Position numbers and translations under genes: made by a program
Assembly: GCF_014642835.1 (NCBI RefSeq)
Contig: NZ_BMJA01000001.1
Span: 1,721,267 to 1,785,266, forward strand
DNA: 64,000 nucleotides
Source: Dyella nitratireducens
GTDB lineage: Bacteria > Pseudomonadota > Gammaproteobacteria > Xanthomonadales > Rhodanobacteraceae
Direction: 5' to 3'
Notes under the pieces: generated by a model
Told to the model about the DNA's origin: nothing
The model's input: only the letters and a program-made list of their open reading frames with translations
Database searches by the model: none
Shown here: in pieces, positions 1 to 64,000 of the stretch
Layout: each line of letters starts with the position of its first letter
Numbering within the stretch: position 1 is the stretch's first letter

Positions 1-950
1 AAATTCGGCACTCCCACCGATTTCTTGAGCGCATCCAGGGCCTGCCGCATCATGCCGCTGTTGGCGATGGCCGCCACCTTGCCTGCGTATTCGGGGTCGG
101 TGGCGTAGCCGCCTTCGACCAGCGCGCGGGCATAACCCAGCGTGTCATCGCCACGGCCAAGCGCACCAACATAGCGCGGGTCCTTGCCGATCAGGTCGGC
201 GTAATCGGCCAGCGATTCGGCGGTGGATTTATAGGAACGGAATTGCGCCTGTTTGCGCACGGCGATACCGCCTTCGTATTCCACCGTCGGCACGTTCACA
301 CGTGAACCGTCCCAGCCACCGCCGGCCTTGATGCCGAACAGGTTGAAGCTGCTGCTGCCGTCGGCATGCGTGGGCATGTGCTTGCCCCATTGTGTTTCCA
401 GTGCGGCCTGCGCCAGCACCGTGCGCAGCGACAGGCCCAGTTCTTTCGCCACGATGCTGGCCTGCGGCGCGAGTTCGCGCACAAAGGCTTCGGCATCCTG
501 CGGTAGCCAGGCCATCGCCTTGCGCGCCGTGGATTGCGTGGCGTCGGCAACGGCGAACAGGCGTTGTTTCCAGTCGTCGACGAGACCCGCGGCATGCGGA
601 TCCACCGCACCTGCATTATTCGCATCGCCCTGGCCATGACCACCAAGCTGGTGGACCAGCAAGTCGGCGATGCCCAGTCCTTTGCCGTGCTGGGAAAGAT
701 TCAATGCCAGCTGCTGGTCATACATGTCCTGCCAGGAGTCGGTGGCCTGGCTTTCGAACAAGGGGTCGCCGAAGTTGGCTTCGCGCATCGACTTCAGCAG
801 CATCTCGGTAAACATCGACTCGAACTGCTTGGCAACCGCCGGCAATGCGGCATTGCTGTCCTTATCGGCCTGGTGACGCAGCGCGCCGAACCCGGACAGA
901 TCTGTCCAGGTGCTCAGCGTTTGCGCTGCGACGTTGCCGATGTCAGCCAT
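1..950 (-). CDS. flgJ: FlgJ, rod-cap protein / peptidoglycan hydrolase (3' end cut by window edge)
   Basis: Read on the minus strand from ATG at 950, 316 codons are visible and the frame is still open at base 1. The first ~100 residues resemble the FlgJ rod-binding domain (KQFESMFTEMLLKSMR). From about residue 150 comes a glucosaminidase-type muramidase domain with AALETQWGKH, where Glu185 is the likely catalytic acid. Known role: scaffolding of the flagellar rod in the periplasm and local hydrolysis of peptidoglycan so the rod can pass. The start overlaps the flgI stop by one base (TAATG), which suggests translational coupling. It is the last gene of the flgB-J operon visible here; flgK/flgL would be expected just beyond the edge. 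Confidence 0.93.
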   Translation of the reverse strand, partial: MADIGNVAAQTLSTWTDLSGFGALRHQADKDSNAALPAVAKQFESMFTEMLLKSMREANFGDPLFESQATDSWQDMYDQQLALNLSQHGKGLGIADLLVHQLGGHGQGDANNAGAVDPHAAGLVDDWKQRLFAVADATQSTARKAMAWLPQDAEAFVRELAPQASIVAKELGLSLRTVLAQAALETQWGKHMPTHADGSSSFNLFGIKAGGGWDGSRVNVPTVEYEGGIAVRKQAQFRSYKSTAESLADYADLIGKDPRYVGALGRGDDTLGYARALVEGGYATDPEYAGKVAAIANSGMMRQALDALKKSVGVPN

Positions 951-2083
951 TAGATGACTACCAGGTCTGCATGCAAAGCGCCGGCTTGCTTGAGCGCTTC
1001 AAGAATGGAGATCAGATCCGTCGGCGTCGCGCCAACCTGATTCACCGCACGCACAATCGAATCCAGGCTCACGCCAGGACCGAACTTGAACATGTGTGCG
1101 CCTTGCTGGGTGATCGACACGGCACTGTTCGGTACCACCTGGGTGGTGCCGTTACTGAAGGGACCAGGCTGGCTGACCTGTGGCTGCTCGCTGATCGTCA
1201 CCTGGATCGAACCATGCGCCACCGCGGCAGCCGTCACGCGCACGTCCGCACCGATCACCACCGTGCCGGTACGCGAATTGACGATCACGCGCGCAGGCGC
1301 TTCGCCGGGATCGACATCCAACGCTTCGATCGCGCCCAGCCACGCTACTTTCTGGCTGGGATCAACAGGCCCGCGCACGGCAACGGAACCGCCGTCGAGT
1401 GCATGCGCCGTGCCGGAACCGTACAGATGGTTGATGGCATCGACGATGTGATTGGCGGTGGCGTAGTCGGCGGTATCGAGGTTCAGCACGATATCGCCGC
1501 CACGATTGAAGGAATTGGGCACGATGCGTTCGACCGAAGCACCATTGGGAATGCGGCCACTGGCGGAAACGTTGATCTGCACGCTGGAACCGCTGCGGCC
1601 CGATGCACTGACACCACCGACCACGACGCTGCCTTGGGCGACGGCATAGACGTTGCCATCGGCACCACGCAGCGGTGACATCAATAGCTCGCCGCCACGC
1701 AGGCTCTTGGCATTGCCGATGGAAGCGACCGTTATGTCGATCGTCTGCCCTGGCTTGGCGAACGGCGGCAATTCCGCCGTGATCGTCACCGCAGCAACGT
1801 CTTTCAGCTGCGGCTGAATGCCGGTGGAAGGAATCGACACGCCGAATTGCTTCAGCATGTTCTCCAGGCTTTGCGTGGTGAACGGTGCCTGCGTGGTCTG
1901 GTCGCCGGTGCCGTCCAGGCCTACCACCAGGCCGTAACCGACGAGCTGGTTGCTGCGTACACCGGCAACTTGCACGAGGTCGCGGATCTTGTCGGCGTGG
2001 GCGGTGGGAATGAAGCCCAGCGTCGAGACAAGCAGCGCGACAACGCCGACGAGCAGACTAGGTTTACGCCACGGTGCGCTCAT
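950..2083 (-). CDS. flgI: FlgI, flagellar P-ring protein
   Basis: 377 residues from ATG at 2083. A Sec signal peptide is clear: a basic start (PWRKPS), a hydrophobic core, and cleavage expected after Ala30 (TAHA/DK). The mature protein opens with [30 protein letters not shown] (shortened here to its recognisable core [11 protein letters not shown]), the hallmark of FlgI. Role: periplasmic P ring around the distal rod, assembled in the peptidoglycan layer. An upstream in-frame ATG at 2125 would place 14 extra residues before the signal peptide and lie inside flgH, so I reject it. The start shares one base with the flgH stop (TGATG) and the stop shares one base with the flgJ start. Confidence 0.96.
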
Positions 2084-2778
2084 CAGAACGGCATCCATTT
2101 GGAGTTGAAGAACTTCGCCAGCCAACCCTGCGTGTTCGCCTCATTCAAGGTGCCGCGGCCGGTATAGGTGATGTTGGCGTCCGCCACACGCGTGGAATCG
2201 ACCGAGTTGTCCTGCGCGATGTCTTCGGGACGCACGATGCCGGAGATGCGGATCAGCTCCTGGCCCTGATTGATCGTCAGCCATTTCTCGCCCTTTACCA
2301 GCAGACCGCCGTTGGACAGGCGCTTGGCCACCGTCACCGTAATTTGGCCGGTAAGCTGGTTGCTTTGCGTGCTGCTGCCGGCGCCATCGAAACTGTTGGC
2401 AGAGTTGAGTGCGGAATTGGCCGACTGTCCCGCGATCTTCAGCGACTGGCCCAGGATCTGCGGTGCACCGACATTCACCTTGTCGGTCTTGCTGGTGGTC
2501 GTTTCGGATTTCTTGCTGGCCTGCATCGCTTCGACCAGATTGATGGTCAGGATGTCGCCCACGCGATGCGCGCGTGCATCGTTGAACAGCTCCATGTTCT
2601 GCATGTCGTGATAGATCGAGCCATCGGGTGGCGGCGGCGAGGTCTCCTCGACGGGCGCCGTGGCGGCCCATTTCGCATCATCCTGCTTCTGGTGTTCCTG
2701 GATGGCACCGCAGCCGGCAAGCGCTGCAGCGAGCAGCGAGACGGAAGCAATGCGTAACCACATGGACGCATAAGACAT
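2083..2778 (-). CDS. flgH: FlgH, flagellar L-ring lipoprotein
   Basis: 231 residues, the usual FlgH length. The N-terminus is a lipoprotein signal with lipobox LAGC, so Cys23 should be lipidated and the protein anchored in the outer membrane. The body has the FlgH signatures [13 protein letters not shown] and [28 protein letters not shown]-type sequence ([18 protein letters not shown]). Role: L ring, the outer-membrane bushing of the flagellar rod, assembled with FlgI. It sits between flgG (10-base gap) and flgI (one-base overlap) in the sigma-54 operon. Confidence 0.96.
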
Positions 2779-2788
2779 AAATCACCCA

Positions 2789-3574
2789 TCAAGTCTTGTT
2801 GATCACGAACTGCAACATGTCGTCCACGGCGCTGATCGACTTGGAGTTCATTTCATAGGTACGTTGCGCCTCGATCATGTTCACCATCTCCTCCACCACG
2901 TTGGTGTTGGACGATTCCAGCGAGCCTTGCGCGAGCGTGCCCATGCCGTTGACGCCGGGCTGCCCGGTCTGTGCCGTGCCGCTGGATTGGGTTTCCAGAT
3001 AAAGGTTCTGGCCCATCGGCTGCAGGCCGGCGGGATTGACGAAATTGGCGAGCTGGACCACACCGAGCGTCGTCGACGCGGTGGAGCCGTTGCTGGTGGC
3101 GCTGATCGTGCCGTCGGTACCAATGGTGACGCTGTTGACGTTTGACGGCAGCGTGATCGCCGGGACCAGCGGATAGCCATCGGCGGTAACCAGCTGGCCG
3201 GTGGAATCTTCATGCAGCGAACCATCGCGCGTGTAGGCGACGGTGCCATCCGGCAGGCTTACCTGGATGAAGCCGTTGCCTTGGATCGCCACGTCCAGCG
3301 AATTGCCGGTTTGCGTGACGGCGCCCTGTGTAAACAGTTTTTCGCTGCCGACCACTTTCACACCGGTGCCGAGCAGCAAGCCAGTGGGCGATTGCGTTTG
3401 TTCCGTGGTCTGGCTGCCGGGCTGGCCTTCGTTCTGGTACATCAGATCCTGGAACGAAGCGCGCGACGTCTTGAAACCAGTGGTGCTCGCGTTCGCCAGA
3501 TTGTTGGAGATCACGTCCATCTGCGTCTGCTGCGCATCCAGGCCGGTCTTGGCGATCCAGAGGGAAGAGAACAT
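2789..3574 (-). CDS. flgG: FlgG, distal rod protein
   Basis: 261 residues, matching FlgG of other proteobacteria. It has the N-terminal rod/hook motif (DVISNNLANASTTGFK) and the matching C-terminal helix (EEMVNMIEAQRTYEMNSKSI), which form the coiled-coil D0 domain of axial proteins, plus TRDGSLHEDSTGQLVTADGYPL in the middle (recognisable as the flagellar basal body FlgE/F/G family). Exported by the flagellar type III system, not by Sec. Role: distal rod between FlgF and the hook. Upstream of the start lies a REP doublet that separates it from flgF inside the operon. Confidence 0.95.
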   Translation of the reverse strand: MFSSLWIAKTGLDAQQTQMDVISNNLANASTTGFKTSRASFQDLMYQNEGQPGSQTTEQTQSPTGLLLGTGVKVVGSEKLFTQGAVTQTGNSLDVAIQGNGFIQVSLPDGTVAYTRDGSLHEDSTGQLVTADGYPLVPAITLPSNVNSVTIGTDGTISATSNGSTASTTLGVVQLANFVNPAGLQPMGQNLYLETQSSGTAQTGQPGVNGMGTLAQGSLESSNTNVVEEMVNMIEAQRTYEMNSKSISAVDDMLQFVINKT

Positions 3575-3602
3575 GGCTTACTCCGTGGTATGCGTTCGCC
3601 GT

Positions 3603-3675
3603 GTAGGTTGGGGTGCAAACCCCAACATCGCGATGTTTGGGAGGCAGGGAAGTTGGGGTTTACACCCCAACCTAC
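3603..3675. repeat. REP doublet (GTAG type), copy 1, between flgG and flgF
   Basis: The left arm is GTAG followed by GTTGGGG, a TGCAAA loop and CCCCAAC; the right arm is its inverted copy ending CCTAC. Each arm folds into its own small hairpin. It sits in the 142-base gap inside the flagellar operon. No stop codon is contributed here. There is no T-tract, so it is not a classic terminator, but in the mRNA it could modulate expression between flgF and flgG. Confidence 0.9.
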
Positions 3676-3716
3676 GTGCCGAGTGTTCGTTATGCGGCAA
3701 GTGTCCAGTCATGGCA

Positions 3717-4457
3717 TCAGCTCGACTGCAGCAACTTGGTGCTGTCATCCGCGTCGTCTTCCGCGGTCTTGATCGAACGCACCTGCATTTCGTACTGGCG
3801 CGACAGCGAGATCATCTTCACCAACTCGGAAGACGGATTGACGTTGCTCGCTTCGAGCGCGCCCGAGGTCACCGTCACCGTGCTGTCGGTATCGGCGGTG
3901 CTGCCGTCGTTCATGTGCATCAAGCCATCGGCACCCTCGGACATCTGCGTAGGGTCCGGATTGACCAGCTTGATCTGTCCCACCGCAGCGACGGTGTCAG
4001 GCCCCTGCCCCATCGGTACGGTGGAAATCGTGCCGTCGGCGCCGATGCTGATTTTTGCAGCGTCGGGAATGGTGATCGGACCGCCCGACCCCATCACCGG
4101 ATTGCCGCGTGAATCGGTGAGGCTGCCGTCCGGGCCGAGCTGCAGATCGCCTGCACGCGTATAGGCCTCGGTGCCATCCGGCGCCTGCACCGCAATCCAG
4201 CCCGGGCCGTTCACGGCGACATCGAGCGAACGGCCAGTGCGCTGGATCGTGCCTTGCGTATCGTCCTGTCCCACGCCTTGCGCCACCGCATTGATGCGCG
4301 TGTTGGCGCCAGGACCGAGCACCGGCACGCTTTGAAACGCGCTGAGCTCGCTCTTGAAGCCGACGGTGGATGCGTTGGCCAGGTTGTGGCTTACCGCATC
4401 CTGCGCACGCATCGTCTGCGTGGCACCGGTCATGGCGATGTAGACGGAACGGTCCAT
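3717..4457 (-). CDS. flgF: FlgF, proximal rod protein
   Basis: 246 residues. Begins MDRSVYIAMTGATQTM, typical of FlgF, followed by the axial-protein motif NLANASTVGFK and ending with the conserved helix SSELVKMISLSRQYEMQVRSI. Role: one of the proximal rod subunits (FlgB, FlgC, FlgF), exported through the flagellar type III apparatus into the periplasm. The start lies 6 bases after the flgE stop; the 142-base gap to flgG is unusual for this operon and is filled by REP copy 1. Confidence 0.95.
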   Translation of the reverse strand: MDRSVYIAMTGATQTMRAQDAVSHNLANASTVGFKSELSAFQSVPVLGPGANTRINAVAQGVGQDDTQGTIQRTGRSLDVAVNGPGWIAVQAPDGTEAYTRAGDLQLGPDGSLTDSRGNPVMGSGGPITIPDAAKISIGADGTISTVPMGQGPDTVAAVGQIKLVNPDPTQMSEGADGLMHMNDGSTADTDSTVTVTSGALEASNVNPSSELVKMISLSRQYEMQVRSIKTAEDDADDSTKLLQSS

Positions 4458-4463
4458 GCGCTA

Positions 4464-5693
4464 TTACCCGCCGCGTGAAACAGCCTGGAACAGCGTTTGC
4501 GACAGCGAGTTCACCGTGCCCAGCATCTGTGAGTTCGCTTCGTAGTCCTGCTGCGCCTGGATCATGTTGACCAGCTGCGCGGTGGTGTCGGACGTGTTGG
4601 AGGTTTCCAGCTGGCCCTGCTCGATGTTGCCGAACTGGCCGACGCTTGCCGTACCCAGCACCGCGGTGCCGGACGACTGCGTCGCCAGCCAGCGGTTGTT
4701 GCCCACTTGCTGCAAGCCCTGCAGGTTGGCGAAGTTGGCCACGGCGATCTGGCCGAGCTGGCTCGTCTGGTTGTTGGAGTAGACCGCCGTCACGGTGCCG
4801 TCGGTGCCGATTTCCACGTTTTCCAGTACGCCGGCCTCGTAGCCGTTCTGGTTGATCGTGCCCGGTGCGTACGCCGTGCCGAACTGCGTCGTGTTGGACA
4901 CGTTCAACGTCATGGTGGCGGGGAACGAGGCGCCGTTGGTCGGCTGCGTCGGCGTAAAGCTCAGCGTGCCATTGGCCGGCGTGACCAGCGCGCCGGCGCT
5001 GTTGAACGTCATCGACGCCGTGCCGGCGCTGTTGCCGTCGATATAAAGATTCGCGTTCCAGGTGTTGTTGGCGGTCTTGACGTAATAGATCGTCGCCGAG
5101 TGCGAACCGCCCTGCGAGTCATACACGGTCAAGGTGGATGCATTGTTGTAGCTGTTCACGTCGGTCGGACTGAACGGCGTGTCCACGGGCAACGACGCAC
5201 CGGCAGGCAGATTCGAGCTGGCGGTGATCGTGCTTGTCGCCGTCGCCGCGCTTTGCGCGGTATTGAGCTGCAGGTTGGTGAGTGTGCTGGTGTTGAAGCC
5301 ACCGGCCGCATTCGGCGGATAGACCTGCAGTTTCGAGCCGTCCGCGGTGACGACGTCGCCATTGGCGTCTTCATGGAAAGCGCCGTCGCGCGTGTATTGA
5401 TTGCCGGTGCCGTTGTTGACGATGAAGAAACCATTGCCGCTGAGCGCCATGTCCAGGCTGCCGTTGGTGGTTTCCAGGTCGCCCTGGGAGAACCCCTGCG
5501 CCACGCCGGTGAGTTCCGCGCCGCTGCCTACGGCCACCGAGCTCAGATTGAGGCCGGTTACCGCATACACCTCGGCGAATTGCGCGGTAGAACCCTTGAA
5601 GCCCACCGTACCTGCGTTGGCGATGTTGTTGGAAATGACGTTCAACTGGTCCTGGGCCGCGTTGATGCCACTGAGCGCCTGATTGAGAGCCAT
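4464..5693 (-). CDS. flgE: FlgE, flagellar hook protein
   Basis: 409 residues, normal for a proteobacterial hook protein. The N-terminal D0 helix carries DQLNVISNNIANAGTVGFKG and the C-terminus has TAQLVNMIQAQQDYEANSQM; the central part is Ser/Thr/Asn-rich and beta-strand-like, as expected for the surface D1/D2 domains. Role: polymerises into the universal joint outside the cell, after FlgD caps the growing hook. Lies between flgD (48-base gap) and flgF. Confidence 0.96.
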   Translation of the reverse strand: MALNQALSGINAAQDQLNVISNNIANAGTVGFKGSTAQFAEVYAVTGLNLSSVAVGSGAELTGVAQGFSQGDLETTNGSLDMALSGNGFFIVNNGTGNQYTRDGAFHEDANGDVVTADGSKLQVYPPNAAGGFNTSTLTNLQLNTAQSAATATSTITASSNLPAGASLPVDTPFSPTDVNSYNNASTLTVYDSQGGSHSATIYYVKTANNTWNANLYIDGNSAGTASMTFNSAGALVTPANGTLSFTPTQPTNGASFPATMTLNVSNTTQFGTAYAPGTINQNGYEAGVLENVEIGTDGTVTAVYSNNQTSQLGQIAVANFANLQGLQQVGNNRWLATQSSGTAVLGTASVGQFGNIEQGQLETSNTSDTTAQLVNMIQAQQDYEANSQMLGTVNSLSQTLFQAVSRGG

Positions 5694-5741
5694 GCTTTTT
5701 CTACCCCCTGGATGATGACGATGCGCGCGATCGGTGCGTCG

Positions 5742-6425
5742 TCAGTTGATCTGTGCGACCTGGCTCAGCGGCACGCCGCCGATACCCGCCACTTGCAAAT
5801 AGGTGCCTGTGCTGCTGCCGCCGTAGCCGACACCGGTCACCGAACCGGCGACGTAGGTCGTCAGTGCGGCGCTGTTGCCGCCGTTGTTGGCCGACACGGT
5901 GTAGGTGCCGTTGGCGACGGTGTTGCCGCTGCTGTCCTTGCCATCCCAGGTGAACGGGGCGAGGCCGGCTTGCTGCGTGCCGAGGTCGATGCTGTTGACG
6001 GTGTTGCCGTTGGCATCCTTGATGGTGACGACTACATCGCCCGCGGCACTGACGTTCACGCCGCCGTTGACCGAGCTGCCGCTGTACGTAAGCGCGTTCG
6101 ACGGCACCAACACCTGTCGTCCAACCAGGCTGGCGGAACTGAGCACCTGCGCACTCTGCGCATTCGCGCTGATGCTGCTGCTCATACCGGTCAGGCTGGT
6201 CTCGATGTTCTGCAAGGCACCCAGCTGGCCGAACTGCGCCATCTCGGAGGCCATCTGCGAGCTGTCCATCGGCTGTGTGGGATCTTGTGCCGTCAACTGC
6301 GTGGTCAACAGCTGCAGGAAATCGGACTGCGTCATGGTCGAGCCGGTCGGCGTGCTGGTGACCGTGCTGCCGGTGAGGCTCAAGCCCGAAGTGGAGTAAC
6401 TGCTGGTGCTTCCAACGGCGCTCAT
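5742..6425 (-). CDS. flgD: FlgD, hook-capping scaffold
   Basis: 227 residues. The first ~95 residues have the FlgD signature: QSDFLQLLTTQLTAQDPTQPMDSSQM followed by AQFGQLGALQNIETSL (recognised by its core FLQLLTTQLTAQDP). The C-terminal half (from about residue 105) reads as the FlgD Ig-like/Tudor region with NGVNVSAAGDVVVTIKD-type strands and FTWDGKDSSGN. Role: cap at the tip of the nascent hook that permits FlgE assembly. The stretch is rich in Ser/Thr/Gly, as in other secreted flagellar scaffolds. Starts two bases after flgC ends. Confidence 0.95.
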   Translation of the reverse strand: MSAVGSTSSYSTSGLSLTGSTVTSTPTGSTMTQSDFLQLLTTQLTAQDPTQPMDSSQMASEMAQFGQLGALQNIETSLTGMSSSISANAQSAQVLSSASLVGRQVLVPSNALTYSGSSVNGGVNVSAAGDVVVTIKDANGNTVNSIDLGTQQAGLAPFTWDGKDSSGNTVANGTYTVSANNGGNSAALTTYVAGSVTGVGYGGSSTGTYLQVAGIGGVPLSQVAQIN

Positions 6426-6427
6426 GC

Positions 6428-6856
6428 TCAGCTACCTAAATTGATGGTTTTGATCATCAGTTGCTTGGTGGTGTTCATTACTTCCACGTTGTTCTGATAC
6501 GAACGCGACGCGGAAATCATGTTCACCAGCTCGTCGATCGGATTGACGTTGCTGCCGTAGACGAAACCATTCGCATCCGCCATCGGGTTGCCTGGCTCGT
6601 AATGCGATTCCACCGGCTGCTGGCTTTCGGTAACGCCCGCCATGCGCACGCCGACATTGGCGTTTGCGTCTTGCGCGGTTGCGCCGCTTTGTTGCTGCAG
6701 CACCGGCGCGAACATCAGTTCCTTCGCCTTATAAGCGGTGTTGGGACTGTTGCTGACGCTGTCGGCGTTGGCGAGATTGCTGGCGACGGTATTGAGCCGC
6801 AGCGACTCGGCGGACATGCCGGAACCGGCGGTGTCGAAAATCTTCATCAGGGACAT
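6428..6856 (-). CDS. flgC: FlgC, proximal rod protein
   Basis: 142 residues, standard for FlgC. Motifs: IFDTAGSGMSAESLRLNTVASNLANADS at the start, and VNPIDELVNMISASRSYQNNVEVM at the end, the paired axial-protein helices. Role: proximal rod together with FlgB, FlgF and the FliE adaptor. ATG at 6856 shares one base with the flgB stop (TAATG), so translation of flgB and flgC is probably coupled. Confidence 0.95.
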   Translation of the reverse strand: MSLMKIFDTAGSGMSAESLRLNTVASNLANADSVSNSPNTAYKAKELMFAPVLQQQSGATAQDANANVGVRMAGVTESQQPVESHYEPGNPMADANGFVYGSNVNPIDELVNMISASRSYQNNVEVMNTTKQLMIKTINLGS

Positions 6857-7263
6857 TAGCTTTGTCCTCCACCATTGATGGCCAGGCGCAGCTGCTGAAT
6901 CGTGCTGTTGATGAAGCTGAGGCTTGCCTGGTAATGCACCATGTTGCTGGCGAACGCGGACTGCTCTACCTGTGCATCGACGGTGTTGCCGTCCATGCTC
7001 GGCTGCAGCGGCACGCGGTATTTCAAGGCGTCGGTGGATTCGCTGGTAGTCGCCATCTGGCCCGGCGAAGGTGTGTTCAATGCCAGCGTTCCCGATGGCT
7101 CACCGCTCGCCTGTTGCAACACCTGGCGGAAATCGACATCGCGCGCCTGGTAATTGGGTGTGTCGGCGTTGGCGATGTTCGACGCAATCACTTCGGAACG
7201 GTGCTGCCAGACATCCAGTGCCTGGCCACTCAAACCGAACACATTGTCGAGAAGATTGCTCAT
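6856..7263 (-). CDS. flgB: FlgB, proximal rod protein
   Basis: 135 residues from ATG at 7263. Motifs: FGLSGQALDVWQHRSEVIASNIANADTPNYQARD (core ASNIANADTPNY), characteristic of FlgB. An upstream in-frame start at 7374 is rejected because it adds 37 unconserved residues and would begin upstream of the sigma-54 promoter, so it could not be on that transcript. First gene of flgBCDEFGHIJ. Role: the most proximal rod subunit, exported by the flagellar type III system. Confidence 0.94.
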   Translation of the reverse strand: MSNLLDNVFGLSGQALDVWQHRSEVIASNIANADTPNYQARDVDFRQVLQQASGEPSGTLALNTPSPGQMATTSESTDALKYRVPLQPSMDGNTVDAQVEQSAFASNMVHYQASLSFINSTIQQLRLAINGGGQS

Positions 7264-7303
7264 GACGAAGTCCCCGCGGCGATAACGCCTGCGGAGAGGT
7301 TTG

Positions 7304-7319
7304 AGCAAGTTGCATGCCA
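7304..7319 (-). promoter_or_regulatory. sigma-54 (RpoN) promoter of the flgB operon
   Basis: On the minus strand the sequence reads TGGCATG-CAAC-TTGCT, matching the RpoN consensus TGGCACG-N4-TTGCW with the obligatory GG and GC dinucleotides at the correct spacing. The predicted start of transcription falls about 30 bases before the flgB ATG. Class II flagellar rod/hook genes in Xanthomonadales and Pseudomonas are RpoN/FleQ-dependent, so the position fits. I did not identify a FleQ site with confidence. Confidence 0.88.
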
Positions 7320-7454
7320 CGGCTTGACAACGCCGCGCAAACCGCATGGCCAAGCCATTTGTGGCGATGTGCATCGACCGCGCATGCAGCGCGGCGACGT
7401 TATACCGGCGCGGCGGGACAGAATCCCGACGGCATCGCTATGGCAAATCCAACG

Positions 7455-8381
7455 TCAATTTGTTGACGGGTCCATCAGCTCCAAAACGGTTTTCGCCAGC
7501 AAATCGGGCTGGAACTTGGCAATAAAGCGGTCGGCGCCGACATCGCGCACCAACGCTTCATTGAAGACGCCACTTAAAGAGCTATGCAACACCACTTTGA
7601 GCTGACGCAGCGCGGGCGTTTCGCGGATCGCGCGCGTCAAGGCATAACCATCCAGCCGGGGCATTTCGATATCCGAAATCACCAGCGTGATGCGTTCGTC
7701 ATGGCCTTCCATCATGTGGGTGAGCAGTTCCAGCGCTTCCTGGCCGTCTTGTGCAATCACGCAATCGAGGTTCATCTGCTTGAACAGATGGATCAGCCGG
7801 CCGCGCGCCACCACGGAATCGTCCACCACCATGATGCGGCGCGTGGGCAGATGCCGGTGTTCGGCTTGCTGCTGCAGATGCGGCGAGACGTCCGTCACCA
7901 CTTCTTCAATGCTGGCCAGCACGTGCTCCACGTCGATCACCGCCATCAGCTGGCCGTCGATGCGGGTCACTGCGTTGACACGGTTGCCGAAACCCAGCGT
8001 GACGGATGGCGCCTCCAGCGACTCACCGGTGCAATGCACGATGCGTTGGAAATCCGCCACCAGGAAACCCTGCATGGAGCGGCTGAACTCGGTTACCACC
8101 ACATGTGCGGACGCCACGTCGGTCAGCGGCGGATAGCCCATGGCTAGGCCCAAGTCGATCACCGGAATGGTTTTGCCGCGGTAATCGAAACTCCCCGCCA
8201 GCCATTCGTGCATGCCCGGCAGCTTTTCCATCACCGGCTTGCGCAGTACTTCGCGCACCTTGAACACGTTGATGCCGAACAACTGCTTGTCGCCCAGGCG
8301 AAACAGCAGCATCGCCACGCGATTGTGGCCGGCGAGGCGGGTGTGGCTTTCAACGCTATCGAGCAGCGCTGTTGTGCTCAT
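7455..8381 (-). CDS. cheV: CheV, CheW-receiver chemotaxis coupling protein
   Basis: 308 residues, the usual CheV size. Residues ~20-165 form a CheW-like domain (LFGINVFKVREVLR, FDYRGKTIPVIDL). Residues ~180-305 are a response-regulator receiver with the acidic pocket VVDDS, the phosphoacceptor Asp in VISDIEMPRLDG, and the Ser in LHSSLSG; the usual conserved Lys is in FIAKFQ. Role: cytoplasmic coupling of chemoreceptors to CheA with phosphorylation-dependent adaptation. Divergent from the chemoreceptor gene at 8563 and headed by its own sigma-28 promoter. Confidence 0.95.
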   Translation of the reverse strand: MSTTALLDSVESHTRLAGHNRVAMLLFRLGDKQLFGINVFKVREVLRKPVMEKLPGMHEWLAGSFDYRGKTIPVIDLGLAMGYPPLTDVASAHVVVTEFSRSMQGFLVADFQRIVHCTGESLEAPSVTLGFGNRVNAVTRIDGQLMAVIDVEHVLASIEEVVTDVSPHLQQQAEHRHLPTRRIMVVDDSVVARGRLIHLFKQMNLDCVIAQDGQEALELLTHMMEGHDERITLVISDIEMPRLDGYALTRAIRETPALRQLKVVLHSSLSGVFNEALVRDVGADRFIAKFQPDLLAKTVLELMDPSTN

Positions 8382-8410
8382 GGGATTGGCTGGTTAATGG
8401 CGATGATCGC

Positions 8411-8437
8411 GTATCGGCCAGCGTGGGTCGTTCTTGA
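8411..8437 (-). promoter_or_regulatory. sigma-28 (FliA) promoter of cheV
   Basis: On the minus strand TCAAGAAC, then 11 bases, then GCCGATAC. The sigma-28 consensus is TAAAGTTT-N11-GCCGATAA; the -10 matches 7 of 8 and the spacing is exact. It ends about 30 bases upstream of the cheV ATG at 8381, consistent with late (class IV) flagellar/chemotaxis transcription. Confidence 0.85.
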
Positions 8438-8443
8438 GACCGC

Positions 8444-8471
8444 GTAGGTTGAGGTACAAACCTCAACCTAC
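8444..8471. repeat. Single REP hairpin (half element) between cheV and the chemoreceptor gene
   Basis: GTAG, then GTTGAGG, loop TACAAA, CCTCAAC and CTAC: one hairpin of the REP family bounded by GTAG and CTAC, with a compensated A/T substitution pair inside the stem. It lacks the second arm found in the full doublets. It lies between the two divergent sigma-28 promoters. Confidence 0.8.
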
Positions 8472-8504
8472 GCAGCCGCGCAACGTGGCATACCGTTTGC
8501 TTCC

Positions 8505-8531
8505 TCAACTTTCGACGTTTCCCGCCGATGT
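8505..8531 (+). promoter_or_regulatory. sigma-28 (FliA) promoter of the chemoreceptor gene
   Basis: TCAACTTT, then 11 bases, then GCCGATGT; the same architecture as the cheV and flgM promoters in this window. The ATG of the downstream chemoreceptor is at 8563, about 30 bases after the -10, leaving a short leader. Two divergent sigma-28 promoters within 120 bases imply that cheV and this receptor are co-expressed after hook completion. Confidence 0.85.
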
Positions 8532-8562
8532 CTGGAAACCCATCAACGGAACTCTTTTGTCT

Positions 8563-9873
8563 ATGAGTCTGATCCGCAGCCAGCATCTGGCCGCCCTGAT
8601 CCAAGCCGCACTGGCCGGTAACGAGGCCGACGTTGCGCGGTTGAGCCGCAAGCATCCCGGCGTGGCTGCGTTGCTCGCGCCGGTGTTTGCGCGGCTGGCG
8701 CCACGTGCACCGGCGGCGGTGGCCTTGCAGTCGCTGGAACAACAAAGCCTGGTGCTGACGCATTCGCAGACCTTGCATCGCGAGCAAGCAGGCCTGGAAC
8801 AATCGATCGGCGAAACCCGCGACAGCGTCGGACAGTTGACGGAGGGTAGCGCCGGCATGGCGGCGACCCTGCAGCAAGCGCAAGGCGGTGTCGAACAGGC
8901 CGCCAAGGCCGGCGAACAAAGCTCGGCCAACGTGAGCGAACTCAACGGCCAGTTGCGGCTGTTGCGCAGCGCGCTGTCGGCCATGAACCAGAGCCAGAGC
9001 CTGCTGACCGAACAAGTGGCGCAAATTCGCGCGCTCACCACCAGCGTGCAGGACATCGCCCATCAAACCAACCTGGTTGCCTTGAACGCCGCGATCGAAG
9101 CGGCGCGCGCCGGCGATGCCGGCCGCGGCTTTGCCGTGGTGGCCGATGAAGTCAAGCAACTGGCCGAGAAAACCACCGCCGCGACGGCGGAGATCGAAAC
9201 CGTCACCAGTTCGATCGGCGAGTTCTCGCTACAGATGAACGGCAACGTGCAACAGAGCCTGCAGCGGTTGGAACGCGCGCAGACCGGCGTCACCGCGACG
9301 GAACGCACGCTGCAGCAAGGCAGCGAAACGCTGCAGGGCGCGGGCGATCGCCTGCGTTCGCTGCGCGACAGCCAGGATGGTTTGCAGGTGCGCGCCACCA
9401 CGTTGAAAGCCACGCTGGGCGCCTTGCAGCGCCGTGCGTATGAGTCGCGCCGTCACGGCGAAGCGCTCGGCCGTGCGGCAGCACTTGCCCATCGCCTGTG
9501 CCTGAGCTGGCTGGAAGGCGAAAGCGGCAACGACACCGCCAGCCTCAGCCTCACCGTGCGCGAGTCGGTGATCGGTTTGCGCCAGAGCATGGAACTGGCG
9601 CTGCAGGAACCCACCTCGCTCGATCGGCGCTGGTTCGATACCGACGTGTTGAAGCGCAGTCTCGACCGGCTTACCGCGCGGCATGGCAGTGATTCCTCAC
9701 GCACCAGCCTGCACGCATCGGCGGTGCGCTTGCGTGAGCATGGCGAAGCGTTTCTGGAATTGCTCGGCAATGGGCAGTTCGAGCAGGCGGCTCAAATGTC
9801 CGAGAAGCTGGAGAGTGAGCGCGAGGCGATCAACAGCCAGCTGGCGACGATCCTGGCTGGCGAGGGGGCATGA
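8563..9873 (+). CDS. Soluble methyl-accepting chemotaxis protein
   Basis: 436 residues from ATG at 8563; the longer frame starting at 8434 reads through the REP hairpin and the promoter and is rejected. Residues ~162-205 contain the invariant MCP signalling tip ([20 protein letters not shown] then [16 protein letters not shown]). I see no transmembrane segment, so it should act in the cytoplasm. The region before the tip is a long Gln/Ala-rich coiled coil; the part after ~residue 300 ([16 protein letters not shown] onward) is helical with no domain I can name. Its stop overlaps the likely flgA start (ATGA), an unusual chemoreceptor-flgA linkage. Confidence 0.9.
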
Positions 9874-10655
9874 GGTTTCCACGCGCACCGATGCGTCATG
9901 TAGGTTGGGGTGCAAACCCCAACGTCGCCATGCGTGTGCGGGGCGCCACGTTGGGGTTTGCACCCCAACCTACTTGGGCTTTCGCGGCAGTGTTGCTGCT
10001 GGCACTCGCCAACCTCGCCCACGCCGACACCACCGCCACCGACCTGCGCGCTGCCGCCGAACAAGCTGTCCGCACGCAATTTGGCACCACCGGCAGCCGC
10101 GTGGTCATCGTGCCCACGCGACTCAACCCGCGTTTGCATCTCGCAGCCTGTGCGCATGCCCTGCAGACCCGCATTCCGGTACGCCAAGGTATCCCCTCGC
10201 GCGTCGCCGTGGCGGTGAGCTGCGCCGGCACGCCGGGCTGGACCATCCAGGTGCCGGTACAAATGCAAGTATTCCGCAACGTACTGGTCACCAGTCACCC
10301 GATGGCGCGCGGAGACATCCCCGCCCCCGGCGACGTGCACACCGAAGAACGCGACGTGGCGCGGCTGGGCTATGGCTATATCGAAAGCCTCGATCAGATC
10401 CTCGGCCATTCACTGGGCCGGCCGCTGATTGCCGGTGTGGTGCTGGAACCAGGCGACTTCAACGGCCGGGAGACCGTGCACTCGGGTGAAGAGGTGGAAC
10501 TGGTGGCCCAGCTCGGCGGCATTGAAGTGCGCACCCATGGCATGGCGCTGGACGCTGGGGACACCGGCGCCCGCCTGAGGGTCCGAAATGACAATTCTGG
10601 CCGAATTATCAACGGTGTAGTGATCGGGGAAGGCCAGGTCCAGGCCCTCCCTTGA
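9870..10655 (+). CDS. flgA: FlgA, P-ring assembly chaperone, with a REP doublet inside its leader region
   Basis: 261 residues from ATG at 9870, which overlaps the preceding stop (ATGA) and has GAGG four bases upstream. Codons 11-35 are made by a REP doublet (9900-9973), followed directly by a hydrophobic core ([15 protein letters not shown]) and probable signal peptidase cleavage after Ala52. An internal ATG at 9930, within the repeat, gives a more ordinary signal peptide ([16 protein letters not shown] then the core) but has no visible ribosome-binding site. The mature part has FlgA/SAF features: [17 protein letters not shown], then [28 protein letters not shown] (core [17 protein letters not shown]). 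Role: periplasmic chaperone for FlgI polymerisation. Which start is used is unresolved. Confidence 0.9.
9900..9973. repeat. REP doublet copy 2, located within the flgA reading frame
   Basis: Full doublet: GTAG at 9900 to CTAC at 9973 with both hairpins intact (loops TGCAAA and TTTGCA). Its length and phase keep the frame open through codons 11-35 of flgA; in this frame neither the left GTAG nor the right CTAC gives a stop codon. It is the only copy in the window that lies inside a protein-coding frame rather than at a gene end. Confidence 0.92.
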
Positions 10656-10657
10656 AA

Positions 10658-10703
10658 GGATGCTCTGACGGGTTTTGCATATGCAAAATCCGTCAGAACA
10701 TCC
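10658..10703. repeat. 46-base near-perfect palindrome downstream of flgA
   Basis: Starts two bases after the flgA stop. Bases 10658-10680 pair with 10681-10703 around a central CATATG with only one mismatch and one G-T wobble. There is no T-tract afterwards (TCCTCGAGG follows), so it is not a typical intrinsic terminator. It could be an mRNA-stabilising hairpin, a bidirectional terminator in combination with Rho, or an operator. It is unrelated in sequence to the REP family. Confidence 0.85.
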
Positions 10704-10737
10704 TCGAGGACGAACCGACATACTGCAGGCGATCGGC

Positions 10738-10763
10738 ACTTGAGGAATCGCCCTCAAGTTTTT
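10738..10763 (+). terminator. Possible intrinsic terminator upstream of flgM
   Basis: ACTTGAGG, a 6-base loop, CCTCAAGT, then TTTTC. The stem is 8 bp and the U-tract is short. The right stem and U-tract also form the -35 of the sigma-28 promoter for flgM, so this hairpin may be a real flgA terminator overlapping that promoter or a by-product of it. Confidence 0.5.
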
Positions 10764-10780
10764 CAGGAGGACGCCGATAC
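10754..10780 (+). promoter_or_regulatory. sigma-28 (FliA) promoter of flgMN
   Basis: TCAAGTTT, 11 bases, GCCGATAC: seven of eight matches in each box of TAAAGTTT-N11-GCCGATAA. The flgM ATG follows 36 bases after the -10. A FliA promoter in front of flgM gives the known feedback loop in which the anti-sigma factor is made by its own target. Confidence 0.9.
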
Positions 10781-10815
10781 TCCAAACAAGGCATATCGAG
10801 AGAACGCCAAGAACC

Positions 10816-11127
10816 ATGAATACTACGATCTCGTCCAACGGCTTACCGCAGCTTCCGCTCGCGACCACCACCGCGGATAACAGCGCCGCCCAGACCGCTG
10901 CGGCGACGCCTTCGGCCAGTTCTTCGGCCGCGCAGACCGACGACCGCGTGAACCTGACCGATTCGGCCCGTGCCCTGCAGGAAGCCAGCAGTGCCAACGC
11001 GCCGGTCGACACCCAGAAGGTGGAGCAGATCAAGCAACAGCTGGCCGCCGGCACCTACAAGGTCAATGCGAACGCCATCGCCAACAGCCTGGTTTCGCTG
11101 GAAGGCCAGATCGGCGGCAGCAAGTAA
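10816..11127 (+). CDS. flgM: FlgM, anti-sigma-28 factor
   Basis: 103 residues. The N-terminal half is low-complexity, rich in Ala/Ser/Thr and presumably disordered; the C-terminal half has the FlgM signature RVNLTDSARALQ and VDTQKVEQIKQQLAAGTYKVNANAIANSLV (core KVEQIKQQLAAGTYKVN). Role: binds FliA in the cytoplasm and is exported through the completed hook, releasing late genes. Followed by flgN after 18 bases. Confidence 0.95.
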   Translation: MNTTISSNGLPQLPLATTTADNSAAQTAAATPSASSSAAQTDDRVNLTDSARALQEASSANAPVDTQKVEQIKQQLAAGTYKVNANAIANSLVSLEGQIGGSK

Positions 11128-11145
11128 GAATAAGAAACCCATGCC

Positions 11146-11592
11146 ATGAGCCCTAACCTGCAGGCTGAACTCGGTGTCGCGCTGCGCGCCGTCCTGGACG
11201 AGATGAGTGCGACCACGGCACAACTCATCACCGTGCTGGACGAAGAACGCGAAGCGCTGAACGCCGCCGATGCCAAAGCGCTCAACCGCTCGGGCGAAGC
11301 CAAGCAGATGCTGATGCGCCGGCTCGAACAGCTCGACGTGGAACGCCTGCACCTGTGCAGCACGTCGGCCGAAGCCGCGCAGCAAGTCGAGACGCAATGG
11401 CAGGAATTGTTGAAGTCGCTGACGGTCTGTCGCGACAAGAATCAACGCAACGGCGCACTGGTAGGCCAGCGCCTGGCGCAGGTACGGCGTGCGCTGGCGG
11501 TACTTACCGGCAGCGATACACAAACCGGCACCTACGGCCAGAACGGCACGCTGCAGGACACGCATCGATCCGTACAACTCGCCCAGGCATGA
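11146..11592 (+). CDS. flgN: FlgN, flagellar export chaperone
   Basis: 148 residues, mainly alpha-helical, with the FlgN hallmarks RNGALVGQRL in the late third and a YGQNG tail motif, preceded by an amphipathic helix (EEREALNAADAKAL). Role: cytoplasmic chaperone for the hook-filament junction proteins FlgK and FlgL. The flgM-flgN order with an 18-base gap is conserved among proteobacteria. Confidence 0.9.
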   Translation: MSPNLQAELGVALRAVLDEMSATTAQLITVLDEEREALNAADAKALNRSGEAKQMLMRRLEQLDVERLHLCSTSAEAAQQVETQWQELLKSLTVCRDKNQRNGALVGQRLAQVRRALAVLTGSDTQTGTYGQNGTLQDTHRSVQLAQA

Positions 11593-11668
11593 AGCATTTT
11601 TCGGGCGTCGTGGTTCAGGCGTCCGTCTCGCAGCACTCGCTCCACCCTTACGTTCGGTAATCCATGCC

Positions 11669-12955
11669 ATGACGACGAGTACAGTTGCTTCCCCCGCCAA
11701 GCTCTCGAGCAATGACGCCACCACCCTCAGCGACATGCTGCTGCCGGTCGTGCGCAGCCCGATGCTGGATCACGAGGAAGAACTGTTCGCCTACGAACTG
11801 GTGTTCTACCGCCAGGGTGCCGGCACCGATGCCGATACCACCTTGGTAGGTGGCGTGCTTTCCGGCATCACCGATGGTGCGATCACGCGATTGGTGCGCG
11901 GCAACCGCGCCTTCATGCGCCTGCCGCGCGCCCTGCTGCTGGAACAGACCGACATCCTGGCGCATACGCCGCGCCTGGGCGTGATCGTGCATCCGATCCA
12001 TGTGCGCGACACGGCGGTACTGCAGCGCCTGCAACAGCTGGCTCTGCGCAAGTGCCCGCTGCTGCTGGACCTGGGCGATCTTGATCCCAGTTCCAGCGAG
12101 CCGCATGGCCCGCTGGAATCGCTGCTGCGTCTGACGAGTTATGTCCGCCTGGACGCCAAGACGCTCGACGCCGATACCTTGGCAAGCCGCTGCAAGCAAT
12201 TGTTCGAGCGCGGCATCGGCGTGATCGCCGGCAATGTCGATGACCACCATACGTACGCGCGCTGCAAGGAACTGCCGTTCCAAGCGATCCAGGGCCGCTA
12301 CTTGCTGGTGCCGCAGCAGATCGAAGTGCCGGTGCTCACACCCAGCCGCTTGAGCATGCTGCGCCTGATGGGCGCACTGCAGGACAACAACGCCGGCCCG
12401 GTGGAACTGGGCGAGATCATTCGCGACGACGCGGTGCTCAGCTACAAGCTGCTGGGCTGCGTGAACTCCGCCTACTTCGCGCTGCCGCGGCAGCTGAAGT
12501 CGATTCAGCAGGCGGCGATTTTTTTCGGCGTCGCGCGCCTGCGCAATTGGATCTACACCATGGCGCTGGCCAGCACCGACGACCGCCCGCCGGAACTGCT
12601 GCGCACGGCGCTGATCCGTGCCCACATGTGCGAAAAACTGGCGCAGGGCATGCCGGCCGGACAGCAGGAAATGGCGTTCATGGCCGGCTTGCTGTCACTG
12701 CTCGATACGCTGCTGTGCGCACCGATGGAATTCGTGTTGAGCCATCTGCCGCTGGCGCCTGAAATCCGCGATGCGCTGGTGGAAGACCGCGGCCCGTTCG
12801 CCCCGTTGCTCGAACAGGTCTATGCATGGGAAGCCGGTGATTTGAAAGGCGCGCACATGCAGCCGCAGAACATTCGCAAGATGGCCGGCGCGTATTACGC
12901 GGCGACGCAGTGGGCGGATCAGGTGTATTCGTTTGCGGAGCAGCGGCCGCATTGA
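11669..12955 (+). CDS. EAL-like (YuxH-type) plus HDOD domain signalling protein
   Basis: 428 residues from ATG at 11669; the longer frame from 11489 overlaps flgN out of frame and is rejected. Residues ~25-215 resemble a degenerate EAL fold of the YuxH kind (FAYELVFYRQ, LLLDLGDLD, YVRLDAKTLD) but lack the EAL motif and the DDFG metal site, so c-di-GMP hydrolysis is not expected. Residues ~220-425 are an HDOD domain (DDAVLSYKLLGCVNSAYFALPRQLKSIQQA, core LGCVNSAYF), the non-catalytic HD-like module seen in bacterial signalling. Starts 76 bases after flgN and might be transcribed with flgMN. Partner and output unknown; flagellar or motility regulation is an inference from position only. Confidence 0.85.
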   Translation: MTTSTVASPAKLSSNDATTLSDMLLPVVRSPMLDHEEELFAYELVFYRQGAGTDADTTLVGGVLSGITDGAITRLVRGNRAFMRLPRALLLEQTDILAHTPRLGVIVHPIHVRDTAVLQRLQQLALRKCPLLLDLGDLDPSSSEPHGPLESLLRLTSYVRLDAKTLDADTLASRCKQLFERGIGVIAGNVDDHHTYARCKELPFQAIQGRYLLVPQQIEVPVLTPSRLSMLRLMGALQDNNAGPVELGEIIRDDAVLSYKLLGCVNSAYFALPRQLKSIQQAAIFFGVARLRNWIYTMALASTDDRPPELLRTALIRAHMCEKLAQGMPAGQQEMAFMAGLLSLLDTLLCAPMEFVLSHLPLAPEIRDALVEDRGPFAPLLEQVYAWEAGDLKGAHMQPQNIRKMAGAYYAATQWADQVYSFAEQRPH

Positions 12956-12978
12956 CGTTCGGTCGCTGACTGCAGAAC

Positions 12979-13052
12979 GTAGGTTGGGGTGCAAACCCCA
13001 ACGTCAGGATGTATGTGTGCAGGGCGATGTTGGGGTTTGCATCCCAACCTAC
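12979..13052. repeat. REP doublet copy 3; its right end supplies the stop of the TonB-like gene
   Basis: Full doublet, GTAG to CTAC, lying between convergent genes. On the minus strand the terminal CTAC reads GTAG, and its TAG (13049-13051) is the in-frame stop of the gene starting at 13579. The opposite gene ends at 12955 on its own TGA. Confidence 0.92.
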
Positions 13053-13579
13053 ATGTTTACCGGGGACGCCGATTCACCCTTAAATCGCATCGGCAAATCC
13101 CCGCTCATCCCTTGCGGATGATCTGCCGGTACCGCAAAGCGCCAATGCCGTGCGATCTCTATGGCATTTGTATCCAGGATGTCATCGCCGCTGGATTGTG
13201 CGACCGATGCGCCAGTCACCTGCCCTTGCCCATCCACCGTCACATGCAGCACCACGTTGCCGACATCATGGTTTTCCGTGCGTGACGTCGGCAGTGACGA
13301 GGCAGGTGTTGCGATCGGCACCAGCGACACATCAGCGCTGACGGGCGCAACCGGCGTAGCGGCGACTTCATCTTGCGCAGGTATGTAGCGCGGCCGTGCA
13401 GCGATCAACGCAGGCTTGGGATGCACGTTGCGATGGTGAGCGGCATGAGCTGCATGCAAGGGCCCTGTTTCCGGCGGCGTTGCGCGCCCTGCCGTCTGGT
13501 CACTCAGCCACTGCGTACCTGCTGCGCCGATCACCAGCGCAAGCAAACTCAAGGTAGCAGTGACGCGTAGCCGGGGCAT
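13049..13579 (-). CDS. TonB-family C-terminal domain protein (energy transducer-like)
   Basis: 176 residues. One N-terminal membrane anchor (TATLSLLALVIGAAGTQWL), a Pro/Ala-rich periplasmic stretch, and from about residue 105 a TonB C-terminal domain: VVLHVTVDGQGQVTGASVAQSSGDDILDTNAIEIARHWRF (core VDGQGQVTGASVAQSSG). Such short TonB-like proteins are common in Xanthomonadales with many TonB receptors; whether this one works with ExbB/ExbD or is a structural homologue is open. Starts 6 bases after the fadI stop on the same strand. Its stop codon is provided by REP copy 3, leaving a short tail (GESASPVNM). Confidence 0.8.
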   Translation of the reverse strand: MPRLRVTATLSLLALVIGAAGTQWLSDQTAGRATPPETGPLHAAHAAHHRNVHPKPALIAARPRYIPAQDEVAATPVAPVSADVSLVPIATPASSLPTSRTENHDVGNVVLHVTVDGQGQVTGASVAQSSGDDILDTNAIEIARHWRFAVPADHPQGMSGDLPMRFKGESASPVNM

Positions 13580-13585
13580 GAAAAA

Positions 13586-14872
13586 TCACGGTCGTTCGAG
13601 AATCGCGACGACACCCATGCCGCCAGCGGTGCAAATGGAAATCAGGCCGCGGCCGGAGCCCTTCTGTTCGAGCAATTTCGCCAGCGTGGCGACGATGCGC
13701 GCACCCGTAGCGGCGAAGGGATGTCCCACTGCAAGGCTGGAGCCATTCACATTGAGCTTGGCCGCATCGATACTGCCAAACGGCGCATCCAGGCCCAGCC
13801 GGTTCTTGCAGTAATCCGCCGACTCCCATGCACGCAGCGTGCATAGCACCTGGGCGGCGAAAGCTTCATGGATTTCGTAGAAATCGAAATCCTGCAAGGT
13901 GAGGCCGTTGCGCTTGAGCAGGCGCGGCACGGCAATGGTGGGCGCCATCAGCAGCCCTTCACCATGCACGAAATCCACCGCGGCCACTTCGGCATCGCGC
14001 AAGTAAGCCTGGATCTTCAAGCCACGCCTGGCCGCCCATGCTTCGTTGGCCAGCAACACGGCGGCGGCACCGTCGGAAAGGCCGGTGGAATTGCCGGCAG
14101 TGAGGGTGCCGTGGTTCGAGGTTTTATCGAAGGCCGGTTTCAATCCGGCCAGCTTGTCCATGCTGGTGTCGGGGCGCAGGAAGCCATCGCGCTTCAGGCC
14201 ACGGAACGGAATGACCAAGTCATCGAAGAAACCCGCGTCATAGGCCACCGCCAGTTTGCGATGGCTGTCCAGCGCAAGGCGATCCTGCGCCTCACGGCCG
14301 ATGTGCCATTCGCGCGCCATTTTTTCACAGTGATCGCCCATCGACATGCCGGTACGCGGTTCGGCCACGCCGGGAAAAGCCGGTTTCAGCTCACTGAAAG
14401 AAAAACCACGTACTGCGGTTTTCAACTTGTCCAGCGGCGTCCTGGCGCGATTCACGGCCAGAAGGCGCTTGCGCAGGCGCTGGCTGTAGACGATCGGCAC
14501 GTCGCTGGTGGTGTCCGAGCCGCCCGCAATGCCGGCCTCGATCTGCCCGGTGGCGATCTTGTTGGCGATGATGATGGCGTTGTCCAGCGACGTACCGCAG
14601 GCGCGGGCGGTGGTGATGCCCGGGGTGGTCGGGGCCAGGCCGGAGCTGAGCAGGGCTTCGCGGGCCAGGTTCCACTCGGAGGAGTGCTTGATCACCGCTC
14701 CCATCGCCACTTCGCCCAGTTCCAGGCCATGCAGCCCAAAACGCTCGACCAGCGCGCCCAGCACCTTTACCGACATGCCGAAGTTGCCGACGTCCGCATA
14801 GGCAGTGTTGTTGCGACAGAACGGGATGCGCACACCGCCGATGACGCCAACGCGCTGCTGCGTGTTTTCCAT
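13586..14872 (-). CDS. fadI: Acetyl-CoA C-acyltransferase (thiolase, FadI-like)
   Basis: 428 residues from ATG at 14872; a much longer in-frame extension to 15370 overlaps the divergent gene and is rejected. Thiolase residues are all present: nucleophilic Cys92 in ARACGTSLDNAI, the His in EIHEAFAAQ, the HPFAATGAR loop, and the second Cys in CTAGGMGV. Reaction: CoA-dependent cleavage of 3-ketoacyl-CoA in beta-oxidation. Length and motifs suit FadI, the partner of FadJ, better than biosynthetic PhaA-type thiolases (~390 aa), but no FadJ gene is adjacent. Divergent from the gene at 15015. Confidence 0.88.
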   Translation of the reverse strand: MENTQQRVGVIGGVRIPFCRNNTAYADVGNFGMSVKVLGALVERFGLHGLELGEVAMGAVIKHSSEWNLAREALLSSGLAPTTPGITTARACGTSLDNAIIIANKIATGQIEAGIAGGSDTTSDVPIVYSQRLRKRLLAVNRARTPLDKLKTAVRGFSFSELKPAFPGVAEPRTGMSMGDHCEKMAREWHIGREAQDRLALDSHRKLAVAYDAGFFDDLVIPFRGLKRDGFLRPDTSMDKLAGLKPAFDKTSNHGTLTAGNSTGLSDGAAAVLLANEAWAARRGLKIQAYLRDAEVAAVDFVHGEGLLMAPTIAVPRLLKRNGLTLQDFDFYEIHEAFAAQVLCTLRAWESADYCKNRLGLDAPFGSIDAAKLNVNGSSLAVGHPFAATGARIVATLAKLLEQKGSGRGLISICTAGGMGVVAILERP

Positions 14873-15014
14873 AGCCTTGACTTGGGTCCCAATGCACCGA
14901 TTCAGCAAGGCTAACCCGCGCGGCGCCCTGGCGGAACCCCGAACGGACGCTTGATCAGCGAATGTTAGACTTGCGGGCTGTTTTAAATGACAAGGGGCGA
15001 AGGAACGGCAGCCC

Positions 15015-16193
15015 ATGCACCTCGCTGCCCAACCTTTCTCCCGAGGTATCAAGAACGTGGAATCCACCAGCTCTCTCGTCGCCCTGCCTACCGTCCTGGC
15101 CCTGGAACTGTCTCCTGGCGAACATCCTCGACGCCTGACCCTGAGCCGCGATGAAGCTGCCGAGCTGGCTGCCCTGGTGGCGGACGATCTGCACACCCTC
15201 GTACCCGACGTCGCGCAGGCGCGGCTGACCCTGGGTGGCGCCATGTTCGATGCGGTGGAACTGCTGCGCCCCGGCTTTCCGGCGTGGGTCACCCTGGACG
15301 AGCTGGCGCGCCGGGTACCTCGTGGCCAGTTGGAAAACGTGGTCGCCTTCGGCCACCACGAGGGCCGCATGCCGGCGCAGCCGCTGGAGCCGGAACTCGC
15401 TTATGCCGATGGCCCCATGCGCTTGTTGCCGCTGAGCCTGCTCGCCCCCGAGGAACTCGCCGAAGCGCTGTCCGAGCGCCTGGAAGTGGAACTGGTCGGC
15501 CGCGGCGAAGCCAGTGCGCGCACCGCGGATTGGCTGATGCGCAGCTTCGGCATCCGTTTGGAACACGCACGCTATCTCAGCCGCAACGACTTGCTTGCAC
15601 TTACTTGCGTGCAATACGAGCACGTCAATCTCGCCCCTTTGTGGCAAATGCTGGAAGCAGCCATGCTGACGCCCTACCGGCCCGAAATGGCCGTGAGCGC
15701 ACGCGGCCTCACGCTGCGCTATGCCGATGGCAAGGTGTGGATGCAATCGCCGGCGCAATGGCTCGCCGTGCAAGGCGGCGATATCACCGAGCGCAGCCAC
15801 GCTTTTGCGGGCGCGGTGTTCGAATTGCGCCAATACGCCGCGCTGCTGCAGGCACATGGTGTAACGCTGCTGCTTGAGGGCGAATCCACCGTCGATAGTC
15901 ATGGCTGGCTCGCCGAAACCCTCGCGCAGGTCGATCCCGCCTATGAAGCCCCTGCCCTGTTCGCGCATGAAGCGGCCGGCCTCGGCGTGGTAGCCGTCAC
16001 CGTCGCGCAACGCGGTTCCGGGGGGCACGCCCACGTGCTTGCGCATGGCTATCCGCTGCAATCGGCAGCGCTCGGCCCGCTGGTGACCACCCTGGCCGAC
16101 CGTTTCGGCGCAACCAGCGACTTGCATGCGCTGGGGAAGATTCAGCTCGACGAACACGGCGCGCTCGCAGCGCCTGCCGTTGCGTTGCATTGA
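15015..16193 (+). CDS. Unrecognised protein of 392 residues
   Basis: I do not recognise this family. ATG at 15015 is preceded by AAGGAA; a GTG at 15057 is an alternative. No signal peptide or membrane segment is evident. The protein is acidic-to-neutral, rich in Ala/Leu/Glu, with features such as LDELARRVPRGQLENVVAFGHHEGRMP (core VVAFGHHEGRM), a Trp/Met-bearing central part (ADGKVWMQSPAQWLAVQGGD) and a C-terminal His-containing stretch. Codon use matches its neighbours, so it appears to be a resident gene. It precedes the PAS/GGDEF/EAL gene by 65 bases on the same strand. No function is proposed. Confidence 0.75.
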   Translation: MHLAAQPFSRGIKNVESTSSLVALPTVLALELSPGEHPRRLTLSRDEAAELAALVADDLHTLVPDVAQARLTLGGAMFDAVELLRPGFPAWVTLDELARRVPRGQLENVVAFGHHEGRMPAQPLEPELAYADGPMRLLPLSLLAPEELAEALSERLEVELVGRGEASARTADWLMRSFGIRLEHARYLSRNDLLALTCVQYEHVNLAPLWQMLEAAMLTPYRPEMAVSARGLTLRYADGKVWMQSPAQWLAVQGGDITERSHAFAGAVFELRQYAALLQAHGVTLLLEGESTVDSHGWLAETLAQVDPAYEAPALFAHEAAGLGVVAVTVAQRGSGGHAHVLAHGYPLQSAALGPLVTTLADRFGATSDLHALGKIQLDEHGALAAPAVALH

Positions 16194-16258
16194 AGGCAGG
16201 TGCAAACGGCGCCCCGTCCGGCGCATGATGTGGCGACTCACGGCCGCACCGGAACCGC

Positions 16259-18748
16259 ATGCCCAAGGTGACGCACCCCGTTGAAGACGATCCGTCCGCC
16301 CCGGAACTGGGCCAGGATCTGCTCGCACACGTCGTCCAGGGCGTGCCTGCGCTCATCACGTATATCGATCTGCACGAGCACTTCGTGTTCGCCAACGAAG
16401 CGCATCGCCGCTGGTTCGATCTCGACCCGGCCCAGATCATAGGCAAGCCAGTCAGCGACGTGCTGGATCCGGAAAGCTATCTGCGCGTGCGCGCCGCGCT
16501 GCTGCAAGCATTGGGCGGCCACGATTCCAGCTATGAAGGGCCGCTGTTCAACCGCAGCCAGAGCCGCTACGTGCACGGCAGTTTCACGCCCGATCGCGAT
16601 CCGCAGGGCCAGTTGCGCGGCGTGTTCACCGTCTTCACCGACATCACCGAGCGCCACGCGCTGGAAGAACAGCTGCGCGAAAGCGAACAGCGTTTCTCGC
16701 AGGCGTTCGAGCATGCTGCTGTCGGCATGGCCATGATCCTTCCTGATGGCCGCTATCAGCGCGTGAACGCCGCCCTGTGCGCCATGCTCGGCTATACCGA
16801 AGCGCAGTTGCGCACGATGACCTGGCGCGAGGTGACCCATCCGGACGATCTGCCGCTGAGCGAAGCGCTCGCCGGACAAGTCACAAGCGGCCGGCGCGAA
16901 GCGTTCCAGACTGAAAAACGCTACATCCATCGCGATGGGCACGTGGTGTATGTGCTGCTGAGCGTTGCGCAAGTGCGTAGCGAAAGCGGACAGCTCAATT
17001 ACGTGGTCAGCCAGGTTCAGGACATCACCAAGCGCAAGCAATACGAAGAAGCGCTGTTCCGCGAGCGCCAGCTGGCCGAGGTGACGCTGAATTCGATCGG
17101 CGACGCAGTCATCACCACCGACGTGGCACTCAACATCACCTCGCTCAATCCCATCGCCGAAGCGATGACGGGATGGTCGAGTGCCGATGCAAAAGGCAGC
17201 CCGCTCGACGACATCTTCCGCTTGCGCGACATCGGCAACCGCCAGCCGCTCGACAATCCTTTGCGCCAGGCCATGCGACGCAACGCCATCGTGGATTTCA
17301 GCGGGCGGGCCATCCTGCTTCATCGCAACGGTTTCGAAACACCGATCGAAACCTCGTCGGCCTTGATCCACGACCACACCGGCACCGTCACCGGCGGCGT
17401 GCTGGTGTGCCACGACATCAGCGAAAACCGCACGCTCGCGCTGAAGATGATCCAGCTGGCCCAGCACGACACGCTCACCGGCCTGCCCAATCGCAGTCTG
17501 CTGTATGCGCGCATCGAACAGGCCACGACCATGGCGATGCAGCGCCATCGCCAGTGTGCGTTGCTTTATCTGGATATGGATCACTTCCGCCGCGTCAACG
17601 ATACGCTTGGCCATGGCGTGGGCGACCAGGTGCTGCAAGCGTTGGCGCAGCAGATCCGCGGCGTGCTGCGCGACAGCGAGGACATGGCCTTCCGCTACAA
17701 CGGCGACGAATTCGTGGTGCTGCTGCCACGCGTGGACGATGCGGACGAAGCCGCCAGCTTTGCGCGCAAACTGCTCGATGCCTGCGCCCAGACGCAGGTG
17801 CCCCACATACCGCCGCTCGAGTTGCGTGCCAGCGTCGGGATCAGCCTGTTCCCACGCGACGGCATCGAGCCGGATGCGCTGGTGCGCACCGCCGATGCCG
17901 CCATGTACGAAGTGAAAAACCAAGGCCGCGACGGCTACTGCTTCTATGCGCCGGAAATGAGCCAGCGCTCGGCCGCCAGCCAACGCATCGAGAACGTGCT
18001 GCGCCACGCGCTGATGCACGACGAACTCAGGCTGCAATACCAGCCCAAAGTGGACGCGAAGCTTGGCCACATCGTCGGTGCGGAGGCCCTGCTGCGCCTG
18101 TATGTGCAGGGCGAAGAAATGTTCACGCCGGACCAGTTCATTCCGGTGGCGGAAGATACCGGCCTGATCGTTTCCATCGGCACCTGGGCGTTACGCGAGG
18201 CCTGCATGCAGGCGCGCACCTGGCAGCGCGAGGGACATCCCATTTCGATCTCGGTGAATGTCTCGCCGCTGCAGTTCCAGTACGCCGGCTTCTACGAACG
18301 GCTCGACGGCATTCTCAACGAAACCGGCCTTGATCCAAGCCTGCTGGAACTGGAACTGACCGAACGCACCATGATGAGCGGCGGCGACGGCACGATTCGC
18401 CTGTTGCGGCGTATCCGCCAGCGCGGCGTGCGGCTGTCGCTGGATGATTTCGGCACGGGCTACAACAGTCTTTCGTATCTCAAGCATTTCCCGGTCGATG
18501 CCTTGAAGATCGAACGCGCGTTCGTGCGCGACATCGCGCAGGATGCGGAAACCGCAGCGATCACCCGCGCCATCATCGGCATGGCACGCAGCCTCAACAA
18601 GGATGTGATCGCCGAAGGTGTGGAGACGGAAGTGCAAAGCGCGTTCCTGCGCGACGCGGGTTGCTCGCACATGCAAGGCTTCTTGTTCGGTGCGCCGATG
18701 CCGCCGGAGAAGTTCGAGGAACGCCTGACGATCAATGGCAATTTGTAG
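16259..18748 (+). CDS. PAS-PAS-PAS-GGDEF-EAL cyclic-di-GMP signalling protein
   Basis: 829 residues, no membrane segments, so cytoplasmic. Three PAS-type sensor regions occupy about residues 20-135, 145-265 and 275-395 (each ends with DITER, DITKR or DISEN). The GGDEF domain follows (~405-565) with the active loop NGDEF at 481-485 in place of GGDEF. The EAL domain (~575-820) has EALLR with Glu609, NVSPLQF, ELTERTM, DDFGTGY at 729-735 and AEGVET; the KID motif is KIE (Glu752). Phosphodiesterase activity is likely though not certain; cyclase activity is less likely given the Asn. Its stop TAG lies in the GTAG of REP copy 4. Confidence 0.9.
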   Translation: MPKVTHPVEDDPSAPELGQDLLAHVVQGVPALITYIDLHEHFVFANEAHRRWFDLDPAQIIGKPVSDVLDPESYLRVRAALLQALGGHDSSYEGPLFNRSQSRYVHGSFTPDRDPQGQLRGVFTVFTDITERHALEEQLRESEQRFSQAFEHAAVGMAMILPDGRYQRVNAALCAMLGYTEAQLRTMTWREVTHPDDLPLSEALAGQVTSGRREAFQTEKRYIHRDGHVVYVLLSVAQVRSESGQLNYVVSQVQDITKRKQYEEALFRERQLAEVTLNSIGDAVITTDVALNITSLNPIAEAMTGWSSADAKGSPLDDIFRLRDIGNRQPLDNPLRQAMRRNAIVDFSGRAILLHRNGFETPIETSSALIHDHTGTVTGGVLVCHDISENRTLALKMIQLAQHDTLTGLPNRSLLYARIEQATTMAMQRHRQCALLYLDMDHFRRVNDTLGHGVGDQVLQALAQQIRGVLRDSEDMAFRYNGDEFVVLLPRVDDADEAASFARKLLDACAQTQVPHIPPLELRASVGISLFPRDGIEPDALVRTADAAMYEVKNQGRDGYCFYAPEMSQRSAASQRIENVLRHALMHDELRLQYQPKVDAKLGHIVGAEALLRLYVQGEEMFTPDQFIPVAEDTGLIVSIGTWALREACMQARTWQREGHPISISVNVSPLQFQYAGFYERLDGILNETGLDPSLLELELTERTMMSGGDGTIRLLRRIRQRGVRLSLDDFGTGYNSLSYLKHFPVDALKIERAFVRDIAQDAETAAITRAIIGMARSLNKDVIAEGVETEVQSAFLRDAGCSHMQGFLFGAPMPPEKFEERLTINGNL

Positions 18749-18849
18749 GTTGGGGTGCAAACCCCAACGCCGCCATGCATGGCAATGCCGATGATCTGGA
18801 TGGCACAAGTCGTTTAGATGGCGACGTTGGGGTTTGCACCCCAACCTAC
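18745..18849. repeat. REP doublet copy 4; supplies the stop codons of both convergent genes
   Basis: Longest copy here (105 bases) because the spacer between its two hairpins is about 55 bases. The left GTAG provides TAG (18746-18748) to the plus-strand GGDEF/EAL gene; the right CTAC provides TAG on the minus strand (18846-18848) to the HDOD gene. There is no other sequence between the two genes. Confidence 0.93.
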
Positions 18850-19868
18850 GTTCGGAACACTCTGCGCAACTCCTGCTGCGCACGCTCTACCAACACCTCC
18901 GGCAAGCGATCCGCACGCATAGATGCGGGCGGCGTACCACGATCGATCACATGGTTGTCGGCCAGCATCTGGACCATCGCAAGGTGATCAGCAGCCAGCA
19001 GCGCATTGCCCAGCTCGGTCACCGGCGCTTTGCCGCGCACGTCCAGCCGTTCGCGCAACGCCACGATCACGTTCGGCGGCAGCTCCCAATGCTTGGCGGC
19101 ACGTAGCGTGAGATGGTTGGCCAAGTGGGTGAAACTGAGCAGGAAGGCCCGGCTGAAAACGCCAAGTGTGGGCGGCGCTTCCTGATCGAGCACACGAATC
19201 ATCGCACCTACGCCCGCGTTGCAGACGATGCCGGCAAGATACGCTTCAAACGGATCGCCCTGTCCGCGAGCCAGATAGGTGCTGACATGTGCACAGCGTT
19301 CCGCGTGATCCCATAGCCGTTGGCCGGCGGCGTGGCCGAGCATGCCTGCACTAGCCTGCAGGATCGGCTTCATCACATGTTGCGTCACCATCTGGCGCAG
19401 GCCATCGTGACCGAGCAGCACGACGGCATGCTGCAAACTGGTGATCGCCCGCGCCGTGCGGTAGTGCGCACTCTGGCTGACCCGCATCACTTCGCCGACC
19501 AGCACCGGATCGCGCCCGATCAGCTTGGCGACCTTGGTGCCGTCGGAGTTGTCGCTCTTGAGCAGGCGCAGCAACTGCGGCAGCACCTCAGGCAAACGCG
19601 GCAGGGTGGTAATATCGAAGCGATCGCCACCGCATAGCTCGTCCAGCCGCCGCAGCATCACCTGCTCCTGCGGGCGCATGTCCGCCACCTCGGATCCGGG
19701 CATACCCAGCACCAGGCGATAGAACCAGTCCTGGATGTCCGCACTGCTCAGTGTCGGGATCGGTTCCTGCGGCTCTTTTTCCTCCGGCCACGGCAAGACC
19801 ACGCTGAGACGCGGCCGTTCTTTTACCGGCTCGTCCCCCGCAAACAGTCGTTTCCAGAATCCGCTCAT
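18846..19868 (-). CDS. HDOD-domain protein
   Basis: 340 residues from ATG at 19868 (an upstream start at 20018 would add 50 residues of low-complexity sequence and is rejected). After a charged N-terminus (VKERPRLSVVLPWPEEKEPQEP) the HDOD domain spans roughly residues 90-290: LPRLPEVLPQLLRLLKSDNSDGTKVAKLIGRDPVLVGEVMRVSQSA (core LIGRDPVLVGEVMRVSQSA) and GHDGLRQMVTQHVM. HDOD proteins are non-catalytic HD-related signalling adaptors. Convergent with the GGDEF/EAL gene, with stops at the two ends of one REP doublet; no functional link is proven. Confidence 0.85.
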   Translation of the reverse strand: MSGFWKRLFAGDEPVKERPRLSVVLPWPEEKEPQEPIPTLSSADIQDWFYRLVLGMPGSEVADMRPQEQVMLRRLDELCGGDRFDITTLPRLPEVLPQLLRLLKSDNSDGTKVAKLIGRDPVLVGEVMRVSQSAHYRTARAITSLQHAVVLLGHDGLRQMVTQHVMKPILQASAGMLGHAAGQRLWDHAERCAHVSTYLARGQGDPFEAYLAGIVCNAGVGAMIRVLDQEAPPTLGVFSRAFLLSFTHLANHLTLRAAKHWELPPNVIVALRERLDVRGKAPVTELGNALLAADHLAMVQMLADNHVIDRGTPPASMRADRLPEVLVERAQQELRRVFRT

Positions 19869-20040
19869 AGCCTGCCTAGGTTTGTCCCCTCGGGAGAGAT
19901 ATCGGCAGGGTCTAGCGGGGCTTGATGCCCCATGTCCGTCGCCCTGGCGAAGGCCAGGCCCGGCGTCTCGATCGGTGCGCTGAAAGTCACTGGCCCCGGC
20001 GTACGCCGGGACGGCCATTCAAGGTTCTTTATACAAGTCC

Positions 20041-20066
20041 GTAGGCTGGGTGGCATCCCAACCCAC
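20041..20066. repeat. Degenerate single REP hairpin downstream of the M61 peptidase gene
   Basis: GTAG, GCTGGG, loop TGGCA, TCCCAAC, CCAC: one arm of the REP family with several substitutions, 12 bases beyond the peptidase stop. The remaining 19869-20040 contains GC-rich inverted pieces (GGCGAAGGCCAGGC, CCGGCGTACGCCGGG) but no gene. Confidence 0.55.
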
Positions 20067-20077
20067 GACGTTCTGCA

Positions 20078-22021
20078 TTACTTGCTACGCGGCTTCAGGA
20101 TATCGCCGAGCAGGTCCTTGCCATCCGCGCGCACCAGGTGCGGGTAGCGCAGGCCGTCGTGGTAGTCCACCTTCACCGTGCTGTACACATCCACATTCTT
20201 CACCAGCAACTCGATCGGCGCCGATGACGTCTTGGCAGCCGTGACCGCATCCTTCAGCGCATCGCTGGAGAAGTCGCGTCCGTTGACCGCGACGATCGTC
20301 AGGTTCGGCACCAGACCCGCCTTGAATGCCGGGCCATTCCATTGCACGTCGCCGATGCGGCCTTTCTGGTCAACGATCAGGCCAAGCGAGTAGGCCATGT
20401 TCAAGCCGTGGCGGATACCTTCGTAGGCTTTTTCTTCTGCATTGGGCGTGTCGTTGAACACCAGCTTCCAGCCGCCGCGCTCGATGCCATGCTCGGGCAG
20501 TTCGTTGCCGGTGTAGTCGAGGCGATCGCGCAGGAACTTCGCCCAATCGAACGGCTGCACCTGGTTGAGCGTGTTGATCACGTCGTCGAAGTTGTAGGTC
20601 TTGGTGACGTAGCTGCCGTTGTCCATGCCGTAGAAGGCGTGCGCGAAATCATCCAGCGAATGCTTGCCGTTGCTGAGTTCGCGGATCTTGGTGTCGACAT
20701 CGAGCCACAGCAGCTGGCCTTCCGGATAGAAATCGGTATCGCGGATCCAGTTGATCCAGCTTTCCGAGCCGTAATAGGTGAGCGGCGCGGCATCGGCGGT
20801 GTCCTGCAGCGAGCGCCAGGCGCGGCCGGTGCGATAGGTCATGGCGCCAGCGATGTTCGCCATGGAGTCGCGATACTGATCCGGCGTCCACAGGCCGGCA
20901 CGCGCGGTGAGAATGCCGCACCAGTAATCGGTCAGGCCTTCGTACACCCACAGCAGGTCATCTTGCATCGGCACGTTGAAGTTGGGCGTCCACAGATCCG
21001 CGGGGCGGCGGAACTTGCCGTTCCACGAATGCACCATTTCATGCGGCATCAGGCTGGCAGCCACCAGGTGCATGTCATCGTCGGTGAAGAAATCTTCCGG
21101 CAGACGATCGTCACTGGACTGGTGATGTTCCAGGCCGAAGTGACCGGTGTGATCCGACAGCGTCAGCAGGAAATCATAGTGACTGTAATGATGCGCACCG
21201 AACAGGTAGTTGGTCTGCGCCACCACGTTGCGCTGCTGCTCGAGCTGTTTGTCGGTGAGCTTTACGGCCTTGGCCGAGTCGCCCACCACGTTCAAATGCA
21301 CCGCCGCGCCGCCCTTGGGGGTGAGATCGACGCGATTGAAGTGCGAGCCGGCGATCAGCGGCGAGTCGACGAAATTGTTGAAGCTCAGCGGCTTGAAATG
21401 AATGGTGCTGCCCGATTGGCTATCCACTTCCATCGCGCTGCCGAACTGCCAGCCTTGCGGCAATTGCACGGTCGGCTGGATCTGGATCTGACGCGTGTAG
21501 TAGCCCGCCGGATAGAACGCCACCTGATTGAATTCCATGTCGACCAGATCGGGCGAGGTGGATACGCTCGCGCCGAAGTTGCTGCCCTCGCCTTCGCCCG
21601 GCGACAGGAACTCGAATTCTAGATCCAGCTGGTTCGCATCCTGCGGCACGTCGACATGGATCGCATACATGTCGCGCAGATCGCGGCGCCACGGCAGTTG
21701 CTTGCCGTTCGCGCGAATGATCAGACCTGAAACGTTCGATACCGGACCGGACGGTGCATGCTCACCGGGAATCCACTTCGGATAGAACAGCGTGACCGCA
21801 CCCGGCTTGACCGGAATGGTTTCGTGCGAGCGGAAGATACGCTTGCCGGCATCGGTGAGGTCGACGTTGACGGTCAGCATGCCCGCATAAGGCTGATCGA
21901 CCGGCGCCGGCACGTTGCCGGAAAAGTCCCCCTCCCCTTGCGCAGCGGCAGTGGCAGACAAGGCACAGGCCACCATCACGGCAGCGGCGATCAGGCTGAA
22001 ACGCAGGGCTTGGGACTTCAC
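20078..22021 (-). CDS. M61-family metallopeptidase with PDZ domain (glycyl aminopeptidase-like)
   Basis: 647 residues with a Sec signal peptide (cleavage near ATAAAQ, residue ~28), so periplasmic or outer-membrane associated. Contains an N-terminal beta-rich domain, then the zinc site HEMVH at 327-331 with the downstream Glu in YEGLTDYW, and a C-terminal PDZ domain (about 540-620; AYSLGLIVDQKGRIGDVQWNGPAFKAGLVP, core GDVQWNGPAFKAGLVP). This architecture is the M61 family, exemplified by the Sphingomonas glycyl aminopeptidase. Probable role: cleavage of N-terminal Gly/Ala from peptides. Stand-alone gene; nothing nearby defines the substrate. Confidence 0.9.
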   Translation of the reverse strand: MKSQALRFSLIAAAVMVACALSATAAAQGEGDFSGNVPAPVDQPYAGMLTVNVDLTDAGKRIFRSHETIPVKPGAVTLFYPKWIPGEHAPSGPVSNVSGLIIRANGKQLPWRRDLRDMYAIHVDVPQDANQLDLEFEFLSPGEGEGSNFGASVSTSPDLVDMEFNQVAFYPAGYYTRQIQIQPTVQLPQGWQFGSAMEVDSQSGSTIHFKPLSFNNFVDSPLIAGSHFNRVDLTPKGGAAVHLNVVGDSAKAVKLTDKQLEQQRNVVAQTNYLFGAHHYSHYDFLLTLSDHTGHFGLEHHQSSDDRLPEDFFTDDDMHLVAASLMPHEMVHSWNGKFRRPADLWTPNFNVPMQDDLLWVYEGLTDYWCGILTARAGLWTPDQYRDSMANIAGAMTYRTGRAWRSLQDTADAAPLTYYGSESWINWIRDTDFYPEGQLLWLDVDTKIRELSNGKHSLDDFAHAFYGMDNGSYVTKTYNFDDVINTLNQVQPFDWAKFLRDRLDYTGNELPEHGIERGGWKLVFNDTPNAEEKAYEGIRHGLNMAYSLGLIVDQKGRIGDVQWNGPAFKAGLVPNLTIVAVNGRDFSSDALKDAVTAAKTSSAPIELLVKNVDVYSTVKVDYHDGLRYPHLVRADGKDLLGDILKPRSK

Positions 22022-22306
22022 TCGACAACTCCGGCAGGCACTGCCAAGCGGATGGCCCGCAAGGACAGCAGAATGATGATGGCCGCCATTCAGGCGGATT
22101 GCCGGCGATGGTAGAGCGAAGACCCTACAGGACTTCCCCTGCCAGAGGTCATGCTGTTGCGCTTTTTATGCGCGCAACATCCAAGGCATGTCGGTAACTT
22201 TCAAACCGCCATTCCGCCCTGGGACGGAATGACGAACGGAGCGTCACGATGCAGTGCAGTTATTGGCTATCGCGCTGCACCATGCAAAAGCTTGCGATCA
22301 ACATCG

Positions 22307-23848
22307 CTATGTCTGCTCAACCCGGCTGTGCCGCATGCCATACCCGAAATAGATCACACACCCCAGCGCCATCCAGATGATGAAGCGCTCGAACGTGATC
22401 CATGGCAGACCACCAATGCGCTGCCAGCCATCGGCATCCGACCACGGCACGCCGAAGATCAGCAGCAGCGAAAACAACACGCCCAAGGGCGACACCACCG
22501 CCAAGGCCGGCGCACGGAAACTGCGCTCTACATTCGGCTTGCGGATGCGCAAGACCAGCACCGCCGTGCAAATGATGATGAAGGCGCTGAGCGTGCCGAT
22601 ATTCACCAGCTCCGCCACTTCGCCGATCGGCAGCAACCCGGCGACCACCGCGGTGAACACGCCAAGAATAATCGTGGGCCGTGCCGGCGTGCCGAAGCGT
22701 GGATGGATATGTGCAAACCAGGCTGGCAGCAGACCATCGCGCGCCAGCGCAAACCAGATGCGCGCGGCCCCGAGCATGAAAGCGAACAGCACGCTGGTCA
22801 CACCGATCACCGCAGCCACCGCGATGGTCACGCTCAGCCAATGCAGGCCGATGGATTCAAACGCCTGCGACACCGAAGCATCGCCACCCAGGTTGCTGTA
22901 GTGCGTAATGCCGGTCAGCACCAGCGACACCGCGATATACAGCACCATCGCCACCGCCAGTGACAGCAGCACGGCGCGCGGAAGATCGCGTTGCGGAAAC
23001 TTCGCTTCTTCCGCTGCGGTGGTCAGCGTGTCGTAACCGAACACCGCAAAGAACACCACGCTGGCGCCAGTGAGCACGCCGGCCCAACCAAAATGCGCCA
23101 CGCCCTGCGCATCGACGATGCGGGCGGGAACGAACGGCTGCCAGTTCGCCGCATGCACATAGAAGGCGCCGACCAACACCACCAGCAACACACCGATCAC
23201 CTTGATCGTCACCACCAGCGTATTGAAGCGTGCGCCCCATTCCGTGCGAATGGTGAGCAACGCCGCCACCAGCAGCGACACGGCGGCGGCGATCACGTTG
23301 AAGCGGTGCCCATCGCTGGGCCCCGCGATAACCTGCCCGCCGTGCACGCCGAACAGCTGCTGCAGGTAGTACTCCATGGTCTGTGCGCTCATGCTCTGCT
23401 GCGCCCATTCCGGCAGATGGATACCCACCGAACCAAGCAACACCTGCACGTAGCCGGACCAGCCGATCGCCACCACGGCCACCACCAGTGCGTACTCCAG
23501 CAACAGATCCCAGCCGATGATCCAGGCGACGAACTCTCCCAGCACGGCGTAGCCATAGGTATAGGCGCTGCCGGTCACGGGAATCAGCCCGGCAAATTCG
23601 GCATAGCACAGCGCGGCGCATGCGCTACCGAGGCCCGCGATGATGAAGCTCAACGCCACCGCGGGGCCTGCATTTGCTGCCGCCTGCTGCCCCGCCAGCA
23701 CGAAGATGCCGACGCCGATGATGCCGCCGATGCCGATGGCGGTGAGCTGCCACAACCCCAGCACGCGGCGAAAATCCCCACGCCGGCCGGCTTCCGACTG
23801 CAATTGCTCGACGGATTTGTGGCGCAGCATCCTGCTCAGGACACTCAT
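22307..23848 (-). CDS. APC-superfamily amino acid permease
   Basis: 513 residues from ATG at 23848. The open frame continues back to 24019 through a REP doublet, but that part is not protein-like and has no ribosome-binding site, so I exclude it. About 12-13 transmembrane helices; the first has the APC signature GIGGIIGVGIFVLAGQ, followed by FAGLIPVTGSAYTYGYAVLGEFVAWIIGWDLLLEY (core GSAYTYGYAVLGE), typical of the cationic amino acid transporter (YfnA-like) branch. Role: proton-coupled uptake of amino acids at the inner membrane. Substrate not determinable. Confidence 0.9.
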   Translation of the reverse strand: MSVLSRMLRHKSVEQLQSEAGRRGDFRRVLGLWQLTAIGIGGIIGVGIFVLAGQQAAANAGPAVALSFIIAGLGSACAALCYAEFAGLIPVTGSAYTYGYAVLGEFVAWIIGWDLLLEYALVVAVVAIGWSGYVQVLLGSVGIHLPEWAQQSMSAQTMEYYLQQLFGVHGGQVIAGPSDGHRFNVIAAAVSLLVAALLTIRTEWGARFNTLVVTIKVIGVLLVVLVGAFYVHAANWQPFVPARIVDAQGVAHFGWAGVLTGASVVFFAVFGYDTLTTAAEEAKFPQRDLPRAVLLSLAVAMVLYIAVSLVLTGITHYSNLGGDASVSQAFESIGLHWLSVTIAVAAVIGVTSVLFAFMLGAARIWFALARDGLLPAWFAHIHPRFGTPARPTIILGVFTAVVAGLLPIGEVAELVNIGTLSAFIIICTAVLVLRIRKPNVERSFRAPALAVVSPLGVLFSLLLIFGVPWSDADGWQRIGGLPWITFERFIIWMALGCVIYFGYGMRHSRVEQT

Positions 23849-23951
23849 CGGCGGCTCTCCAAAACGAAAGCGCCGATCATAGCGAAAGCAGGCGGCCGGA
23901 ACGGCTACCGGACGAAATATCCGACACACCTTTTCTTGCTGCAGCGCAACG

Positions 23952-24024
23952 GCAGGTTGGGGCGCAAACCCCAACATTCCCTGCGCACATGCATCTCGAT
24001 GTTGGGGTTTGCACCCCAACCTAC
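23952..24024. repeat. REP doublet copy 5, between the permease and doxX genes
   Basis: Full doublet; the left boundary is mutated (GCAG instead of GTAG) and the left loop is CGCAAA. Right boundary CTAC at 24021-24024, eight bases beyond the doxX stop at 24032. The TAG is not in the doxX frame. Confidence 0.9.
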
Positions 24025-24031
24025 CGCAGCG

Positions 24032-24448
24032 TCAGCGACGATCCATCGAATACTTGCCCGGCCCGGTCAGGCATAGCAGCAACAATCCACCCGCAATGCT
24101 CATGTTTTTGTAAAAGTGGATCATAGTGTCCAAGCGCAACCCACCGGTCAGTGCCCAGAACCGGTGACCGAGCAACGCTGTGATCAAGGTGTACAAGCAA
24201 AGCGCCAAGGCCAGCGGCCGTGTATAGAAGCCGAGCAATATGGCCACGCCAACCACCAGCTCCATGACGAGTGCAATCAACGTGGCAAGTGTGGCAAATG
24301 GCAGCCCCACCGATTCCATATAGTCGACCGTGCCCGAAAAATTCAGGAACTTGTCCCAACCGAAGATCACGAACAAGGCCATCAGCAGTACGCGGGAAAT
24401 CAGCAGCAGGACGTCCCTGTAGCGTTCGAACAACTGCGTGTATCGCAT
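24032..24448 (-). CDS. DoxX-family membrane protein
   Basis: 138 residues from ATG at 24448, chosen over ATG at 24454 because GGGAGA is then about six bases upstream. Four hydrophobic segments (VLLLISRVLLMALFVIFGW, LATLIALVMELVVGVAILLG, LALCLYTLITALLG, MSIAGGLLLLCL) and the DoxX motif FGWDKFLNFSGTVDYMESVGLP. DoxX/YphA-type proteins are small quinone- or redox-associated inner membrane proteins of poorly defined function. It may be monocistronic. Confidence 0.88.
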   Translation of the reverse strand: MRYTQLFERYRDVLLLISRVLLMALFVIFGWDKFLNFSGTVDYMESVGLPFATLATLIALVMELVVGVAILLGFYTRPLALALCLYTLITALLGHRFWALTGGLRLDTMIHFYKNMSIAGGLLLLCLTGPGKYSMDRR

Positions 24449-24620
24449 GATCATTCTCCCGTGGAGAACAACACGCGCCCGGCCTGGGCAACGCCAAGCC
24501 AGGCGGACCCTCTGGTGCACACTATGGAACAAACCGTTGCGGGTTCCAACTCATTGGTAAGCAGATTTCATGACCCATTTCGCATGCGTGCATGCACAGC
24601 CGCAGGCCAGGAGACAAATC

Positions 24621-24634
24621 GTAGGTTGGGGTGA
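24621..24634. repeat. Fragment of a REP left arm
   Basis: GTAGGTTGGGGTGA only; the rest of the hairpin is missing. It lies in the 246-base gap between doxX and the sterol desaturase-like gene, in which I see no gene or convincing promoter. Confidence 0.6.
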
Positions 24635-24694
24635 GCGTATGCGGACCTCGACGCAGACATCTCGTTTTGCCGTGCTGCGTTGAATAAAACGCAT

Positions 24695-25963
24695 TTACTC
24701 CAGCACCGGCCGAACCGGGGTCCCATGGCGGCGCTCGTAGCTGGCCAGCAACCATAACGCGACAGTACTTATCCCAAATAACGCCACCAGTGCCACTACG
24801 ATGCGCGCATCCAGATGCGCCATGCCGAACCAGCGGCCGCTGATCGCTACCAACGCTGCTGTCCCCGCCGTACGCAGCAGCTCCAGCCACATCCCCATGC
24901 GGCGTCCTTCCAGCAGAAGGCCGATCGCCCAAAGGCTATACAGCAGATACATGCCATAGCCAGCTGCCGGTGCCCATGCCATCTTCGGCGCAACATCCAG
25001 AAAGTTCACACCGATGAAGAGCAGCAACGTGAACTGCACGATGCAATACGTTCGCAGCGCCTTCGATAGCGGTGGGTCATACCGCTCGTGGCACATATCG
25101 AATTCGGCCTTCGGGAAACGCGCCGCCACGTCTGCAGGCCGCCAACCCGGAGGCTTGATCCACACGCGCAGCTTGTCCGGCCAATGGCGCGCATGCCAGC
25201 TGTCCTTGAGCATGGCCCCATACACTTCCACGTTCGCCCACAGCGGATTCCAGCTTTGCAGCGGCGCACGCGTGCCATACACCGGCGGGTCGTCTTCGTT
25301 TTCTTCAACGAAGCTGCCGAACAGGCGATCCCAGATAATCAAGATGCCGCCGTAGTTGCGATCGAGATAGCGATCGTTCACGGCATGATGCGCGCGATGA
25401 TTGGACGGCGAGCAGAACACGCGATCGAACCAGCCCAATCGACCGATCACTTCGGTGTGCACCCAGAACTGGTAAAGCAAGTCGATCAGCGCGATGACCG
25501 CAAACACTTCGGTGGGATAGCCGAGCAGCGCCATCGGCAAATAAGCGATCCACCCCAGCAGGAAGCCGCTGCCGGTCTGGCGCAAGGCGGTGGTGAGGTT
25601 GTAGCTCTCGCTCTGGTGATGCACCACGTGCGCGGCCCACAGCACATTCACCTCGTGGCCCAAGCGATGCAACCAATAATAAAGCAGGTCGTAGAGCAGC
25701 AGGCCGCTGATCCATACCCAGGTACGGTTGGCCGGCAAAGTCCACATGGCCAGATGCACCGCGCACCAGCCGTAGATGCCGATGTTGAACAGCTTGGTGA
25801 AGACGCCGACGATCTGCGACATCATGCCCAGCCCCAGGCTGTTGATCGCATCATTGGCGTAATAGACATCGCGCTTGCGCCACTTCGCGATCAGCAACTC
25901 GATGCCGATCAGCACGAAGAAACCCGGTATGGCCCAGGCCATGATGCGTTCCGGCGTGATCAT
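24695..25963 (-). CDS. Sterol desaturase / fatty acid hydroxylase family membrane protein
   Basis: 422 residues from ATG at 25963 (seven codons inside the longest frame). Di-iron histidine motifs are present: HRLGHE, HVVHHQSE, and NHRAHHAVND, spaced as in the fatty acid hydroxylase superfamily. Several membrane helices flank them, and there is an unusual C-terminal half (~residues 280-420) with four more hydrophobic segments, so it is longer than typical family members (~270-300 aa). Likely an oxygen-dependent C-H oxidase acting on a lipid in the inner membrane; the substrate cannot be read from sequence. Downstream of the GH20 gene but 118 bases away; no link to GlcNAc use is evident. Confidence 0.85.
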   Translation of the reverse strand: MITPERIMAWAIPGFFVLIGIELLIAKWRKRDVYYANDAINSLGLGMMSQIVGVFTKLFNIGIYGWCAVHLAMWTLPANRTWVWISGLLLYDLLYYWLHRLGHEVNVLWAAHVVHHQSESYNLTTALRQTGSGFLLGWIAYLPMALLGYPTEVFAVIALIDLLYQFWVHTEVIGRLGWFDRVFCSPSNHRAHHAVNDRYLDRNYGGILIIWDRLFGSFVEENEDDPPVYGTRAPLQSWNPLWANVEVYGAMLKDSWHARHWPDKLRVWIKPPGWRPADVAARFPKAEFDMCHERYDPPLSKALRTYCIVQFTLLLFIGVNFLDVAPKMAWAPAAGYGMYLLYSLWAIGLLLEGRRMGMWLELLRTAGTAALVAISGRWFGMAHLDARIVVALVALFGISTVALWLLASYERRHGTPVRPVLE

Positions 25964-26080
25964 CTCGGCCGCGTGCCTCCCCAAGGCGTGAAGCGCTTGG
26001 GTGGCAGTATATCGAGGGTGTTACGGCCCTTGTGCTGCTATGCAGCGCCTGCAGAGCAAGCAGGCGCTACGACGGCACGC

Positions 26081-28372
26081 TCACGGTTTGGACTTGTCCC
26101 CATCGGACGGCACCAGCGACACGCGGTCGAAGGCGTACAAAGGCCCGTCGGTCGGCGCGGTGAATATCAGGCACAAGGTGTGCTCACCGTGTTGCACGGG
26201 CACGGTTGCGTCGAGCGCGAACCGGCGGGGACTGGTCGACGGATTCGGCAATGGCGCCGTCGCTATGACCGATCCATCGCAACGATCTAGATGCACGACA
26301 AATTCGCCGTACGGCGTGCTGTGCGGTCGCGACACTACCAGCTTGATGTCATGCGCGAGAGCGTAGTTGCGCTCCAGCCGCGCCGCCTCGACGTGAATCG
26401 ACGCGATGCCGTCGAGGGGCGCAGTTGGATATTGCTGACACGTATCGAAGACATTGATGGCATATACCGGCGACATGCTGGTGGCATCTGGCATCGGTTG
26501 CACGTGGAGGCGGAAATCGCTGCCGGCGCAATTGGCAAGTTCAATCCCGGCGCGCGACAGCAAGTGATCGCGATCGATCACGCGTGTACGAGCGGCAGCC
26601 AGTACGCTACCGTCATCCGCGTACGTTGCCGCCTTGATCGTGACGGGCCATGCCGCGGTAAAGGGCTGGACATAGAGCGTTGAATGAATGTTGGGAACGC
26701 TGCCGTCTGTCGTGTAACGAATGTCGCCATAAGCGGCTTGATCGGAAAGCGTCACCCGTGCTTTTCCGCTCTTCAGCGTGGCGTTGGCATCGACTTGGAT
26801 GACCGGCGTAAAAGCACTGTCGGCGTAGTCGATCTGCTGCGCGGCATAGCGCTGGAATTGCGCCGGCAGACGCGCAAGAAAATCCTTCCAATGACGCGTG
26901 GATGCTGGCGACCATACGATTTCGCTCAATGCATCCAGGCGTGGGAACGCGGCGTGTTCCACATGCTGCATGCTCGGCATGTGCTCGGTCCATGCGTTTG
27001 CCTGCGCACCCAGCACGTGCGCGGCCTGAGCTGCATTCAATACGGCGGGAACGGGATTGAAGCGATAGACGTCTTCCAGGCTGCGCACTGGATCGCGGCC
27101 AGCGATTTCATCGGGGAGATTGCTTTGCAGGCTGTCCAGGTAGAGGTCCGGTGCGGGCGACATCACCACGTCATGGCCCAGCTTGGCAGCTTTGATTGCT
27201 CCATCCGTGCCGCGCCAGGACATCACCGTGGCATCGGGCGGCACGCCACCATCGAGGATTTCATCCCAACCGATCAGTCGCCGGCCGTGCGCAGACAGAT
27301 AGTTGCCGATGCGGCCGATGAACCAGCCCTGCAAGGCGTCCTCGTCCTTGAGATGCAACGCGTGGATCTTGGCTTGGATGGCGGCGGAAGCCTTCCACTG
27401 ATCCTTGATCGCTTCGTCACCGCCGACATGGATGTAATGCGAGGGAAACAGCGCCATCACCTCATCGAGCACGTTGTCGATGAACTGGAAGGTCGCGTCG
27501 TCCACGTTGTAGAGATAGGGATTCACACCCCAATCGACCGACACTTGCGGACGTTTGCCGGTGACACCGAATTTCGGATACGACGCCACCGCAGCCTGGG
27601 CGTGGCCGGGCATATCGATTTCCGGAACGACAGTGATGTGTCGAGCAGCCGCATACGCCACGACGTCACGAATCTGGTCTTGCGTGTAGAAACCGCCGTA
27701 GCGCTGCGGCTCGCCATCATGTCCGGCATCCGGCGGCGTGCGCCAGGCGCCGGTGCGCGTGAGTTCCGGATAACGTTTGATCTCGATGCGCCAACCCTGG
27801 TCGTCGGTGAGATGCCAATGCAGCACGTTGAGCTTGTGCTGGGCCATCTGCTCGAGCAGTGCTTTGACGTCGTCAACAGATTGGAAATGGCGGGCGGAAT
27901 CCAGCATCACGCCACGCCAGGCGAAGCGGGGCCAGTCGCTGATATGCAGTGCCGGAACTTGCACGCCGCCTTGTTGCGCGTTTGGCGTCAGCAGTTGATA
28001 GAGGGTGACGGCGCCATAGAACAGGCCGGCGTCGTCATGGGCTTCGATGCGAATGCCTTGTGGCGTGACGTCGAGCGTGTAGCCTTCAGCGTGCGATGCT
28101 GGGGGGCTGCGCTGGAAGACAATCGTATGACTGGCCTCCCCCTCCTTCACTTCGAGATGTATACCTCGAATGTGCGCCACGAGATCAGCAAGATACTGAG
28201 CCGATGCATGCGCAGCTTGGTCGTTCGCCGGCACGACAATGGACGTGCCGTTATCGACCTCGAAGGAGCCCTTTGTCTGCTGTAACTGCGCGGGCAGCGG
28301 GATCAGCGAGACAGGAGTGGCTTGGACGAGACCACATAAAGTCAGGCAAAGGAGTAAAGCGGCGAATCGCAT
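26081..28372 (-). CDS. Beta-N-acetylhexosaminidase, GH20
   Basis: 763 residues with a signal peptide (LLLCLTLCGLVQA). An N-terminal GH20b domain leads into the catalytic barrel, with WHLTDDQGWRIEIKRYP, PEIDMPGHAQA, and the catalytic pair Asp319-Glu320 in HVGGDEAIKDQW. The C-terminal ~230 residues include a chitobiase-type beta-sandwich (ATLKSGKARVTLSDQAAYGDIRYTTDGSVPN, core GDIRYTTDGSVPN). Reaction: removal of terminal GlcNAc (or GalNAc) from chito-oligosaccharides, probably in the periplasm. Last gene of the minus arm of the GlcNAc cluster, after the GH9 gene and REP copy 6. Confidence 0.93.
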   Translation of the reverse strand: MRFAALLLCLTLCGLVQATPVSLIPLPAQLQQTKGSFEVDNGTSIVVPANDQAAHASAQYLADLVAHIRGIHLEVKEGEASHTIVFQRSPPASHAEGYTLDVTPQGIRIEAHDDAGLFYGAVTLYQLLTPNAQQGGVQVPALHISDWPRFAWRGVMLDSARHFQSVDDVKALLEQMAQHKLNVLHWHLTDDQGWRIEIKRYPELTRTGAWRTPPDAGHDGEPQRYGGFYTQDQIRDVVAYAAARHITVVPEIDMPGHAQAAVASYPKFGVTGKRPQVSVDWGVNPYLYNVDDATFQFIDNVLDEVMALFPSHYIHVGGDEAIKDQWKASAAIQAKIHALHLKDEDALQGWFIGRIGNYLSAHGRRLIGWDEILDGGVPPDATVMSWRGTDGAIKAAKLGHDVVMSPAPDLYLDSLQSNLPDEIAGRDPVRSLEDVYRFNPVPAVLNAAQAAHVLGAQANAWTEHMPSMQHVEHAAFPRLDALSEIVWSPASTRHWKDFLARLPAQFQRYAAQQIDYADSAFTPVIQVDANATLKSGKARVTLSDQAAYGDIRYTTDGSVPNIHSTLYVQPFTAAWPVTIKAATYADDGSVLAAARTRVIDRDHLLSRAGIELANCAGSDFRLHVQPMPDATSMSPVYAINVFDTCQQYPTAPLDGIASIHVEAARLERNYALAHDIKLVVSRPHSTPYGEFVVHLDRCDGSVIATAPLPNPSTSPRRFALDATVPVQHGEHTLCLIFTAPTDGPLYAFDRVSLVPSDGDKSKP

Positions 28373-28410
28373 GCATTTTCCTTTTAGTCGGGATGTGCAC
28401 GTTGCTCAGT

Positions 28411-28428
28411 CGTCATTCCGGCGAAGGT
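28411..28428. repeat. Fragment of the CGTCATTCCGGCGAAGG repeat
   Basis: CGTCATTCCGGCGAAGG immediately upstream of REP copy 6. It matches the first arm of the larger palindrome at 44123-44192, with the rest missing. Confidence 0.6.
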
Positions 28429-28433
28429 TGAAC

Positions 28434-28507
28434 GTAGGTTGGGGTGCAAACCCCAACATTGGGTTGCATAGGTGCACAGAAATGTTGGGGTTCGCACCCC
28501 AACCTAC
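28434..28507. repeat. REP doublet copy 6, between the GH9 and GH20 genes
   Basis: Full GTAG...CTAC doublet; the right loop is TTCGCA instead of TTTGCA. It lies in the 178-base gap between two genes transcribed the same way, so it would be part of their shared mRNA if they form an operon. Confidence 0.92.
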
Positions 28508-28550
28508 GCGTTTCGATGAAATTTGCATATACCCAGCATGCCGTTCCCAC

Positions 28551-30386
28551 TCAATCATGCGGCAAGCTCACCGCATACAAATACCACGCATCGTGCGGCA
28601 ACCATTGTTCGGTCCAACGCCAGTCGTCGTCACGGCCGGTCTGGGCGTAGCCCAGGTCAAAGGCAATCCCGTCTTCGTCGTCCAATCCGGCCGTGATGCC
28701 ATTGATGATCGCGCCCGGCGCGCTGGTGTATTCGTAGGAACGGAAGAACATGTATGGCGCATTGCGCTGGCCGCTGCCCATCAACATGCTGGTGTCGTAG
28801 GGGTTGCGGCCTAGAATCCAGTGCAGCTGGTTCCAGGCGTAATCTTCCAGCTTGGCCTGGAACGCGGGATCGCCAGAGAACAGGGGCTCTGCCATGCGCG
28901 CTGCGGCGGCCAGGGAGGCGATGCGCGCGTTCTCACCCTGCCACCAGGGCGCAGCTTCCGAATCGTGCGGAAAGAAGAAGGCTGTGCGCAGCCTGCCGTT
29001 GCCCATGCGCACGAACTGTCGCGCGTAACCGAACGGGTTGTTTACTGCACCGGTCACATGCAACTCGTAGCTCAGCGAGCGACGCACCGTGTCGCGCACT
29101 GCCGATTGCTGCACAGGCGTCGCGATCAGGTCGTACTCCATCAGAGCGACCACTGGCAAACCGGCGTCGGTTGGGTGGAAGAAAGGGCGCGTGCCGGCAT
29201 CGGCGCGCCAGTAATCTTTTTGCGCGTCATGGGTGACCAGACGCGCCATCAGGCTTTGCGAACGACGATCGGCGGCCTGGCGCCAGGTCTCGTCATGCGT
29301 GGCACGGTAGAGTTCGGTTGCCGCGAGCAACGCGCAGTAGTCGTCGACGATGTTCTCCACACCGTCGTTGAGCAACTCTTTGTTGTGCGCATCTAGGAAC
29401 CGATAGGCGTCTTCAGCGGTGCGCAAATAGTCCTGGCGGGTGAAATCGCCATCGATATTCATGGTGCTGGCCAGCGCCAACGCCGCAATCGCCATGCCGC
29501 CGCCAGCGCGAAAGCTCGCTTCATAAGCATGAGGCCCTCGCGGCGGCTGCTCTATCTGAGCGCCGACATCGCCAGCATTGCGTTTGATCTGCGTGCGCCA
29601 GTTGGGATCGCCAATGCGGCGGTCCTGTGCCAGTTTGTCCTTGCCTGGTGCATCGATCGATTCATAGAAAGAACCGTCGGGCCGCTTGTCGCGCACCAGA
29701 AAATCCGCGCCAAACAGACCTTCATCAAGCAGACGGCGCAGATACTGCTTGAAATTCGGATCGTGTCGCGCATCAAGCTGCTGATAGCTGCGCAGCAGGC
29801 CCCACACCACCAAAGGCAGTTGCTGCGTATTGAAATACGACGTGAGGTTCTGGTGCGACAAATGAATGCCGTAATCACCCGTCGCGTCGTACCAACCACC
29901 GTGAATATCCAAGGTACCGGACTGTCCGTCCGGATGCGGCAGGTGGCGATCTGCCTTGTCCATCTCGCCGCTGGCGCGCTGGCCCTTGAAGTAATAAATG
30001 ATGTTGGAGAGCGTATTGCGCTCCAGCACATCATCCTGCACAAGGAATTCGTCGGAACGTACACAGGCATCATGGTCCTTCAACTGAAGGACATAGCGGC
30101 CTGGTGCTTTCATGGAGGAGAAGTCGGCACGCCAATAGTGCTGTTTGCCCCAGTTATCGATGGAGCCGGTGTCTTGCAGCGTGCCCGAATACACCGGCTT
30201 GCCGGTGCTGGTATCGATGATCTCGAAGTCGTGCAGGGGTTGGCCGGCATCCGCCGAAACAATCGCCTGTTTGTCTGCGGTCCGTTCGTAGCCGACCTGG
30301 TCAACCAGAATCGTCGGCCCGGCTGCCCATCCGTGCACAGACCACAAACCGAAGCATGCCAAGGCAAATCGCATGACCGACTTCAT
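28551..30386 (-). CDS. GH9 family glycoside hydrolase (putative exo-beta-glucosaminidase/cellulase-like)
   Basis: 611 residues from ATG at 30386, which has a GGAGTGGCGG ribosome-binding region; the 30449 start is rejected. Signal peptide (FALACFGLWSVHGWA), then a CelD-type Ig-like domain (ILVDQVGYERTADKQAIV) and the GH9 (alpha/alpha)6 barrel with GGWYDATGDYG near residue 163-173 as the base region and a C-terminal Glu in TEQWLPHDAW. Classical GH9 enzymes are endoglucanases, but GH9 members encoded with chitobiose genes in Vibrio/Photobacterium act as exo-beta-D-glucosaminidases; the surrounding nag genes favour that here. Substrate is inference. Confidence 0.85.
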   Translation of the reverse strand: MKSVMRFALACFGLWSVHGWAAGPTILVDQVGYERTADKQAIVSADAGQPLHDFEIIDTSTGKPVYSGTLQDTGSIDNWGKQHYWRADFSSMKAPGRYVLQLKDHDACVRSDEFLVQDDVLERNTLSNIIYYFKGQRASGEMDKADRHLPHPDGQSGTLDIHGGWYDATGDYGIHLSHQNLTSYFNTQQLPLVVWGLLRSYQQLDARHDPNFKQYLRRLLDEGLFGADFLVRDKRPDGSFYESIDAPGKDKLAQDRRIGDPNWRTQIKRNAGDVGAQIEQPPRGPHAYEASFRAGGGMAIAALALASTMNIDGDFTRQDYLRTAEDAYRFLDAHNKELLNDGVENIVDDYCALLAATELYRATHDETWRQAADRRSQSLMARLVTHDAQKDYWRADAGTRPFFHPTDAGLPVVALMEYDLIATPVQQSAVRDTVRRSLSYELHVTGAVNNPFGYARQFVRMGNGRLRTAFFFPHDSEAAPWWQGENARIASLAAAARMAEPLFSGDPAFQAKLEDYAWNQLHWILGRNPYDTSMLMGSGQRNAPYMFFRSYEYTSAPGAIINGITAGLDDEDGIAFDLGYAQTGRDDDWRWTEQWLPHDAWYLYAVSLPHD

Positions 30387-30523
30387 TCCGCCACTCCTGA
30401 AAGACAGCTTCGCAACGCACACGGCGCTGAAAGTATTTCTTGGCATCAAGCGCTTCCCGTAAAAAAAATCGGACCTGGCAAACCATCACCAGGTCCTTGG
30501 CGGGGAAGAAGAAAACGGCCTGG

Positions 30524-33328
30524 TTACATCTTGAAGTGCGCTTCGAGCATGAACTCGCGACCGCTGACGTACTCGTTAAGCGGCATCGCGGTGGTCGGCC
30601 CGAGGTATTGCTTGTAGACGGAGTTGAGCAGATTCAGCATGTCGAAGGACACGGAGAAGTGCTTGTTGAAGGCATACGCCGCCGAGGCATCCAGTTCCTT
30701 GTAGCTACCGGTATAGGAGTCCGGCGCACCGGCTACGTAACCGCCGGCCAAGTACTTGCTGCGGTAGTTGTAGGAGATGCTCGCGCTATACGGCCCCATT
30801 TCGAAGTACGGCGCCAGCGTGTAGGAGTTCCTGGAGTTGTACGGCAGGTCGCCACCCGAGGCGGTACGCGCAAGGGAGTAGGTGTAGTTGGCACGAACGC
30901 CAAAGCCGCTATCGCCAAAGGCTTGCTGATAGGTGATCGCGCCACCCCTGACCTTGGCCCGGCCGCCGTTGATAGGAGCCGATACGCTGTAGGTACACAT
31001 GCCCGCCGTATTACATGATCCATTGTTGACCAGCATCTGGCCAATCGGGCCTGGATAGAACGTACCCCACGAGCCGTTCTCACGCTGCTCGAACGACGAC
31101 GCGTTGACGACGTAGTTCAGCACGTTCTTGTAGAAGGCGGATACCGCGACGAGCGAGTGCGGATTGAAATACCACTCGGCGGAGAGATCAGCGTTGAGCG
31201 AACGGTAAGGCTTGAGGTTCGGGTTGCCGCCGGTGGCGGTGAGCGTGGTGTCGTTGGCTTCGAAGTAGGGCGCCAACTGGTTGTAAGGTGCGTAGGCGAT
31301 GGTTTCCGACGCCGCGCCGCGCAGGATGACATCCGGCGTCAGGTTGTACGCGATATTGAACGCAGGCAGCCAGTTGTTATGCGTGGAGGTCTGACCGACG
31401 TAACCGGTACCCGGTCCGAAATTGCAATTCCACGAAACATTGCCGTCCGCACCTGGCACCAGGCAACTGCTGGGAATGTAATAGCCGTACGAGGTGATCT
31501 TGGTCCGCACCCAACGCACACCGAAGTTGCCGTGCAGATCGTCATTGCCAAAGTTCAACTGGCCATAGACGGCGGTGTTCTGCTGCTGCACGTTGAAGGT
31601 GTTGTCCCAGTAGTCCACCGGGTCGTTTGCGACGAGCGGGCCGTTGTCGAGCACGGCGTTGTAGATGCAGGTATAGCCGCAGGTCTGAACGTGCTGTACC
31701 GAGCTGCCCGTCAAGCCGATCGCTGATGCACCCTGCAGATTGGTAAGACCGCCGTAGCCGATCTGATTCAGCGTCATATTGGGCACGCCACGGTAGATCA
31801 GCAGACTCTGGCTTTCCCAGTGCGAAGCGTAGCGGGCACCCACCAGCAACTCGTTGAAGAAGCCGTCGAAATCCTTGCTGAAATCAAGTTGACCGTATTC
31901 GTCGCGCGCCTTGTACAGCTTGTAGCCGATGTTGCCGCCGAAATCATTGTCGGCCCAGTAGTTCGGATTGTTGGCCGTGGACGGATCCGTATACGTAAAG
32001 CCGTTCGGAATGCTCCAGTTGAAGCCGCCGCCGTAGAACAGCTCCTTGAAGGCCTGGCTGATGTGATTTTCGGATGTGCTTACGCCAGCCTGCCCACCAA
32101 GGCGCCAGCCGTCACCATAGTAGTTCGCACGCAGGTCGATACCCTTGGTGCGGATGAATGAATGACGCGCATCGTTGTCCTGGAAGCTCTCGGCAGTGCT
32201 CGTGCAAGAGGTTGCCTGGTAGCACGGCGTACCGACCTGGGTACCGGAAGTGACAATGCCGTTGGGACCGGCAGTCAGGTGCGAGATGCCGGCGAAGTTG
32301 AAACCGGCAATCGGATACAACGACGTGTTGAGGTTGTTCAGATTGTCGTTCATGTACATCAAGCTGAGCGTGCTATCGAAATGCTCGTTCGGCTTGTACT
32401 GCAGATTGACCAGGATGCTGTTGCGCTTTTCGATCTGCTGGAAGTTGGCGGAGTTGATTTCCGTCGGCATCTGATCTGAGCCCTTGAGCTGACCGGACGC
32501 AACTTCAGCCGCAATGGCGGGATTCACCGCCGCGATCGACGACACGGGCGTGTAGCTGAAAATTTCCTGGCCCTGGCGCGAGGTGTCCTGCTCATAGTGC
32601 TGCGCGGAAACATCGACGCCGAAGGTCTTGGAATCGTTGTGCCAGCTGTAGAACACCGAACCGTTCGGACGGTTCTTGTCGGTCATGTCGTTGTAGTTCG
32701 TACCAAACGAACCGCTGAGTGTGTTGGCCGGCACGTCGAGCGGCTGCACCGTGTGCATGAACACCGAGCCACCAAGGCTGCCTTCCGGCAGACGTGCTTC
32801 AGGGCTCTTGTAGACTTCCAGCTTGCCCAGGATTTCCGCCGGCAGCAGCGAATAGTTGAAGCCGCGATTCGGGCTGTCGCCATACAACCAAAGCGCTTGC
32901 GCCACCGGGTGGCCGTCGAGGTAAGTGAGGTTCAAGCTCGGGTCGATGCCATCGATGCTCACGCGCTGGGTCGCGGCGAGTGAATGGTCGAGCGTGACGC
33001 CAGGCACTTCTTCCAGCGCTTCAGCCACGTTGGTGGCGGGGAACTTGCCAATGTCCGTGGCGGTAATCGCATCGACGATGGCATCGGCATTGCGCTTCGT
33101 ATCCATCGATGCCTGCAAGCTGGCGCGGATACCCGTGACCGTCACCGTCGAGAGCTGGGTGACCTGGGCTTTTTTGGCACGTTCGGCTTGCTGCTCCGTC
33201 TGACCGTTGTTGGTGCTGCTGGTGCCGGTCGTTGCGGTTTGACTCGTATCCTGTGCATGCAACGCACCGGACAGACAACATAGGCCGGCGATAATGCTCG
33301 CGGCGAGCAGGGACTTGCGATGTGACAT
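30524..33328 (-). CDS. TonB-dependent receptor of the GlcNAc/chito-oligosaccharide cluster
   Basis: 934 residues. Signal peptide with cleavage after ALHA (residue ~25), Gln/Thr-rich linker, then a TonB-box-like STVTVTGIRASLQASMD, plug domain (ADAIVDAITATDIGKFPATNVAEALEEVPGV, core DIGKFPATNVAEALEEVPGV) and a 22-strand barrel ending in the aromatic LEAHFKM. The GKFPATNVAEAL plug is typical of carbohydrate-type TonB receptors of Xanthomonadales/Caulobacter. Role: active import of chito-oligosaccharides through the outer membrane. Lies between glk and GH9 on the same strand, suggesting uptake and hydrolysis are co-expressed. Confidence 0.92.
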   Translation of the reverse strand: MSHRKSLLAASIIAGLCCLSGALHAQDTSQTATTGTSSTNNGQTEQQAERAKKAQVTQLSTVTVTGIRASLQASMDTKRNADAIVDAITATDIGKFPATNVAEALEEVPGVTLDHSLAATQRVSIDGIDPSLNLTYLDGHPVAQALWLYGDSPNRGFNYSLLPAEILGKLEVYKSPEARLPEGSLGGSVFMHTVQPLDVPANTLSGSFGTNYNDMTDKNRPNGSVFYSWHNDSKTFGVDVSAQHYEQDTSRQGQEIFSYTPVSSIAAVNPAIAAEVASGQLKGSDQMPTEINSANFQQIEKRNSILVNLQYKPNEHFDSTLSLMYMNDNLNNLNTSLYPIAGFNFAGISHLTAGPNGIVTSGTQVGTPCYQATSCTSTAESFQDNDARHSFIRTKGIDLRANYYGDGWRLGGQAGVSTSENHISQAFKELFYGGGFNWSIPNGFTYTDPSTANNPNYWADNDFGGNIGYKLYKARDEYGQLDFSKDFDGFFNELLVGARYASHWESQSLLIYRGVPNMTLNQIGYGGLTNLQGASAIGLTGSSVQHVQTCGYTCIYNAVLDNGPLVANDPVDYWDNTFNVQQQNTAVYGQLNFGNDDLHGNFGVRWVRTKITSYGYYIPSSCLVPGADGNVSWNCNFGPGTGYVGQTSTHNNWLPAFNIAYNLTPDVILRGAASETIAYAPYNQLAPYFEANDTTLTATGGNPNLKPYRSLNADLSAEWYFNPHSLVAVSAFYKNVLNYVVNASSFEQRENGSWGTFYPGPIGQMLVNNGSCNTAGMCTYSVSAPINGGRAKVRGGAITYQQAFGDSGFGVRANYTYSLARTASGGDLPYNSRNSYTLAPYFEMGPYSASISYNYRSKYLAGGYVAGAPDSYTGSYKELDASAAYAFNKHFSVSFDMLNLLNSVYKQYLGPTTAMPLNEYVSGREFMLEAHFKM

Positions 33329-33460
33329 GGCTTCCTCCCCTCAGAGGCGTTTTTTCAGCACGGAATATGTTCGCGGCATGTCCGTACTGCGTGGCGTATG
33401 GGCTTTCGCCCGGTTCGTTTCAGAACACTTCCTCAACCCTTTACATCTCTCACGCACACA

Positions 33461-34492
33461 TCAGTGCGCGTGCTGACCATCCAGATACAAACCAGCAGCG
33501 CCGATCACGCCGAGCTGGCCATGCTCCATCAGTCGAACAGGTACTTGCTGCAGAAAAGGGCGCATGACGCCCTTGTTGAAATAGCGCTCGGCGAACGTGC
33601 TCGACAGCAACAAGTCGCGTATCTGCGGCAGGATGCCGCCCGCGAGGTATACCCCGCCGCGCGCGCCGTAGAGCATCACGAGATCGCCGACAAAGCTGCC
33701 GAGCAATCCGCAGAACACGTTCAAGGCTTCAACCGCGGCAGCATCCGTGCGCTCCACGGCGTTGCGCGTGACGTCGGACGGCAGTTGCAGGTTTGACGTT
33801 ACGCCACGCAAGGCGCAGATGGCGTTGTACAGATTCAGCAGGCCGGGGCCGGACAACACGTGCTCGAAAGAAACGTAAGAGCGATTGCGCGCCAGCCAGC
33901 GCAGTATTTCGATTTCCAATTCGTTGCCGGGCGCCAATGAAACCTGCCCTGCTTCGGTGGCCAGCACGGTGGCGTGCGGCTTGCCTGGCAACAGCACAGC
34001 CGAACCCATACCCGTGCCCGGCCCCATCACCAGCACCGGACCGGGCACCTGCGGCGCACTGGTTTCGATCACCGGCACGGTATCGGCCTGGGTCATGAAC
34101 TGCGTGGCGTAGGCAACCGCCTCAAAATCGTTGATGACGGCAAGACGGGAAATGCCCAGGCTTTCGCGGATATCGCGTATCGATACAGGCCACGGCAGGT
34201 TGTCGTTGACGATGGCATCGCCGAGCACATAACCGGCACTGGCGACGGCGCAATGCTCGACATGCGTATCTGCGCTGAGCTGTGCGACGAAATCCTTCAA
34301 CACCGCGGTGAGGCTTGGCCATTCGGCGCAGGCATAGCGGCGGTATTCCAGCACCGTCACGGGGCGACGGCCATCCGGATGCGGGCTGACCAGCCCGATG
34401 CGGGCGTGCGTACCGCCGACATCGGCGGCCAGAAACGCCGGTTCCGGTGATAACGCCGATTGCGCCTTGCCATGTACCACAGCCTGAGCCAC
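33461..34492 (-). CDS. Glucokinase-family sugar kinase, probably GlcNAc kinase (NagK-II type)
   Basis: 343 residues. ATP-binding DVGGTHARIGLVSP at residue ~24, catalytic Asp in VINDFEAVAYA, and MGPGTGMGSAVLLPG; all hallmarks of the proteobacterial Glk family (PF02685), not the ROK NagK family. In Xanthomonas, glucokinase-like kinases in the nag regulon phosphorylate GlcNAc (nagK-II). The product GlcNAc-6-P is the substrate of the NagA encoded at 38435. First gene of the minus arm, about 90 bases from the operator-like palindrome at 34582. Confidence 0.88.
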   Translation of the reverse strand: MAQAVVHGKAQSALSPEPAFLAADVGGTHARIGLVSPHPDGRRPVTVLEYRRYACAEWPSLTAVLKDFVAQLSADTHVEHCAVASAGYVLGDAIVNDNLPWPVSIRDIRESLGISRLAVINDFEAVAYATQFMTQADTVPVIETSAPQVPGPVLVMGPGTGMGSAVLLPGKPHATVLATEAGQVSLAPGNELEIEILRWLARNRSYVSFEHVLSGPGLLNLYNAICALRGVTSNLQLPSDVTRNAVERTDAAAVEALNVFCGLLGSFVGDLVMLYGARGGVYLAGGILPQIRDLLLSSTFAERYFNKGVMRPFLQQVPVRLMEHGQLGVIGAAGLYLDGQHAH

Positions 34493-34581
34493 GCCCCCTC
34501 CTCACGCTTTTTTTCGCACCTCCCCTACAGAACTTGCAGGGCAACCCTCTAGGTACGTTTCGGTGACGGAGTCTGGTCAGG

Positions 34582-34599
34582 AATGACAACGCTGTCAAC
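34582..34599 (-). promoter_or_regulatory. Putative NagR operator/promoter for the minus arm (glk onward)
   Basis: AATGACAACGCTGTCAAC, an imperfect palindrome of the TGACAACG-centred kind reported for NagR boxes in Xanthomonadales. On the minus strand it contains TTGACA (34593-34598); 17 bases further is CAGACT (34570-34575), a weak -10. A repressor bound here would cover the -35. Confidence 0.65.
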
Positions 34600-34814
34600 A
34601 GGTGGAAACACAAGCACGCTAGCGACCTGTGCCGCAGTGCGAAATGCCATGCCGCATGGTTACATCTGCAAGTTTTTAACCCTTTGACAGATGGTCATTT
34701 TTAGATCAATCATGTAGGCCAAATGGCCTATCCTTGCAACTGCTGCGACGCACCACGTCGAGGCGCTCGTTGGAGCCAAATGACGCACGTTGTCGGTGCT
34801 GCAAAAAGCCTTTG

Positions 34815-34832
34815 ATTGACAACGTTGTGCCT
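34815..34832 (+). promoter_or_regulatory. Putative NagR operator/promoter for the plus arm (nagP onward)
   Basis: ATTGACAACGTTGTGCCT, the second copy of the palindrome. TTGACA at 34816-34821 can serve as a -35; CAATAA/AATAAA around 34839-34845 is a plausible but weak -10. The nagP ATG is at 34903. The pair of boxes in one intergenic region points to coordinated LacI-family repression of both arms. The rest of 34493-34902 holds no gene. Confidence 0.65.
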
Positions 34833-34902
34833 TGAGGACAATAAAGGTCGTTACGGTGATGTCGGTTGTCGGCATCGGGTTCTGTCACGGGGAAAGCGCT
34901 AC

Positions 34903-36189
34903 ATGTCGTCCACCACTTACACCGCCGACGCGCCACGCACGTCGACCTTGTTGCCGATGATGATCATCGGCGTGTTGTTCTTCATCATGGGCTTTTTCAC
35001 CTGGCTCAACGGGCCGCTGATTTCGTTCGTCAAAGTGGCTTTCACGCTGGACGACATCAACGCGTTTCTAGTCCCCTTTGCGTTCTACGTTTCCTATTTC
35101 GTACTCGCGTTACCCGCTGGCGCAGTGCTTAAACGCACAGGCATGAAAAAAGGCATGGTGCTGGGTCTTTTCATCATGGCGATCGGTGCGGCGCTGTTCG
35201 GCGAGTTCGTGCGCATTCGCATCTACCCGGGTGCACTCGCCGGTTTGTTCGTGATCGGCGCAGGCTTGTCGCTGCTGCAGACCGCCTCCAACCCCTACAT
35301 CAGCATTCTTGGTCCCATCGACAGTGCTGCGCAGCGCATTGCCCTGATGGGCATCTGCAACAAAGTGGCCGGCGCACTGGCGCCGCTGGCATTCGGCGCG
35401 CTGGTCATGAAGGGTATTGATACCTTTCTGGGCCAGGTGACCGGCATGGCCGAAGGTCCGGCGCGCGAAGGCCTGCTCAATGACTTTGCCGCACGCGTGT
35501 TCTGGCCCTATATGAGCCTGGCCGGCATGCTGGTGGTGTTGGCCATCTGGATCCTGCTTTCCTCGCTGCCGGAGATCAAACCTTCCGGCGCCAACAGCGA
35601 ACGCTCGATCGGGCATGGCAAAGGCGGCATTTTCAGCTTCCCGCACCTGTGGCTGGGTGTGCTTTGCCTATTCCTCTACGTCGGTGTGGAAGTGATGGCA
35701 GGCGATGCCATCAACACCTACGGCCAAGGCTTCGGCCTGCCGCTGGCAGTGACCTCGCACTTCACCACCTACACCATGGCGGCGATGCTGGCGGGTTATC
35801 TGCTCGGCTCCGCATTGATTCCGCGCGTCATCTCGCAACAGAGCTATCTGGCTGTGTCGGCGGTGCTCGGCGTGCTGTTCGCCATCGGCGCCTACGTCAC
35901 GCACGGCTATGTATCGGTGGCCTTTGTTGCCGCACTCGGCTTTGCCAACGCCATGATGTGGCCGGCCATTTTCCCTCTGGCGATCAAGGGGTTGGGCAGC
36001 CATACCGAGCTGGGTTCGGCGGTGCTGATCATGGGCATCGTCGGCGGGGCGCTGCTGCCGCAGGCGTTCGTGCACCTGAAGCAATACATCGACTTCCAGC
36101 TCGCGTTCGTGATTGTCATCGTGCCGTGCTATCTCTACATCCTTTACTACGGAATGCGCGGCCACAACGTGGGCACTCACGCTGGTTAA
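34903..36189 (+). CDS. nagP: NagP, GlcNAc/sugar:H+ symporter (MFS, FucP family)
   Basis: 428 residues from ATG at 34903 (GGGGAAAG upstream); the longer frame starting inside the operator is rejected. About 12 membrane helices, with the FucP/NagP features FFIMGFFTWLNGPLISFVK in helix 1 and YVGVEVMAGDAINTYGQGFGLP (core GVEVMAGDAINTYG) before helix 7. Role: inner-membrane uptake of GlcNAc from the periplasm after GH20/GH9 action. First gene of the plus arm nagP-nagR-nagB-nagA. Confidence 0.9.
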   Translation: MSSTTYTADAPRTSTLLPMMIIGVLFFIMGFFTWLNGPLISFVKVAFTLDDINAFLVPFAFYVSYFVLALPAGAVLKRTGMKKGMVLGLFIMAIGAALFGEFVRIRIYPGALAGLFVIGAGLSLLQTASNPYISILGPIDSAAQRIALMGICNKVAGALAPLAFGALVMKGIDTFLGQVTGMAEGPAREGLLNDFAARVFWPYMSLAGMLVVLAIWILLSSLPEIKPSGANSERSIGHGKGGIFSFPHLWLGVLCLFLYVGVEVMAGDAINTYGQGFGLPLAVTSHFTTYTMAAMLAGYLLGSALIPRVISQQSYLAVSAVLGVLFAIGAYVTHGYVSVAFVAALGFANAMMWPAIFPLAIKGLGSHTELGSAVLIMGIVGGALLPQAFVHLKQYIDFQLAFVIVIVPCYLYILYYGMRGHNVGTHAG

Positions 36190-36283
36190 GGCGGCTTCGT
36201 GAAGTCAGGCGCACACCCTTTCACCACCAATAAGCCGGGTCACTGGGCTACGATGCCCACCCGATACCCGGGAGGATCTCTCG

Positions 36284-37315
36284 TTGCACAGCCCCACCAT
36301 CAAGGACGTCGCCAAACACGCCGGCGTTTCGTTGAAGACGGTTTCCCGCGTCATCAACCACGAGGCGGCCGTACGACCCGAGACCCGCGAGAAGGTGGAA
36401 CGGGCGATCGAGCAGCTTGGTTACCATCCGGATCCTTCCGCACGCAGCTTGCGCAGCAGTTCGCATGCGTATGCGATCGGCCTGGTGTACGACAACCCGA
36501 ACGCGCACTACGTGATCGACATGCAGAACGGCGTGCTGTCGGCCTGCCGCGAGCGCGGTTTCGGCTTGCAGATCTATCCCTGCGATTCGACCGCGCCGGG
36601 CCTGGCGGAGGAACTGGTCTCGCTGGTGCAGCGCGCACGCCTGGCCGGACTGATCCTGGCGCCGCCGATGTCGGAGCAATCCGCCCTGCTCGCCACGCTG
36701 AAGGCGAACGATGTGGATTTCGTGCGCATCATCGCCGCACGCGAAGACCCCAAGGACAGCATGCCCTGCGTATACGTGGACGACCACGACGCGGCCTATG
36801 CGATTACCGAGCATTTGATCCAACTCGGGCATACGCGCATCGGTTTTTTGTGGGGCGAACCGCATCACCGCTCCAGTCCGGAGCGCTACCAGGGCTACGC
36901 GGATGCGCTGAAGGATTACGGTATTCCGCTCAATCGCAAGCTGATTCTGCCGGGACGCTACGCCTTCGACGACGGCTTTCGCGGCGCACGCAAATTGCTG
37001 GCGCTGAAAGAGCCGCCCACCGCGATCTTCGGCTGCAACGACGAGATTGCCGCAGGCGTGCTGGCCGCGGCGCGTTCGGCGGGCCTGGATGTGCCGTGGG
37101 ATCTTTCCATTGCCGGGTTCGAGGACAGCCCGTTCTCCAAGCAGGCGTGGCCGGCGCTGACCACGGCGCGGCAATCGACCAGCGAGATCGGGCGGCATGC
37201 GGCGCTGCGCTTGATCAGCGGTTTGCAGCACGAAAACAGCAACGAGTTGGCCAACGAAGGTTTCATGCCGGAACTGGTGGTGCGCGGATCGACGGCGCCG
37301 CCGCGGCAGACCTGA
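36284..37315 (+). CDS. nagR: LacI-family transcriptional regulator, likely NagR
   Basis: 343 residues starting at TTG (36284); GGGAGGA seven bases upstream makes this the best start and the rare codon may keep repressor levels low. HTH at the N-terminus (TIKDVAKHAGVSLKTVSRVIN) with the hinge RSLRSSSHAYAIGLVYDNP, then a periplasmic-binding-like effector domain. In Xanthomonas the LacI member NagR represses GlcNAc genes; its likely targets here are the palindromes at 34582 and 34815. Located between nagP and nagB, so it may autoregulate as part of the operon. Confidence 0.88.
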   Translation: MHSPTIKDVAKHAGVSLKTVSRVINHEAAVRPETREKVERAIEQLGYHPDPSARSLRSSSHAYAIGLVYDNPNAHYVIDMQNGVLSACRERGFGLQIYPCDSTAPGLAEELVSLVQRARLAGLILAPPMSEQSALLATLKANDVDFVRIIAAREDPKDSMPCVYVDDHDAAYAITEHLIQLGHTRIGFLWGEPHHRSSPERYQGYADALKDYGIPLNRKLILPGRYAFDDGFRGARKLLALKEPPTAIFGCNDEIAAGVLAAARSAGLDVPWDLSIAGFEDSPFSKQAWPALTTARQSTSEIGRHAALRLISGLQHENSNELANEGFMPELVVRGSTAPPRQT

Positions 37316-37400
37316 TCGTCCAGTCTTATCTCTCACCTGAATCCTTTCCCCCGACAGGGAGAGGAAAGGCTTACTGCGTCTTATCTTTTCCGGAGTTTCC

Positions 37401-38435
37401 ATGAAATCCGCTCGTGACACCCTGATGTACAACGAGGCGCAGGAAAGCGCCGCTACCGTCGAACGGCAGCTCACGCAAAACGCAGCGATCCTCAAAGCGC
37501 TCGGCGAACGACTGCGCGCGAATCCGCCGCGCTTCATCGTCACCTGCGCGCGCGGCAGCTCCGATCACGCTGCGGCGTATGCGAAATACGTCTTCGAAAC
37601 ACGGCTCAACCTGGTCACCGCCTCCGCGTCGCCATCCATCGCGTCCATCTACGATGCGAACCTCAAGCTCGATGGCGCGCTGTTCGTGGCGATTTCGCAA
37701 TCGGGCAAGAGCCCCGATCTGCTGCGCAGCGCAGAAGCAGCAAAGCAGGCCGGTGCTTACGTGATTGCGCTGGTGAACGTTGAAGATTCACCGCTCGCAG
37801 CCCTGGCCGACACGGTGGTTCCGCTGCGCGCCGGCCCCGAACGCAGCGTGGCGGCGACCAAGAGCTATCTCGCCACGCTCGCTGCCGTGCTGCAGCTGAC
37901 GGCGCATTGGTCCAATGACGACAAACTGCATGCCGCGATCGCGCGTCTGCCCGACGATCTGCGCCGCGGCTGGGATGGCGACTGGAGCGCGCTGGAGCAA
38001 GGGCTGGTCGGCGTGCACAACCTGTTCGTCGTCGGCCGTGGCTACGGTTTCGGCGCCGCGTTGGAAGCGGCACTCAAGCTCAAGGAAACCTGTGGTCTGC
38101 ATGCCGAGGCATTCAGCGCCGCTGAAGTGAAGCATGGCCCGATGGCGCTGGTGGGCGAAGGCTTTCCGGTGCTGTTCCTCGCACAGGACGATGGCACGCT
38201 GGAAAACACGCTCGCCGTCGCCAACGAATTCCGTTCGCGCGGTGCACGCGTGTGGGTGGCGGCGCCTGGTGCACAAGGCCCTGATGCACTGCCGCTGCCT
38301 GGCGGCATCGATCCGATCGTCACGCCGCTGCTGGCCGTGCAAAGTTTCTATCGCGCCGCCAGCGCCTTGTCGCTGGCACGCGGCTACGATCCGGACGTAC
38401 CACCGCATCTGCGCAAGGTCACGGAGACGGTGTGA
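37401..38435 (+). CDS. SIS-domain glucosamine-6-phosphate deaminase (NagB-II type)
   Basis: 344 residues with two SIS domains: the first carries VTCARGSSDHAAAYAKY and AISQSGKSPDLL, the second VVGRGYGFGAALEAALKLKETCGLHAEAFSAAEVKHGP (core EAALKLKETCGLHAEAF). This is the isomerase half of GlmS without the glutaminase domain, the form called NagB-II, which replaces classic NagB in many proteobacteria. Reaction: GlcN-6-P to fructose-6-P and ammonia. Its stop overlaps the nagA start by one base (TGATG), and the gene follows nagR by 85 bases. Confidence 0.88.
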   Translation: MKSARDTLMYNEAQESAATVERQLTQNAAILKALGERLRANPPRFIVTCARGSSDHAAAYAKYVFETRLNLVTASASPSIASIYDANLKLDGALFVAISQSGKSPDLLRSAEAAKQAGAYVIALVNVEDSPLAALADTVVPLRAGPERSVAATKSYLATLAAVLQLTAHWSNDDKLHAAIARLPDDLRRGWDGDWSALEQGLVGVHNLFVVGRGYGFGAALEAALKLKETCGLHAEAFSAAEVKHGPMALVGEGFPVLFLAQDDGTLENTLAVANEFRSRGARVWVAAPGAQGPDALPLPGGIDPIVTPLLAVQSFYRAASALSLARGYDPDVPPHLRKVTETV

Positions 38436-39598
38436 TGCCTCCGAATCCGCTTATCGCCCTCGTCAACGGCCGCGTGCTCGGCGACCACGGCCCCCGCGAA
38501 GGCCTGGCTGTGCTGGTACGCGGCAAGCGCATCGTCGCGATCGTTGCGCATGACGATCCACGCCTTGCCGATGCGCAGAAACACGATCTGCATGGCCATC
38601 TTTTGCTGCCTGGCTTTATCGACGTGCAGGTGAACGGCGGCGGTGGCTTGCTGTTCAACGATGATCCCAGCGTGGATACCTTGCGCGGCATCGTCGAAGC
38701 GCATCGCCAGTTCGGCACCACCGGCATGCTGCCTACGCTGATCACCGATACGGCAGACATCATGCGCGCCGCGTTGCAGGCCGTAGACGATGCGATCGAG
38801 CAGCGCGTGCCGGGCATTCTCGGCATCCACGTGGAAGGGCCCTTCCTCGCCAATGCGCGCAAGGGCATTCACAACGCCGACCTGTTCCGGCTGCCAGATG
38901 ATGACGATGTCGAAGCGCTGATCGCTCCGCACAAAGGTCCGGTGATGCTGACGTTGGCACCGGACCAGGTACCGCTGCCGGTCATCGCACGCCTGGCTGG
39001 CGCCGGCGTGGTCGTCGTCGCCGGCCATACCGCCGCCGATTACGCCACCACACGCGCCGCGCTGGATGCCGGGGTGTGCGGCTTCACCCATCTCTACAAC
39101 GCCATGACGCCACTCGCCAGCCGCGATCCGGGTGTCGTGGGTGCCGCGCTGGACGATCCATATAGCTGGTGCGGTTTGATCGTAGACGGCCACCATGTGC
39201 ATCCCGCGACGCTGCGCGTCGCCATCGCAGCCAAGCAGCGCGGCAAATGCGTACTGGTCACCGACGCCATGCCGCCCGTCGGCAGCGCCCGCCCCGACTA
39301 CGTGCTCAACGGCCAGACCATCATCATGCGCGACGGCATTTGCCAAAACGAAGCCGGCGTGCTGGCGGGTTCCGGCTTGGACATGGCGAGCGCCGTGCGC
39401 CATACCGTGCAGATGCTTGGCTTGCCGCTTGCGGAAGCATCACGGATGGCTAGCGGCTATCCGGCAGCGTGGATTGGGCTGGAACGCACGCATGGCCGGA
39501 TAGCAGCCGGGTATCAAGCGGATTTTGCGGTGATGGATGACGCGCTGGTAGTGCGCGAGACGTGGGTAAACGGCGTCGCTTATCCGGCTACCGCGTAG
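38435..39598 (+). CDS. nagA: NagA, N-acetylglucosamine-6-phosphate deacetylase
   Basis: 387 residues from ATG at 38435 (the GTG one codon earlier is less likely). Amidohydrolase fold with GFIDVQVNGGGG, metal ligand Glu in HVEGPFL, His in VAGHTAADY and FTHLYNAMTPL, DGHHVHP, and the catalytic Asp in VTDAMPPVG. Reaction: deacetylation of GlcNAc-6-P. The reading frame ends ...ATA with the TAG taken from the GTAG of REP copy 7, so the final residues border the repeat directly. Confidence 0.95.
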   Translation: MPPNPLIALVNGRVLGDHGPREGLAVLVRGKRIVAIVAHDDPRLADAQKHDLHGHLLLPGFIDVQVNGGGGLLFNDDPSVDTLRGIVEAHRQFGTTGMLPTLITDTADIMRAALQAVDDAIEQRVPGILGIHVEGPFLANARKGIHNADLFRLPDDDDVEALIAPHKGPVMLTLAPDQVPLPVIARLAGAGVVVVAGHTAADYATTRAALDAGVCGFTHLYNAMTPLASRDPGVVGAALDDPYSWCGLIVDGHHVHPATLRVAIAAKQRGKCVLVTDAMPPVGSARPDYVLNGQTIIMRDGICQNEAGVLAGSGLDMASAVRHTVQMLGLPLAEASRMASGYPAAWIGLERTHGRIAAGYQADFAVMDDALVVRETWVNGVAYPATA

Positions 39599-39670
39599 GT
39601 TGGGGTGCAAACCCCAACATCGCTTCAAGTGGGCGGCGTTGTTGGGTTACGCTGCGCTAACCCAACCTAC
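39595..39670. repeat. REP doublet copy 7; supplies the nagA stop codon
   Basis: Left arm intact; GTAG at 39595 gives TAG (39596-39598) to nagA. The right arm has diverged (TTGGGTTACGCTGCGCTAACCC) but keeps pairing and the CCAACCTAC end, i.e. compensatory-looking change or recombination with another REP subtype. Confidence 0.88.
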
Positions 39671-39708
39671 AACGGCATCTTCTTCGCTGTCTGTGCATAG
39701 GATGTACC

Positions 39709-40047
39709 ATGCACCACCTCGACCAGGACACCCAGCAAGCCATCCAGCGCTTTCTAGCGCTGATCGCGTCACACTATTCGGTGGCCGGAGCCATTCTTTA
39801 TGGCAGTCGGGCTCGCGGCACTCACCATCGCGATAGCAATGCGGACCTGGCCATTCTCCTTCAAGGTGAACACCAGCGTTTCCTCACCACCAAGCTGGCG
39901 ATGGCTGATACGGCGTTCGATGTCCTGCTGGAGACCGGTATCAATATCTCGCCATTACCCATCTGGCTGGACGAGTGGGAACATCCCGAAAATTTCTCAA
40001 ATCCAGAATTGCTTTGGAATATCGCTAAGGAAGGTATTCGTTTGTGA
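39709..40047 (+). CDS. MNT-type nucleotidyltransferase (antitoxin-like)
   Basis: 112 residues. The minimal nucleotidyltransferase motif GSRARG followed by DSNADLAILL is present (G-S-x(n)-D-x-D type), with the first metal pair in SNADLA. Small MNT proteins of this size are encoded directly upstream of HEPN genes and antagonise the HEPN RNase, in some cases by AMPylating it. The stop overlaps a GTG (GTGA) that opens the remnant of such a partner at 40044. Between nagA and the LtaS-like gene; likely a leftover of a mobile toxin-antitoxin pair. Confidence 0.85.
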   Translation: MHHLDQDTQQAIQRFLALIASHYSVAGAILYGSRARGTHHRDSNADLAILLQGEHQRFLTTKLAMADTAFDVLLETGINISPLPIWLDEWEHPENFSNPELLWNIAKEGIRL

Positions 40048-40091
40048 GCAAGCTTACACCGGCAGCGTTGATGGCAATTGAGGCCAGTTGA
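40044..40091 (+). pseudogene. 5' remnant of a HEPN-domain gene (toxin partner of the MNT gene)
   Basis: GTG at 40044 overlaps the MNT stop by four bases, the standard MNT-HEPN coupling. It encodes 15 residues (SKLTPAALMAIEAS after the start) and then TGA at 40089-40091. The start resembles the N-terminus of HEPN proteins (S-L-T-P-E-A-L...). Nothing further in any frame before the opposing gene (stop at 40108) looks like HEPN, so the bulk of the gene is deleted. Confidence 0.6.
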
Positions 40092-40107
40092 AAAATCTTC
40101 CCTGACC

Positions 40108-41820
40108 TCACTGATAAACACGCAGCCGATTAAAAACCCACCCGTAATACGACTTCACCAGCGCCTTGTCCGCACAATCGGCATACAAGCCGTTGCAACG
40201 CTCTCGCAATGACGTCAGCGCAGAAAAGTACGCATCCATCGGCAGGTCGGCAGCCTTCAACACCATGCCCGGCAGATGCGCAATATCCAGCATCGGATAC
40301 GTCGGCAACGCTGCGCCGGGCACGTTGCTCTTGATCATGTAGTAGGTCAAGTAATCCTGATATGGCACCAGCGACGGCGGCAGGTTGCGCGGTAATGTGC
40401 GCATCAAATCGTCGAAGGAAGGCTGGTGATCGCCAAAATGCACCAGCACCGTCGGCTGCTCGCGATCCAGGAAATCGTGCTCCAACCCTTTCATCGCCAC
40501 GTCGGAGTCGTGCACGCGCTGCAGGTAGGTATCGAAGTTCAACGCGGTAGCCGGCGGCAAGCCTTGCAGCAAATTCTGGAACTGCTTGGGCAAGGTCGAC
40601 ATCGGATCATCATGCGGGCCGTGCTGGTTGATGGTGAGGATCATCATGAAGATCGGCTGGCCCGGCTTCTTCAGCTTGTCGTAGACGCGCTTGGCGGCAT
40701 CGAACATCTGGGCATCCGTTTCATCCCAATCGTCCAGGCCAAGCTCGCCGGCACCGTAGAAATGGTCTACGCCGTACGCCTTGTAGGCATCGCGCCCGTT
40801 GAGGAATTCGCCGTGCGTCGGGTAGATGGCCACCGTGAGATAACCGAGCTTTTTCAGCAGCCGCGGCAGCGAATCCTGCACGTGCGGGGCGAGCACATAA
40901 GGCGCATACATGCCGCCGGGCCCGAAGATGTCCTGCGGCATGCCGGTCAGTGCCGCAAACTCGCTGACCCAGGTGCCGCCGCCGAAGGTATGCACACGCA
41001 TCACGCCGGTGCCGCGCGTGCGTGCATCGGGTTTGAACATGTCCAGGTGGCACTCAGGCACGGTGCAATGCGTAAAGGGCGCGGGATCGAAGGTGCTTTC
41101 TTCCAGCACCTGCACGATATCGGGATAGTGGCTGGGATCGACGGTCGACGGTACGTCGGTGGCGGTCGACTGCCAATCACGTGCCGCCGTTGCAGTATCG
41201 GATGTGGCCGGCACGTGTACGCTGGAATCACGCAGATTCACGAAGAAATTGGTGAGATCCGCATCATCGGACATCTTTTCCCACGTGCCGCGCGCATGCA
41301 CTCGTTCGAAGGGACCGGTGGGCAGCAGGCAGATCCAGAACGCCAGCACACTCAACACTATCCCGGCCACACGCAGCAAAGCACGCGGCGCCTTGCGCCA
41401 ATGTTGCAACAATGCCCGATCGCAATACCACGCCAGCCACAACACGATCGGTACGGCGATGACGACGCACAGGCCAACGCTGTAGATGTCCGGATAGCGC
41501 CGCAAGGTTTCGAACAAGCTGGAACGCACGTAGTACACGAAATCCGCCGGCATCAGCGGCGATTCCAGGTACTCCTCTTTCAACACGGTGATGGCACGCA
41601 GCAGCAGGAACAGTCCGCCGCTGAACACCAGCGCGAAAGCCATGCGTGCAAACACAAACAGCGACACGCCGAACACGCACAGCATCAGCGTGAATACGAA
41701 CGCACGCTGCTCCAGCAACGGCTCCTGCCACGCGGTAAACCACACGCAGACGGCAAAAAAGCCCCAAGCGCAAACAGCAGCTATGCGGTTTCGCGAGGCG
41801 CGAAACGGAATCAACGGCAT
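40108..41820 (-). CDS. LtaS-like sulfatase-superfamily membrane enzyme (phosphoglycerol transferase type)
   Basis: 570 residues. Five hydrophobic segments fill the first ~160 residues, then an extracytoplasmic sulfatase/alkaline-phosphatase-fold domain. The nucleophile is probably Thr283 in FGGGTWVSEFAALTG, with SHYPDIVQVLEES (metal Glu), TINQHGPHD and the metal-binding HFGDHQPSF. Architecture is that of lipoteichoic acid synthase/OpgB-type phosphoglycerol transferases. In a Gram-negative this suggests transfer of phosphoglycerol or a related head group to periplasmic glucans or another glycan. Adjacent genes give no substrate clue. Confidence 0.85.
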   Translation of the reverse strand: MPLIPFRASRNRIAAVCAWGFFAVCVWFTAWQEPLLEQRAFVFTLMLCVFGVSLFVFARMAFALVFSGGLFLLLRAITVLKEEYLESPLMPADFVYYVRSSLFETLRRYPDIYSVGLCVVIAVPIVLWLAWYCDRALLQHWRKAPRALLRVAGIVLSVLAFWICLLPTGPFERVHARGTWEKMSDDADLTNFFVNLRDSSVHVPATSDTATAARDWQSTATDVPSTVDPSHYPDIVQVLEESTFDPAPFTHCTVPECHLDMFKPDARTRGTGVMRVHTFGGGTWVSEFAALTGMPQDIFGPGGMYAPYVLAPHVQDSLPRLLKKLGYLTVAIYPTHGEFLNGRDAYKAYGVDHFYGAGELGLDDWDETDAQMFDAAKRVYDKLKKPGQPIFMMILTINQHGPHDDPMSTLPKQFQNLLQGLPPATALNFDTYLQRVHDSDVAMKGLEHDFLDREQPTVLVHFGDHQPSFDDLMRTLPRNLPPSLVPYQDYLTYYMIKSNVPGAALPTYPMLDIAHLPGMVLKAADLPMDAYFSALTSLRERCNGLYADCADKALVKSYYGWVFNRLRVYQ

Positions 41821-41981
41821 GGGTGTCCCCTGGATCGGCAGCGCCGGGAAAGGCGCTTTCTTCTGGTTGTCAAAGTCGCGTCATTTTAGTGTCTTTTGAC
41901 CGCCACATAGAGGACACGGCAGACGCGAACTGTCACCCATATCTGCTAGGTTCATGCATTTGACGCTCCCGAACCTGCCCC

Positions 41982-44009
41982 ATGCGCCAACGTTCCCGCC
42001 TCACCGCCCTTGCCGCTGCCCTCCTCCTGGCCGGATGCGCCAGCCAGCCACACTCCGCACAACCCCAGGCCCAGCCGCTGCCGGATGGTCTGCGTGCCGA
42101 TATCGCCGTGCTGGAAACCACCGACCTTCACTCCAACATCCTCAGCTATGACTACTACAAGCAGAAAGCCGACCCGACGCTGGGCTTCGAGCGCACCGTC
42201 ACCCTGATCCGCAAGGCACGCGAGCAGTACACCAACAGCATGCTGTTCGACGCCGGCGACACCATCCAGGGCAGCGTGCTGGCCGATTACCAGGCCCAGG
42301 TGCAAAAGGTCGGATGCGGAGAGGAACTCGCGATCTACAAGGCCATGGACGCGGTGGGCTACGACGGCGGCACCATCGGCAACCACGAATTCAACTATGG
42401 CCTGCCCTTCCTCTCGCAGGTCACCGGCACACCGATGAATGTGGATGGCGGCGCCGCCCAACACTGCGCCGGCCCGCACTATCCGCTGGTGCTGGCGAAC
42501 GTGAACAGCGTCCGCGACGGCAAGCCGATCTTCCAGCCGTGGACCATCGTGAAGCGCAAGATCGCCGCCTTCACACCGGATGGCAGCAAGCTCAGCGTGC
42601 CGTTGAAGATCGCCATCATCGGCTTTACGCCGCCGCCGATCATGCAGTGGGACAAGCAGAACCTGCAGGGCAAGGTGACCGTCACCGGCGTGGTGGAAGC
42701 GGCGCAGAAATACATGCCTGAGATCCAGGCGCAGCATCCCGACCTGGTGATCGCCATCCTGCACGGCGGGATGAATACCTCGGCATATACCGCCGATATG
42801 GAAAACGGCGGCTGGTATCTGGCAGGCGTGCCTGGCATCGATGTGCTGCTGATGGGACATGAGCACACCGACTTCCCCGGCCCACGTTTCGCCAACATGC
42901 CGGAGGTCGACGACGAGCACGGCTTCGTGCGCGGCGTGCCGGCCGTGATGGGCGGGTTCTTCGGCAAGGACCTGGGCGTGATCCGGCTGGCCATGATGCG
43001 CCAGCAAGGCCATTGGGTGATCGACAAGAGCAAGACCTTCAGCCAGGTGTGGCCGATCTGTCCGCCCATGCTGATCGCGGGCAAGCCCACGATTTCCGCA
43101 TCGAACTGCGTGCCGGCCGATCCGCAGATTTCGCTGGTGGTGGGCAAGACCCAGCAAGCCGCGATCGATTACGTCAACACACCGATCGGCCAGGGCGCGG
43201 TGCGCATGAGCAGCTATTTCGCCGACGAAGGCGACATGAGCGCGCTGGCTCCCGTGAATGCAGCGCAGATCGATGATGTGCGGCATGAACTGCCTGCCAC
43301 GCATCCGGAACTGGCAAACGCGCCAGTGCTAGCCGCAGCGGCAGCATTCCGCAATGGCTTTGGCGGACCTGACGACTACACCGACGTGCAACCCGGCCCA
43401 CTCACGCTACGTAGCGCGGCGGATCTGTACTTCTATCCGAACACGCTGTCGGCCGTGAAAATCGATGGCGCCGCACTCAAGGCCTGGCTGGAAAAATCCG
43501 CCGAGCGTTTCAACCGCATCGATCCCAAGGCGGAAGGCGAACAACAACTCGTCAACGCGAAATACCCTGGCTTCAATTTCGACCAGATCCAGGGCGGCAT
43601 CCGCTACGTCATCGACGTATCCAAACCGGTGGGGCAGCGCATCGAAAAGCTGAGCTATCAAGGCAAACCCGTGACGCCATCGCAAACCTTCGTTGTCGTC
43701 ACCAACAACTATCGCGCAAGTGGCGGCGGACGCTTCCCAGGCCTGGATGGCAGCAACATCGTGTTCGCTTCGCCGGATGGCACGCGCGAGATTCTTGCGC
43801 AATGGTTGAAGTCACATCCGACACTTAGCGTAGACGATCTACCGCACGCGTCGTGGCATTTCGCACGGCTGAAAACGAAAGGCACGGTGGTGTTCACGTC
43901 CGCCAGCGACAAACAATCGTTGGCGGAGGCCGATGGTTTGCACAACATCCGCCAGCTGCGCGACAACGGTGATGGTACGGCGGTATATGTTATCGACCTT
44001 TCGCACTGA
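41982..44009 (+). CDS. CpdB-like 2',3'-cyclic-nucleotide phosphodiesterase / 3'-nucleotidase lipoprotein
   Basis: 675 residues. Lipoprotein signal with lipobox LAGC (Cys ~21), so envelope-anchored rather than soluble as in E. coli CpdB. Metallophosphoesterase motifs: ETTDLHSN, FDAGDTIQGS, GNHEFNYG, LHGGMN and GHEHTDFPG; the C-terminal 5'-nucleotidase domain (about 370-660) includes NNYRASGGGRFPG, the substrate-stacking motif. Role: periplasmic dephosphorylation of 2',3'-cyclic and 3'-nucleotides for phosphate/nucleoside scavenging. Divergent from the LtaS-like gene. Confidence 0.88.
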   Translation: MRQRSRLTALAAALLLAGCASQPHSAQPQAQPLPDGLRADIAVLETTDLHSNILSYDYYKQKADPTLGFERTVTLIRKAREQYTNSMLFDAGDTIQGSVLADYQAQVQKVGCGEELAIYKAMDAVGYDGGTIGNHEFNYGLPFLSQVTGTPMNVDGGAAQHCAGPHYPLVLANVNSVRDGKPIFQPWTIVKRKIAAFTPDGSKLSVPLKIAIIGFTPPPIMQWDKQNLQGKVTVTGVVEAAQKYMPEIQAQHPDLVIAILHGGMNTSAYTADMENGGWYLAGVPGIDVLLMGHEHTDFPGPRFANMPEVDDEHGFVRGVPAVMGGFFGKDLGVIRLAMMRQQGHWVIDKSKTFSQVWPICPPMLIAGKPTISASNCVPADPQISLVVGKTQQAAIDYVNTPIGQGAVRMSSYFADEGDMSALAPVNAAQIDDVRHELPATHPELANAPVLAAAAAFRNGFGGPDDYTDVQPGPLTLRSAADLYFYPNTLSAVKIDGAALKAWLEKSAERFNRIDPKAEGEQQLVNAKYPGFNFDQIQGGIRYVIDVSKPVGQRIEKLSYQGKPVTPSQTFVVVTNNYRASGGGRFPGLDGSNIVFASPDGTREILAQWLKSHPTLSVDDLPHASWHFARLKTKGTVVFTSASDKQSLAEADGLHNIRQLRDNGDGTAVYVIDLSH

Positions 44010-44122
44010 GGCGGCAGAGCCCGTTCTTCGTAAATTGAGATGCAAACCCTGAGGTATTCCTACGTTTTTGAGCTACTCAAAAATGGGCTTTTCGCCGCCA
44101 ATATCCACCATTTTTGCCTCAA

Positions 44123-44192
44123 CGTCATTCCGGCGAAGGCCGGAATCCATGCTTCGCATTCACCATGGATTCCGGCCTTCGCCGGAATGACG
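44123..44192. repeat. 70-base palindrome of the GTCATTCCGGCGAAGG family
   Basis: Bases 44123-44150 are the exact inverse of 44165-44192 (28-base arms, 14-base spacer). Each arm also contains the inner palindrome CCGGCGAAGGCCGG. This is a different repeat family from the GTAG REPs; similar elements are common in proteobacterial intergenic DNA. A partial copy is at 28411. It could act as a terminator for cpdB but has no T-tract. Confidence 0.88.
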
Positions 44193-44432
44193 GCTCGGTA
44201 ATTTTGTAGCTCAAGGTTAGCTTGGTGACTTTTTTCAGATCATCGAGCAGAAAACGTAGGGATAACTCCGGGCGAAAACCTCAACCTGCATAGGCTGTCA
44301 GCAATGCGGGTGTTGCGTCCGCACCAATCGCTTCCACCGTCGCCTTCACCACGTAAAGATTAGCTGGGACGATTCTTCTCCCCGATTAAAGCATTCGAGA
44401 ACATTCGACCCACTCTTGGGTCGATCGCGGAG
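44193..44432. other. Non-coding stretch, no feature recognised
   Basis: About 240 bases between the palindrome and the tandem 20-mers. I see no credible ORF, tRNA or promoter; the AACCTCAACCTGC near 44278-44290 may be a decayed REP arm. Confidence 0.5.
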
Positions 44433-44476
44433 GTGAACCTGTCCCCGTTTTTGGAAGTGAACCTGATCCCGTTTTT
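44433..44476. repeat. Tandem pair of 20-base repeats, possible IS end remnants
   Basis: GTGAACCTGTCCCCGTTTTT at 44433-44452 and GTGAACCTGATCCCGTTTTT at 44457-44476, two mismatches, four-base spacer. Sequences of the kind TGTCCCCGTTTTT occur at the termini of some insertion sequences, so these may be leftover IS ends. There is no transposase gene nearby. Confidence 0.55.
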
Positions 44477-44574
44477 GTAGCAACTCCCCGCTTTACACAT
44501 CCATTTTATTGCCTGAATGCAACGCTTCAGGTGCGGTCGCCATTCCGCGTGTCCTTCAACAAGGAGACCAAGTT

Positions 44575-44820
44575 ATGAACGACGATATTGTGGCAAAACT
44601 CCAGCAGTACGCCGGAACCAATACAGCGGTAACGGTCGGTGGAAATTTCCCCGGCGCGATAAATGCCACCACCTACCAGGGAACCGTGTCGCAGGTAGAC
44701 ACCGATGGGGGAACCGTCACGATACATAACACCGTCTATAACAGAGACAATGATGTATCGCTTGATCAAATAGATTTCATGACCTACCCGGGTGGGTCAA
44801 TCCCTTCGGGTGGGCCATAA
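44575..44820 (+). CDS. Small orphan protein, 81 residues
   Basis: ATG at 44575 with AAGGAG eight bases upstream. No signal peptide, no membrane segment. The pattern is alternating beta-type with many Thr/Val/Asn/Gly (YQGTVSQVDTDGGTVTIHN), which suggests a small beta-barrel (SH3/Sm-like), ending in a Gly/Pro tail. I do not recognise the family. AT-richer than neighbours and flanked by repeats and long non-coding DNA, so horizontal origin is possible. Confidence 0.65.
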   Translation: MNDDIVAKLQQYAGTNTAVTVGGNFPGAINATTYQGTVSQVDTDGGTVTIHNTVYNRDNDVSLDQIDFMTYPGGSIPSGGP

Positions 44821-44915
44821 TGGTGGCATTCCTGTCCGGATGTGCAGGCATGGCATGAGGCAATGAGGAATACGGAGAGACCTGACATCCCTTCATGATA
44901 TCGCTGCATTTCAAA

Positions 44916-44954
44916 CGGGTTGCTTGCCGTTCGCAAGCAACCCGCTTTCGTTTC
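44916..44954 (+). terminator. Intrinsic terminator downstream of the small orphan gene
   Basis: 12-bp perfect stem CGGGTTGCTTGC / GCAAGCAACCCG with a 5-base loop, followed by CTTTCGTTTC. It lies ~95 bases after the orphan gene stop, leaving a short untranslated tail. A small RNA in 44821-44954 is possible but not shown. Confidence 0.8.
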
Positions 44955-45182
44955 GATGCCAATGCACAACGTTCTCGCGCCGTATGAATTCGATGGACTT
45001 GCTTGAATCCTGCCAAGCCAATGTCATCGGAAAGCATCCGCGCCGCTCCAGAAACAAAATCTATTCAATGATTTTTCCGTCAGCGACGGCACAACGCAGA
45101 TACATTGAGCAGACAGCAAGCTTCTGTAGGTTCGAATGTAAACCCTGATATCGCCAGTTACTAAGCGCCTCGTTTGTAGCTC

Positions 45183-45255
45183 GTAGGGTGGGGTGCAAAC
45201 CCCAGCATCGTGCACCATCAAGCGTGGCAACGTTGGAGTTTGCACCCCAACCTAC
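45183..45255. repeat. REP doublet copy 8, upstream of the thr leader region
   Basis: Full doublet with three substitutions (GTAGGGTGGGG, CCCAGC, GTTGGAGTT). A further decayed left arm is at about 45126-45150 (TAGGTTCGAATGTAAACCCTGA). Both lie in non-coding DNA between the small orphan gene and the thr operon; I see no gene in 44955-45381. Confidence 0.82.
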
Positions 45256-45344
45256 GTAAGCACGGCGAACGTGCAGATACGACATAAAGTTTCCCCTGAA
45301 ACTTTTATCCCTTGACCTCATGCAATAGTTTCATTAGGCAACTG

Positions 45345-45374
45345 TTGACAGCCGCTGCAGCGCACAACTATCGT
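45345..45374 (+). promoter_or_regulatory. Possible promoter of the thr operon
   Basis: TTGACA (45345-45350), 18 bases, TATCGT (45369-45374). Transcription would begin near 45381, so the leader ORF would be translated either leaderless from 45382 or, more conventionally, from the internal ATG at 45439. An alternative TTGACC at 45312 lacks a good -10. Confidence 0.45.
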
Positions 45375-45381
45375 CGGTTCC

Positions 45382-45534
45382 ATGTCGCCCGCCTACACAC
45401 CAGCACGCATCGATATCGCACCGGTCAACACCGGTCGGATGGGTGTTGCAGCGACAACGATCATCGCCACGATTATTACCACTACTACCGGAACCGGAAC
45501 GACCGGGTCTGGGGTGGTGTCTGTGCGCGAATAG
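45382..45534 (+). CDS. thrL: Thr/Ile-rich leader peptide of the threonine operon (attenuator)
   Basis: A 50-codon ORF (or 31 codons from ATG at 45439). The key stretch is ATTIIATIITTTT followed by GTGTTG: ten Thr and four Ile codons within about 17 residues. This is the pattern of E. coli ThrL ([21 protein letters not shown]; compare [14 protein letters not shown]). Role: ribosome stalling at Thr/Ile codons when charged tRNAs are scarce would control an RNA switch before the first structural gene. Upstream codons 1-19 show no bias. No strong ribosome-binding site is visible for either start. Confidence 0.8.
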   Translation: MSPAYTPARIDIAPVNTGRMGVAATTIIATIITTTTGTGTTGSGVVSVRE

Positions 45535-45552
45535 TCTTCACACGCAAACGGT

Positions 45553-45572
45553 CCCGCCCTCGACGAGGCGGG
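45553..45572 (+). terminator. GC-rich hairpin after the thr leader (attenuator candidate)
   Basis: CCCGCC, 8-base loop, GGCGGG, 18 bases after the leader stop and 50 bases before the structural gene. A canonical T-tract is absent, so it may be Rho-assisted, or the attenuator may act at translation initiation. No antiterminator partner could be assigned by eye. Confidence 0.5.
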
Positions 45573-45621
45573 CCGGCACTCCCGACCGCCAGCGAGCTAG
45601 GGGCCTCTACCGGAGGCCGTC

Positions 45622-46764
45622 ATGGAAAGCTGTGCATCACTCATCGCTGAACATCCCCACCGTCTGCCTCCGCTGCAGGCTGCCGTGTCGCGACGACGAA
45701 CGCTGGCCGTCGGCCTGGTCGGCCCCGGGCGCGTCGGCGGCGTATTGCTTGCCCAGTTGCGCGCGGCGCAAGAGCGCCTGCTGCGCGAAGCAGGACTGGA
45801 ACTGAAACTGTGCGGCGTCGCCGCCAGCCGCCGCATGTGGCTGGATTGCGACGATCCGGAACTCAATGCACAGCACGATGCACAGACCTGGCGCCCCACC
45901 GATCTCGACCAATTCGCCGCGCACGTTCGCGGCGAAGATGGCCGCCACGCGATGCTGATCGACTGCAGCGCAAGCGACACGGTGGCTTCGCAATATCCCT
46001 ACTGGCTCGCTTCGGGCATGCACGTGGTAACGCCGAACAAACTGGCCAGCAGCGGCCCGCTCTCGCGTTGGCAGGCAATCCGCGCTGCGAGCCAGCATGG
46101 TGGACGCTTCCGCTATGAGGCAACCGTATGCGCCGGCTTGCCGGTGGTGCAAACGCTGCGCGATCTGCTCGACACCGGCGATCAGTTGCTCTCCGTGGAA
46201 GGCATGTTCTCCGGCACGCTGGCATGGCTCTGCTGCCACTACGACGGTAAACGTCCGTTCTCCGCGCTGGTGCGCGAAGCGCATGCGCTGGGTTATACGG
46301 AGCCCGATCCGCGTGACGATCTGTCCGGCATGGACGTGGCGCGCAAGCTGGTGATCCTGGCGCGCGAAGCCGGCTGGCCGATGTCCCTGCATGACGTGGC
46401 GGTGGAAAGCCTGGTACCAGAGGAGCTGGCCGAGCTGCCGCTGGAAGAATTCATGGCACGCCTGGACGAACTCAACGCACCGATGGCCGTACGCCTGGCC
46501 GGAGCCCACGCTTGCCAGGGTGTGCTGCGCCATGTCGCCAGCCTCGACCGCAACGGCCGCGCCCAGGTCGGCCTGCAGGCACTGCCCTCCTCGCATCCGT
46601 TCGCGCACACGCGGCTTACGGATAACATCGTGCAATTCCGCACACAGCGTTACCGCGATAATCCGCTGCTGGTGCAAGGTCCCGGTGCCGGTCCCGAAGT
46701 GACGGCGGCCGGGATCTTCGCCGATCTGCTGCGCATCGCCGAATCGCTGGAGGTGCGCGCATGA
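45622..46764 (+). CDS. Homoserine dehydrogenase (monofunctional, related to the C-terminal half of ThrA)
   Basis: 380 residues from ATG at 45622 with CGGAGG upstream. NAD(P)-binding [13 protein letters not shown] at residue ~31, [21 protein letters not shown], the substrate/catalytic segment [21 protein letters not shown] (core [16 protein letters not shown]) and the C-terminal [19 protein letters not shown]. These motifs match the dehydrogenase part of bifunctional aspartokinase-homoserine dehydrogenase I. No aspartokinase domain precedes it; instead there is the leader peptide. Reaction: aspartate semialdehyde to homoserine. Overlaps thrB by four bases (ATGA). Confidence 0.9.
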
Positions 46765-47750
46765 ACGCTCCTCTTGCCATGAAGCCCCCGATGTCCGCGC
46801 AACGCCTGCAAGCCGCCTCCGCTACCGCCTTTGCCAGCGTCGGCAACGTGGGCGTGGGTTTCGACATTCTTGGTCACTGCATCACGGGCGCAAGCGATCG
46901 TGTTGATGTGCGACGGATGGATGCACCCGCTGTGCGCGTGGCCGTTATTGATGGCTGCGTGGACGTGCTGCCGATGGATGCCGCGCAGAACACAGCCGGT
47001 GCCGCCCTGATGGCTTTGCGCAAAGCACTGGGCTTGCAGCACGGCTTCGAGATCTCGTTGCACAAAGGCATCGCGCTAGGTTCCGGCATGGGCGGCTCGG
47101 CCGCTTCGTGCGTAGCGGCGCTGGTGGCGGCGAATGCACTGCTGGAACGGCCGCTCTCGCGCGAATCGCTGTACGAGTTTGCGGTGGAGGGCGAGGCCGT
47201 AGCCAGTGGCGGACGCCATGGCGACAACGTCGGCCCAATGCTGCTGGGCGGCCTGGTGCTGGCCACGCGCGAACGCCTGGTACGCGTGCCCGTGCCGCCG
47301 AGCTGGCACTGCGCGCTGGTGCATCCGCATGCGGTGCTGGAAACACGCAAGGCTCGTGCCGCGCTGGCCGGCGACTACGCGCTGGGTGAATTCGTGGCGC
47401 AGTCGGCCAATCTTGCCTTGGTGCTTGCCGGTTGCTTCCGCAGCGATGCGGAACTGGTGCGTGAAGGTCTGAAAGATGTATTGGTGGAACCACGCCGCGC
47501 ATCGCTGATCCCGAATTTCGCGCGCGTAAAGCAGGCGGCACTGGACCACAAAGCCCTGGGCGCCAGTATCTCCGGCGCCGGTCCCAGCGTGTTCGGCTGG
47601 TTCGAACATCGCGCGCAAGCCGAAGCCGCGGCCGAAGCCATGCGCAGCGCCTTTGCGGAGGTAGGGTTGGATAGTGACAGCTTCATCTCGCCGGTAGATG
47701 GCCCCGCCGCTACCCTTGTTCCTTCGGTTGACACAGGTGAGCATGCATGA
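46761..47750 (+). CDS. thrB: ThrB, homoserine kinase (GHMP family)
   Basis: 329 residues. GHMP kinase motifs: [14 protein letters not shown] near the start, the ATP loop [19 protein letters not shown], and the C-terminal [16 protein letters not shown]. Reaction: ATP-dependent phosphorylation of L-homoserine. Four-base overlaps (ATGA) with both neighbours show the thr genes form one tightly coupled operon. Confidence 0.95.
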
Positions 47751-49084
47751 GTGCAGCGTTGCGTTATCTCAGTACGCGCGGTGCGAGCCCGGCCGCAACG
47801 TTGAGCCAGGCGATTGCGGCGGGACTGGCGCCGGATGGCGGCTTGTATGTACCGGATCACTTGCCGACGCTGCGTGTCGAAGACTTCAAAGCCGACGGGA
47901 GTCTTGCCGAAACAGCCGCGACCTTGCTCGCGCCCTTTTTCGCCGGTGATGCACTGGCGGCCGAATTGCCAGCCATTTGCAACGAAGCACTGACATTCCC
48001 AACACCATTGCGGCCGCTGCCCCAGCATCCAAACACATCCGTGCTCGAGCTGTTCCATGGACCGACCGCCGCGTTCAAGGATGTCGGCGCCCGTTTTCTC
48101 GCCGCCTGCCTGCGTCGCGTGCGTGGCGATAGCACGACACCATTGACGATACTGGTGGCGACGTCCGGCGACACCGGTGCTGCGGTCGGTGCCGCATTTC
48201 ATCGACAGCCGGGGATCGAAGTAGTGATTCTTTACCCCGATGGCCGCGTCTCGCCGCGCCAGGCGCATCAGCTCGGCTGTTTTGGCGACAACGTACAAGC
48301 ACTGCGCGTGCAAGGGCGTTTCGACGATTGCCAGCGCATGGTGAAAGCCGCGTTGAACGATGCCGCGCTGCAGGCACAATCGCCGCTGTCTTCCGCCAAC
48401 AGCATCAGCCTTGGCCGTCTGCTGCCGCAGATGAGCTACTACGCACATGCCGCATTGGCGTGGTGGCAGAAGCATCGCGAACCGCTGAATCTCGTCGTGC
48501 CCACCGGCAACCTGGGCAATGCACTGGCGGCCGTGTGGGTGCGTGCGATGGGTTTGCCGCTGGGGCAGATTCGCCTCGCTTGCAACGCCAACGAAACGCT
48601 GCCGGATTTCTTTGCCGGCCATGACTACACGCCACGCCAGGCCGTCGCGACGCTGGCCAATGCGATGGACGTGGGTGCACCCAGCAATTTCGAGCGTCTG
48701 CTCTGGACCTATCCGGACGCGAATGAACTGCGCCATGCATTTGAAGCGCAAAGCGTGGACGATCGCACCATCACCGCAACCATTTCCTTGCACGCACACG
48801 AGCATGGCGAAGTGTTCTGCCCACACACCGCTACGGCGATGCACGTGCTGGATCAACGGCGCGCTGCCGGTGACAACGCACCGTGGGCAGTCGTGGCGAC
48901 CGCACACCCTGCGAAGTTCGAAAGCGTGGTTGAGCCCTTGGTCGGCAAGCCGGTGGAAGTGCCGCCTGCGTTGGCGGCGATGCTGCAGCGACCGGCGGCG
49001 GCGGAGCCTATGGTCGCGGGAGATGGCGTGTTGCGGGAGTGGTTGTTGAACAGGGTGGCTCAGTACGTGGCGTTGCCATCCTGA
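47747..49084 (+). CDS. thrC: ThrC, threonine synthase
   Basis: 445 residues, the long gammaproteobacterial type. N-terminal [33 protein letters not shown]-binding Lys111 in [14 protein letters not shown], and the phosphate-binding [10 protein letters not shown]. Reaction: O-phosphohomoserine to threonine. Last gene of the operon; stop TGA at 49082-49084, 16 bases before REP copy 9, which may act as a boundary to the convergent sulfotransferase gene. Confidence 0.95.
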
Positions 49085-49100
49085 AGGCAAGCCTCAGTTT

Positions 49101-49174
49101 GTAGGTTGGGGTGCAAACCCCAACATTGCGATCCAGGAAGGCGTAGCCATGTTGGGGTTTGCACCCCAACCTAC
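49101..49174. repeat. REP doublet copy 9; supplies the sulfotransferase stop codon
   Basis: Full doublet between convergent genes. The right CTAC gives TAG on the minus strand (49171-49173), the in-frame stop of the gene beginning at 51174. thrC ends on its own TGA outside the element. Confidence 0.93.
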
Positions 49175-51174
49175 GTGCGATAGCGTTCCAAAGCATCGCC
49201 AAGCATTTCTTTCAGCGGCGCAAGGTGAGGCGCGTACTTCGTCCACTGATCGAGGCCATCGCGGAAGATCGGCTGGCGTACCTGCTCGGAACTGGCCGTG
49301 CGCACACTGCGCTCGGTCTTATGGAACGCCAGACAACCCATCTCGAATGGCAGACCGCAGAAATCGAGAATGCGGCGTACGCTGCCTTCCAAGTCATCGA
49401 CCACGTCTTCGTGATGGATACGCAATACACGGCCCGGCAAAGCGTCATCCCAGTGTTGCATCAGGTCGAGATAAGTACGGTAGTAACGCGCGATATCCTC
49501 GACGCTGTAGGTGAACTCCTGACCGGCAGCAAAAAGCTGCTTGAGATTGCTGAAGCAGCAAGCCATGGGTTCGCGGCGCGCATCGATGATTTTCGCGTTC
49601 GGCAGCATCAAGTGGATCAGGCCAAGATGCCGGAAGTTGTTCGGCATCTTGTCGATGAAGTAAGGCTTGCCGCTGCGATAGATGCGGGTGTCATGCAGGT
49701 ACTTCTCACCGAGTTTGCGGAAATCCTCGGGCTGCATCTCGGCAAGCACCCCTGGATAGCGCGGATCATCCAGATTCGGATCACGCCCCTGCAGATCGAG
49801 CACGATGCGGGGGATATCGGCCAGTTCCTGCGTACCCTCGACATGCGAGTGCGAGGCGAGAATCTGCTCGATCAGGGTCGAACCCGCACGCGGCAGGCCG
49901 ACGATGAATATCGGATCGGAACTCGGATCACCCGCACTTGCGCGGCTTGCCAGAAACTCCCCGGTGCACACCTCGATCTGCCTGCGCGTATTGGTTTCGA
50001 TGATCTCCGGGCGATAGCGGCTTTCGGAACGCTTGAGCGCGTTGCCTTGTTCGTAATGGCGCCACGATTCGGCGTAATCACCACGATCTTCCAGCGCCTT
50101 GCCTAGCGCGAAGCACAGATGGTAGCGGTCAGCCAGCGGCGTATCGCGCGAGGCTTCTTCGTCACGCATGCGCGCGATTTCATCGTCGGAGAAACGGTAG
50201 GTCTTGAGGTTCGCCAAACTCCAGTACGCGTCACCAAAGTTGGAACGCGCCGTGGTGGCCGCACGATACGCGTCGATCGCCTCGGCCTGCTTGCCTTGCG
50301 TCTTCAGCGAATGAGCCAACGACAGGTGCAGGTCAGCTGCACCAGGCATGTCGCGCAAAAGTTCCCGATAGAGCGTGATCGCGCGCTCGTGTTCACCCAG
50401 GCCGACGCTCGCACTGGCGTAAAGCGTGCGATAGTCGAGATGGTTGGGCTCGATAGCCAGCAGCTTTTCGATCTCTTCGCAGGCGCGCTGATACAAATGT
50501 CGTTCGAACAGTACGCATGCATAGTCATAGCGTGCCGTTCGGTAATCCGGAGCGATCTTCAATACCGCTTCGAGCAGAATCTCAGCGTCATCGAGCACAT
50601 CGCGCGCCAGGCCGATGCGTGCAAGCAGGCGCATGGCTTCGACATCGTTGCCCACACGCAGCAGATAGGGACGAATGACGTTTTCCGCCGGTTCCAGATC
50701 ACCATCCGAGAACAGGCCGGTGGCGTGGACAACGTCGGGCGCCAGCCGCTTGAGTGTGGCGACATGCGCCGCTGCCGTCGCGGCATGGGCCGTGTCGCCG
50801 ACCATGCGATACAGGCCTTCGAGCATGTGCCAGCTCGCCGGCAAGGCGGGATTGATGTTGACGGCACGCAACAAGGCATCGATCGCGCGCGGCGCATCGC
50901 GCATCGCTACATAGCAGAGGCCCCGCTCTTCATGCAGGCGGCTGAAATGGGGATAGCCCTGTTCCAGTTGCGCCAATGTCGCCAGGGCAGCATCGATCTG
51001 GGCAAGGTAGCGCTGGTTCTTGGCGATCAGGTGGAGCACATCACGATGATCCGGCGCATCGGCGGCCAACGCCTGGGCAGCCTGCAGCGCCTGCGCATGC
51101 TGACCCTGCTGCTGCAGTTCGCGTATGCGTTGGATGCCCTGCTCCACCGATGTTTCGATCGCCGTGGCGTTCAT
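49171..51174 (-). CDS. TPR-repeat sulfotransferase
   Basis: 667 residues. About residues 1-390 are helical TPR-like repeats (YKQ-like units such as PALPASWHMLEGLYRMVGDTAHAATAAAHVATLK, core SWHMLEGLYRMVGDTAHAA). From ~415 there is a sulfotransferase domain with the PAPS 5'-phosphosulfate loop FIVGLPRAGSTLIEQIL (about 422-438) and a later 3'-phosphate region around VEGTQELADIPR. No signal peptide, so cytoplasmic. Downstream of a TonB receptor gene (71-base gap, same strand); this receptor-sulfotransferase pairing recurs in Xanthomonadales and sphingomonads. Substrate unknown; tyrosine or glycan sulfation are both possible. Confidence 0.87.
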   Translation of the reverse strand: MNATAIETSVEQGIQRIRELQQQGQHAQALQAAQALAADAPDHRDVLHLIAKNQRYLAQIDAALATLAQLEQGYPHFSRLHEERGLCYVAMRDAPRAIDALLRAVNINPALPASWHMLEGLYRMVGDTAHAATAAAHVATLKRLAPDVVHATGLFSDGDLEPAENVIRPYLLRVGNDVEAMRLLARIGLARDVLDDAEILLEAVLKIAPDYRTARYDYACVLFERHLYQRACEEIEKLLAIEPNHLDYRTLYASASVGLGEHERAITLYRELLRDMPGAADLHLSLAHSLKTQGKQAEAIDAYRAATTARSNFGDAYWSLANLKTYRFSDDEIARMRDEEASRDTPLADRYHLCFALGKALEDRGDYAESWRHYEQGNALKRSESRYRPEIIETNTRRQIEVCTGEFLASRASAGDPSSDPIFIVGLPRAGSTLIEQILASHSHVEGTQELADIPRIVLDLQGRDPNLDDPRYPGVLAEMQPEDFRKLGEKYLHDTRIYRSGKPYFIDKMPNNFRHLGLIHLMLPNAKIIDARREPMACCFSNLKQLFAAGQEFTYSVEDIARYYRTYLDLMQHWDDALPGRVLRIHHEDVVDDLEGSVRRILDFCGLPFEMGCLAFHKTERSVRTASSEQVRQPIFRDGLDQWTKYAPHLAPLKEMLGDALERYRT

Positions 51175-51244
51175 GCGTAAACCTTAAAAAAAGAGGGTGG
51201 GCTTGCGCCCACCCAATTCTACTTGCAGTTGCGGAGTAAACAGA

Positions 51245-53893
51245 TCAGAACTTGAAACCAACCTTCACGCCCAGTACGCGCGGGCGAATCGGCACTTCCG
51301 ACTCGATGAACTGCGCCGAGGAGGTGAACACGCTGGCATGGTTGTTGGTCAGGTTGGTGCCGTAGAGCGACACGTTCCAGTTGTCCTTGGCCACACCGAT
51401 CGATGCGTCGACGGTGGTGTAGCCGCCCTGCAGGTAACGCAGTTCCACGGTGGTGATGTCGGTCACGCCCGCGCCGTTCGGATAGGTCGCCGGCTGGTTG
51501 TACATCGAACCGGTGCGGTTGAAGCCGGCTTGCGCGAATGCCTTGAAACCGCCGCCGAACGTCCAGTCATAACGCAAGCGCATGTTGTACTGCGAACGGG
51601 GCGAGAAGGCCGGCACACTACCGACGTTGCCGAATGGATTGGCGAATGGCGTGTTGTCGCCAACGGCTCCGGTTTCGATGATGCACGAGTTGTACCCGGG
51701 TGATCCTGGAATATTGTTGACCAGGCACGGCGAGTTGGTCTGCTTGGCATGGTTGAGCGAACCGGAGCCCATGATGGTCAGGCCGTCGGTAATGCGACCC
51801 GTGAATTGCACTTCCAGGCCATCCACCTTGTAGTTCGGACCATTGACCGCGAAGGTGGTGTTACCCAGCACCAGCGGGTTGAAGAACTGCATCTGCACAT
51901 TGTCCCAGCGCATGTCGTACGCGGAGGCGTTGAACAGCAAGCGGTCATCGAAGAATGTGGATTTGAAGCCGATTTCGTTGTTGGTCAGCGTGTCGGGCGC
52001 GTAGCTGATCGGCTTCTGGTACTGTGCCTCACCATCGAGCTTTGCCACTCCCGACGTCGTGCGGTTGAAGCCGCCCGGACGGAAGCCCTGCGAGAAGGTG
52101 TAGTACACCATCATATTCGGCGTGATGTTCCACTGCACGTTCGCGCGGCTCTTAAAGCCGTGATACGTCTTGTGGTAGTTCATCACCGTGTCGTTGCCCA
52201 CGTAGGTGCCGTTGGGAACGTCGACCTGGGCGGCCGTGGTGTAGAACTCCGTACCGGTCTGCCATTCGGAATAATGGTAATAACGCGTGCCACCGGTGAC
52301 GGTCAGCACATCCGGGATGATGTCATACGACATCGAGCCGAACGCCGCCTCCTGCTTGTAGCCGCGCTGCGCGTTTTCGCCGAAGGCCGTGCCAGCGGGA
52401 AGCGTGACACCCGGCGAAGACTCCGCGACGGCCACGCAGGGGTTGCCGCCGGCGAGGGCGGTGGCGAGGTTTTGCGGCGTACAGGAAGGAATGGTGAGGT
52501 AGTTGAACCGCATGTGGTCGTCGATGTTGAAGTCTTCATAGTACAGACCACCGATGACCCGGAAGCGACCGTCTTCGGGCGTGCTCAGCCGCAACTCGTG
52601 GCTCTGGTGCGAGCTGCTAACCGTGTCGTTCCAATAACCGTTTGGCGAATAGCAGATCGGCTTGCCGGCGCTGGACAGACCTGCCGAGGTGCCGGTGCAT
52701 TGGTAATACATGCCGCCCGCGCTGCGCGAGTAGTTGGTGTAGTCCTGCTGCTCGCTGATGCGGCGATTGGTATAACCGCCGGTGTACACCAGCGAGAGGT
52801 CGCCGATCTGGCCGTTCAAGGTCCAGGCCGTGTTGGTGAAATGGTCATTATTCCAGGCGGGCACGAAGGTGGTGATCTGATCGGTGCCAAGTCTCTGGCC
52901 GTCCGCGCCGATCGGATAGGTCGAGGCCTGACCTTTGGCATCCTGGTTCTGGTAACTCTCGGCGATCAGGAAGTTCCAGTCGTCGTTGAACTTATACAGT
53001 GCGGACAGGCGTGCACCCTGGGTGTCGACCGGATTCCAGTTGTTCTGTGCCACGGAATAGTTGTTGGCCACCGAGGTGCCACCGGCGGCGATATAGGGAG
53101 CCATGGCACCGCCACCGTCGGTCGGCTGGCGCGTGAACGTGCTTGGCACGTTGTCAATGTAACCGCCCTGATGATCGTTGTAGATCACGCCGCGTACCGC
53201 GAACGTACCAGGAATGATCGGCAGGTTCAGCACCGCGTTGGCCGAATTGTTCGGAGCGCCGCCGTCGGTTACGCCGGTGCTGGCTTCGGCGCTACCGCCG
53301 AACCGGGTGAGATTCGGTTGATTGGTGATGTAACGCACGGCACCGGCTTCGGCGCCACCGCCGAACAGGGTGCCCTGCGGGCCTTCGAGCACTTCGACGC
53401 GGTCCATGTCGACCATGTAGATGTCGAGATTGCGCGCCGGGAATTGCATGGATTGGTCGTCCAGATAGACGGCCACGTTCGGGAACGGTGCGATGGTCGC
53501 GCTGGACTGGTTACCGAGGAAGCCGGTACTCAGGCCGCGCATGTAGATGTTGCCCTGGCCAGGGCCGTTCGCGGCAAAGGTTACATTGGGCAGATATTTG
53601 ATCAGGTCGTCGAACGACGTGGCGTTCAGCTGCTGCAACGTATTGCCGCTGAATGCCTGAATCGTGATCGGCACGTCCTGCATGTCTTGAGCCATATGCT
53701 GCGCAGTGACGGTTACGACGCCGAGCATGGCTGCCTGGGCCGACGTTGTCTTGTTCGGCTGGCTGGTGGTGGCCGGCTGGGTGGCTGTAGCCGGTTGCTC
53801 GGTCGGAGCAGGCGGAGTCGTGCCGTCGGCATAGGACACACGACTCACCGCGAGCGCGGCCAGCACCGCGCAGGTGATTGGATTGATCTTCAA
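51245..53893 (-). CDS. TonB-dependent receptor paired with the sulfotransferase
   Basis: 882 residues from TTG at 53893, preceded by GGGGGA at good spacing; this start gives a proper signal peptide (KINPITCAVLAALAVSRVSYA). The ATG-less longer frame to 53962 has no such feature. A Thr/Pro/Gln-rich linker is followed by a TonB box-like GVVTVTAQHMAQDMQDVPITIQAF (core VVTVTAQHMAQDMQDVP), plug (FDDLIKYLPNVTFAANGPGQGNIYMRG) and barrel ending VLGVKVGFKF. Plug sequence with VPITIQAFS resembles FecA/iron-complex-like or nutrient receptors of sphingomonads. Ligand unknown; co-transcription with the sulfotransferase is likely. Confidence 0.9.
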   Translation of the reverse strand: MKINPITCAVLAALAVSRVSYADGTTPPAPTEQPATATQPATTSQPNKTTSAQAAMLGVVTVTAQHMAQDMQDVPITIQAFSGNTLQQLNATSFDDLIKYLPNVTFAANGPGQGNIYMRGLSTGFLGNQSSATIAPFPNVAVYLDDQSMQFPARNLDIYMVDMDRVEVLEGPQGTLFGGGAEAGAVRYITNQPNLTRFGGSAEASTGVTDGGAPNNSANAVLNLPIIPGTFAVRGVIYNDHQGGYIDNVPSTFTRQPTDGGGAMAPYIAAGGTSVANNYSVAQNNWNPVDTQGARLSALYKFNDDWNFLIAESYQNQDAKGQASTYPIGADGQRLGTDQITTFVPAWNNDHFTNTAWTLNGQIGDLSLVYTGGYTNRRISEQQDYTNYSRSAGGMYYQCTGTSAGLSSAGKPICYSPNGYWNDTVSSSHQSHELRLSTPEDGRFRVIGGLYYEDFNIDDHMRFNYLTIPSCTPQNLATALAGGNPCVAVAESSPGVTLPAGTAFGENAQRGYKQEAAFGSMSYDIIPDVLTVTGGTRYYHYSEWQTGTEFYTTAAQVDVPNGTYVGNDTVMNYHKTYHGFKSRANVQWNITPNMMVYYTFSQGFRPGGFNRTTSGVAKLDGEAQYQKPISYAPDTLTNNEIGFKSTFFDDRLLFNASAYDMRWDNVQMQFFNPLVLGNTTFAVNGPNYKVDGLEVQFTGRITDGLTIMGSGSLNHAKQTNSPCLVNNIPGSPGYNSCIIETGAVGDNTPFANPFGNVGSVPAFSPRSQYNMRLRYDWTFGGGFKAFAQAGFNRTGSMYNQPATYPNGAGVTDITTVELRYLQGGYTTVDASIGVAKDNWNVSLYGTNLTNNHASVFTSSAQFIESEVPIRPRVLGVKVGFKF

Positions 53894-54123
53894 GGTGGTA
53901 TCCCCCAAGGGTGTTATAGCCGGAAGGCGCCGGCACAAAGGCCTGATACTGCAGCTAAGCAAAGGCTAAAGAACGGCGATGAAACGCTTATGACGTGGTC
54001 TAGCCAAGTTCGCTGGCTGTCTATGTCTTTTGCTTACCCTAACGAGTAAAACGGACCGGCACGTGGCCATGTACGCAGGCATCATGCATTGCAGTGTGCG
54101 CATGAAATTGCGGTCGATGACAC

Positions 54124-54197
54124 GTAGGTTGGGGTGCAAACCCCAACATTGGGATGCACGTGCGCAGGAAGATGTTGGGGTTTGCACCCCAACCTAC
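54124..54197. repeat. REP doublet copy 10, between phnM and the TonB receptor
   Basis: Full GTAG...CTAC doublet in the gap between the TonB receptor start and the phnM stop (54219). It lies 21 bases beyond phnM, so it does not supply that stop codon. The remaining gap (53894-54123) carries the receptor promoter region; I could not identify boxes confidently. Confidence 0.92.
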
Positions 54198-54218
54198 GCA
54201 CTACATCGAATAAAACGA

Positions 54219-55361
54219 TTAGAACGCGCGCTCCCCGCGCACCCACACATGGCGCACGATGGGCAGATCATCCACGGCGCGCATGCGCACCACGTCTGCG
54301 CGCATGCCGGCTTTCAACGAGCCGCGATCACCAAAGCCAAGCGCTTTCGCAGGATTACGACTTACCGTCGCCATCGCCTTGTGCATCGACCAACCAGCCT
54401 TGGTGTGCAGCATGAACGCGCCGTGCAGCAAGCTGGCCGGCACATAATCGGATGACAGCATGTCCAGGCGATTGGTGCGCGCCAGGTCCAGTGCCGCGAC
54501 ATTGCCCGAGTGCGAACCGCCGCGAACGACATTCGGCGCGCCCATGACCGTGGTGAGCCCACGCGTATGCGCCGCATCGGCAGCTTCTTGCGTGGTGGGG
54601 AATTCCGAAATCGTCACACCGATACGATGCGCGTGCTCCACCTGTTGCGTGTCCGTATCGTCGTGGCTGGCCAGCACCATGTTGCGGCCCTGGATCATGT
54701 TCAACACGATGTTTTCGTGTTTTGCGCTGTAGTGCGCCTGCTGCTCGGTACGCCGCTTTACGACGTCGGCGAATTCGTCTTCCGTCCAGCTCATGTGATT
54801 CTTGCTGTAGTACTTGCGGTATTGCCCCAGATCGCGGTATTGGCGTTGGCCCGGCGTGTGATCCATCAGCGACACCAGGCGCACGCTGCCGTGATTCATC
54901 AACGGCTCCAGCGCTTCGATCAGGCGCGGGTAGGCCAGCTCGCAGCGCAAGTGAATCCAGTGGTCCGCGCGTAGGGCGCCGGTTGCCTGGCCTTCCAGAA
55001 TCGCATCGTAGGTGCTGCGCAAGGTTTCGATGCGCACGCTTTCTTCTTCCAGATCGCCCACTGACAACGCATCGAACACCGTCGTAATGCCTGCCGCCGC
55101 CACCTGTGCATCATGCGTCAACACAGCGGGAATCGACGGCCAGATCACGCCAGCACGCGGCATGAGGTGCTTTTCAAGATTGTCGGTGTGCAGCTCGACC
55201 AGGCCGGGGATGATGTAATCGCCTTCGCAATCGATCGCACCTGGTGCCTGGGTCGAACCGTCTTCCACCAGGCGGATGATGCCATTGCGGGCGATAAGGG
55301 TGCCGTGAATCACGCTGTCGTCGAGCACGATGCGGGCATTGGTCAAAACGAGATCGTTCAT
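54219..55361 (-). CDS. phnM: PhnM, alpha-D-ribose 1-methylphosphonate 5-triphosphate diphosphatase
   Basis: 380 residues from ATG at 55361 (ATG at 55367 is equally possible). Amidohydrolase with ELHTDNLEKHLMPR, ITTVFDALSVGD, SLMDHTPGQRQYRD, LASHDDTDTQQVEHAHRIG and VRGGSHSGN, all typical of PhnM. Reaction: removal of pyrophosphate from the phosphonate-ribose triphosphate made by PhnGHIL. Stands 50 bases downstream of phnL, the last gene of phnGHIJKLM. Confidence 0.93.
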   Translation of the reverse strand: MNDLVLTNARIVLDDSVIHGTLIARNGIIRLVEDGSTQAPGAIDCEGDYIIPGLVELHTDNLEKHLMPRAGVIWPSIPAVLTHDAQVAAAGITTVFDALSVGDLEEESVRIETLRSTYDAILEGQATGALRADHWIHLRCELAYPRLIEALEPLMNHGSVRLVSLMDHTPGQRQYRDLGQYRKYYSKNHMSWTEDEFADVVKRRTEQQAHYSAKHENIVLNMIQGRNMVLASHDDTDTQQVEHAHRIGVTISEFPTTQEAADAAHTRGLTTVMGAPNVVRGGSHSGNVAALDLARTNRLDMLSSDYVPASLLHGAFMLHTKAGWSMHKAMATVSRNPAKALGFGDRGSLKAGMRADVVRMRAVDDLPIVRHVWVRGERAF

Positions 55362-55412
55362 GGTCATCTCAACGCAGATAGGCAGCAATAACGGATTGAT
55401 GGGCGTTGTGCA

Positions 55413-56114
55413 TCAGGCGGCTTCGAGCGCTTGCATCGGGAACAGGCGGGTAGCGACGCGATCGCGCATGTCCTCGTCGTGGAAGATGCCGAGCACGGCG
55501 GAACCGGCACTGCGCGCTTCGGCCAACAGTTCCGCGACGACGGCGCGGTTATCGGCATCGAGCGATGCGGTCGGCTCGTCCAGCAGCAGAATCGGGCGCG
55601 GCACGATCAAGCCACGTGCAATGTTCACGCGCTGCTGTTCGCCGCCGGAAAACGTGCTGGGCGGAAGCTGCCACAAGCGTTCGGGCACATTCAGGCGGTC
55701 CAGCAGATACGCAGCCCGGCGCCGCGCTTGCTGGATATCGACGCCAAGCGCCACCAGTGGCTCGGCAACGATATCCAATGCAGGCACGCGCGGAATCACG
55801 CGCAGAAACTGGCTTACGTAACCCAGCGTATGGCGGCGAACCTCCAGCACCTGATGCGGCGTGGCCTTGGCCAGATCGAGCCAGCGATCCTGGTGCCGTA
55901 CATGCACGGCGCCGAGACTGGGGCGATAGTTGGCATAGATCACGCGCAGCAAGGTGCTCTTGCCCGCGCCCGACGGACCGGACAACACCACGCATTCGCC
56001 GGCATGCAACTGCAGGTCGAGCCCACGCAGCACATTCAGGCGCGCGCCCTGCTGCTGGTGCAATTCAAACGACTTGCTAAGGTCGCGCAGTTCTAGCATC
56101 AAGGCGGCAGTCAT
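55413..56114 (-). CDS. phnL: PhnL, C-P lyase ABC-type ATPase subunit
   Basis: 233 residues. Walker [15 protein letters not shown] signature [16 protein letters not shown], Walker [13 protein letters not shown], and [15 protein letters not shown] with the H-loop. Role: nucleotide-dependent step with PhnGHI that couples ribose triphosphate to methylphosphonate. Overlaps phnK by four bases. Confidence 0.93.
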
Positions 56115-56881
56115 GTCGTCAGTACCGAAGAAACGAGCAATTGCGTGTACGGATGTTGTGGATCGTCGAGTATTTGGTCGGTAAGGCCCGTTTCGACGAC
56201 ACGGCCGCCCTGCATCACCATCGTGCGCGCAGCGAGCAAGCGTGCCACGGCCAAGTCATGCGTCACCATCACGGCCGCCAGCCCCAGCTCGTTCACCAGT
56301 CGCCGCAACAGATCGAGAATGCGCGCCTGCACCGACACGTCCAGGCCGGCCGTGGGCTCGTCCATGAACACAAGGCGCGGTTGCGTGACGAGCGTGCGCG
56401 CAATTTGCAGACGCTGCTGCATGCCGCCGGAGAAACTGGTGGGCGCATCGTCGATGCGTGACGGATCGATCTCCACGCGTTCGAGCCAACTGCTTGCCAT
56501 GTTGCGCAGCTGACTGTAGTGGCGCATGCCAAGCGCCATCAGTCGCTCGGCGACGTTGGCACCTGCGCTGACATTCAAGCGCAGGCCGTCACGCGGATTC
56601 TGGGTGACGAAGCCCCATTCCTCGCGCGCCAGGCGGCGGCGATCTGCTTCGCTCAACGCACCAAGCTCGAGCCATTCGCCGTCACGCTGGCGGTAACGCA
56701 CGCTGCCGGCAGTGGGGGTGAGCTGTGCGGCCACGGCGTTGAGCAGGGTCGATTTACCCGAGCCCGATTCGCCGACGATGCACAGCAGCTCGCCCGGATG
56801 CAGGTCGAAGCTCACCGCCTCGCAACCGATGCGTGGACCGTAGTGAAGACTCAAGTCGCGGACTTGCAACAGCGCACTCAT
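56111..56881 (-). CDS. phnK: PhnK, C-P lyase complex ATPase
   Basis: 256 residues from ATG at 56881 (the longer frame to 56995 lies inside phnJ and is rejected). ABC motifs [30 protein letters not shown] and [15 protein letters not shown]. Known to dock on the PhnGHIJ core in the C-P lyase complex. Four-base overlap with both phnJ and phnL. Confidence 0.93.
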
Positions 56882-57717
56882 GCTTGTGCCTCCACGCGAC
56901 GACCGCTGCAGTAGTCGGTATCGGAGCAAACGAACATGCGCGTACCGCGATCGTCCACGACCACCTCGTCGAGATAGCTGTCGCCCGATCCACATAATTC
57001 ACACTGGTGTTCCCAGCGCTGAATCTCGAACGGATGGTCGTCGAAAGCCAGGCTTTCCACACGCGTGTACGGCGGAATGGCATAAAGGCGTTTCTCGCGT
57101 CCCGCACCGAACAGCATCAGTGCGGGCGAGCGATCGAGCTTGGGGTTGTCGAACTTGGGGATCGGCGACGGCGACGTGAGAAAGCGCCCATCGACCAGTA
57201 CCGGGTAGTCATAGCTGGTGGCAATGTGCCCGTACTGGGCGATGTCTTCGTACAACGTCACATGCATCAATCCGTAATCGGCCAGGGCGTGCAACGTGCG
57301 CGTCTCGGCTTCGCGGGGTTCCAGGGTGCGCAGCGGTTCGGGTTCGGGTACCTGAAAAATCAGGATCTGATCTTCGCGTAGCGATGTTTCAGGAATGCGG
57401 TGACGCGTCTGGATCAGTGTGGCGTCGGCGGTGTGTTCGGTGGTGGCGACGCCGGCCACGCGCGAGAAAAAGCGGCGGATATTGACGGCATTGGTGGTGT
57501 CGTCCGCACCTTGGTCGATCACTTTCAGAACGTCGTCAGGTCCGAGCAAGGCAGCCGTGACCTGAATGCCGCCGGTGCCCCAGCCATAGGGCAGCGGCAT
57601 TTCACGGCTGCCGAACGGGACCTGGTAACCAGGAATCGCCACGGCTTTGAGCAGCGCACGGCGCAACATGCGCTTGGTGTCTTCATCGAGGAAGGCGAAG
57701 TTGTAGCGCGGTGTCAT
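56878..57717 (-). CDS. phnJ: PhnJ, radical-SAM C-P lyase
   Basis: 279 residues. The C-terminal cysteine set is C239-x2-C242-x21-C264-x5-C270 (CELCGSGDSYLDE and CSDTDYC), the same spacing as the iron-sulfur and catalytic cysteines of E. coli PhnJ (281 aa). Reaction: SAM-dependent cleavage of the C-P bond of ribose-1-phosphonate-5-phosphate to give methane and a cyclic ribose phosphate. Core of the phn operon; four-base overlaps on both sides. Confidence 0.95.
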   Translation of the reverse strand: MTPRYNFAFLDEDTKRMLRRALLKAVAIPGYQVPFGSREMPLPYGWGTGGIQVTAALLGPDDVLKVIDQGADDTTNAVNIRRFFSRVAGVATTEHTADATLIQTRHRIPETSLREDQILIFQVPEPEPLRTLEPREAETRTLHALADYGLMHVTLYEDIAQYGHIATSYDYPVLVDGRFLTSPSPIPKFDNPKLDRSPALMLFGAGREKRLYAIPPYTRVESLAFDDHPFEIQRWEHQCELCGSGDSYLDEVVVDDRGTRMFVCSDTDYCSGRRVEAQA

Positions 57718-58817
57718 GCCTGTGCGCCTCCCGCGATGCTGCGCGGCGTCTCGTCGGTATCGGCCGTTTGCTGTGCGGCCAGCGTACGCAACAGCGACAG
57801 CTCCGCCTGGAAATCCACGTAGTGCGGCAATTTCAGATGCTGCACGAAACCGGAGGCTTCCACGCTGTCCGAATGCGACAGCACGAATTCCTGGTTCTGC
57901 GCGGGGGCATGGCTCGATTCAGCCAATTCATCACAGCGCAAGGCGCGATCGACCAGGGCCATGGACATCGCCTTGCGCTCGCCCTCGCCCATGCTCAAGC
58001 CATAGCCACGCGTAAATTGCGGTGGCGTGCCGTTGCCGCCATGGAATTGATTGATCATCTGGCACTCGGTCAGCGTGATCGAGCCGATTTCGATGGGGAA
58101 ACCAAGCTCGTCGGGACATATCACGACATCCACCTCGCCCATGCGGATTTCACCCGCGAACGGATGGTTTTCCGCGTAGCCGCGCTGCGTGGAGTAGGCC
58201 ATGCCGAGCAGGAAACCTTCGTCGCCGCGCGCAAGATTCTGCAAACGCGTGGCGCGATCGGCGGGAAAGGTCAGCGGTTCGCGCGTGAGATCGATTGGCT
58301 CCGGATCGCTGCCGGGCTCGATGCGTTCGATCAGCGCTTCCGCATCGAGCAGATCAAGCACGCGCGGCATGCAGGCAGGCAACGGTGCATCGGCAGGCGT
58401 CACCGGTGTCACGGATACGGCGTCGAATTCGAGCAGGCGCTGGGTGTAGTCGTAGGTGGGGCCTAATACTTGCCCGCCGGGAATATCCTTGAACGTGCCG
58501 GAGACGCGGCGCCGTACGCGCATGGCGGAGGTATCCAGCGGCCGCGTGTAGCCGAAGCGCGGCAACGTGGTGCGATACGCACGCAACAGAAAAATGGCTT
58601 CGAGCATGTCGCCCGCCGCCTGGCGAATGGCCAGCGCAGCCAGTTCTTCATCGTACAGCGAGCCTTCCTGCATCACGCGCGCCACGCCGAGGCGAAGCTG
58701 TTCGCGAATCTGCGCAAGTTCCAGTTCCGGCACCGCTGTATCGCCACGGCGGGCCTCGGCCAGCAATTCCAGCGAACGGGCGATGGCTTGCTCGCCCCCC
58801 TTTACGGCTACATACAT
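57714..58817 (-). CDS. phnI: PhnI, C-P lyase complex nucleosidase subunit
   Basis: 367 residues, close to PhnI of E. coli (354). N-terminus MYVAVKGGEQAIARSLELL is diagnostic. Contains TLTECQMINQFHGGNGTPPQFTRGYGLSMG (core INQFHGGNGTPPQFTRGYG). Role: with PhnG, H and L, displaces adenine from ATP and attaches the phosphonate to ribose. phnH ends immediately before the phnI start, and phnJ overlaps by four bases. Confidence 0.95.
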   Translation of the reverse strand: MYVAVKGGEQAIARSLELLAEARRGDTAVPELELAQIREQLRLGVARVMQEGSLYDEELAALAIRQAAGDMLEAIFLLRAYRTTLPRFGYTRPLDTSAMRVRRRVSGTFKDIPGGQVLGPTYDYTQRLLEFDAVSVTPVTPADAPLPACMPRVLDLLDAEALIERIEPGSDPEPIDLTREPLTFPADRATRLQNLARGDEGFLLGMAYSTQRGYAENHPFAGEIRMGEVDVVICPDELGFPIEIGSITLTECQMINQFHGGNGTPPQFTRGYGLSMGEGERKAMSMALVDRALRCDELAESSHAPAQNQEFVLSHSDSVEASGFVQHLKLPHYVDFQAELSLLRTLAAQQTADTDETPRSIAGGAQA

Positions 58818-59393
58818 TCAAGCCTCCAGCAGGCGAGTCGTGCGCGGCATGGCAACGACCTGTTGCGCGGCGACGAAATAGAGGTCCAAACCCAACGGAA
58901 ACTGCGTGGAAAGCGCGGCCCGTTGCTGCCAGAAATCGCTCGGCAAGCCCTCGACGCTCAGTCTTTCGGCGTCACGAATGCCGGGACCGGCAAAGTGCGC
59001 GCCGCCGTCCGTGCGAAAGCCGTTGACCTGCACGATCAGGCTGGCAGAACGATCCGGATAGCGCGGGTCCCCGTGTGCAAAGCACGCCAGCGCGGGCATC
59101 GAGGCGGGATCGTCGATCAGCGCAAAGTCCGCCTGCTGCGGCTGGTCGGCCAAGCGCAAACCGGTATGGAAGCGCAGGTGGTCGACCGCTTCGGCGTCGG
59201 GGCGCTGCAACCAGATCGAGGTTGCGGCATCGCAAAGGGTCAACAGGATGGCCATCGCTTCCGGCGCAACGGCCGCGGGCGACGGCGGCACGACGGGCAA
59301 GCGGCGCGGCACCGCCGGGCGGGCCATCGCTTGCAGCAGCTCGCGGAACGTGCGCTGGCTGTCGAAGACGGGATCGGCAAAGGCGGTCAGCAT
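58818..59393 (-). CDS. phnH: PhnH, C-P lyase complex subunit
   Basis: 191 residues from ATG at 59393, overlapping the phnG stop by one base (TGATG). PhnH features: FADPVFDSQRTFRELLQAMARPAVPRRL near the start (core SQRTFRELLQAMARP) and RGPGIRD-like FAGPGIRDAERLSVEGLP. PhnH is a PLP-fold-like subunit without PLP, structural in the PhnGHIJ core. Confidence 0.94.
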   Translation of the reverse strand: MLTAFADPVFDSQRTFRELLQAMARPAVPRRLPVVPPSPAAVAPEAMAILLTLCDAATSIWLQRPDAEAVDHLRFHTGLRLADQPQQADFALIDDPASMPALACFAHGDPRYPDRSASLIVQVNGFRTDGGAHFAGPGIRDAERLSVEGLPSDFWQQRAALSTQFPLGLDLYFVAAQQVVAMPRTTRLLEA

Positions 59394-59839
59394 CACTCGC
59401 CTCGCACCACGGTAAAGAATTCCACCTTGCTTGCCGCAGCCTTGCGGCTCGCCTCCTCGCGCCGTTCATCAAGCGAACGGCGCAACGGCTCGATCACCTG
59501 CTGGCGCAGTCGCGGCGCTTGTTCGGGGTCTTGCATCAGCGCATCCGCAAACGCAGCCAGTTCGGCATGGCGCGTCTGGCTGCCGCGCACCCAGGCATGG
59601 CCGATGCGCTCACCCACCTGCACGCTGCAGCGAGTCACCGTGACCTCGCCGAAATTGAATTGCGGACCGGTGCCGCCCATCCGGCCACGCAGCATGTACA
59701 GACCGGTCTGGGCCGGACGCAACCAGGCGGTATCGGCAGGCGGCGCAAAGGCATCCATCGCCGCGGCGAGCTCGGCCGGATCGGCCTGGGCCAGCAGCGA
59801 CATCCATTGCGCGCGCGCCAAGTGGGGGGAGGTGTCCAT
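59393..59839 (-). CDS. phnG: PhnG, C-P lyase complex subunit
   Basis: 148 residues from ATG at 59839 (CTAGGAA upstream), chosen over the 59860 start. Features: LRPAQTGLYMLRGRMGGTGPQFNFGEVTVTRCSVQ (core MLRGRMGGTGPQFNFGE), a PhnG signature, and VRGSQTRHAELAAFADALM. First gene of the minus-strand phnGHIJKLM operon; its promoter region is shared with divergent phnF. Confidence 0.94.
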   Translation of the reverse strand: MDTSPHLARAQWMSLLAQADPAELAAAMDAFAPPADTAWLRPAQTGLYMLRGRMGGTGPQFNFGEVTVTRCSVQVGERIGHAWVRGSQTRHAELAAFADALMQDPEQAPRLRQQVIEPLRRSLDERREEASRKAAASKVEFFTVVRGE

Positions 59840-59875
59840 GCGTATTCCTAGGCTTGTCACAAATATCTAGTTATC

Positions 59876-59889
59876 TAGACAGGTTGAGG
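59876..59889. promoter_or_regulatory. PhnF operator-like repeat 1
   Basis: TAGACAGGTTGAGG. It is preceded by ATCTAGTTATC, so ATCTAGACAG completes a TCTAGA-centred palindrome reminiscent of PhnF boxes (TGTCTAGACA type). It lies 37 bases upstream of phnG. Confidence 0.6.
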
Positions 59890-59952
59890 CGCGACCAGAC
59901 GCCTCTCACGAGACATTCCAGCAGGCCAGCGTGCCGTTGCCATGACGGTGAT

Positions 59953-59966
59953 TAGACAGGTTGAGG
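59953..59966. promoter_or_regulatory. PhnF operator-like repeat 2
   Basis: A second exact TAGACAGGTTGAGG, 77 bases from the first, ending at the GAGG that serves as the ribosome-binding site of phnF (ATG 59974). Binding here would block both phnF expression and the divergent phnG promoter region. Confidence 0.6.
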
Positions 59967-59973
59967 ACGTGGT

Positions 59974-60705
59974 ATGAGCGAAATCGAACGGGGACGGGGC
60001 GTGGCGCTGTGGAGCCAGATCAGTGGCATCCTCGCGTCCGACATTCTCAAGGGCCAGCTTCGCCAGGGAGAACAGCTGCCCTCGGCGCAGGAGCTGGCGG
60101 CGCGCTTCAACGTCAACCGCCACACCGTGCGCCGCGCCATCGCCGCACTGGAGCAGCGCAACCTGGTGCGCACCGAGCAGGGCCGAGGCACCTTCGTGCA
60201 GGAGCAGACGCTGGATTACGTGATCAGCCGCCGCACGCGCTTTACCCAGAACATGCGCAACCTCAATGTCGAGGCCGACATGGAGTACCTGGAAGACGCA
60301 CGCGAGTTGCCGCCGCCGCAGGTGGCGCAGGCGTTGGGCCTGGATCGCAACGAATACGTCTACCGCATCGAAACTCTGGACCGCGCTGACGGCCACATCG
60401 TCTGCCACAGCACGGCCTATTTTCCCGCCACGCGCTTTGCCGGACTGCCCGCGGTGTATCGCCGGCTGCATTCGGTCACACGTACGCTCGCGGAGTTTGG
60501 TGTGGCCGATTACGAGCGCAAGCACACGCGCGTTTCCGCACGCATGCCCGATGCGAACACCGCGCGTTTGATGAAGCAACCGGCGAGCCGTCCGGTGCTT
60601 TACGTGCAATCGATCAATGCCGACACGCGTGGCGTGCCGGTGCAATATGGCATCACGCGCTTCTCGGGTGATTGGGTGCAACTGGTGCTGATGGCAGACC
60701 ATTGA
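59974..60705 (+). CDS. phnF: PhnF, GntR/HutC-type regulator of phosphonate genes
   Basis: 243 residues. N-terminal winged HTH with HTVRRAIAALEQRNLVRTEQGRGTFVQ (core VRRAIAALEQRNLVRTEQG), then a UTRA ligand-binding domain to the C-terminus (DWVQLVLMADH is typical of HutC-type ends). Role: likely repressor of phnGHIJKLM and of itself through the two TAGACAGGTTGAGG sites. The stop overlaps the next ATG by one base (TGATG). Confidence 0.9.
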   Translation: MSEIERGRGVALWSQISGILASDILKGQLRQGEQLPSAQELAARFNVNRHTVRRAIAALEQRNLVRTEQGRGTFVQEQTLDYVISRRTRFTQNMRNLNVEADMEYLEDARELPPPQVAQALGLDRNEYVYRIETLDRADGHIVCHSTAYFPATRFAGLPAVYRRLHSVTRTLAEFGVADYERKHTRVSARMPDANTARLMKQPASRPVLYVQSINADTRGVPVQYGITRFSGDWVQLVLMADH

Positions 60706-61361
60706 TGCGCTACGCCGTGTATTTCTGTCCGGCCGCAGGCAGCGAGCTGGAGGCCTTCGGGCGTGAGTGGCTGTCTACTGACGCGGTTCCAGGCGTTACA
60801 TCGGAGCGTTTGCGTGTCCTGACGAGCAATGTGCGCCGCTATGGCTGGCACGCCACACTTTGCGCACCTTTTGCCTTGGCCGAACAGGCCCGTTACGACG
60901 ATGTGCGCGAGAACGTGGCCGATATCGCCCAGCGCACACAGGCTTTCGAATTTGCATTGCATCTGGATCGACTAGCCGGCTTTCTGGCGTTGCGCCCGTC
61001 CGCCGGCGAAACCCCTGCCTGGATGTTGGCTGAGCGCTGCGTGCGACGTCTGAATGCGCTGCGTGCGCCGGTGACAGACGAGGCATGGCAGCGCAAGGCC
61101 GTGAAACTCGATGCGGTCGAACGTTCGCTGTTTCGCCAATTTGGCTATCCCTATGTGCTGGACCGCTATCGCTTCCACATGACCTTGTGCGCACCGGCCA
61201 GCGAGGAGGAGGAAAGCGCCTTGCAGGCTTGGTTGTCGCCCTGGGTGGCAAGTCTTCCGCCGGCACGTATCGATGCGATGACGATTTGCCGTGAAGCAGA
61301 ACCTGGGCAACCGTTCGAACAGATCGAACGTTTTCCATTCGGCGTGGGACTTGCCGCATGA
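60705..61361 (+). CDS. DUF1045-like 2H phosphoesterase family protein of the phn cluster
   Basis: 218 residues. Two HxT motifs, His49 (GWHATLCAPF) and His158 (FHMTLCAPAS), spaced ~109 residues apart, define the 2H phosphoesterase superfamily. DUF1045 proteins are commonly encoded beside phnN in alpha- and gammaproteobacteria. In C-P lyase metabolism the cyclic ribose product must be opened; PhnP normally does this and no phnP is visible in this window. I infer that this protein may fill that role, which is unproven. Coupled to phnF (TGATG) and phnN (ATGA). Confidence 0.75.
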   Translation: MRYAVYFCPAAGSELEAFGREWLSTDAVPGVTSERLRVLTSNVRRYGWHATLCAPFALAEQARYDDVRENVADIAQRTQAFEFALHLDRLAGFLALRPSAGETPAWMLAERCVRRLNALRAPVTDEAWQRKAVKLDAVERSLFRQFGYPYVLDRYRFHMTLCAPASEEEESALQAWLSPWVASLPPARIDAMTICREAEPGQPFEQIERFPFGVGLAA

Positions 61362-61897
61362 ATACAGGGCATCTGTATTACGTGATGGGTCCCTCTGGCG
61401 CAGGCAAAGACAGCGTCTTGGCCTGGGTACGCGAGCACGGTGCCGCCTACGGCGTGGTGTGTGCGCATCGTTACATCACGCGGCCGGCGCATGCTGGTGG
61501 CGAAAACCATGTGGCGCTGAGTGACGCAGAGTTTCAATCGCGCGAGCAGCGCGGCTTGTTCGCGCTCACTTGGCAGGCGCACGGGCTTCGCTATGGCATC
61601 GGCAATGAAGTAGCGCATTGGCTGGCACGTGGCGCAGATGTGTTGGTGAATGGATCGCGTGGCGCGTTTGCCTTGGCGTGCGAGCGGTTTCCAGCACTGC
61701 GGCCCGTGTTGATTACGGCGAGTCCCGAGGCGATAGCGCAACGTCTTGCCGCGCGCGGACGAGAATCGGACGAGGACATCGCTGCACGGATCGCCCGCGT
61801 GAATGCCTACCCGGTACCACCGGGCAGCGTGGTGATCCGCAACGACGGCAATCTTGCCGATGCCGGTGCGAGCTTGTTACAGGCAATTCGCTCGTAG
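61358..61897 (+). CDS. phnN: PhnN, ribose 1,5-bisphosphate phosphokinase
   Basis: 179 residues. P-loop GPSGAGKDSVLAWV, guanylate-kinase-like fold with RYITRPAHAGGENHVALS. Reaction: ribose 1,5-bisphosphate to PRPP, the end of the C-P lyase route. Overlaps the 2H gene by four bases. Its stop TAG (61895-61897) lies in the GTAG of REP copy 11. Confidence 0.92.
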   Translation: MNTGHLYYVMGPSGAGKDSVLAWVREHGAAYGVVCAHRYITRPAHAGGENHVALSDAEFQSREQRGLFALTWQAHGLRYGIGNEVAHWLARGADVLVNGSRGAFALACERFPALRPVLITASPEAIAQRLAARGRESDEDIAARIARVNAYPVPPGSVVIRNDGNLADAGASLLQAIRS

Positions 61898-61966
61898 GTT
61901 GGGGTGCAAACCCCAACATCGGAATGCATGTGTCGACGGAATGTTGGGGTTTGCACCCCAACCTAC
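61894..61966. repeat. REP doublet copy 11; supplies the stop codons of both convergent genes
   Basis: The left GTAG contributes TAG to phnN (plus strand), and the right CTAC contributes TAG to the MFS gene (minus strand, 61963-61965). The two genes are separated only by the element. Confidence 0.94.
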
Positions 61967-63282
61967 GCTGCTGCTGGTACTGCAACCGTCACCTTCGAAC
62001 GCCGTGCCTTTTCGTGAAAATACAGCGCGGACACCAGCGTGATCACCATGCCGATACTCGACAGCGTCATCAGCGTATCGGCATAGAACGATGCCCATGA
62101 AAGATGCATGCCGCCGAATTCCTTCACCAGAATCACCAGCACGCTGCCCATGTAGCCGCTGCTGTCGGCGATATACATCACGAAGCCCACGTTGGCGGTC
62201 ACCCGGAACGTCGCCAGCATGCGCTCGAAGAACGTGGCGTTGTACGGCACGTAAGCGAGATAGAGGCCGAAGCCGCTGAAGCCAACCCAGGCCAGCGGAT
62301 CGATCATGCCGTGGCGATGCAGCCAGGTGCTGAACACGGCGATGGCAAAACCGCTGAAAATCAGTACATGATTGAGCATCAACGCCTTGAGGTTGTCGCG
62401 CACGACCATCGTAAGCGCGGTAATGATCAGCACGGCAATGGCAATCGGTACTTCGGTCTCGGTGAACACGGAAGCATCGCCGCCACGACCAAGATCGCTC
62501 CAGATTTCCACGGCAAAGTTGTCGCGGAAATCGCGCGTTACCGTCAGTGCGACATAGGCCATCACGATCATCGCAATGCCGGCCAGGAAGCGGGAAAGAA
62601 ACGCACGGCGTGTGGAGGCATCCATCGGCATGCGCACGCTGCGAGCGGCAATGTCCGCCGCATCGGGAGCAGGAAGGTGTTCGAGTATCCACGTACCCAG
62701 ATACAACGGCGGTACGAATAAAAGCCCCGTGACAAACGGCATCCAGAATTCGGTGACGTGCCAACGTACCATCAGCCACACGCCCACCGTCTTCACCACG
62801 CCCGATCCGACGATAAAGCTGGCGCACATGCACGCGCCCATCAGCTCGGTGCCACGGCGCCCTTCCAGATACCCGAAGACGACACCCCACACCATGCCCA
62901 ACGGCAGGCCGTTGAGGAAAAGAAACGGGATATTCCATGGTGCGGGAATCAGCGCGAAACCGAGCAGAGCAATCCACGAAAATCCAATCAATCCTGCCAG
63001 CGTGTGGGCGCGGCGATGGCGCTGGATTTCCGCAATCCAGGTGATGCCGCGCACTTTGCTCAGCATGTAGCCCATCACCTGCGCGATCACCAGCCACACT
63101 TTGTAGTCGATACCAGCCAGGTGCATGCCGTCGAACGAGGCCGCGGTGAAGGGTTTGCGAAAGGCATACATCGACGCATAAGCGATGAACGCAGCGCCGC
63201 CAGCCAGCAGATTGATCGCCATGGGATGGCGGATGCGCGATGGAAACGACACGAAATCTACCCGACTGGTGGCCACAACCAT
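61963..63282 (-). CDS. MFS-type membrane protein (DUF5690-like)
   Basis: 439 residues from ATG at 63282. About 12 hydrophobic segments; the first has AAFIAYASMYAFRKPFTAASF, followed by KVWLVIAQVMGYMLSKVRG, a transporter-type loop, and later SGFGLYLAYVPYNATFFERML. The YASMYAFRKPF pattern corresponds to what I know as the DUF5690 family, an MFS branch without assigned substrate. Convergent with phnN, ending on the TAG of REP copy 11. Phosphonate transport is a speculation: phnCDE is not in the window. Confidence 0.8.
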   Translation of the reverse strand: MVVATSRVDFVSFPSRIRHPMAINLLAGGAAFIAYASMYAFRKPFTAASFDGMHLAGIDYKVWLVIAQVMGYMLSKVRGITWIAEIQRHRRAHTLAGLIGFSWIALLGFALIPAPWNIPFLFLNGLPLGMVWGVVFGYLEGRRGTELMGACMCASFIVGSGVVKTVGVWLMVRWHVTEFWMPFVTGLLFVPPLYLGTWILEHLPAPDAADIAARSVRMPMDASTRRAFLSRFLAGIAMIVMAYVALTVTRDFRDNFAVEIWSDLGRGGDASVFTETEVPIAIAVLIITALTMVVRDNLKALMLNHVLIFSGFAIAVFSTWLHRHGMIDPLAWVGFSGFGLYLAYVPYNATFFERMLATFRVTANVGFVMYIADSSGYMGSVLVILVKEFGGMHLSWASFYADTLMTLSSIGMVITLVSALYFHEKARRSKVTVAVPAAA

Positions 63283-63354
63283 GCCGGGCAGGATGATGGG
63301 CAGAGGTTACAGTCGCGTGGCGGCCGCTAACCTGCGGAGCGAGCCTGGTCTAGC

Positions 63355-63428
63355 GTAGGTTGGGGTGCAAACCCCAACGTCGTGGTCTATGCACGCATGG
63401 CAGTGTTGGGGTTTGCACCCCAACCTAC
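63355..63428. repeat. REP doublet copy 12; supplies the stop codon of the GH1 gene
   Basis: Full doublet. The right CTAC gives TAG on the minus strand (63425-63427), the stop of the beta-glucosidase. The left GTAG lies in the gap upstream of the MFS gene. Confidence 0.93.
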
Positions 63429-64000
63429 GCGAGCGCCTCGCCGTTGGTCTCGATCACCTTCGCATAAAATTTCGCCGATGCTTTCGGCGTGCGCTTCAGG
63501 CTCGCGTAATCCACGTGATACAAGCCGAAACGCTTGGCAAAGCCCAGCGACCACTCCAGGTTATCCAGCAACGACCAGGCGTAATAGCCTTTGAGGTTCA
63601 CGCCGTTTTCGATGCACTGATGCAAGGCGCGCAGATGTTTGCGCAGATACGCGACGCGTAGCGGGTCCTCCACCACATCGCCCTCTGCTGCCGGCGGATC
63701 GTAGAAGGCTGCGCCGTTTTCGGTGACATACAGCGGCAGGCCGCCGTAGCGATCCTTGAACCACATCAGCGTATCCGTCAGCCCCTGCTCGTAGACCTCC
63801 CAGTCGGTTTCGGTATGCGTGATGTGAGGCTGGCGCACGCGGGAGGCCCGGCACGGATAACCATCATCGTCGTGCTTCACAACCGAGCGCGTGTAGTAGT
63901 TGATACCGACGAAGTCGACCGGCTGCCTGGTGAGCTGGAAATCCTCGGCGGGGAAATCAGGCCATGCGTCGCCAAAGACCTCTTTCAACTCGGGTGGATA
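63425..64000 (-). CDS. GH1 family beta-glucosidase, C-terminal part (5' end cut by window edge)
   Basis: At least 191 residues; the frame is open at base 64000, so the start is outside. Carries the GH1 nucleophile motif LYVTENGAAFYDPP (Glu in TENG), VDFVGINYYTRS, and ALHQCIENGVNLKGYYAWSLLDNLEWSLGFAKRFGLYHVDY (core GYYAWSLLDNLEWS), typical of GH1. Reaction: hydrolysis of beta-glucosides. Ends on the TAG of REP copy 12, after NGEALA. Confidence 0.92.
   Translation of the reverse strand, partial: YPPELKEVFGDAWPDFPAEDFQLTRQPVDFVGINYYTRSVVKHDDDGYPCRASRVRQPHITHTETDWEVYEQGLTDTLMWFKDRYGGLPLYVTENGAAFYDPPAAEGDVVEDPLRVAYLRKHLRALHQCIENGVNLKGYYAWSLLDNLEWSLGFAKRFGLYHVDYASLKRTPKASAKFYAKVIETNGEALA

What the first reader, a model, noticed from the sequence alone, without database searches (positions are those of the whole stretch)
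12979..63428. REP doublets whose GTAG/CTAC ends serve as stop codons for eight genes
About 12 full doublets (3603, 9900, 12979, 18745, 23952, 28434, 39595, 45183, 49101, 54124, 61894, 63355) each have the GTAG tetranucleotide known from RAYT-mobilised REPs (seen directly). In six of them a boundary TAG is the in-frame stop of a neighbouring gene: the TonB-like gene, the GGDEF/EAL gene, the HDOD gene, nagA, the sulfotransferase, phnN, the MFS gene and GH1. Similar GTAG REPs in Stenotrophomonas are known to lie near stop codons. Either insertion favours gene ends, or elements that replaced C-terminal codons were kept. Such elements may set protein ends and shape mRNA 3' ends.
Basis: partly seen in the sequence, partly recalled or inferred. 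Interest (0 to 1): 0.85.

Follow-up and report, generated by a model that had tools for sequence, protein, structure and literature searches.

The report
REP repeats that supply stop codons
In this Dyella genome a mobile repeat of about 74 bases often sits exactly at the end of a gene so that its own edge (TAG) is the gene's stop signal, and comparison with related species shows that the repeat takes over the stop while leaving the protein almost unchanged.

Summary
Twelve inverted REP doublets lie at the stated places; six supply the TAG stop of eight genes. The genome is a Dyella. In 1.66 Mb of contig C1, 45 of 151 family-A unit ends that face a gene tail are exactly that gene's stop, and none of 206 units is read through. 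Seven of 47 doublets facing two tails end both genes. The elements are GTAG REPs; RAYT genes flanked by this family and by two sister families were found. Orthologues speak against the idea that repeats set protein ends: 12 of 12 testable proteins end within two codons of the commonest length in relatives, 6 at the same codon, and relatives mostly use TGA. At nagA three species carry different REP families but the same TAG codon. That GTAG REPs 'often provide' TAG stops is in print (PMC3733652). The count, the orthologue test, the two-gene cases and the shared TAG were not found in eight searches. Whether the element lands on a ready GTAG, or takes over by small losses beside it, is open: ordinary GTAGs near gene tails are stops just as often.

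The parts
12979..13052 (.). REP doublet, family A; its right end is the stop of the TonB-like gene 13049-13579(-)
   Evidence: relative G013 same length with TGA, G004 same length with a decayed A-type REP as stop
13049..13579 (-). TonB_C protein, 176 aa, stop supplied by REP
   Evidence: Pfam PF03544 E 1.5e-11; one codon shorter than 5 of 8 relatives
16259..18748 (+). PAS-GGDEF-EAL protein, 829 aa, stop supplied by REP
   Evidence: one codon longer than 9 of 11 relatives
18745..18849 (.). REP doublet, family A, 105 bp, stop of two convergent genes
18846..20018 (-). HDOD protein, stop supplied by REP
38432..39598 (+). nagA, stop supplied by REP
   Evidence: orthologues
39595..39670 (.). Hybrid REP doublet: left unit family A, right half family C; stop of nagA
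49101..49174 (.). REP doublet, family A; stop of the sulfotransferase gene
49171..51174 (-). TPR-sulfotransferase, 667 aa, stop supplied by REP
61358..61897 (+). phnN, stop supplied by REP
   Evidence: TIGR02322 above cut-off; two codons shorter than 8 of 12 relatives
61894..61966 (.). REP doublet, family A, the whole space between two convergent genes and stop of both
   Evidence: predicted RNA hairpin -59.6 kcal/mol for 101 nt, z -8.0
61963..63282 (-). DUF5690 (MFS-like) protein, stop supplied by REP
   Evidence: 16 of 16 relatives end at the same codon with TGA
63355..63428 (.). REP doublet, family A; stop of the GH1 gene
63425..63988 (-). Part of the GH1 glycosidase gene listed in the window (449 aa in the gene call that runs past the window); stop supplied by REP
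3603..3675 (.). REP doublet, family A, not a stop
8444..8471 (.). Single REP palindrome, diverged
9900..9973 (.). REP doublet, family A, not a stop; G013 and G002 have a family-B doublet at this place
23952..24024 (.). REP doublet, family A, left tag GCAG, not a stop; G013 has family B here
28434..28507 (.). REP doublet, family A, not a stop
45183..45255 (.). REP doublet, family A, diverged, not a stop
54124..54197 (.). REP doublet, family A, not a stop

Best explanation
The repeats are REPIN-type doublets of a GTAG REP family whose likely mover is a RAYT (REP-associated tyrosine transposase). Shown: they occupy gaps at gene 3' ends, none of those sampled lies inside a called gene, at about 30% of tail-facing ends the element's edge is the stop, and the proteins keep their length to within two codons. 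Inferred: a doublet lands in the few bases around a stop codon. Outcomes that leave the gene running out of frame into the element are purged, because each unit is open in its other two frames (read from the consensus), so that a misframed gene would gain at least eight residues and run into a strong hairpin. Outcomes, or later small losses of the bases between old stop and element, that bring the edge TAG into frame at the old protein end are tolerated, and the native stop, mostly TGA, is lost. Because this can happen at each end on its own, some doublets become the stop of two convergent genes. Since all three local REP families share the GTAG end, the stop can outlive replacement of the element behind it.
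For: RAYT: the C2 RAYT meets NF047646 (197 bits, cut-off 80); perfect A units on both sides of the C6 RAYT, C doublets around the C2 RAYT, B units around the G013 and G002 RAYTs, C around those of G004 and G008. Location: A elements in 52 of 188 convergent, 57 of 910 co-directional and 5 of 189 divergent gaps. Stops: 45 of 151 tail-facing ends, 0 of 206 units read through; 45 of 46 overlaps of a gene with a unit are the edge stop, p about 1e-20 against 1/3 (the 46th is the one-base overlap). Protein ends: 12 of 12 genes within two codons, 6 unchanged. Stops of relatives that are not REP edges: 51 TGA, 12 TAG, 10 TAA in 73 gene rows. Ends act alone: A-A doublets facing two tails have 0/1/2 stop ends in 23/17/7 cases; about 21/21/5 expected if independent (my arithmetic). 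One possible takeover seen directly: G004 and G000 share an A element at one gene with alignable spacer; G004 has TAA and 3 nt before it, G000 ends on the REP TAG (x4_32).
Against: The share of stops among ordinary GTAGs near tails is the same (48 of 170, p = 0.26), as a GTAG-target model predicts without any takeover. No clean empty site was found: flanks of the nearest relative are 68-89% identical and intergenic DNA rarely aligns. Gap lengths show no net loss at REP sites (15 gaps, p = 0.36). The one takeover pair has no proven direction. Three of six REP-stop genes differ by one codon from REP-free relatives against 15 of 157 ordinary genes that differ at all (p = 0.02), so the end is kept closely, not exactly.
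Confidence: 0.55

Rival explanations
1. GTAG (CTAC on the other strand) is the insertion target: the RAYT puts the doublet next to a GTAG that was already the gene's TAG stop, so the stop was never new.
For: Share of stops among non-REP GTAGs near tails is like that of REP ends (48 of 170 and 45 of 129). nagA in G004 has TAG at the same codon with its REP 9 nt further on. HDOD in G002 and three other REP-stop genes have a relative with TAG and no A, B or C edge there. TnpAREP cleaves at C|T and GTAG acts as guide (PMC8266576, passages); CTAC contains a C|T.
Against: Relatives of REP-stop genes mostly have TGA (10 TGA, 4 TAG, 1 TAA in 15 gene pairs that are not independent); the TAG share is like that of genes with a REP merely nearby (7 of 27) and below the TAG-TAG retention of ordinary TAG genes (13 of 24, p = 0.11). 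One landing can account for one end only, yet 7 doublets are stops at both ends.
Confidence: 0.22
2. The arrangement is selected for function: a stop codon buried in the foot of a strong hairpin tunes termination, ribosome release or mRNA decay of the gene.
For: In three of three predicted RNA folds the UAG is paired in the foot of a long stem. 98 of 151 tail-facing ends lie within 15 nt of the stop, the distance at which E. coli REPs are reported to lower translation (quoted in PMC12306157, passages). REP-bearing gaps are shared with G013 and G002 more than expected (stratified odds ratios 5.5 and 11; unstratified p 0.02 and 0.03).
Against: No excess of in-frame backup TAGs among genes that stop just upstream (phases 33/27/25). 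By gaps, sharing with G004 is 0 of 27, though by matched flanks 3 of 7 G000 places hold a REP in G004. In G005 and G006 0 of 8 matched places each hold an A, B or C element. No expression data.
Confidence: 0.17
3. Truncation: elements landed well inside genes and the survivors lost C-terminal codons.
For: Against the commonest length in relatives phnN is two codons shorter, GH1, TonB and x4_32 one.
Against: 12 of 12 testable genes within two codons; 6 unchanged and 2 one codon longer.
Confidence: 0.04
4. Coincidence of an edge TAG with gene ends.
For: The non-REP GTAG control has the same share of stops.
Against: 45 of 151 ends at one offset, at most 7 at any other, none read through.
Confidence: 0.02

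Closest known systems
GTAG REP superfamily (Di Nocera et al. 2013, PMC3733652; passages and section 15 seen)
   Same: GTAG tag at the stem foot, dimers, preference for convergent and co-directional gaps, often within 20 bp of stops, termini 'often provide' the TAG stop
   Different: States the stop supply in one sentence, with no count or homologue comparison in the parts seen; reports intragenic REPs in other species, none was found in the 1.66 Mb here
REPINs of Pseudomonas fluorescens SBW25 (Bertels and Rainey 2011, PMC3116915; passages seen)
   Same: Inverted doublet with near-invariant ends and a spacer as the moving unit
   Different: Different sequence family; the search for 'stop codon' in the main text gave no hit
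SMAG repeats of Stenotrophomonas maltophilia (Rocco 2010; recalled, not read)
   Same: GTAG tag, monomers and dimers (recalled)
   Different: Different stem sequence (recalled)

Membership tests
GTAG REP / REPIN mobilised by RAYT | GTAG tetranucleotide at the 5' foot of a palindrome | tested here: met
   195 of 206 A units carry GTAG, 9 GCAG, 2 GTAA
GTAG REP / REPIN mobilised by RAYT | Inverted doublets with conserved units and variable spacer | tested here: met
   95 A-A doublets and 22 single A units among 137 elements; mean pairwise identity 0.96 in the first 120 units and 0.50 in the 43 spacers of 26 nt; units were picked by likeness, spacers were not
GTAG REP / REPIN mobilised by RAYT | High copy number, outside genes | tested here: met
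   311 + 299 matches with at most 2 mismatches genome-wide; 0 of 206 inside called genes in 1.66 Mb
GTAG REP / REPIN mobilised by RAYT | Cognate RAYT gene flanked by the same REP | tested here: met
   G000:C6:222104-222565 has perfect A units on both sides and is 71% identical to the C2 RAYT, which meets NF047646; the C6 protein itself was not scanned against that model
GTAG REP / REPIN mobilised by RAYT | Mobility by the RAYT | not testable with these tools
   needs strains or experiment
Intrinsic terminator | G+C-rich hairpin followed by a run of T | tested here: not met
   10 matches in 49001-64000 (11.6 expected), none inside the four doublets there; the other eight doublets were not scanned, and the scan does not cover loops over 8 nt

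The most novel reading that the evidence does not exclude
The GTAG edge is a handed-on stop codon: successive RAYT/REP families replace one another at the same gene end while the TAG between gene and element is kept, so that a stop codon outlives the mobile element that brought it, and a growing share of a genome's TAG stops (46 of 215 in the 1.66 Mb sampled) comes to belong to mobile DNA. nagA (A/C hybrid in G000, B in G013 and G002, all with the same TAG codon) is the model case.
Probability: 0.3. Interest if true: 0.6.

Novelty: new member of a known kind. Interest (0 to 1): 0.42.

Why it matters
In the sampled 1.66 Mb about one TAG stop in five (46 of 215) is part of a mobile element. This is a countable, testable case of how repeats settle at gene ends without harming proteins, and of how they may push a genome towards TAG. 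Several strains of one Dyella species would show directly whether the stop is found or brought.

Tried and rejected
In-situ conversion of stems at shared places: spacers of A elements in G000 do not align with B elements at the same place in G013 or G002 clearly better than with others. That speaks for re-insertion or saturation rather than stem conversion, but B-B pairs between G013 and G002 mostly fail to align too, so it is not decisive. Net loss of intergenic DNA at REP sites: not seen in 15 gaps. Clean empty sites: five places were realigned with up to five relatives, none gave a clean junction. At window 3603 three relatives lack the element and about 50 nt beside it, and in G000 the last codons of the neighbouring gene look changed. 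Backup-stop selection: flat phases for G000 family A. In G013 family B the phase is skewed (21 of 34 stops lie a multiple of 3 before GTAG); unexplained. Other Y1 proteins of G000: the C3 and C4 genes have no A unit at up to 6 mismatches within about 1.5 kb. Literature: eight searches of a library without most subscription papers and without bioRxiv.
Full report
What is there. The window lies in a Dyella genome (5.68 Mb, 14 contigs). Twelve doublets at the listed positions consist of two inverted copies of GTAGGTTGGGGTGCAAACCCCAAC (family A), mostly 72-74 bp in all. One (23952) has GCAG at its left end, one (39595) has a right half of a sister family C, and 18745 is 105 bp long. A single diverged palindrome lies at 8444. 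Eight ORFs end exactly on a boundary TAG of six doublets; two doublets (18745, 61894) end two convergent genes.

How common it is. In C1:441267-2105266 (80 fetched tiles plus the window) my own gene finder called 1288 genes. Of 206 A units with at most 4 mismatches, 151 face a gene tail, 52 a gene head, 3 neither. Distances to the stop are short: 98 of 151 lie within 15 nt. At 45 of 151 the stop is the element's own edge. No unit lies inside a called gene and no gene reads on into one; one stop codon shares a single base with a unit. Of 215 TAG stops, 46 belong to A (44) or C (2) elements. Sister families behave likewise on a smaller scale: B in G013 7 of 54 and in G002 2 of 12 tail-facing ends, C in G000 2 of 20, again none read through. 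My finder missed the TonB gene of the window, so the counts are lower bounds.

Against which chance. Against even placement the stop offset is far overfilled, and 45 of 46 gene-unit overlaps are the edge stop (p about 1e-20 against one frame in three). But ordinary GTAGs near gene tails are stops about as often (48 of 170 against 45 of 129, p = 0.26). This result is against my reading in so far as it is what a GTAG-target model predicts.

What it does to proteins. Twelve REP-stop genes have at least one relative whose stop is not a REP edge. Against the commonest length in those relatives the G000 protein differs by 0 in six genes (HDOD, sulfotransferase, DUF5690 and three outside the window), +1 in EAL and nagA, -1 in GH1, TonB and x4_32, and -2 in phnN. 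Four of the twelve rest on a single relative, or on two that agree, outside the main set, so depth varies from 1 to 16 relatives. For DUF5690 all 16 relatives have the same length and TGA. Over the 73 gene rows the stops are 51 TGA, 12 TAG and 10 TAA. In a separate alignment-based count 6 of 6 REP-stop genes with relatives free of A, B and C units are within two codons, but 3 of 6 differ by one, against 15 of 157 ordinary genes that differ at all (p = 0.02): the end is kept closely, not exactly. The last codon is NCG in 35 of 45 REP-stop genes against 10.5% of all genes, because the base before GTAG is C in about three quarters of A units in every setting.

The mobile system. Seven of 16 Dyella genomes have a match to the C2 RAYT. 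Of nine such genes six were read with their flanks: the G000 gene on C6 is flanked by perfect A units, that on C2 by C doublets, those of G013 and G002 by B, those of G004 and G008 by C. In three of these six (G000 C2, G004, G008) the RAYT's own stop is the TAG of a C element, decayed in G004. A half-sites at up to 3 mismatches number 649 in G000, 220 in G004, 70 in G002, 51 in G003, 24 in G013 and 1 in G006; the ten other genomes of the genus have none. G003 has A sites but no RAYT match.

Shared places. At several places G013 or G002 carry a B doublet where G000 carries A. Of G000 places with both flanks matched, a REP of family A, B or C is present in 7 of 14 in G013, 6 of 10 in G002, 3 of 7 in G004, 0 of 8 in G005 and 0 of 8 in G006. 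Counted by gaps between orthologous gene pairs, occupied gaps coincide more than expected with G013 (5 both, 8 and 10 single, 103 neither, p = 0.009) and G002 (4, 4, 1, 33, p = 0.003), not with G004 (0, 4, 3, 30). With short non-convergent gaps left out the stratified odds ratios are 5.5 and 11 for G013 and G002. Spacers do not show common descent between A and B. At nagA the same TAG codon is the edge of an A/C hybrid in G000 and of B in G013 and G002; G004 has TAG there with a C element 9 nt on; the twelve other species end one codon earlier in the alignment, ten with TGA and two with TAA, and some of these have other GTAG palindromes a little downstream.

Mechanism. Two models remain. In the takeover model an element lands within a few bases of the stop, and the TAG comes into frame at the old end. 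In the target model GTAG is the landing site. Seven A-A doublets that are stops at both ends (of 47 facing two tails; 17 at one end, 23 at none) cannot come from one landing on one ready GTAG, which favours takeover for at least one end. The TGA in most relatives favours it too. One gene (x4_32) shows the same element in two species, once as the stop and once 3 nt behind a TAA. I hold takeover more likely, not shown.

RNA. Predicted folds of three doublets give a long stem that includes UAG, far stronger than shuffles (z -6.2 to -8.9). A role in termination or decay is possible and untested; the E. coli distance rule comes from passages of PMC12306157, not from this organism.

Prior work. Di Nocera 2013 (PMC3733652; listing, passages, section 15; [quoted passage not shown] PMC2817692, PMC12306157, PMC3116915 and PMC8266576 were seen as passages. 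So the kind is known; the count, the orthologue test and the shared TAG at nagA were not found in eight searches.

Noticed in passing
window 61963-63282 (-): The DUF5690 (MFS-like) protein has 79-89% identical relatives, nearly all Dyella/Rhodanobacter or MAGs, and then mainly Bacteroidota at 43-51% among the best 80 of 130 loci; suggests transfer between these groups.
   Followed up: no
L003 (G000:C2:428600-429139), L264, L265: RAYT genes whose own stop codon is the TAG of a flanking REP (G000 C2, G004, G008).
   Followed up: partly
window about 28410-28434 and G000 tiles: A further repeat (GTCATTCCGGCGAAGG... and similar) abuts the 28434 doublet and recurs in the tiles.
   Followed up: no
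G013 family B units (L044-L063): 21 of 34 stops within 60 nt upstream of a B unit lie a multiple of 3 before GTAG; no explanation.
   Followed up: no
G003: 51 A half-sites at up to 3 mismatches but no RAYT match at E 1e-6.
   Followed up: no
window 3603-3725: Three relatives lack the REP and about 50 nt beside it; the last codons of the neighbouring gene look changed in G000.
   Followed up: partly
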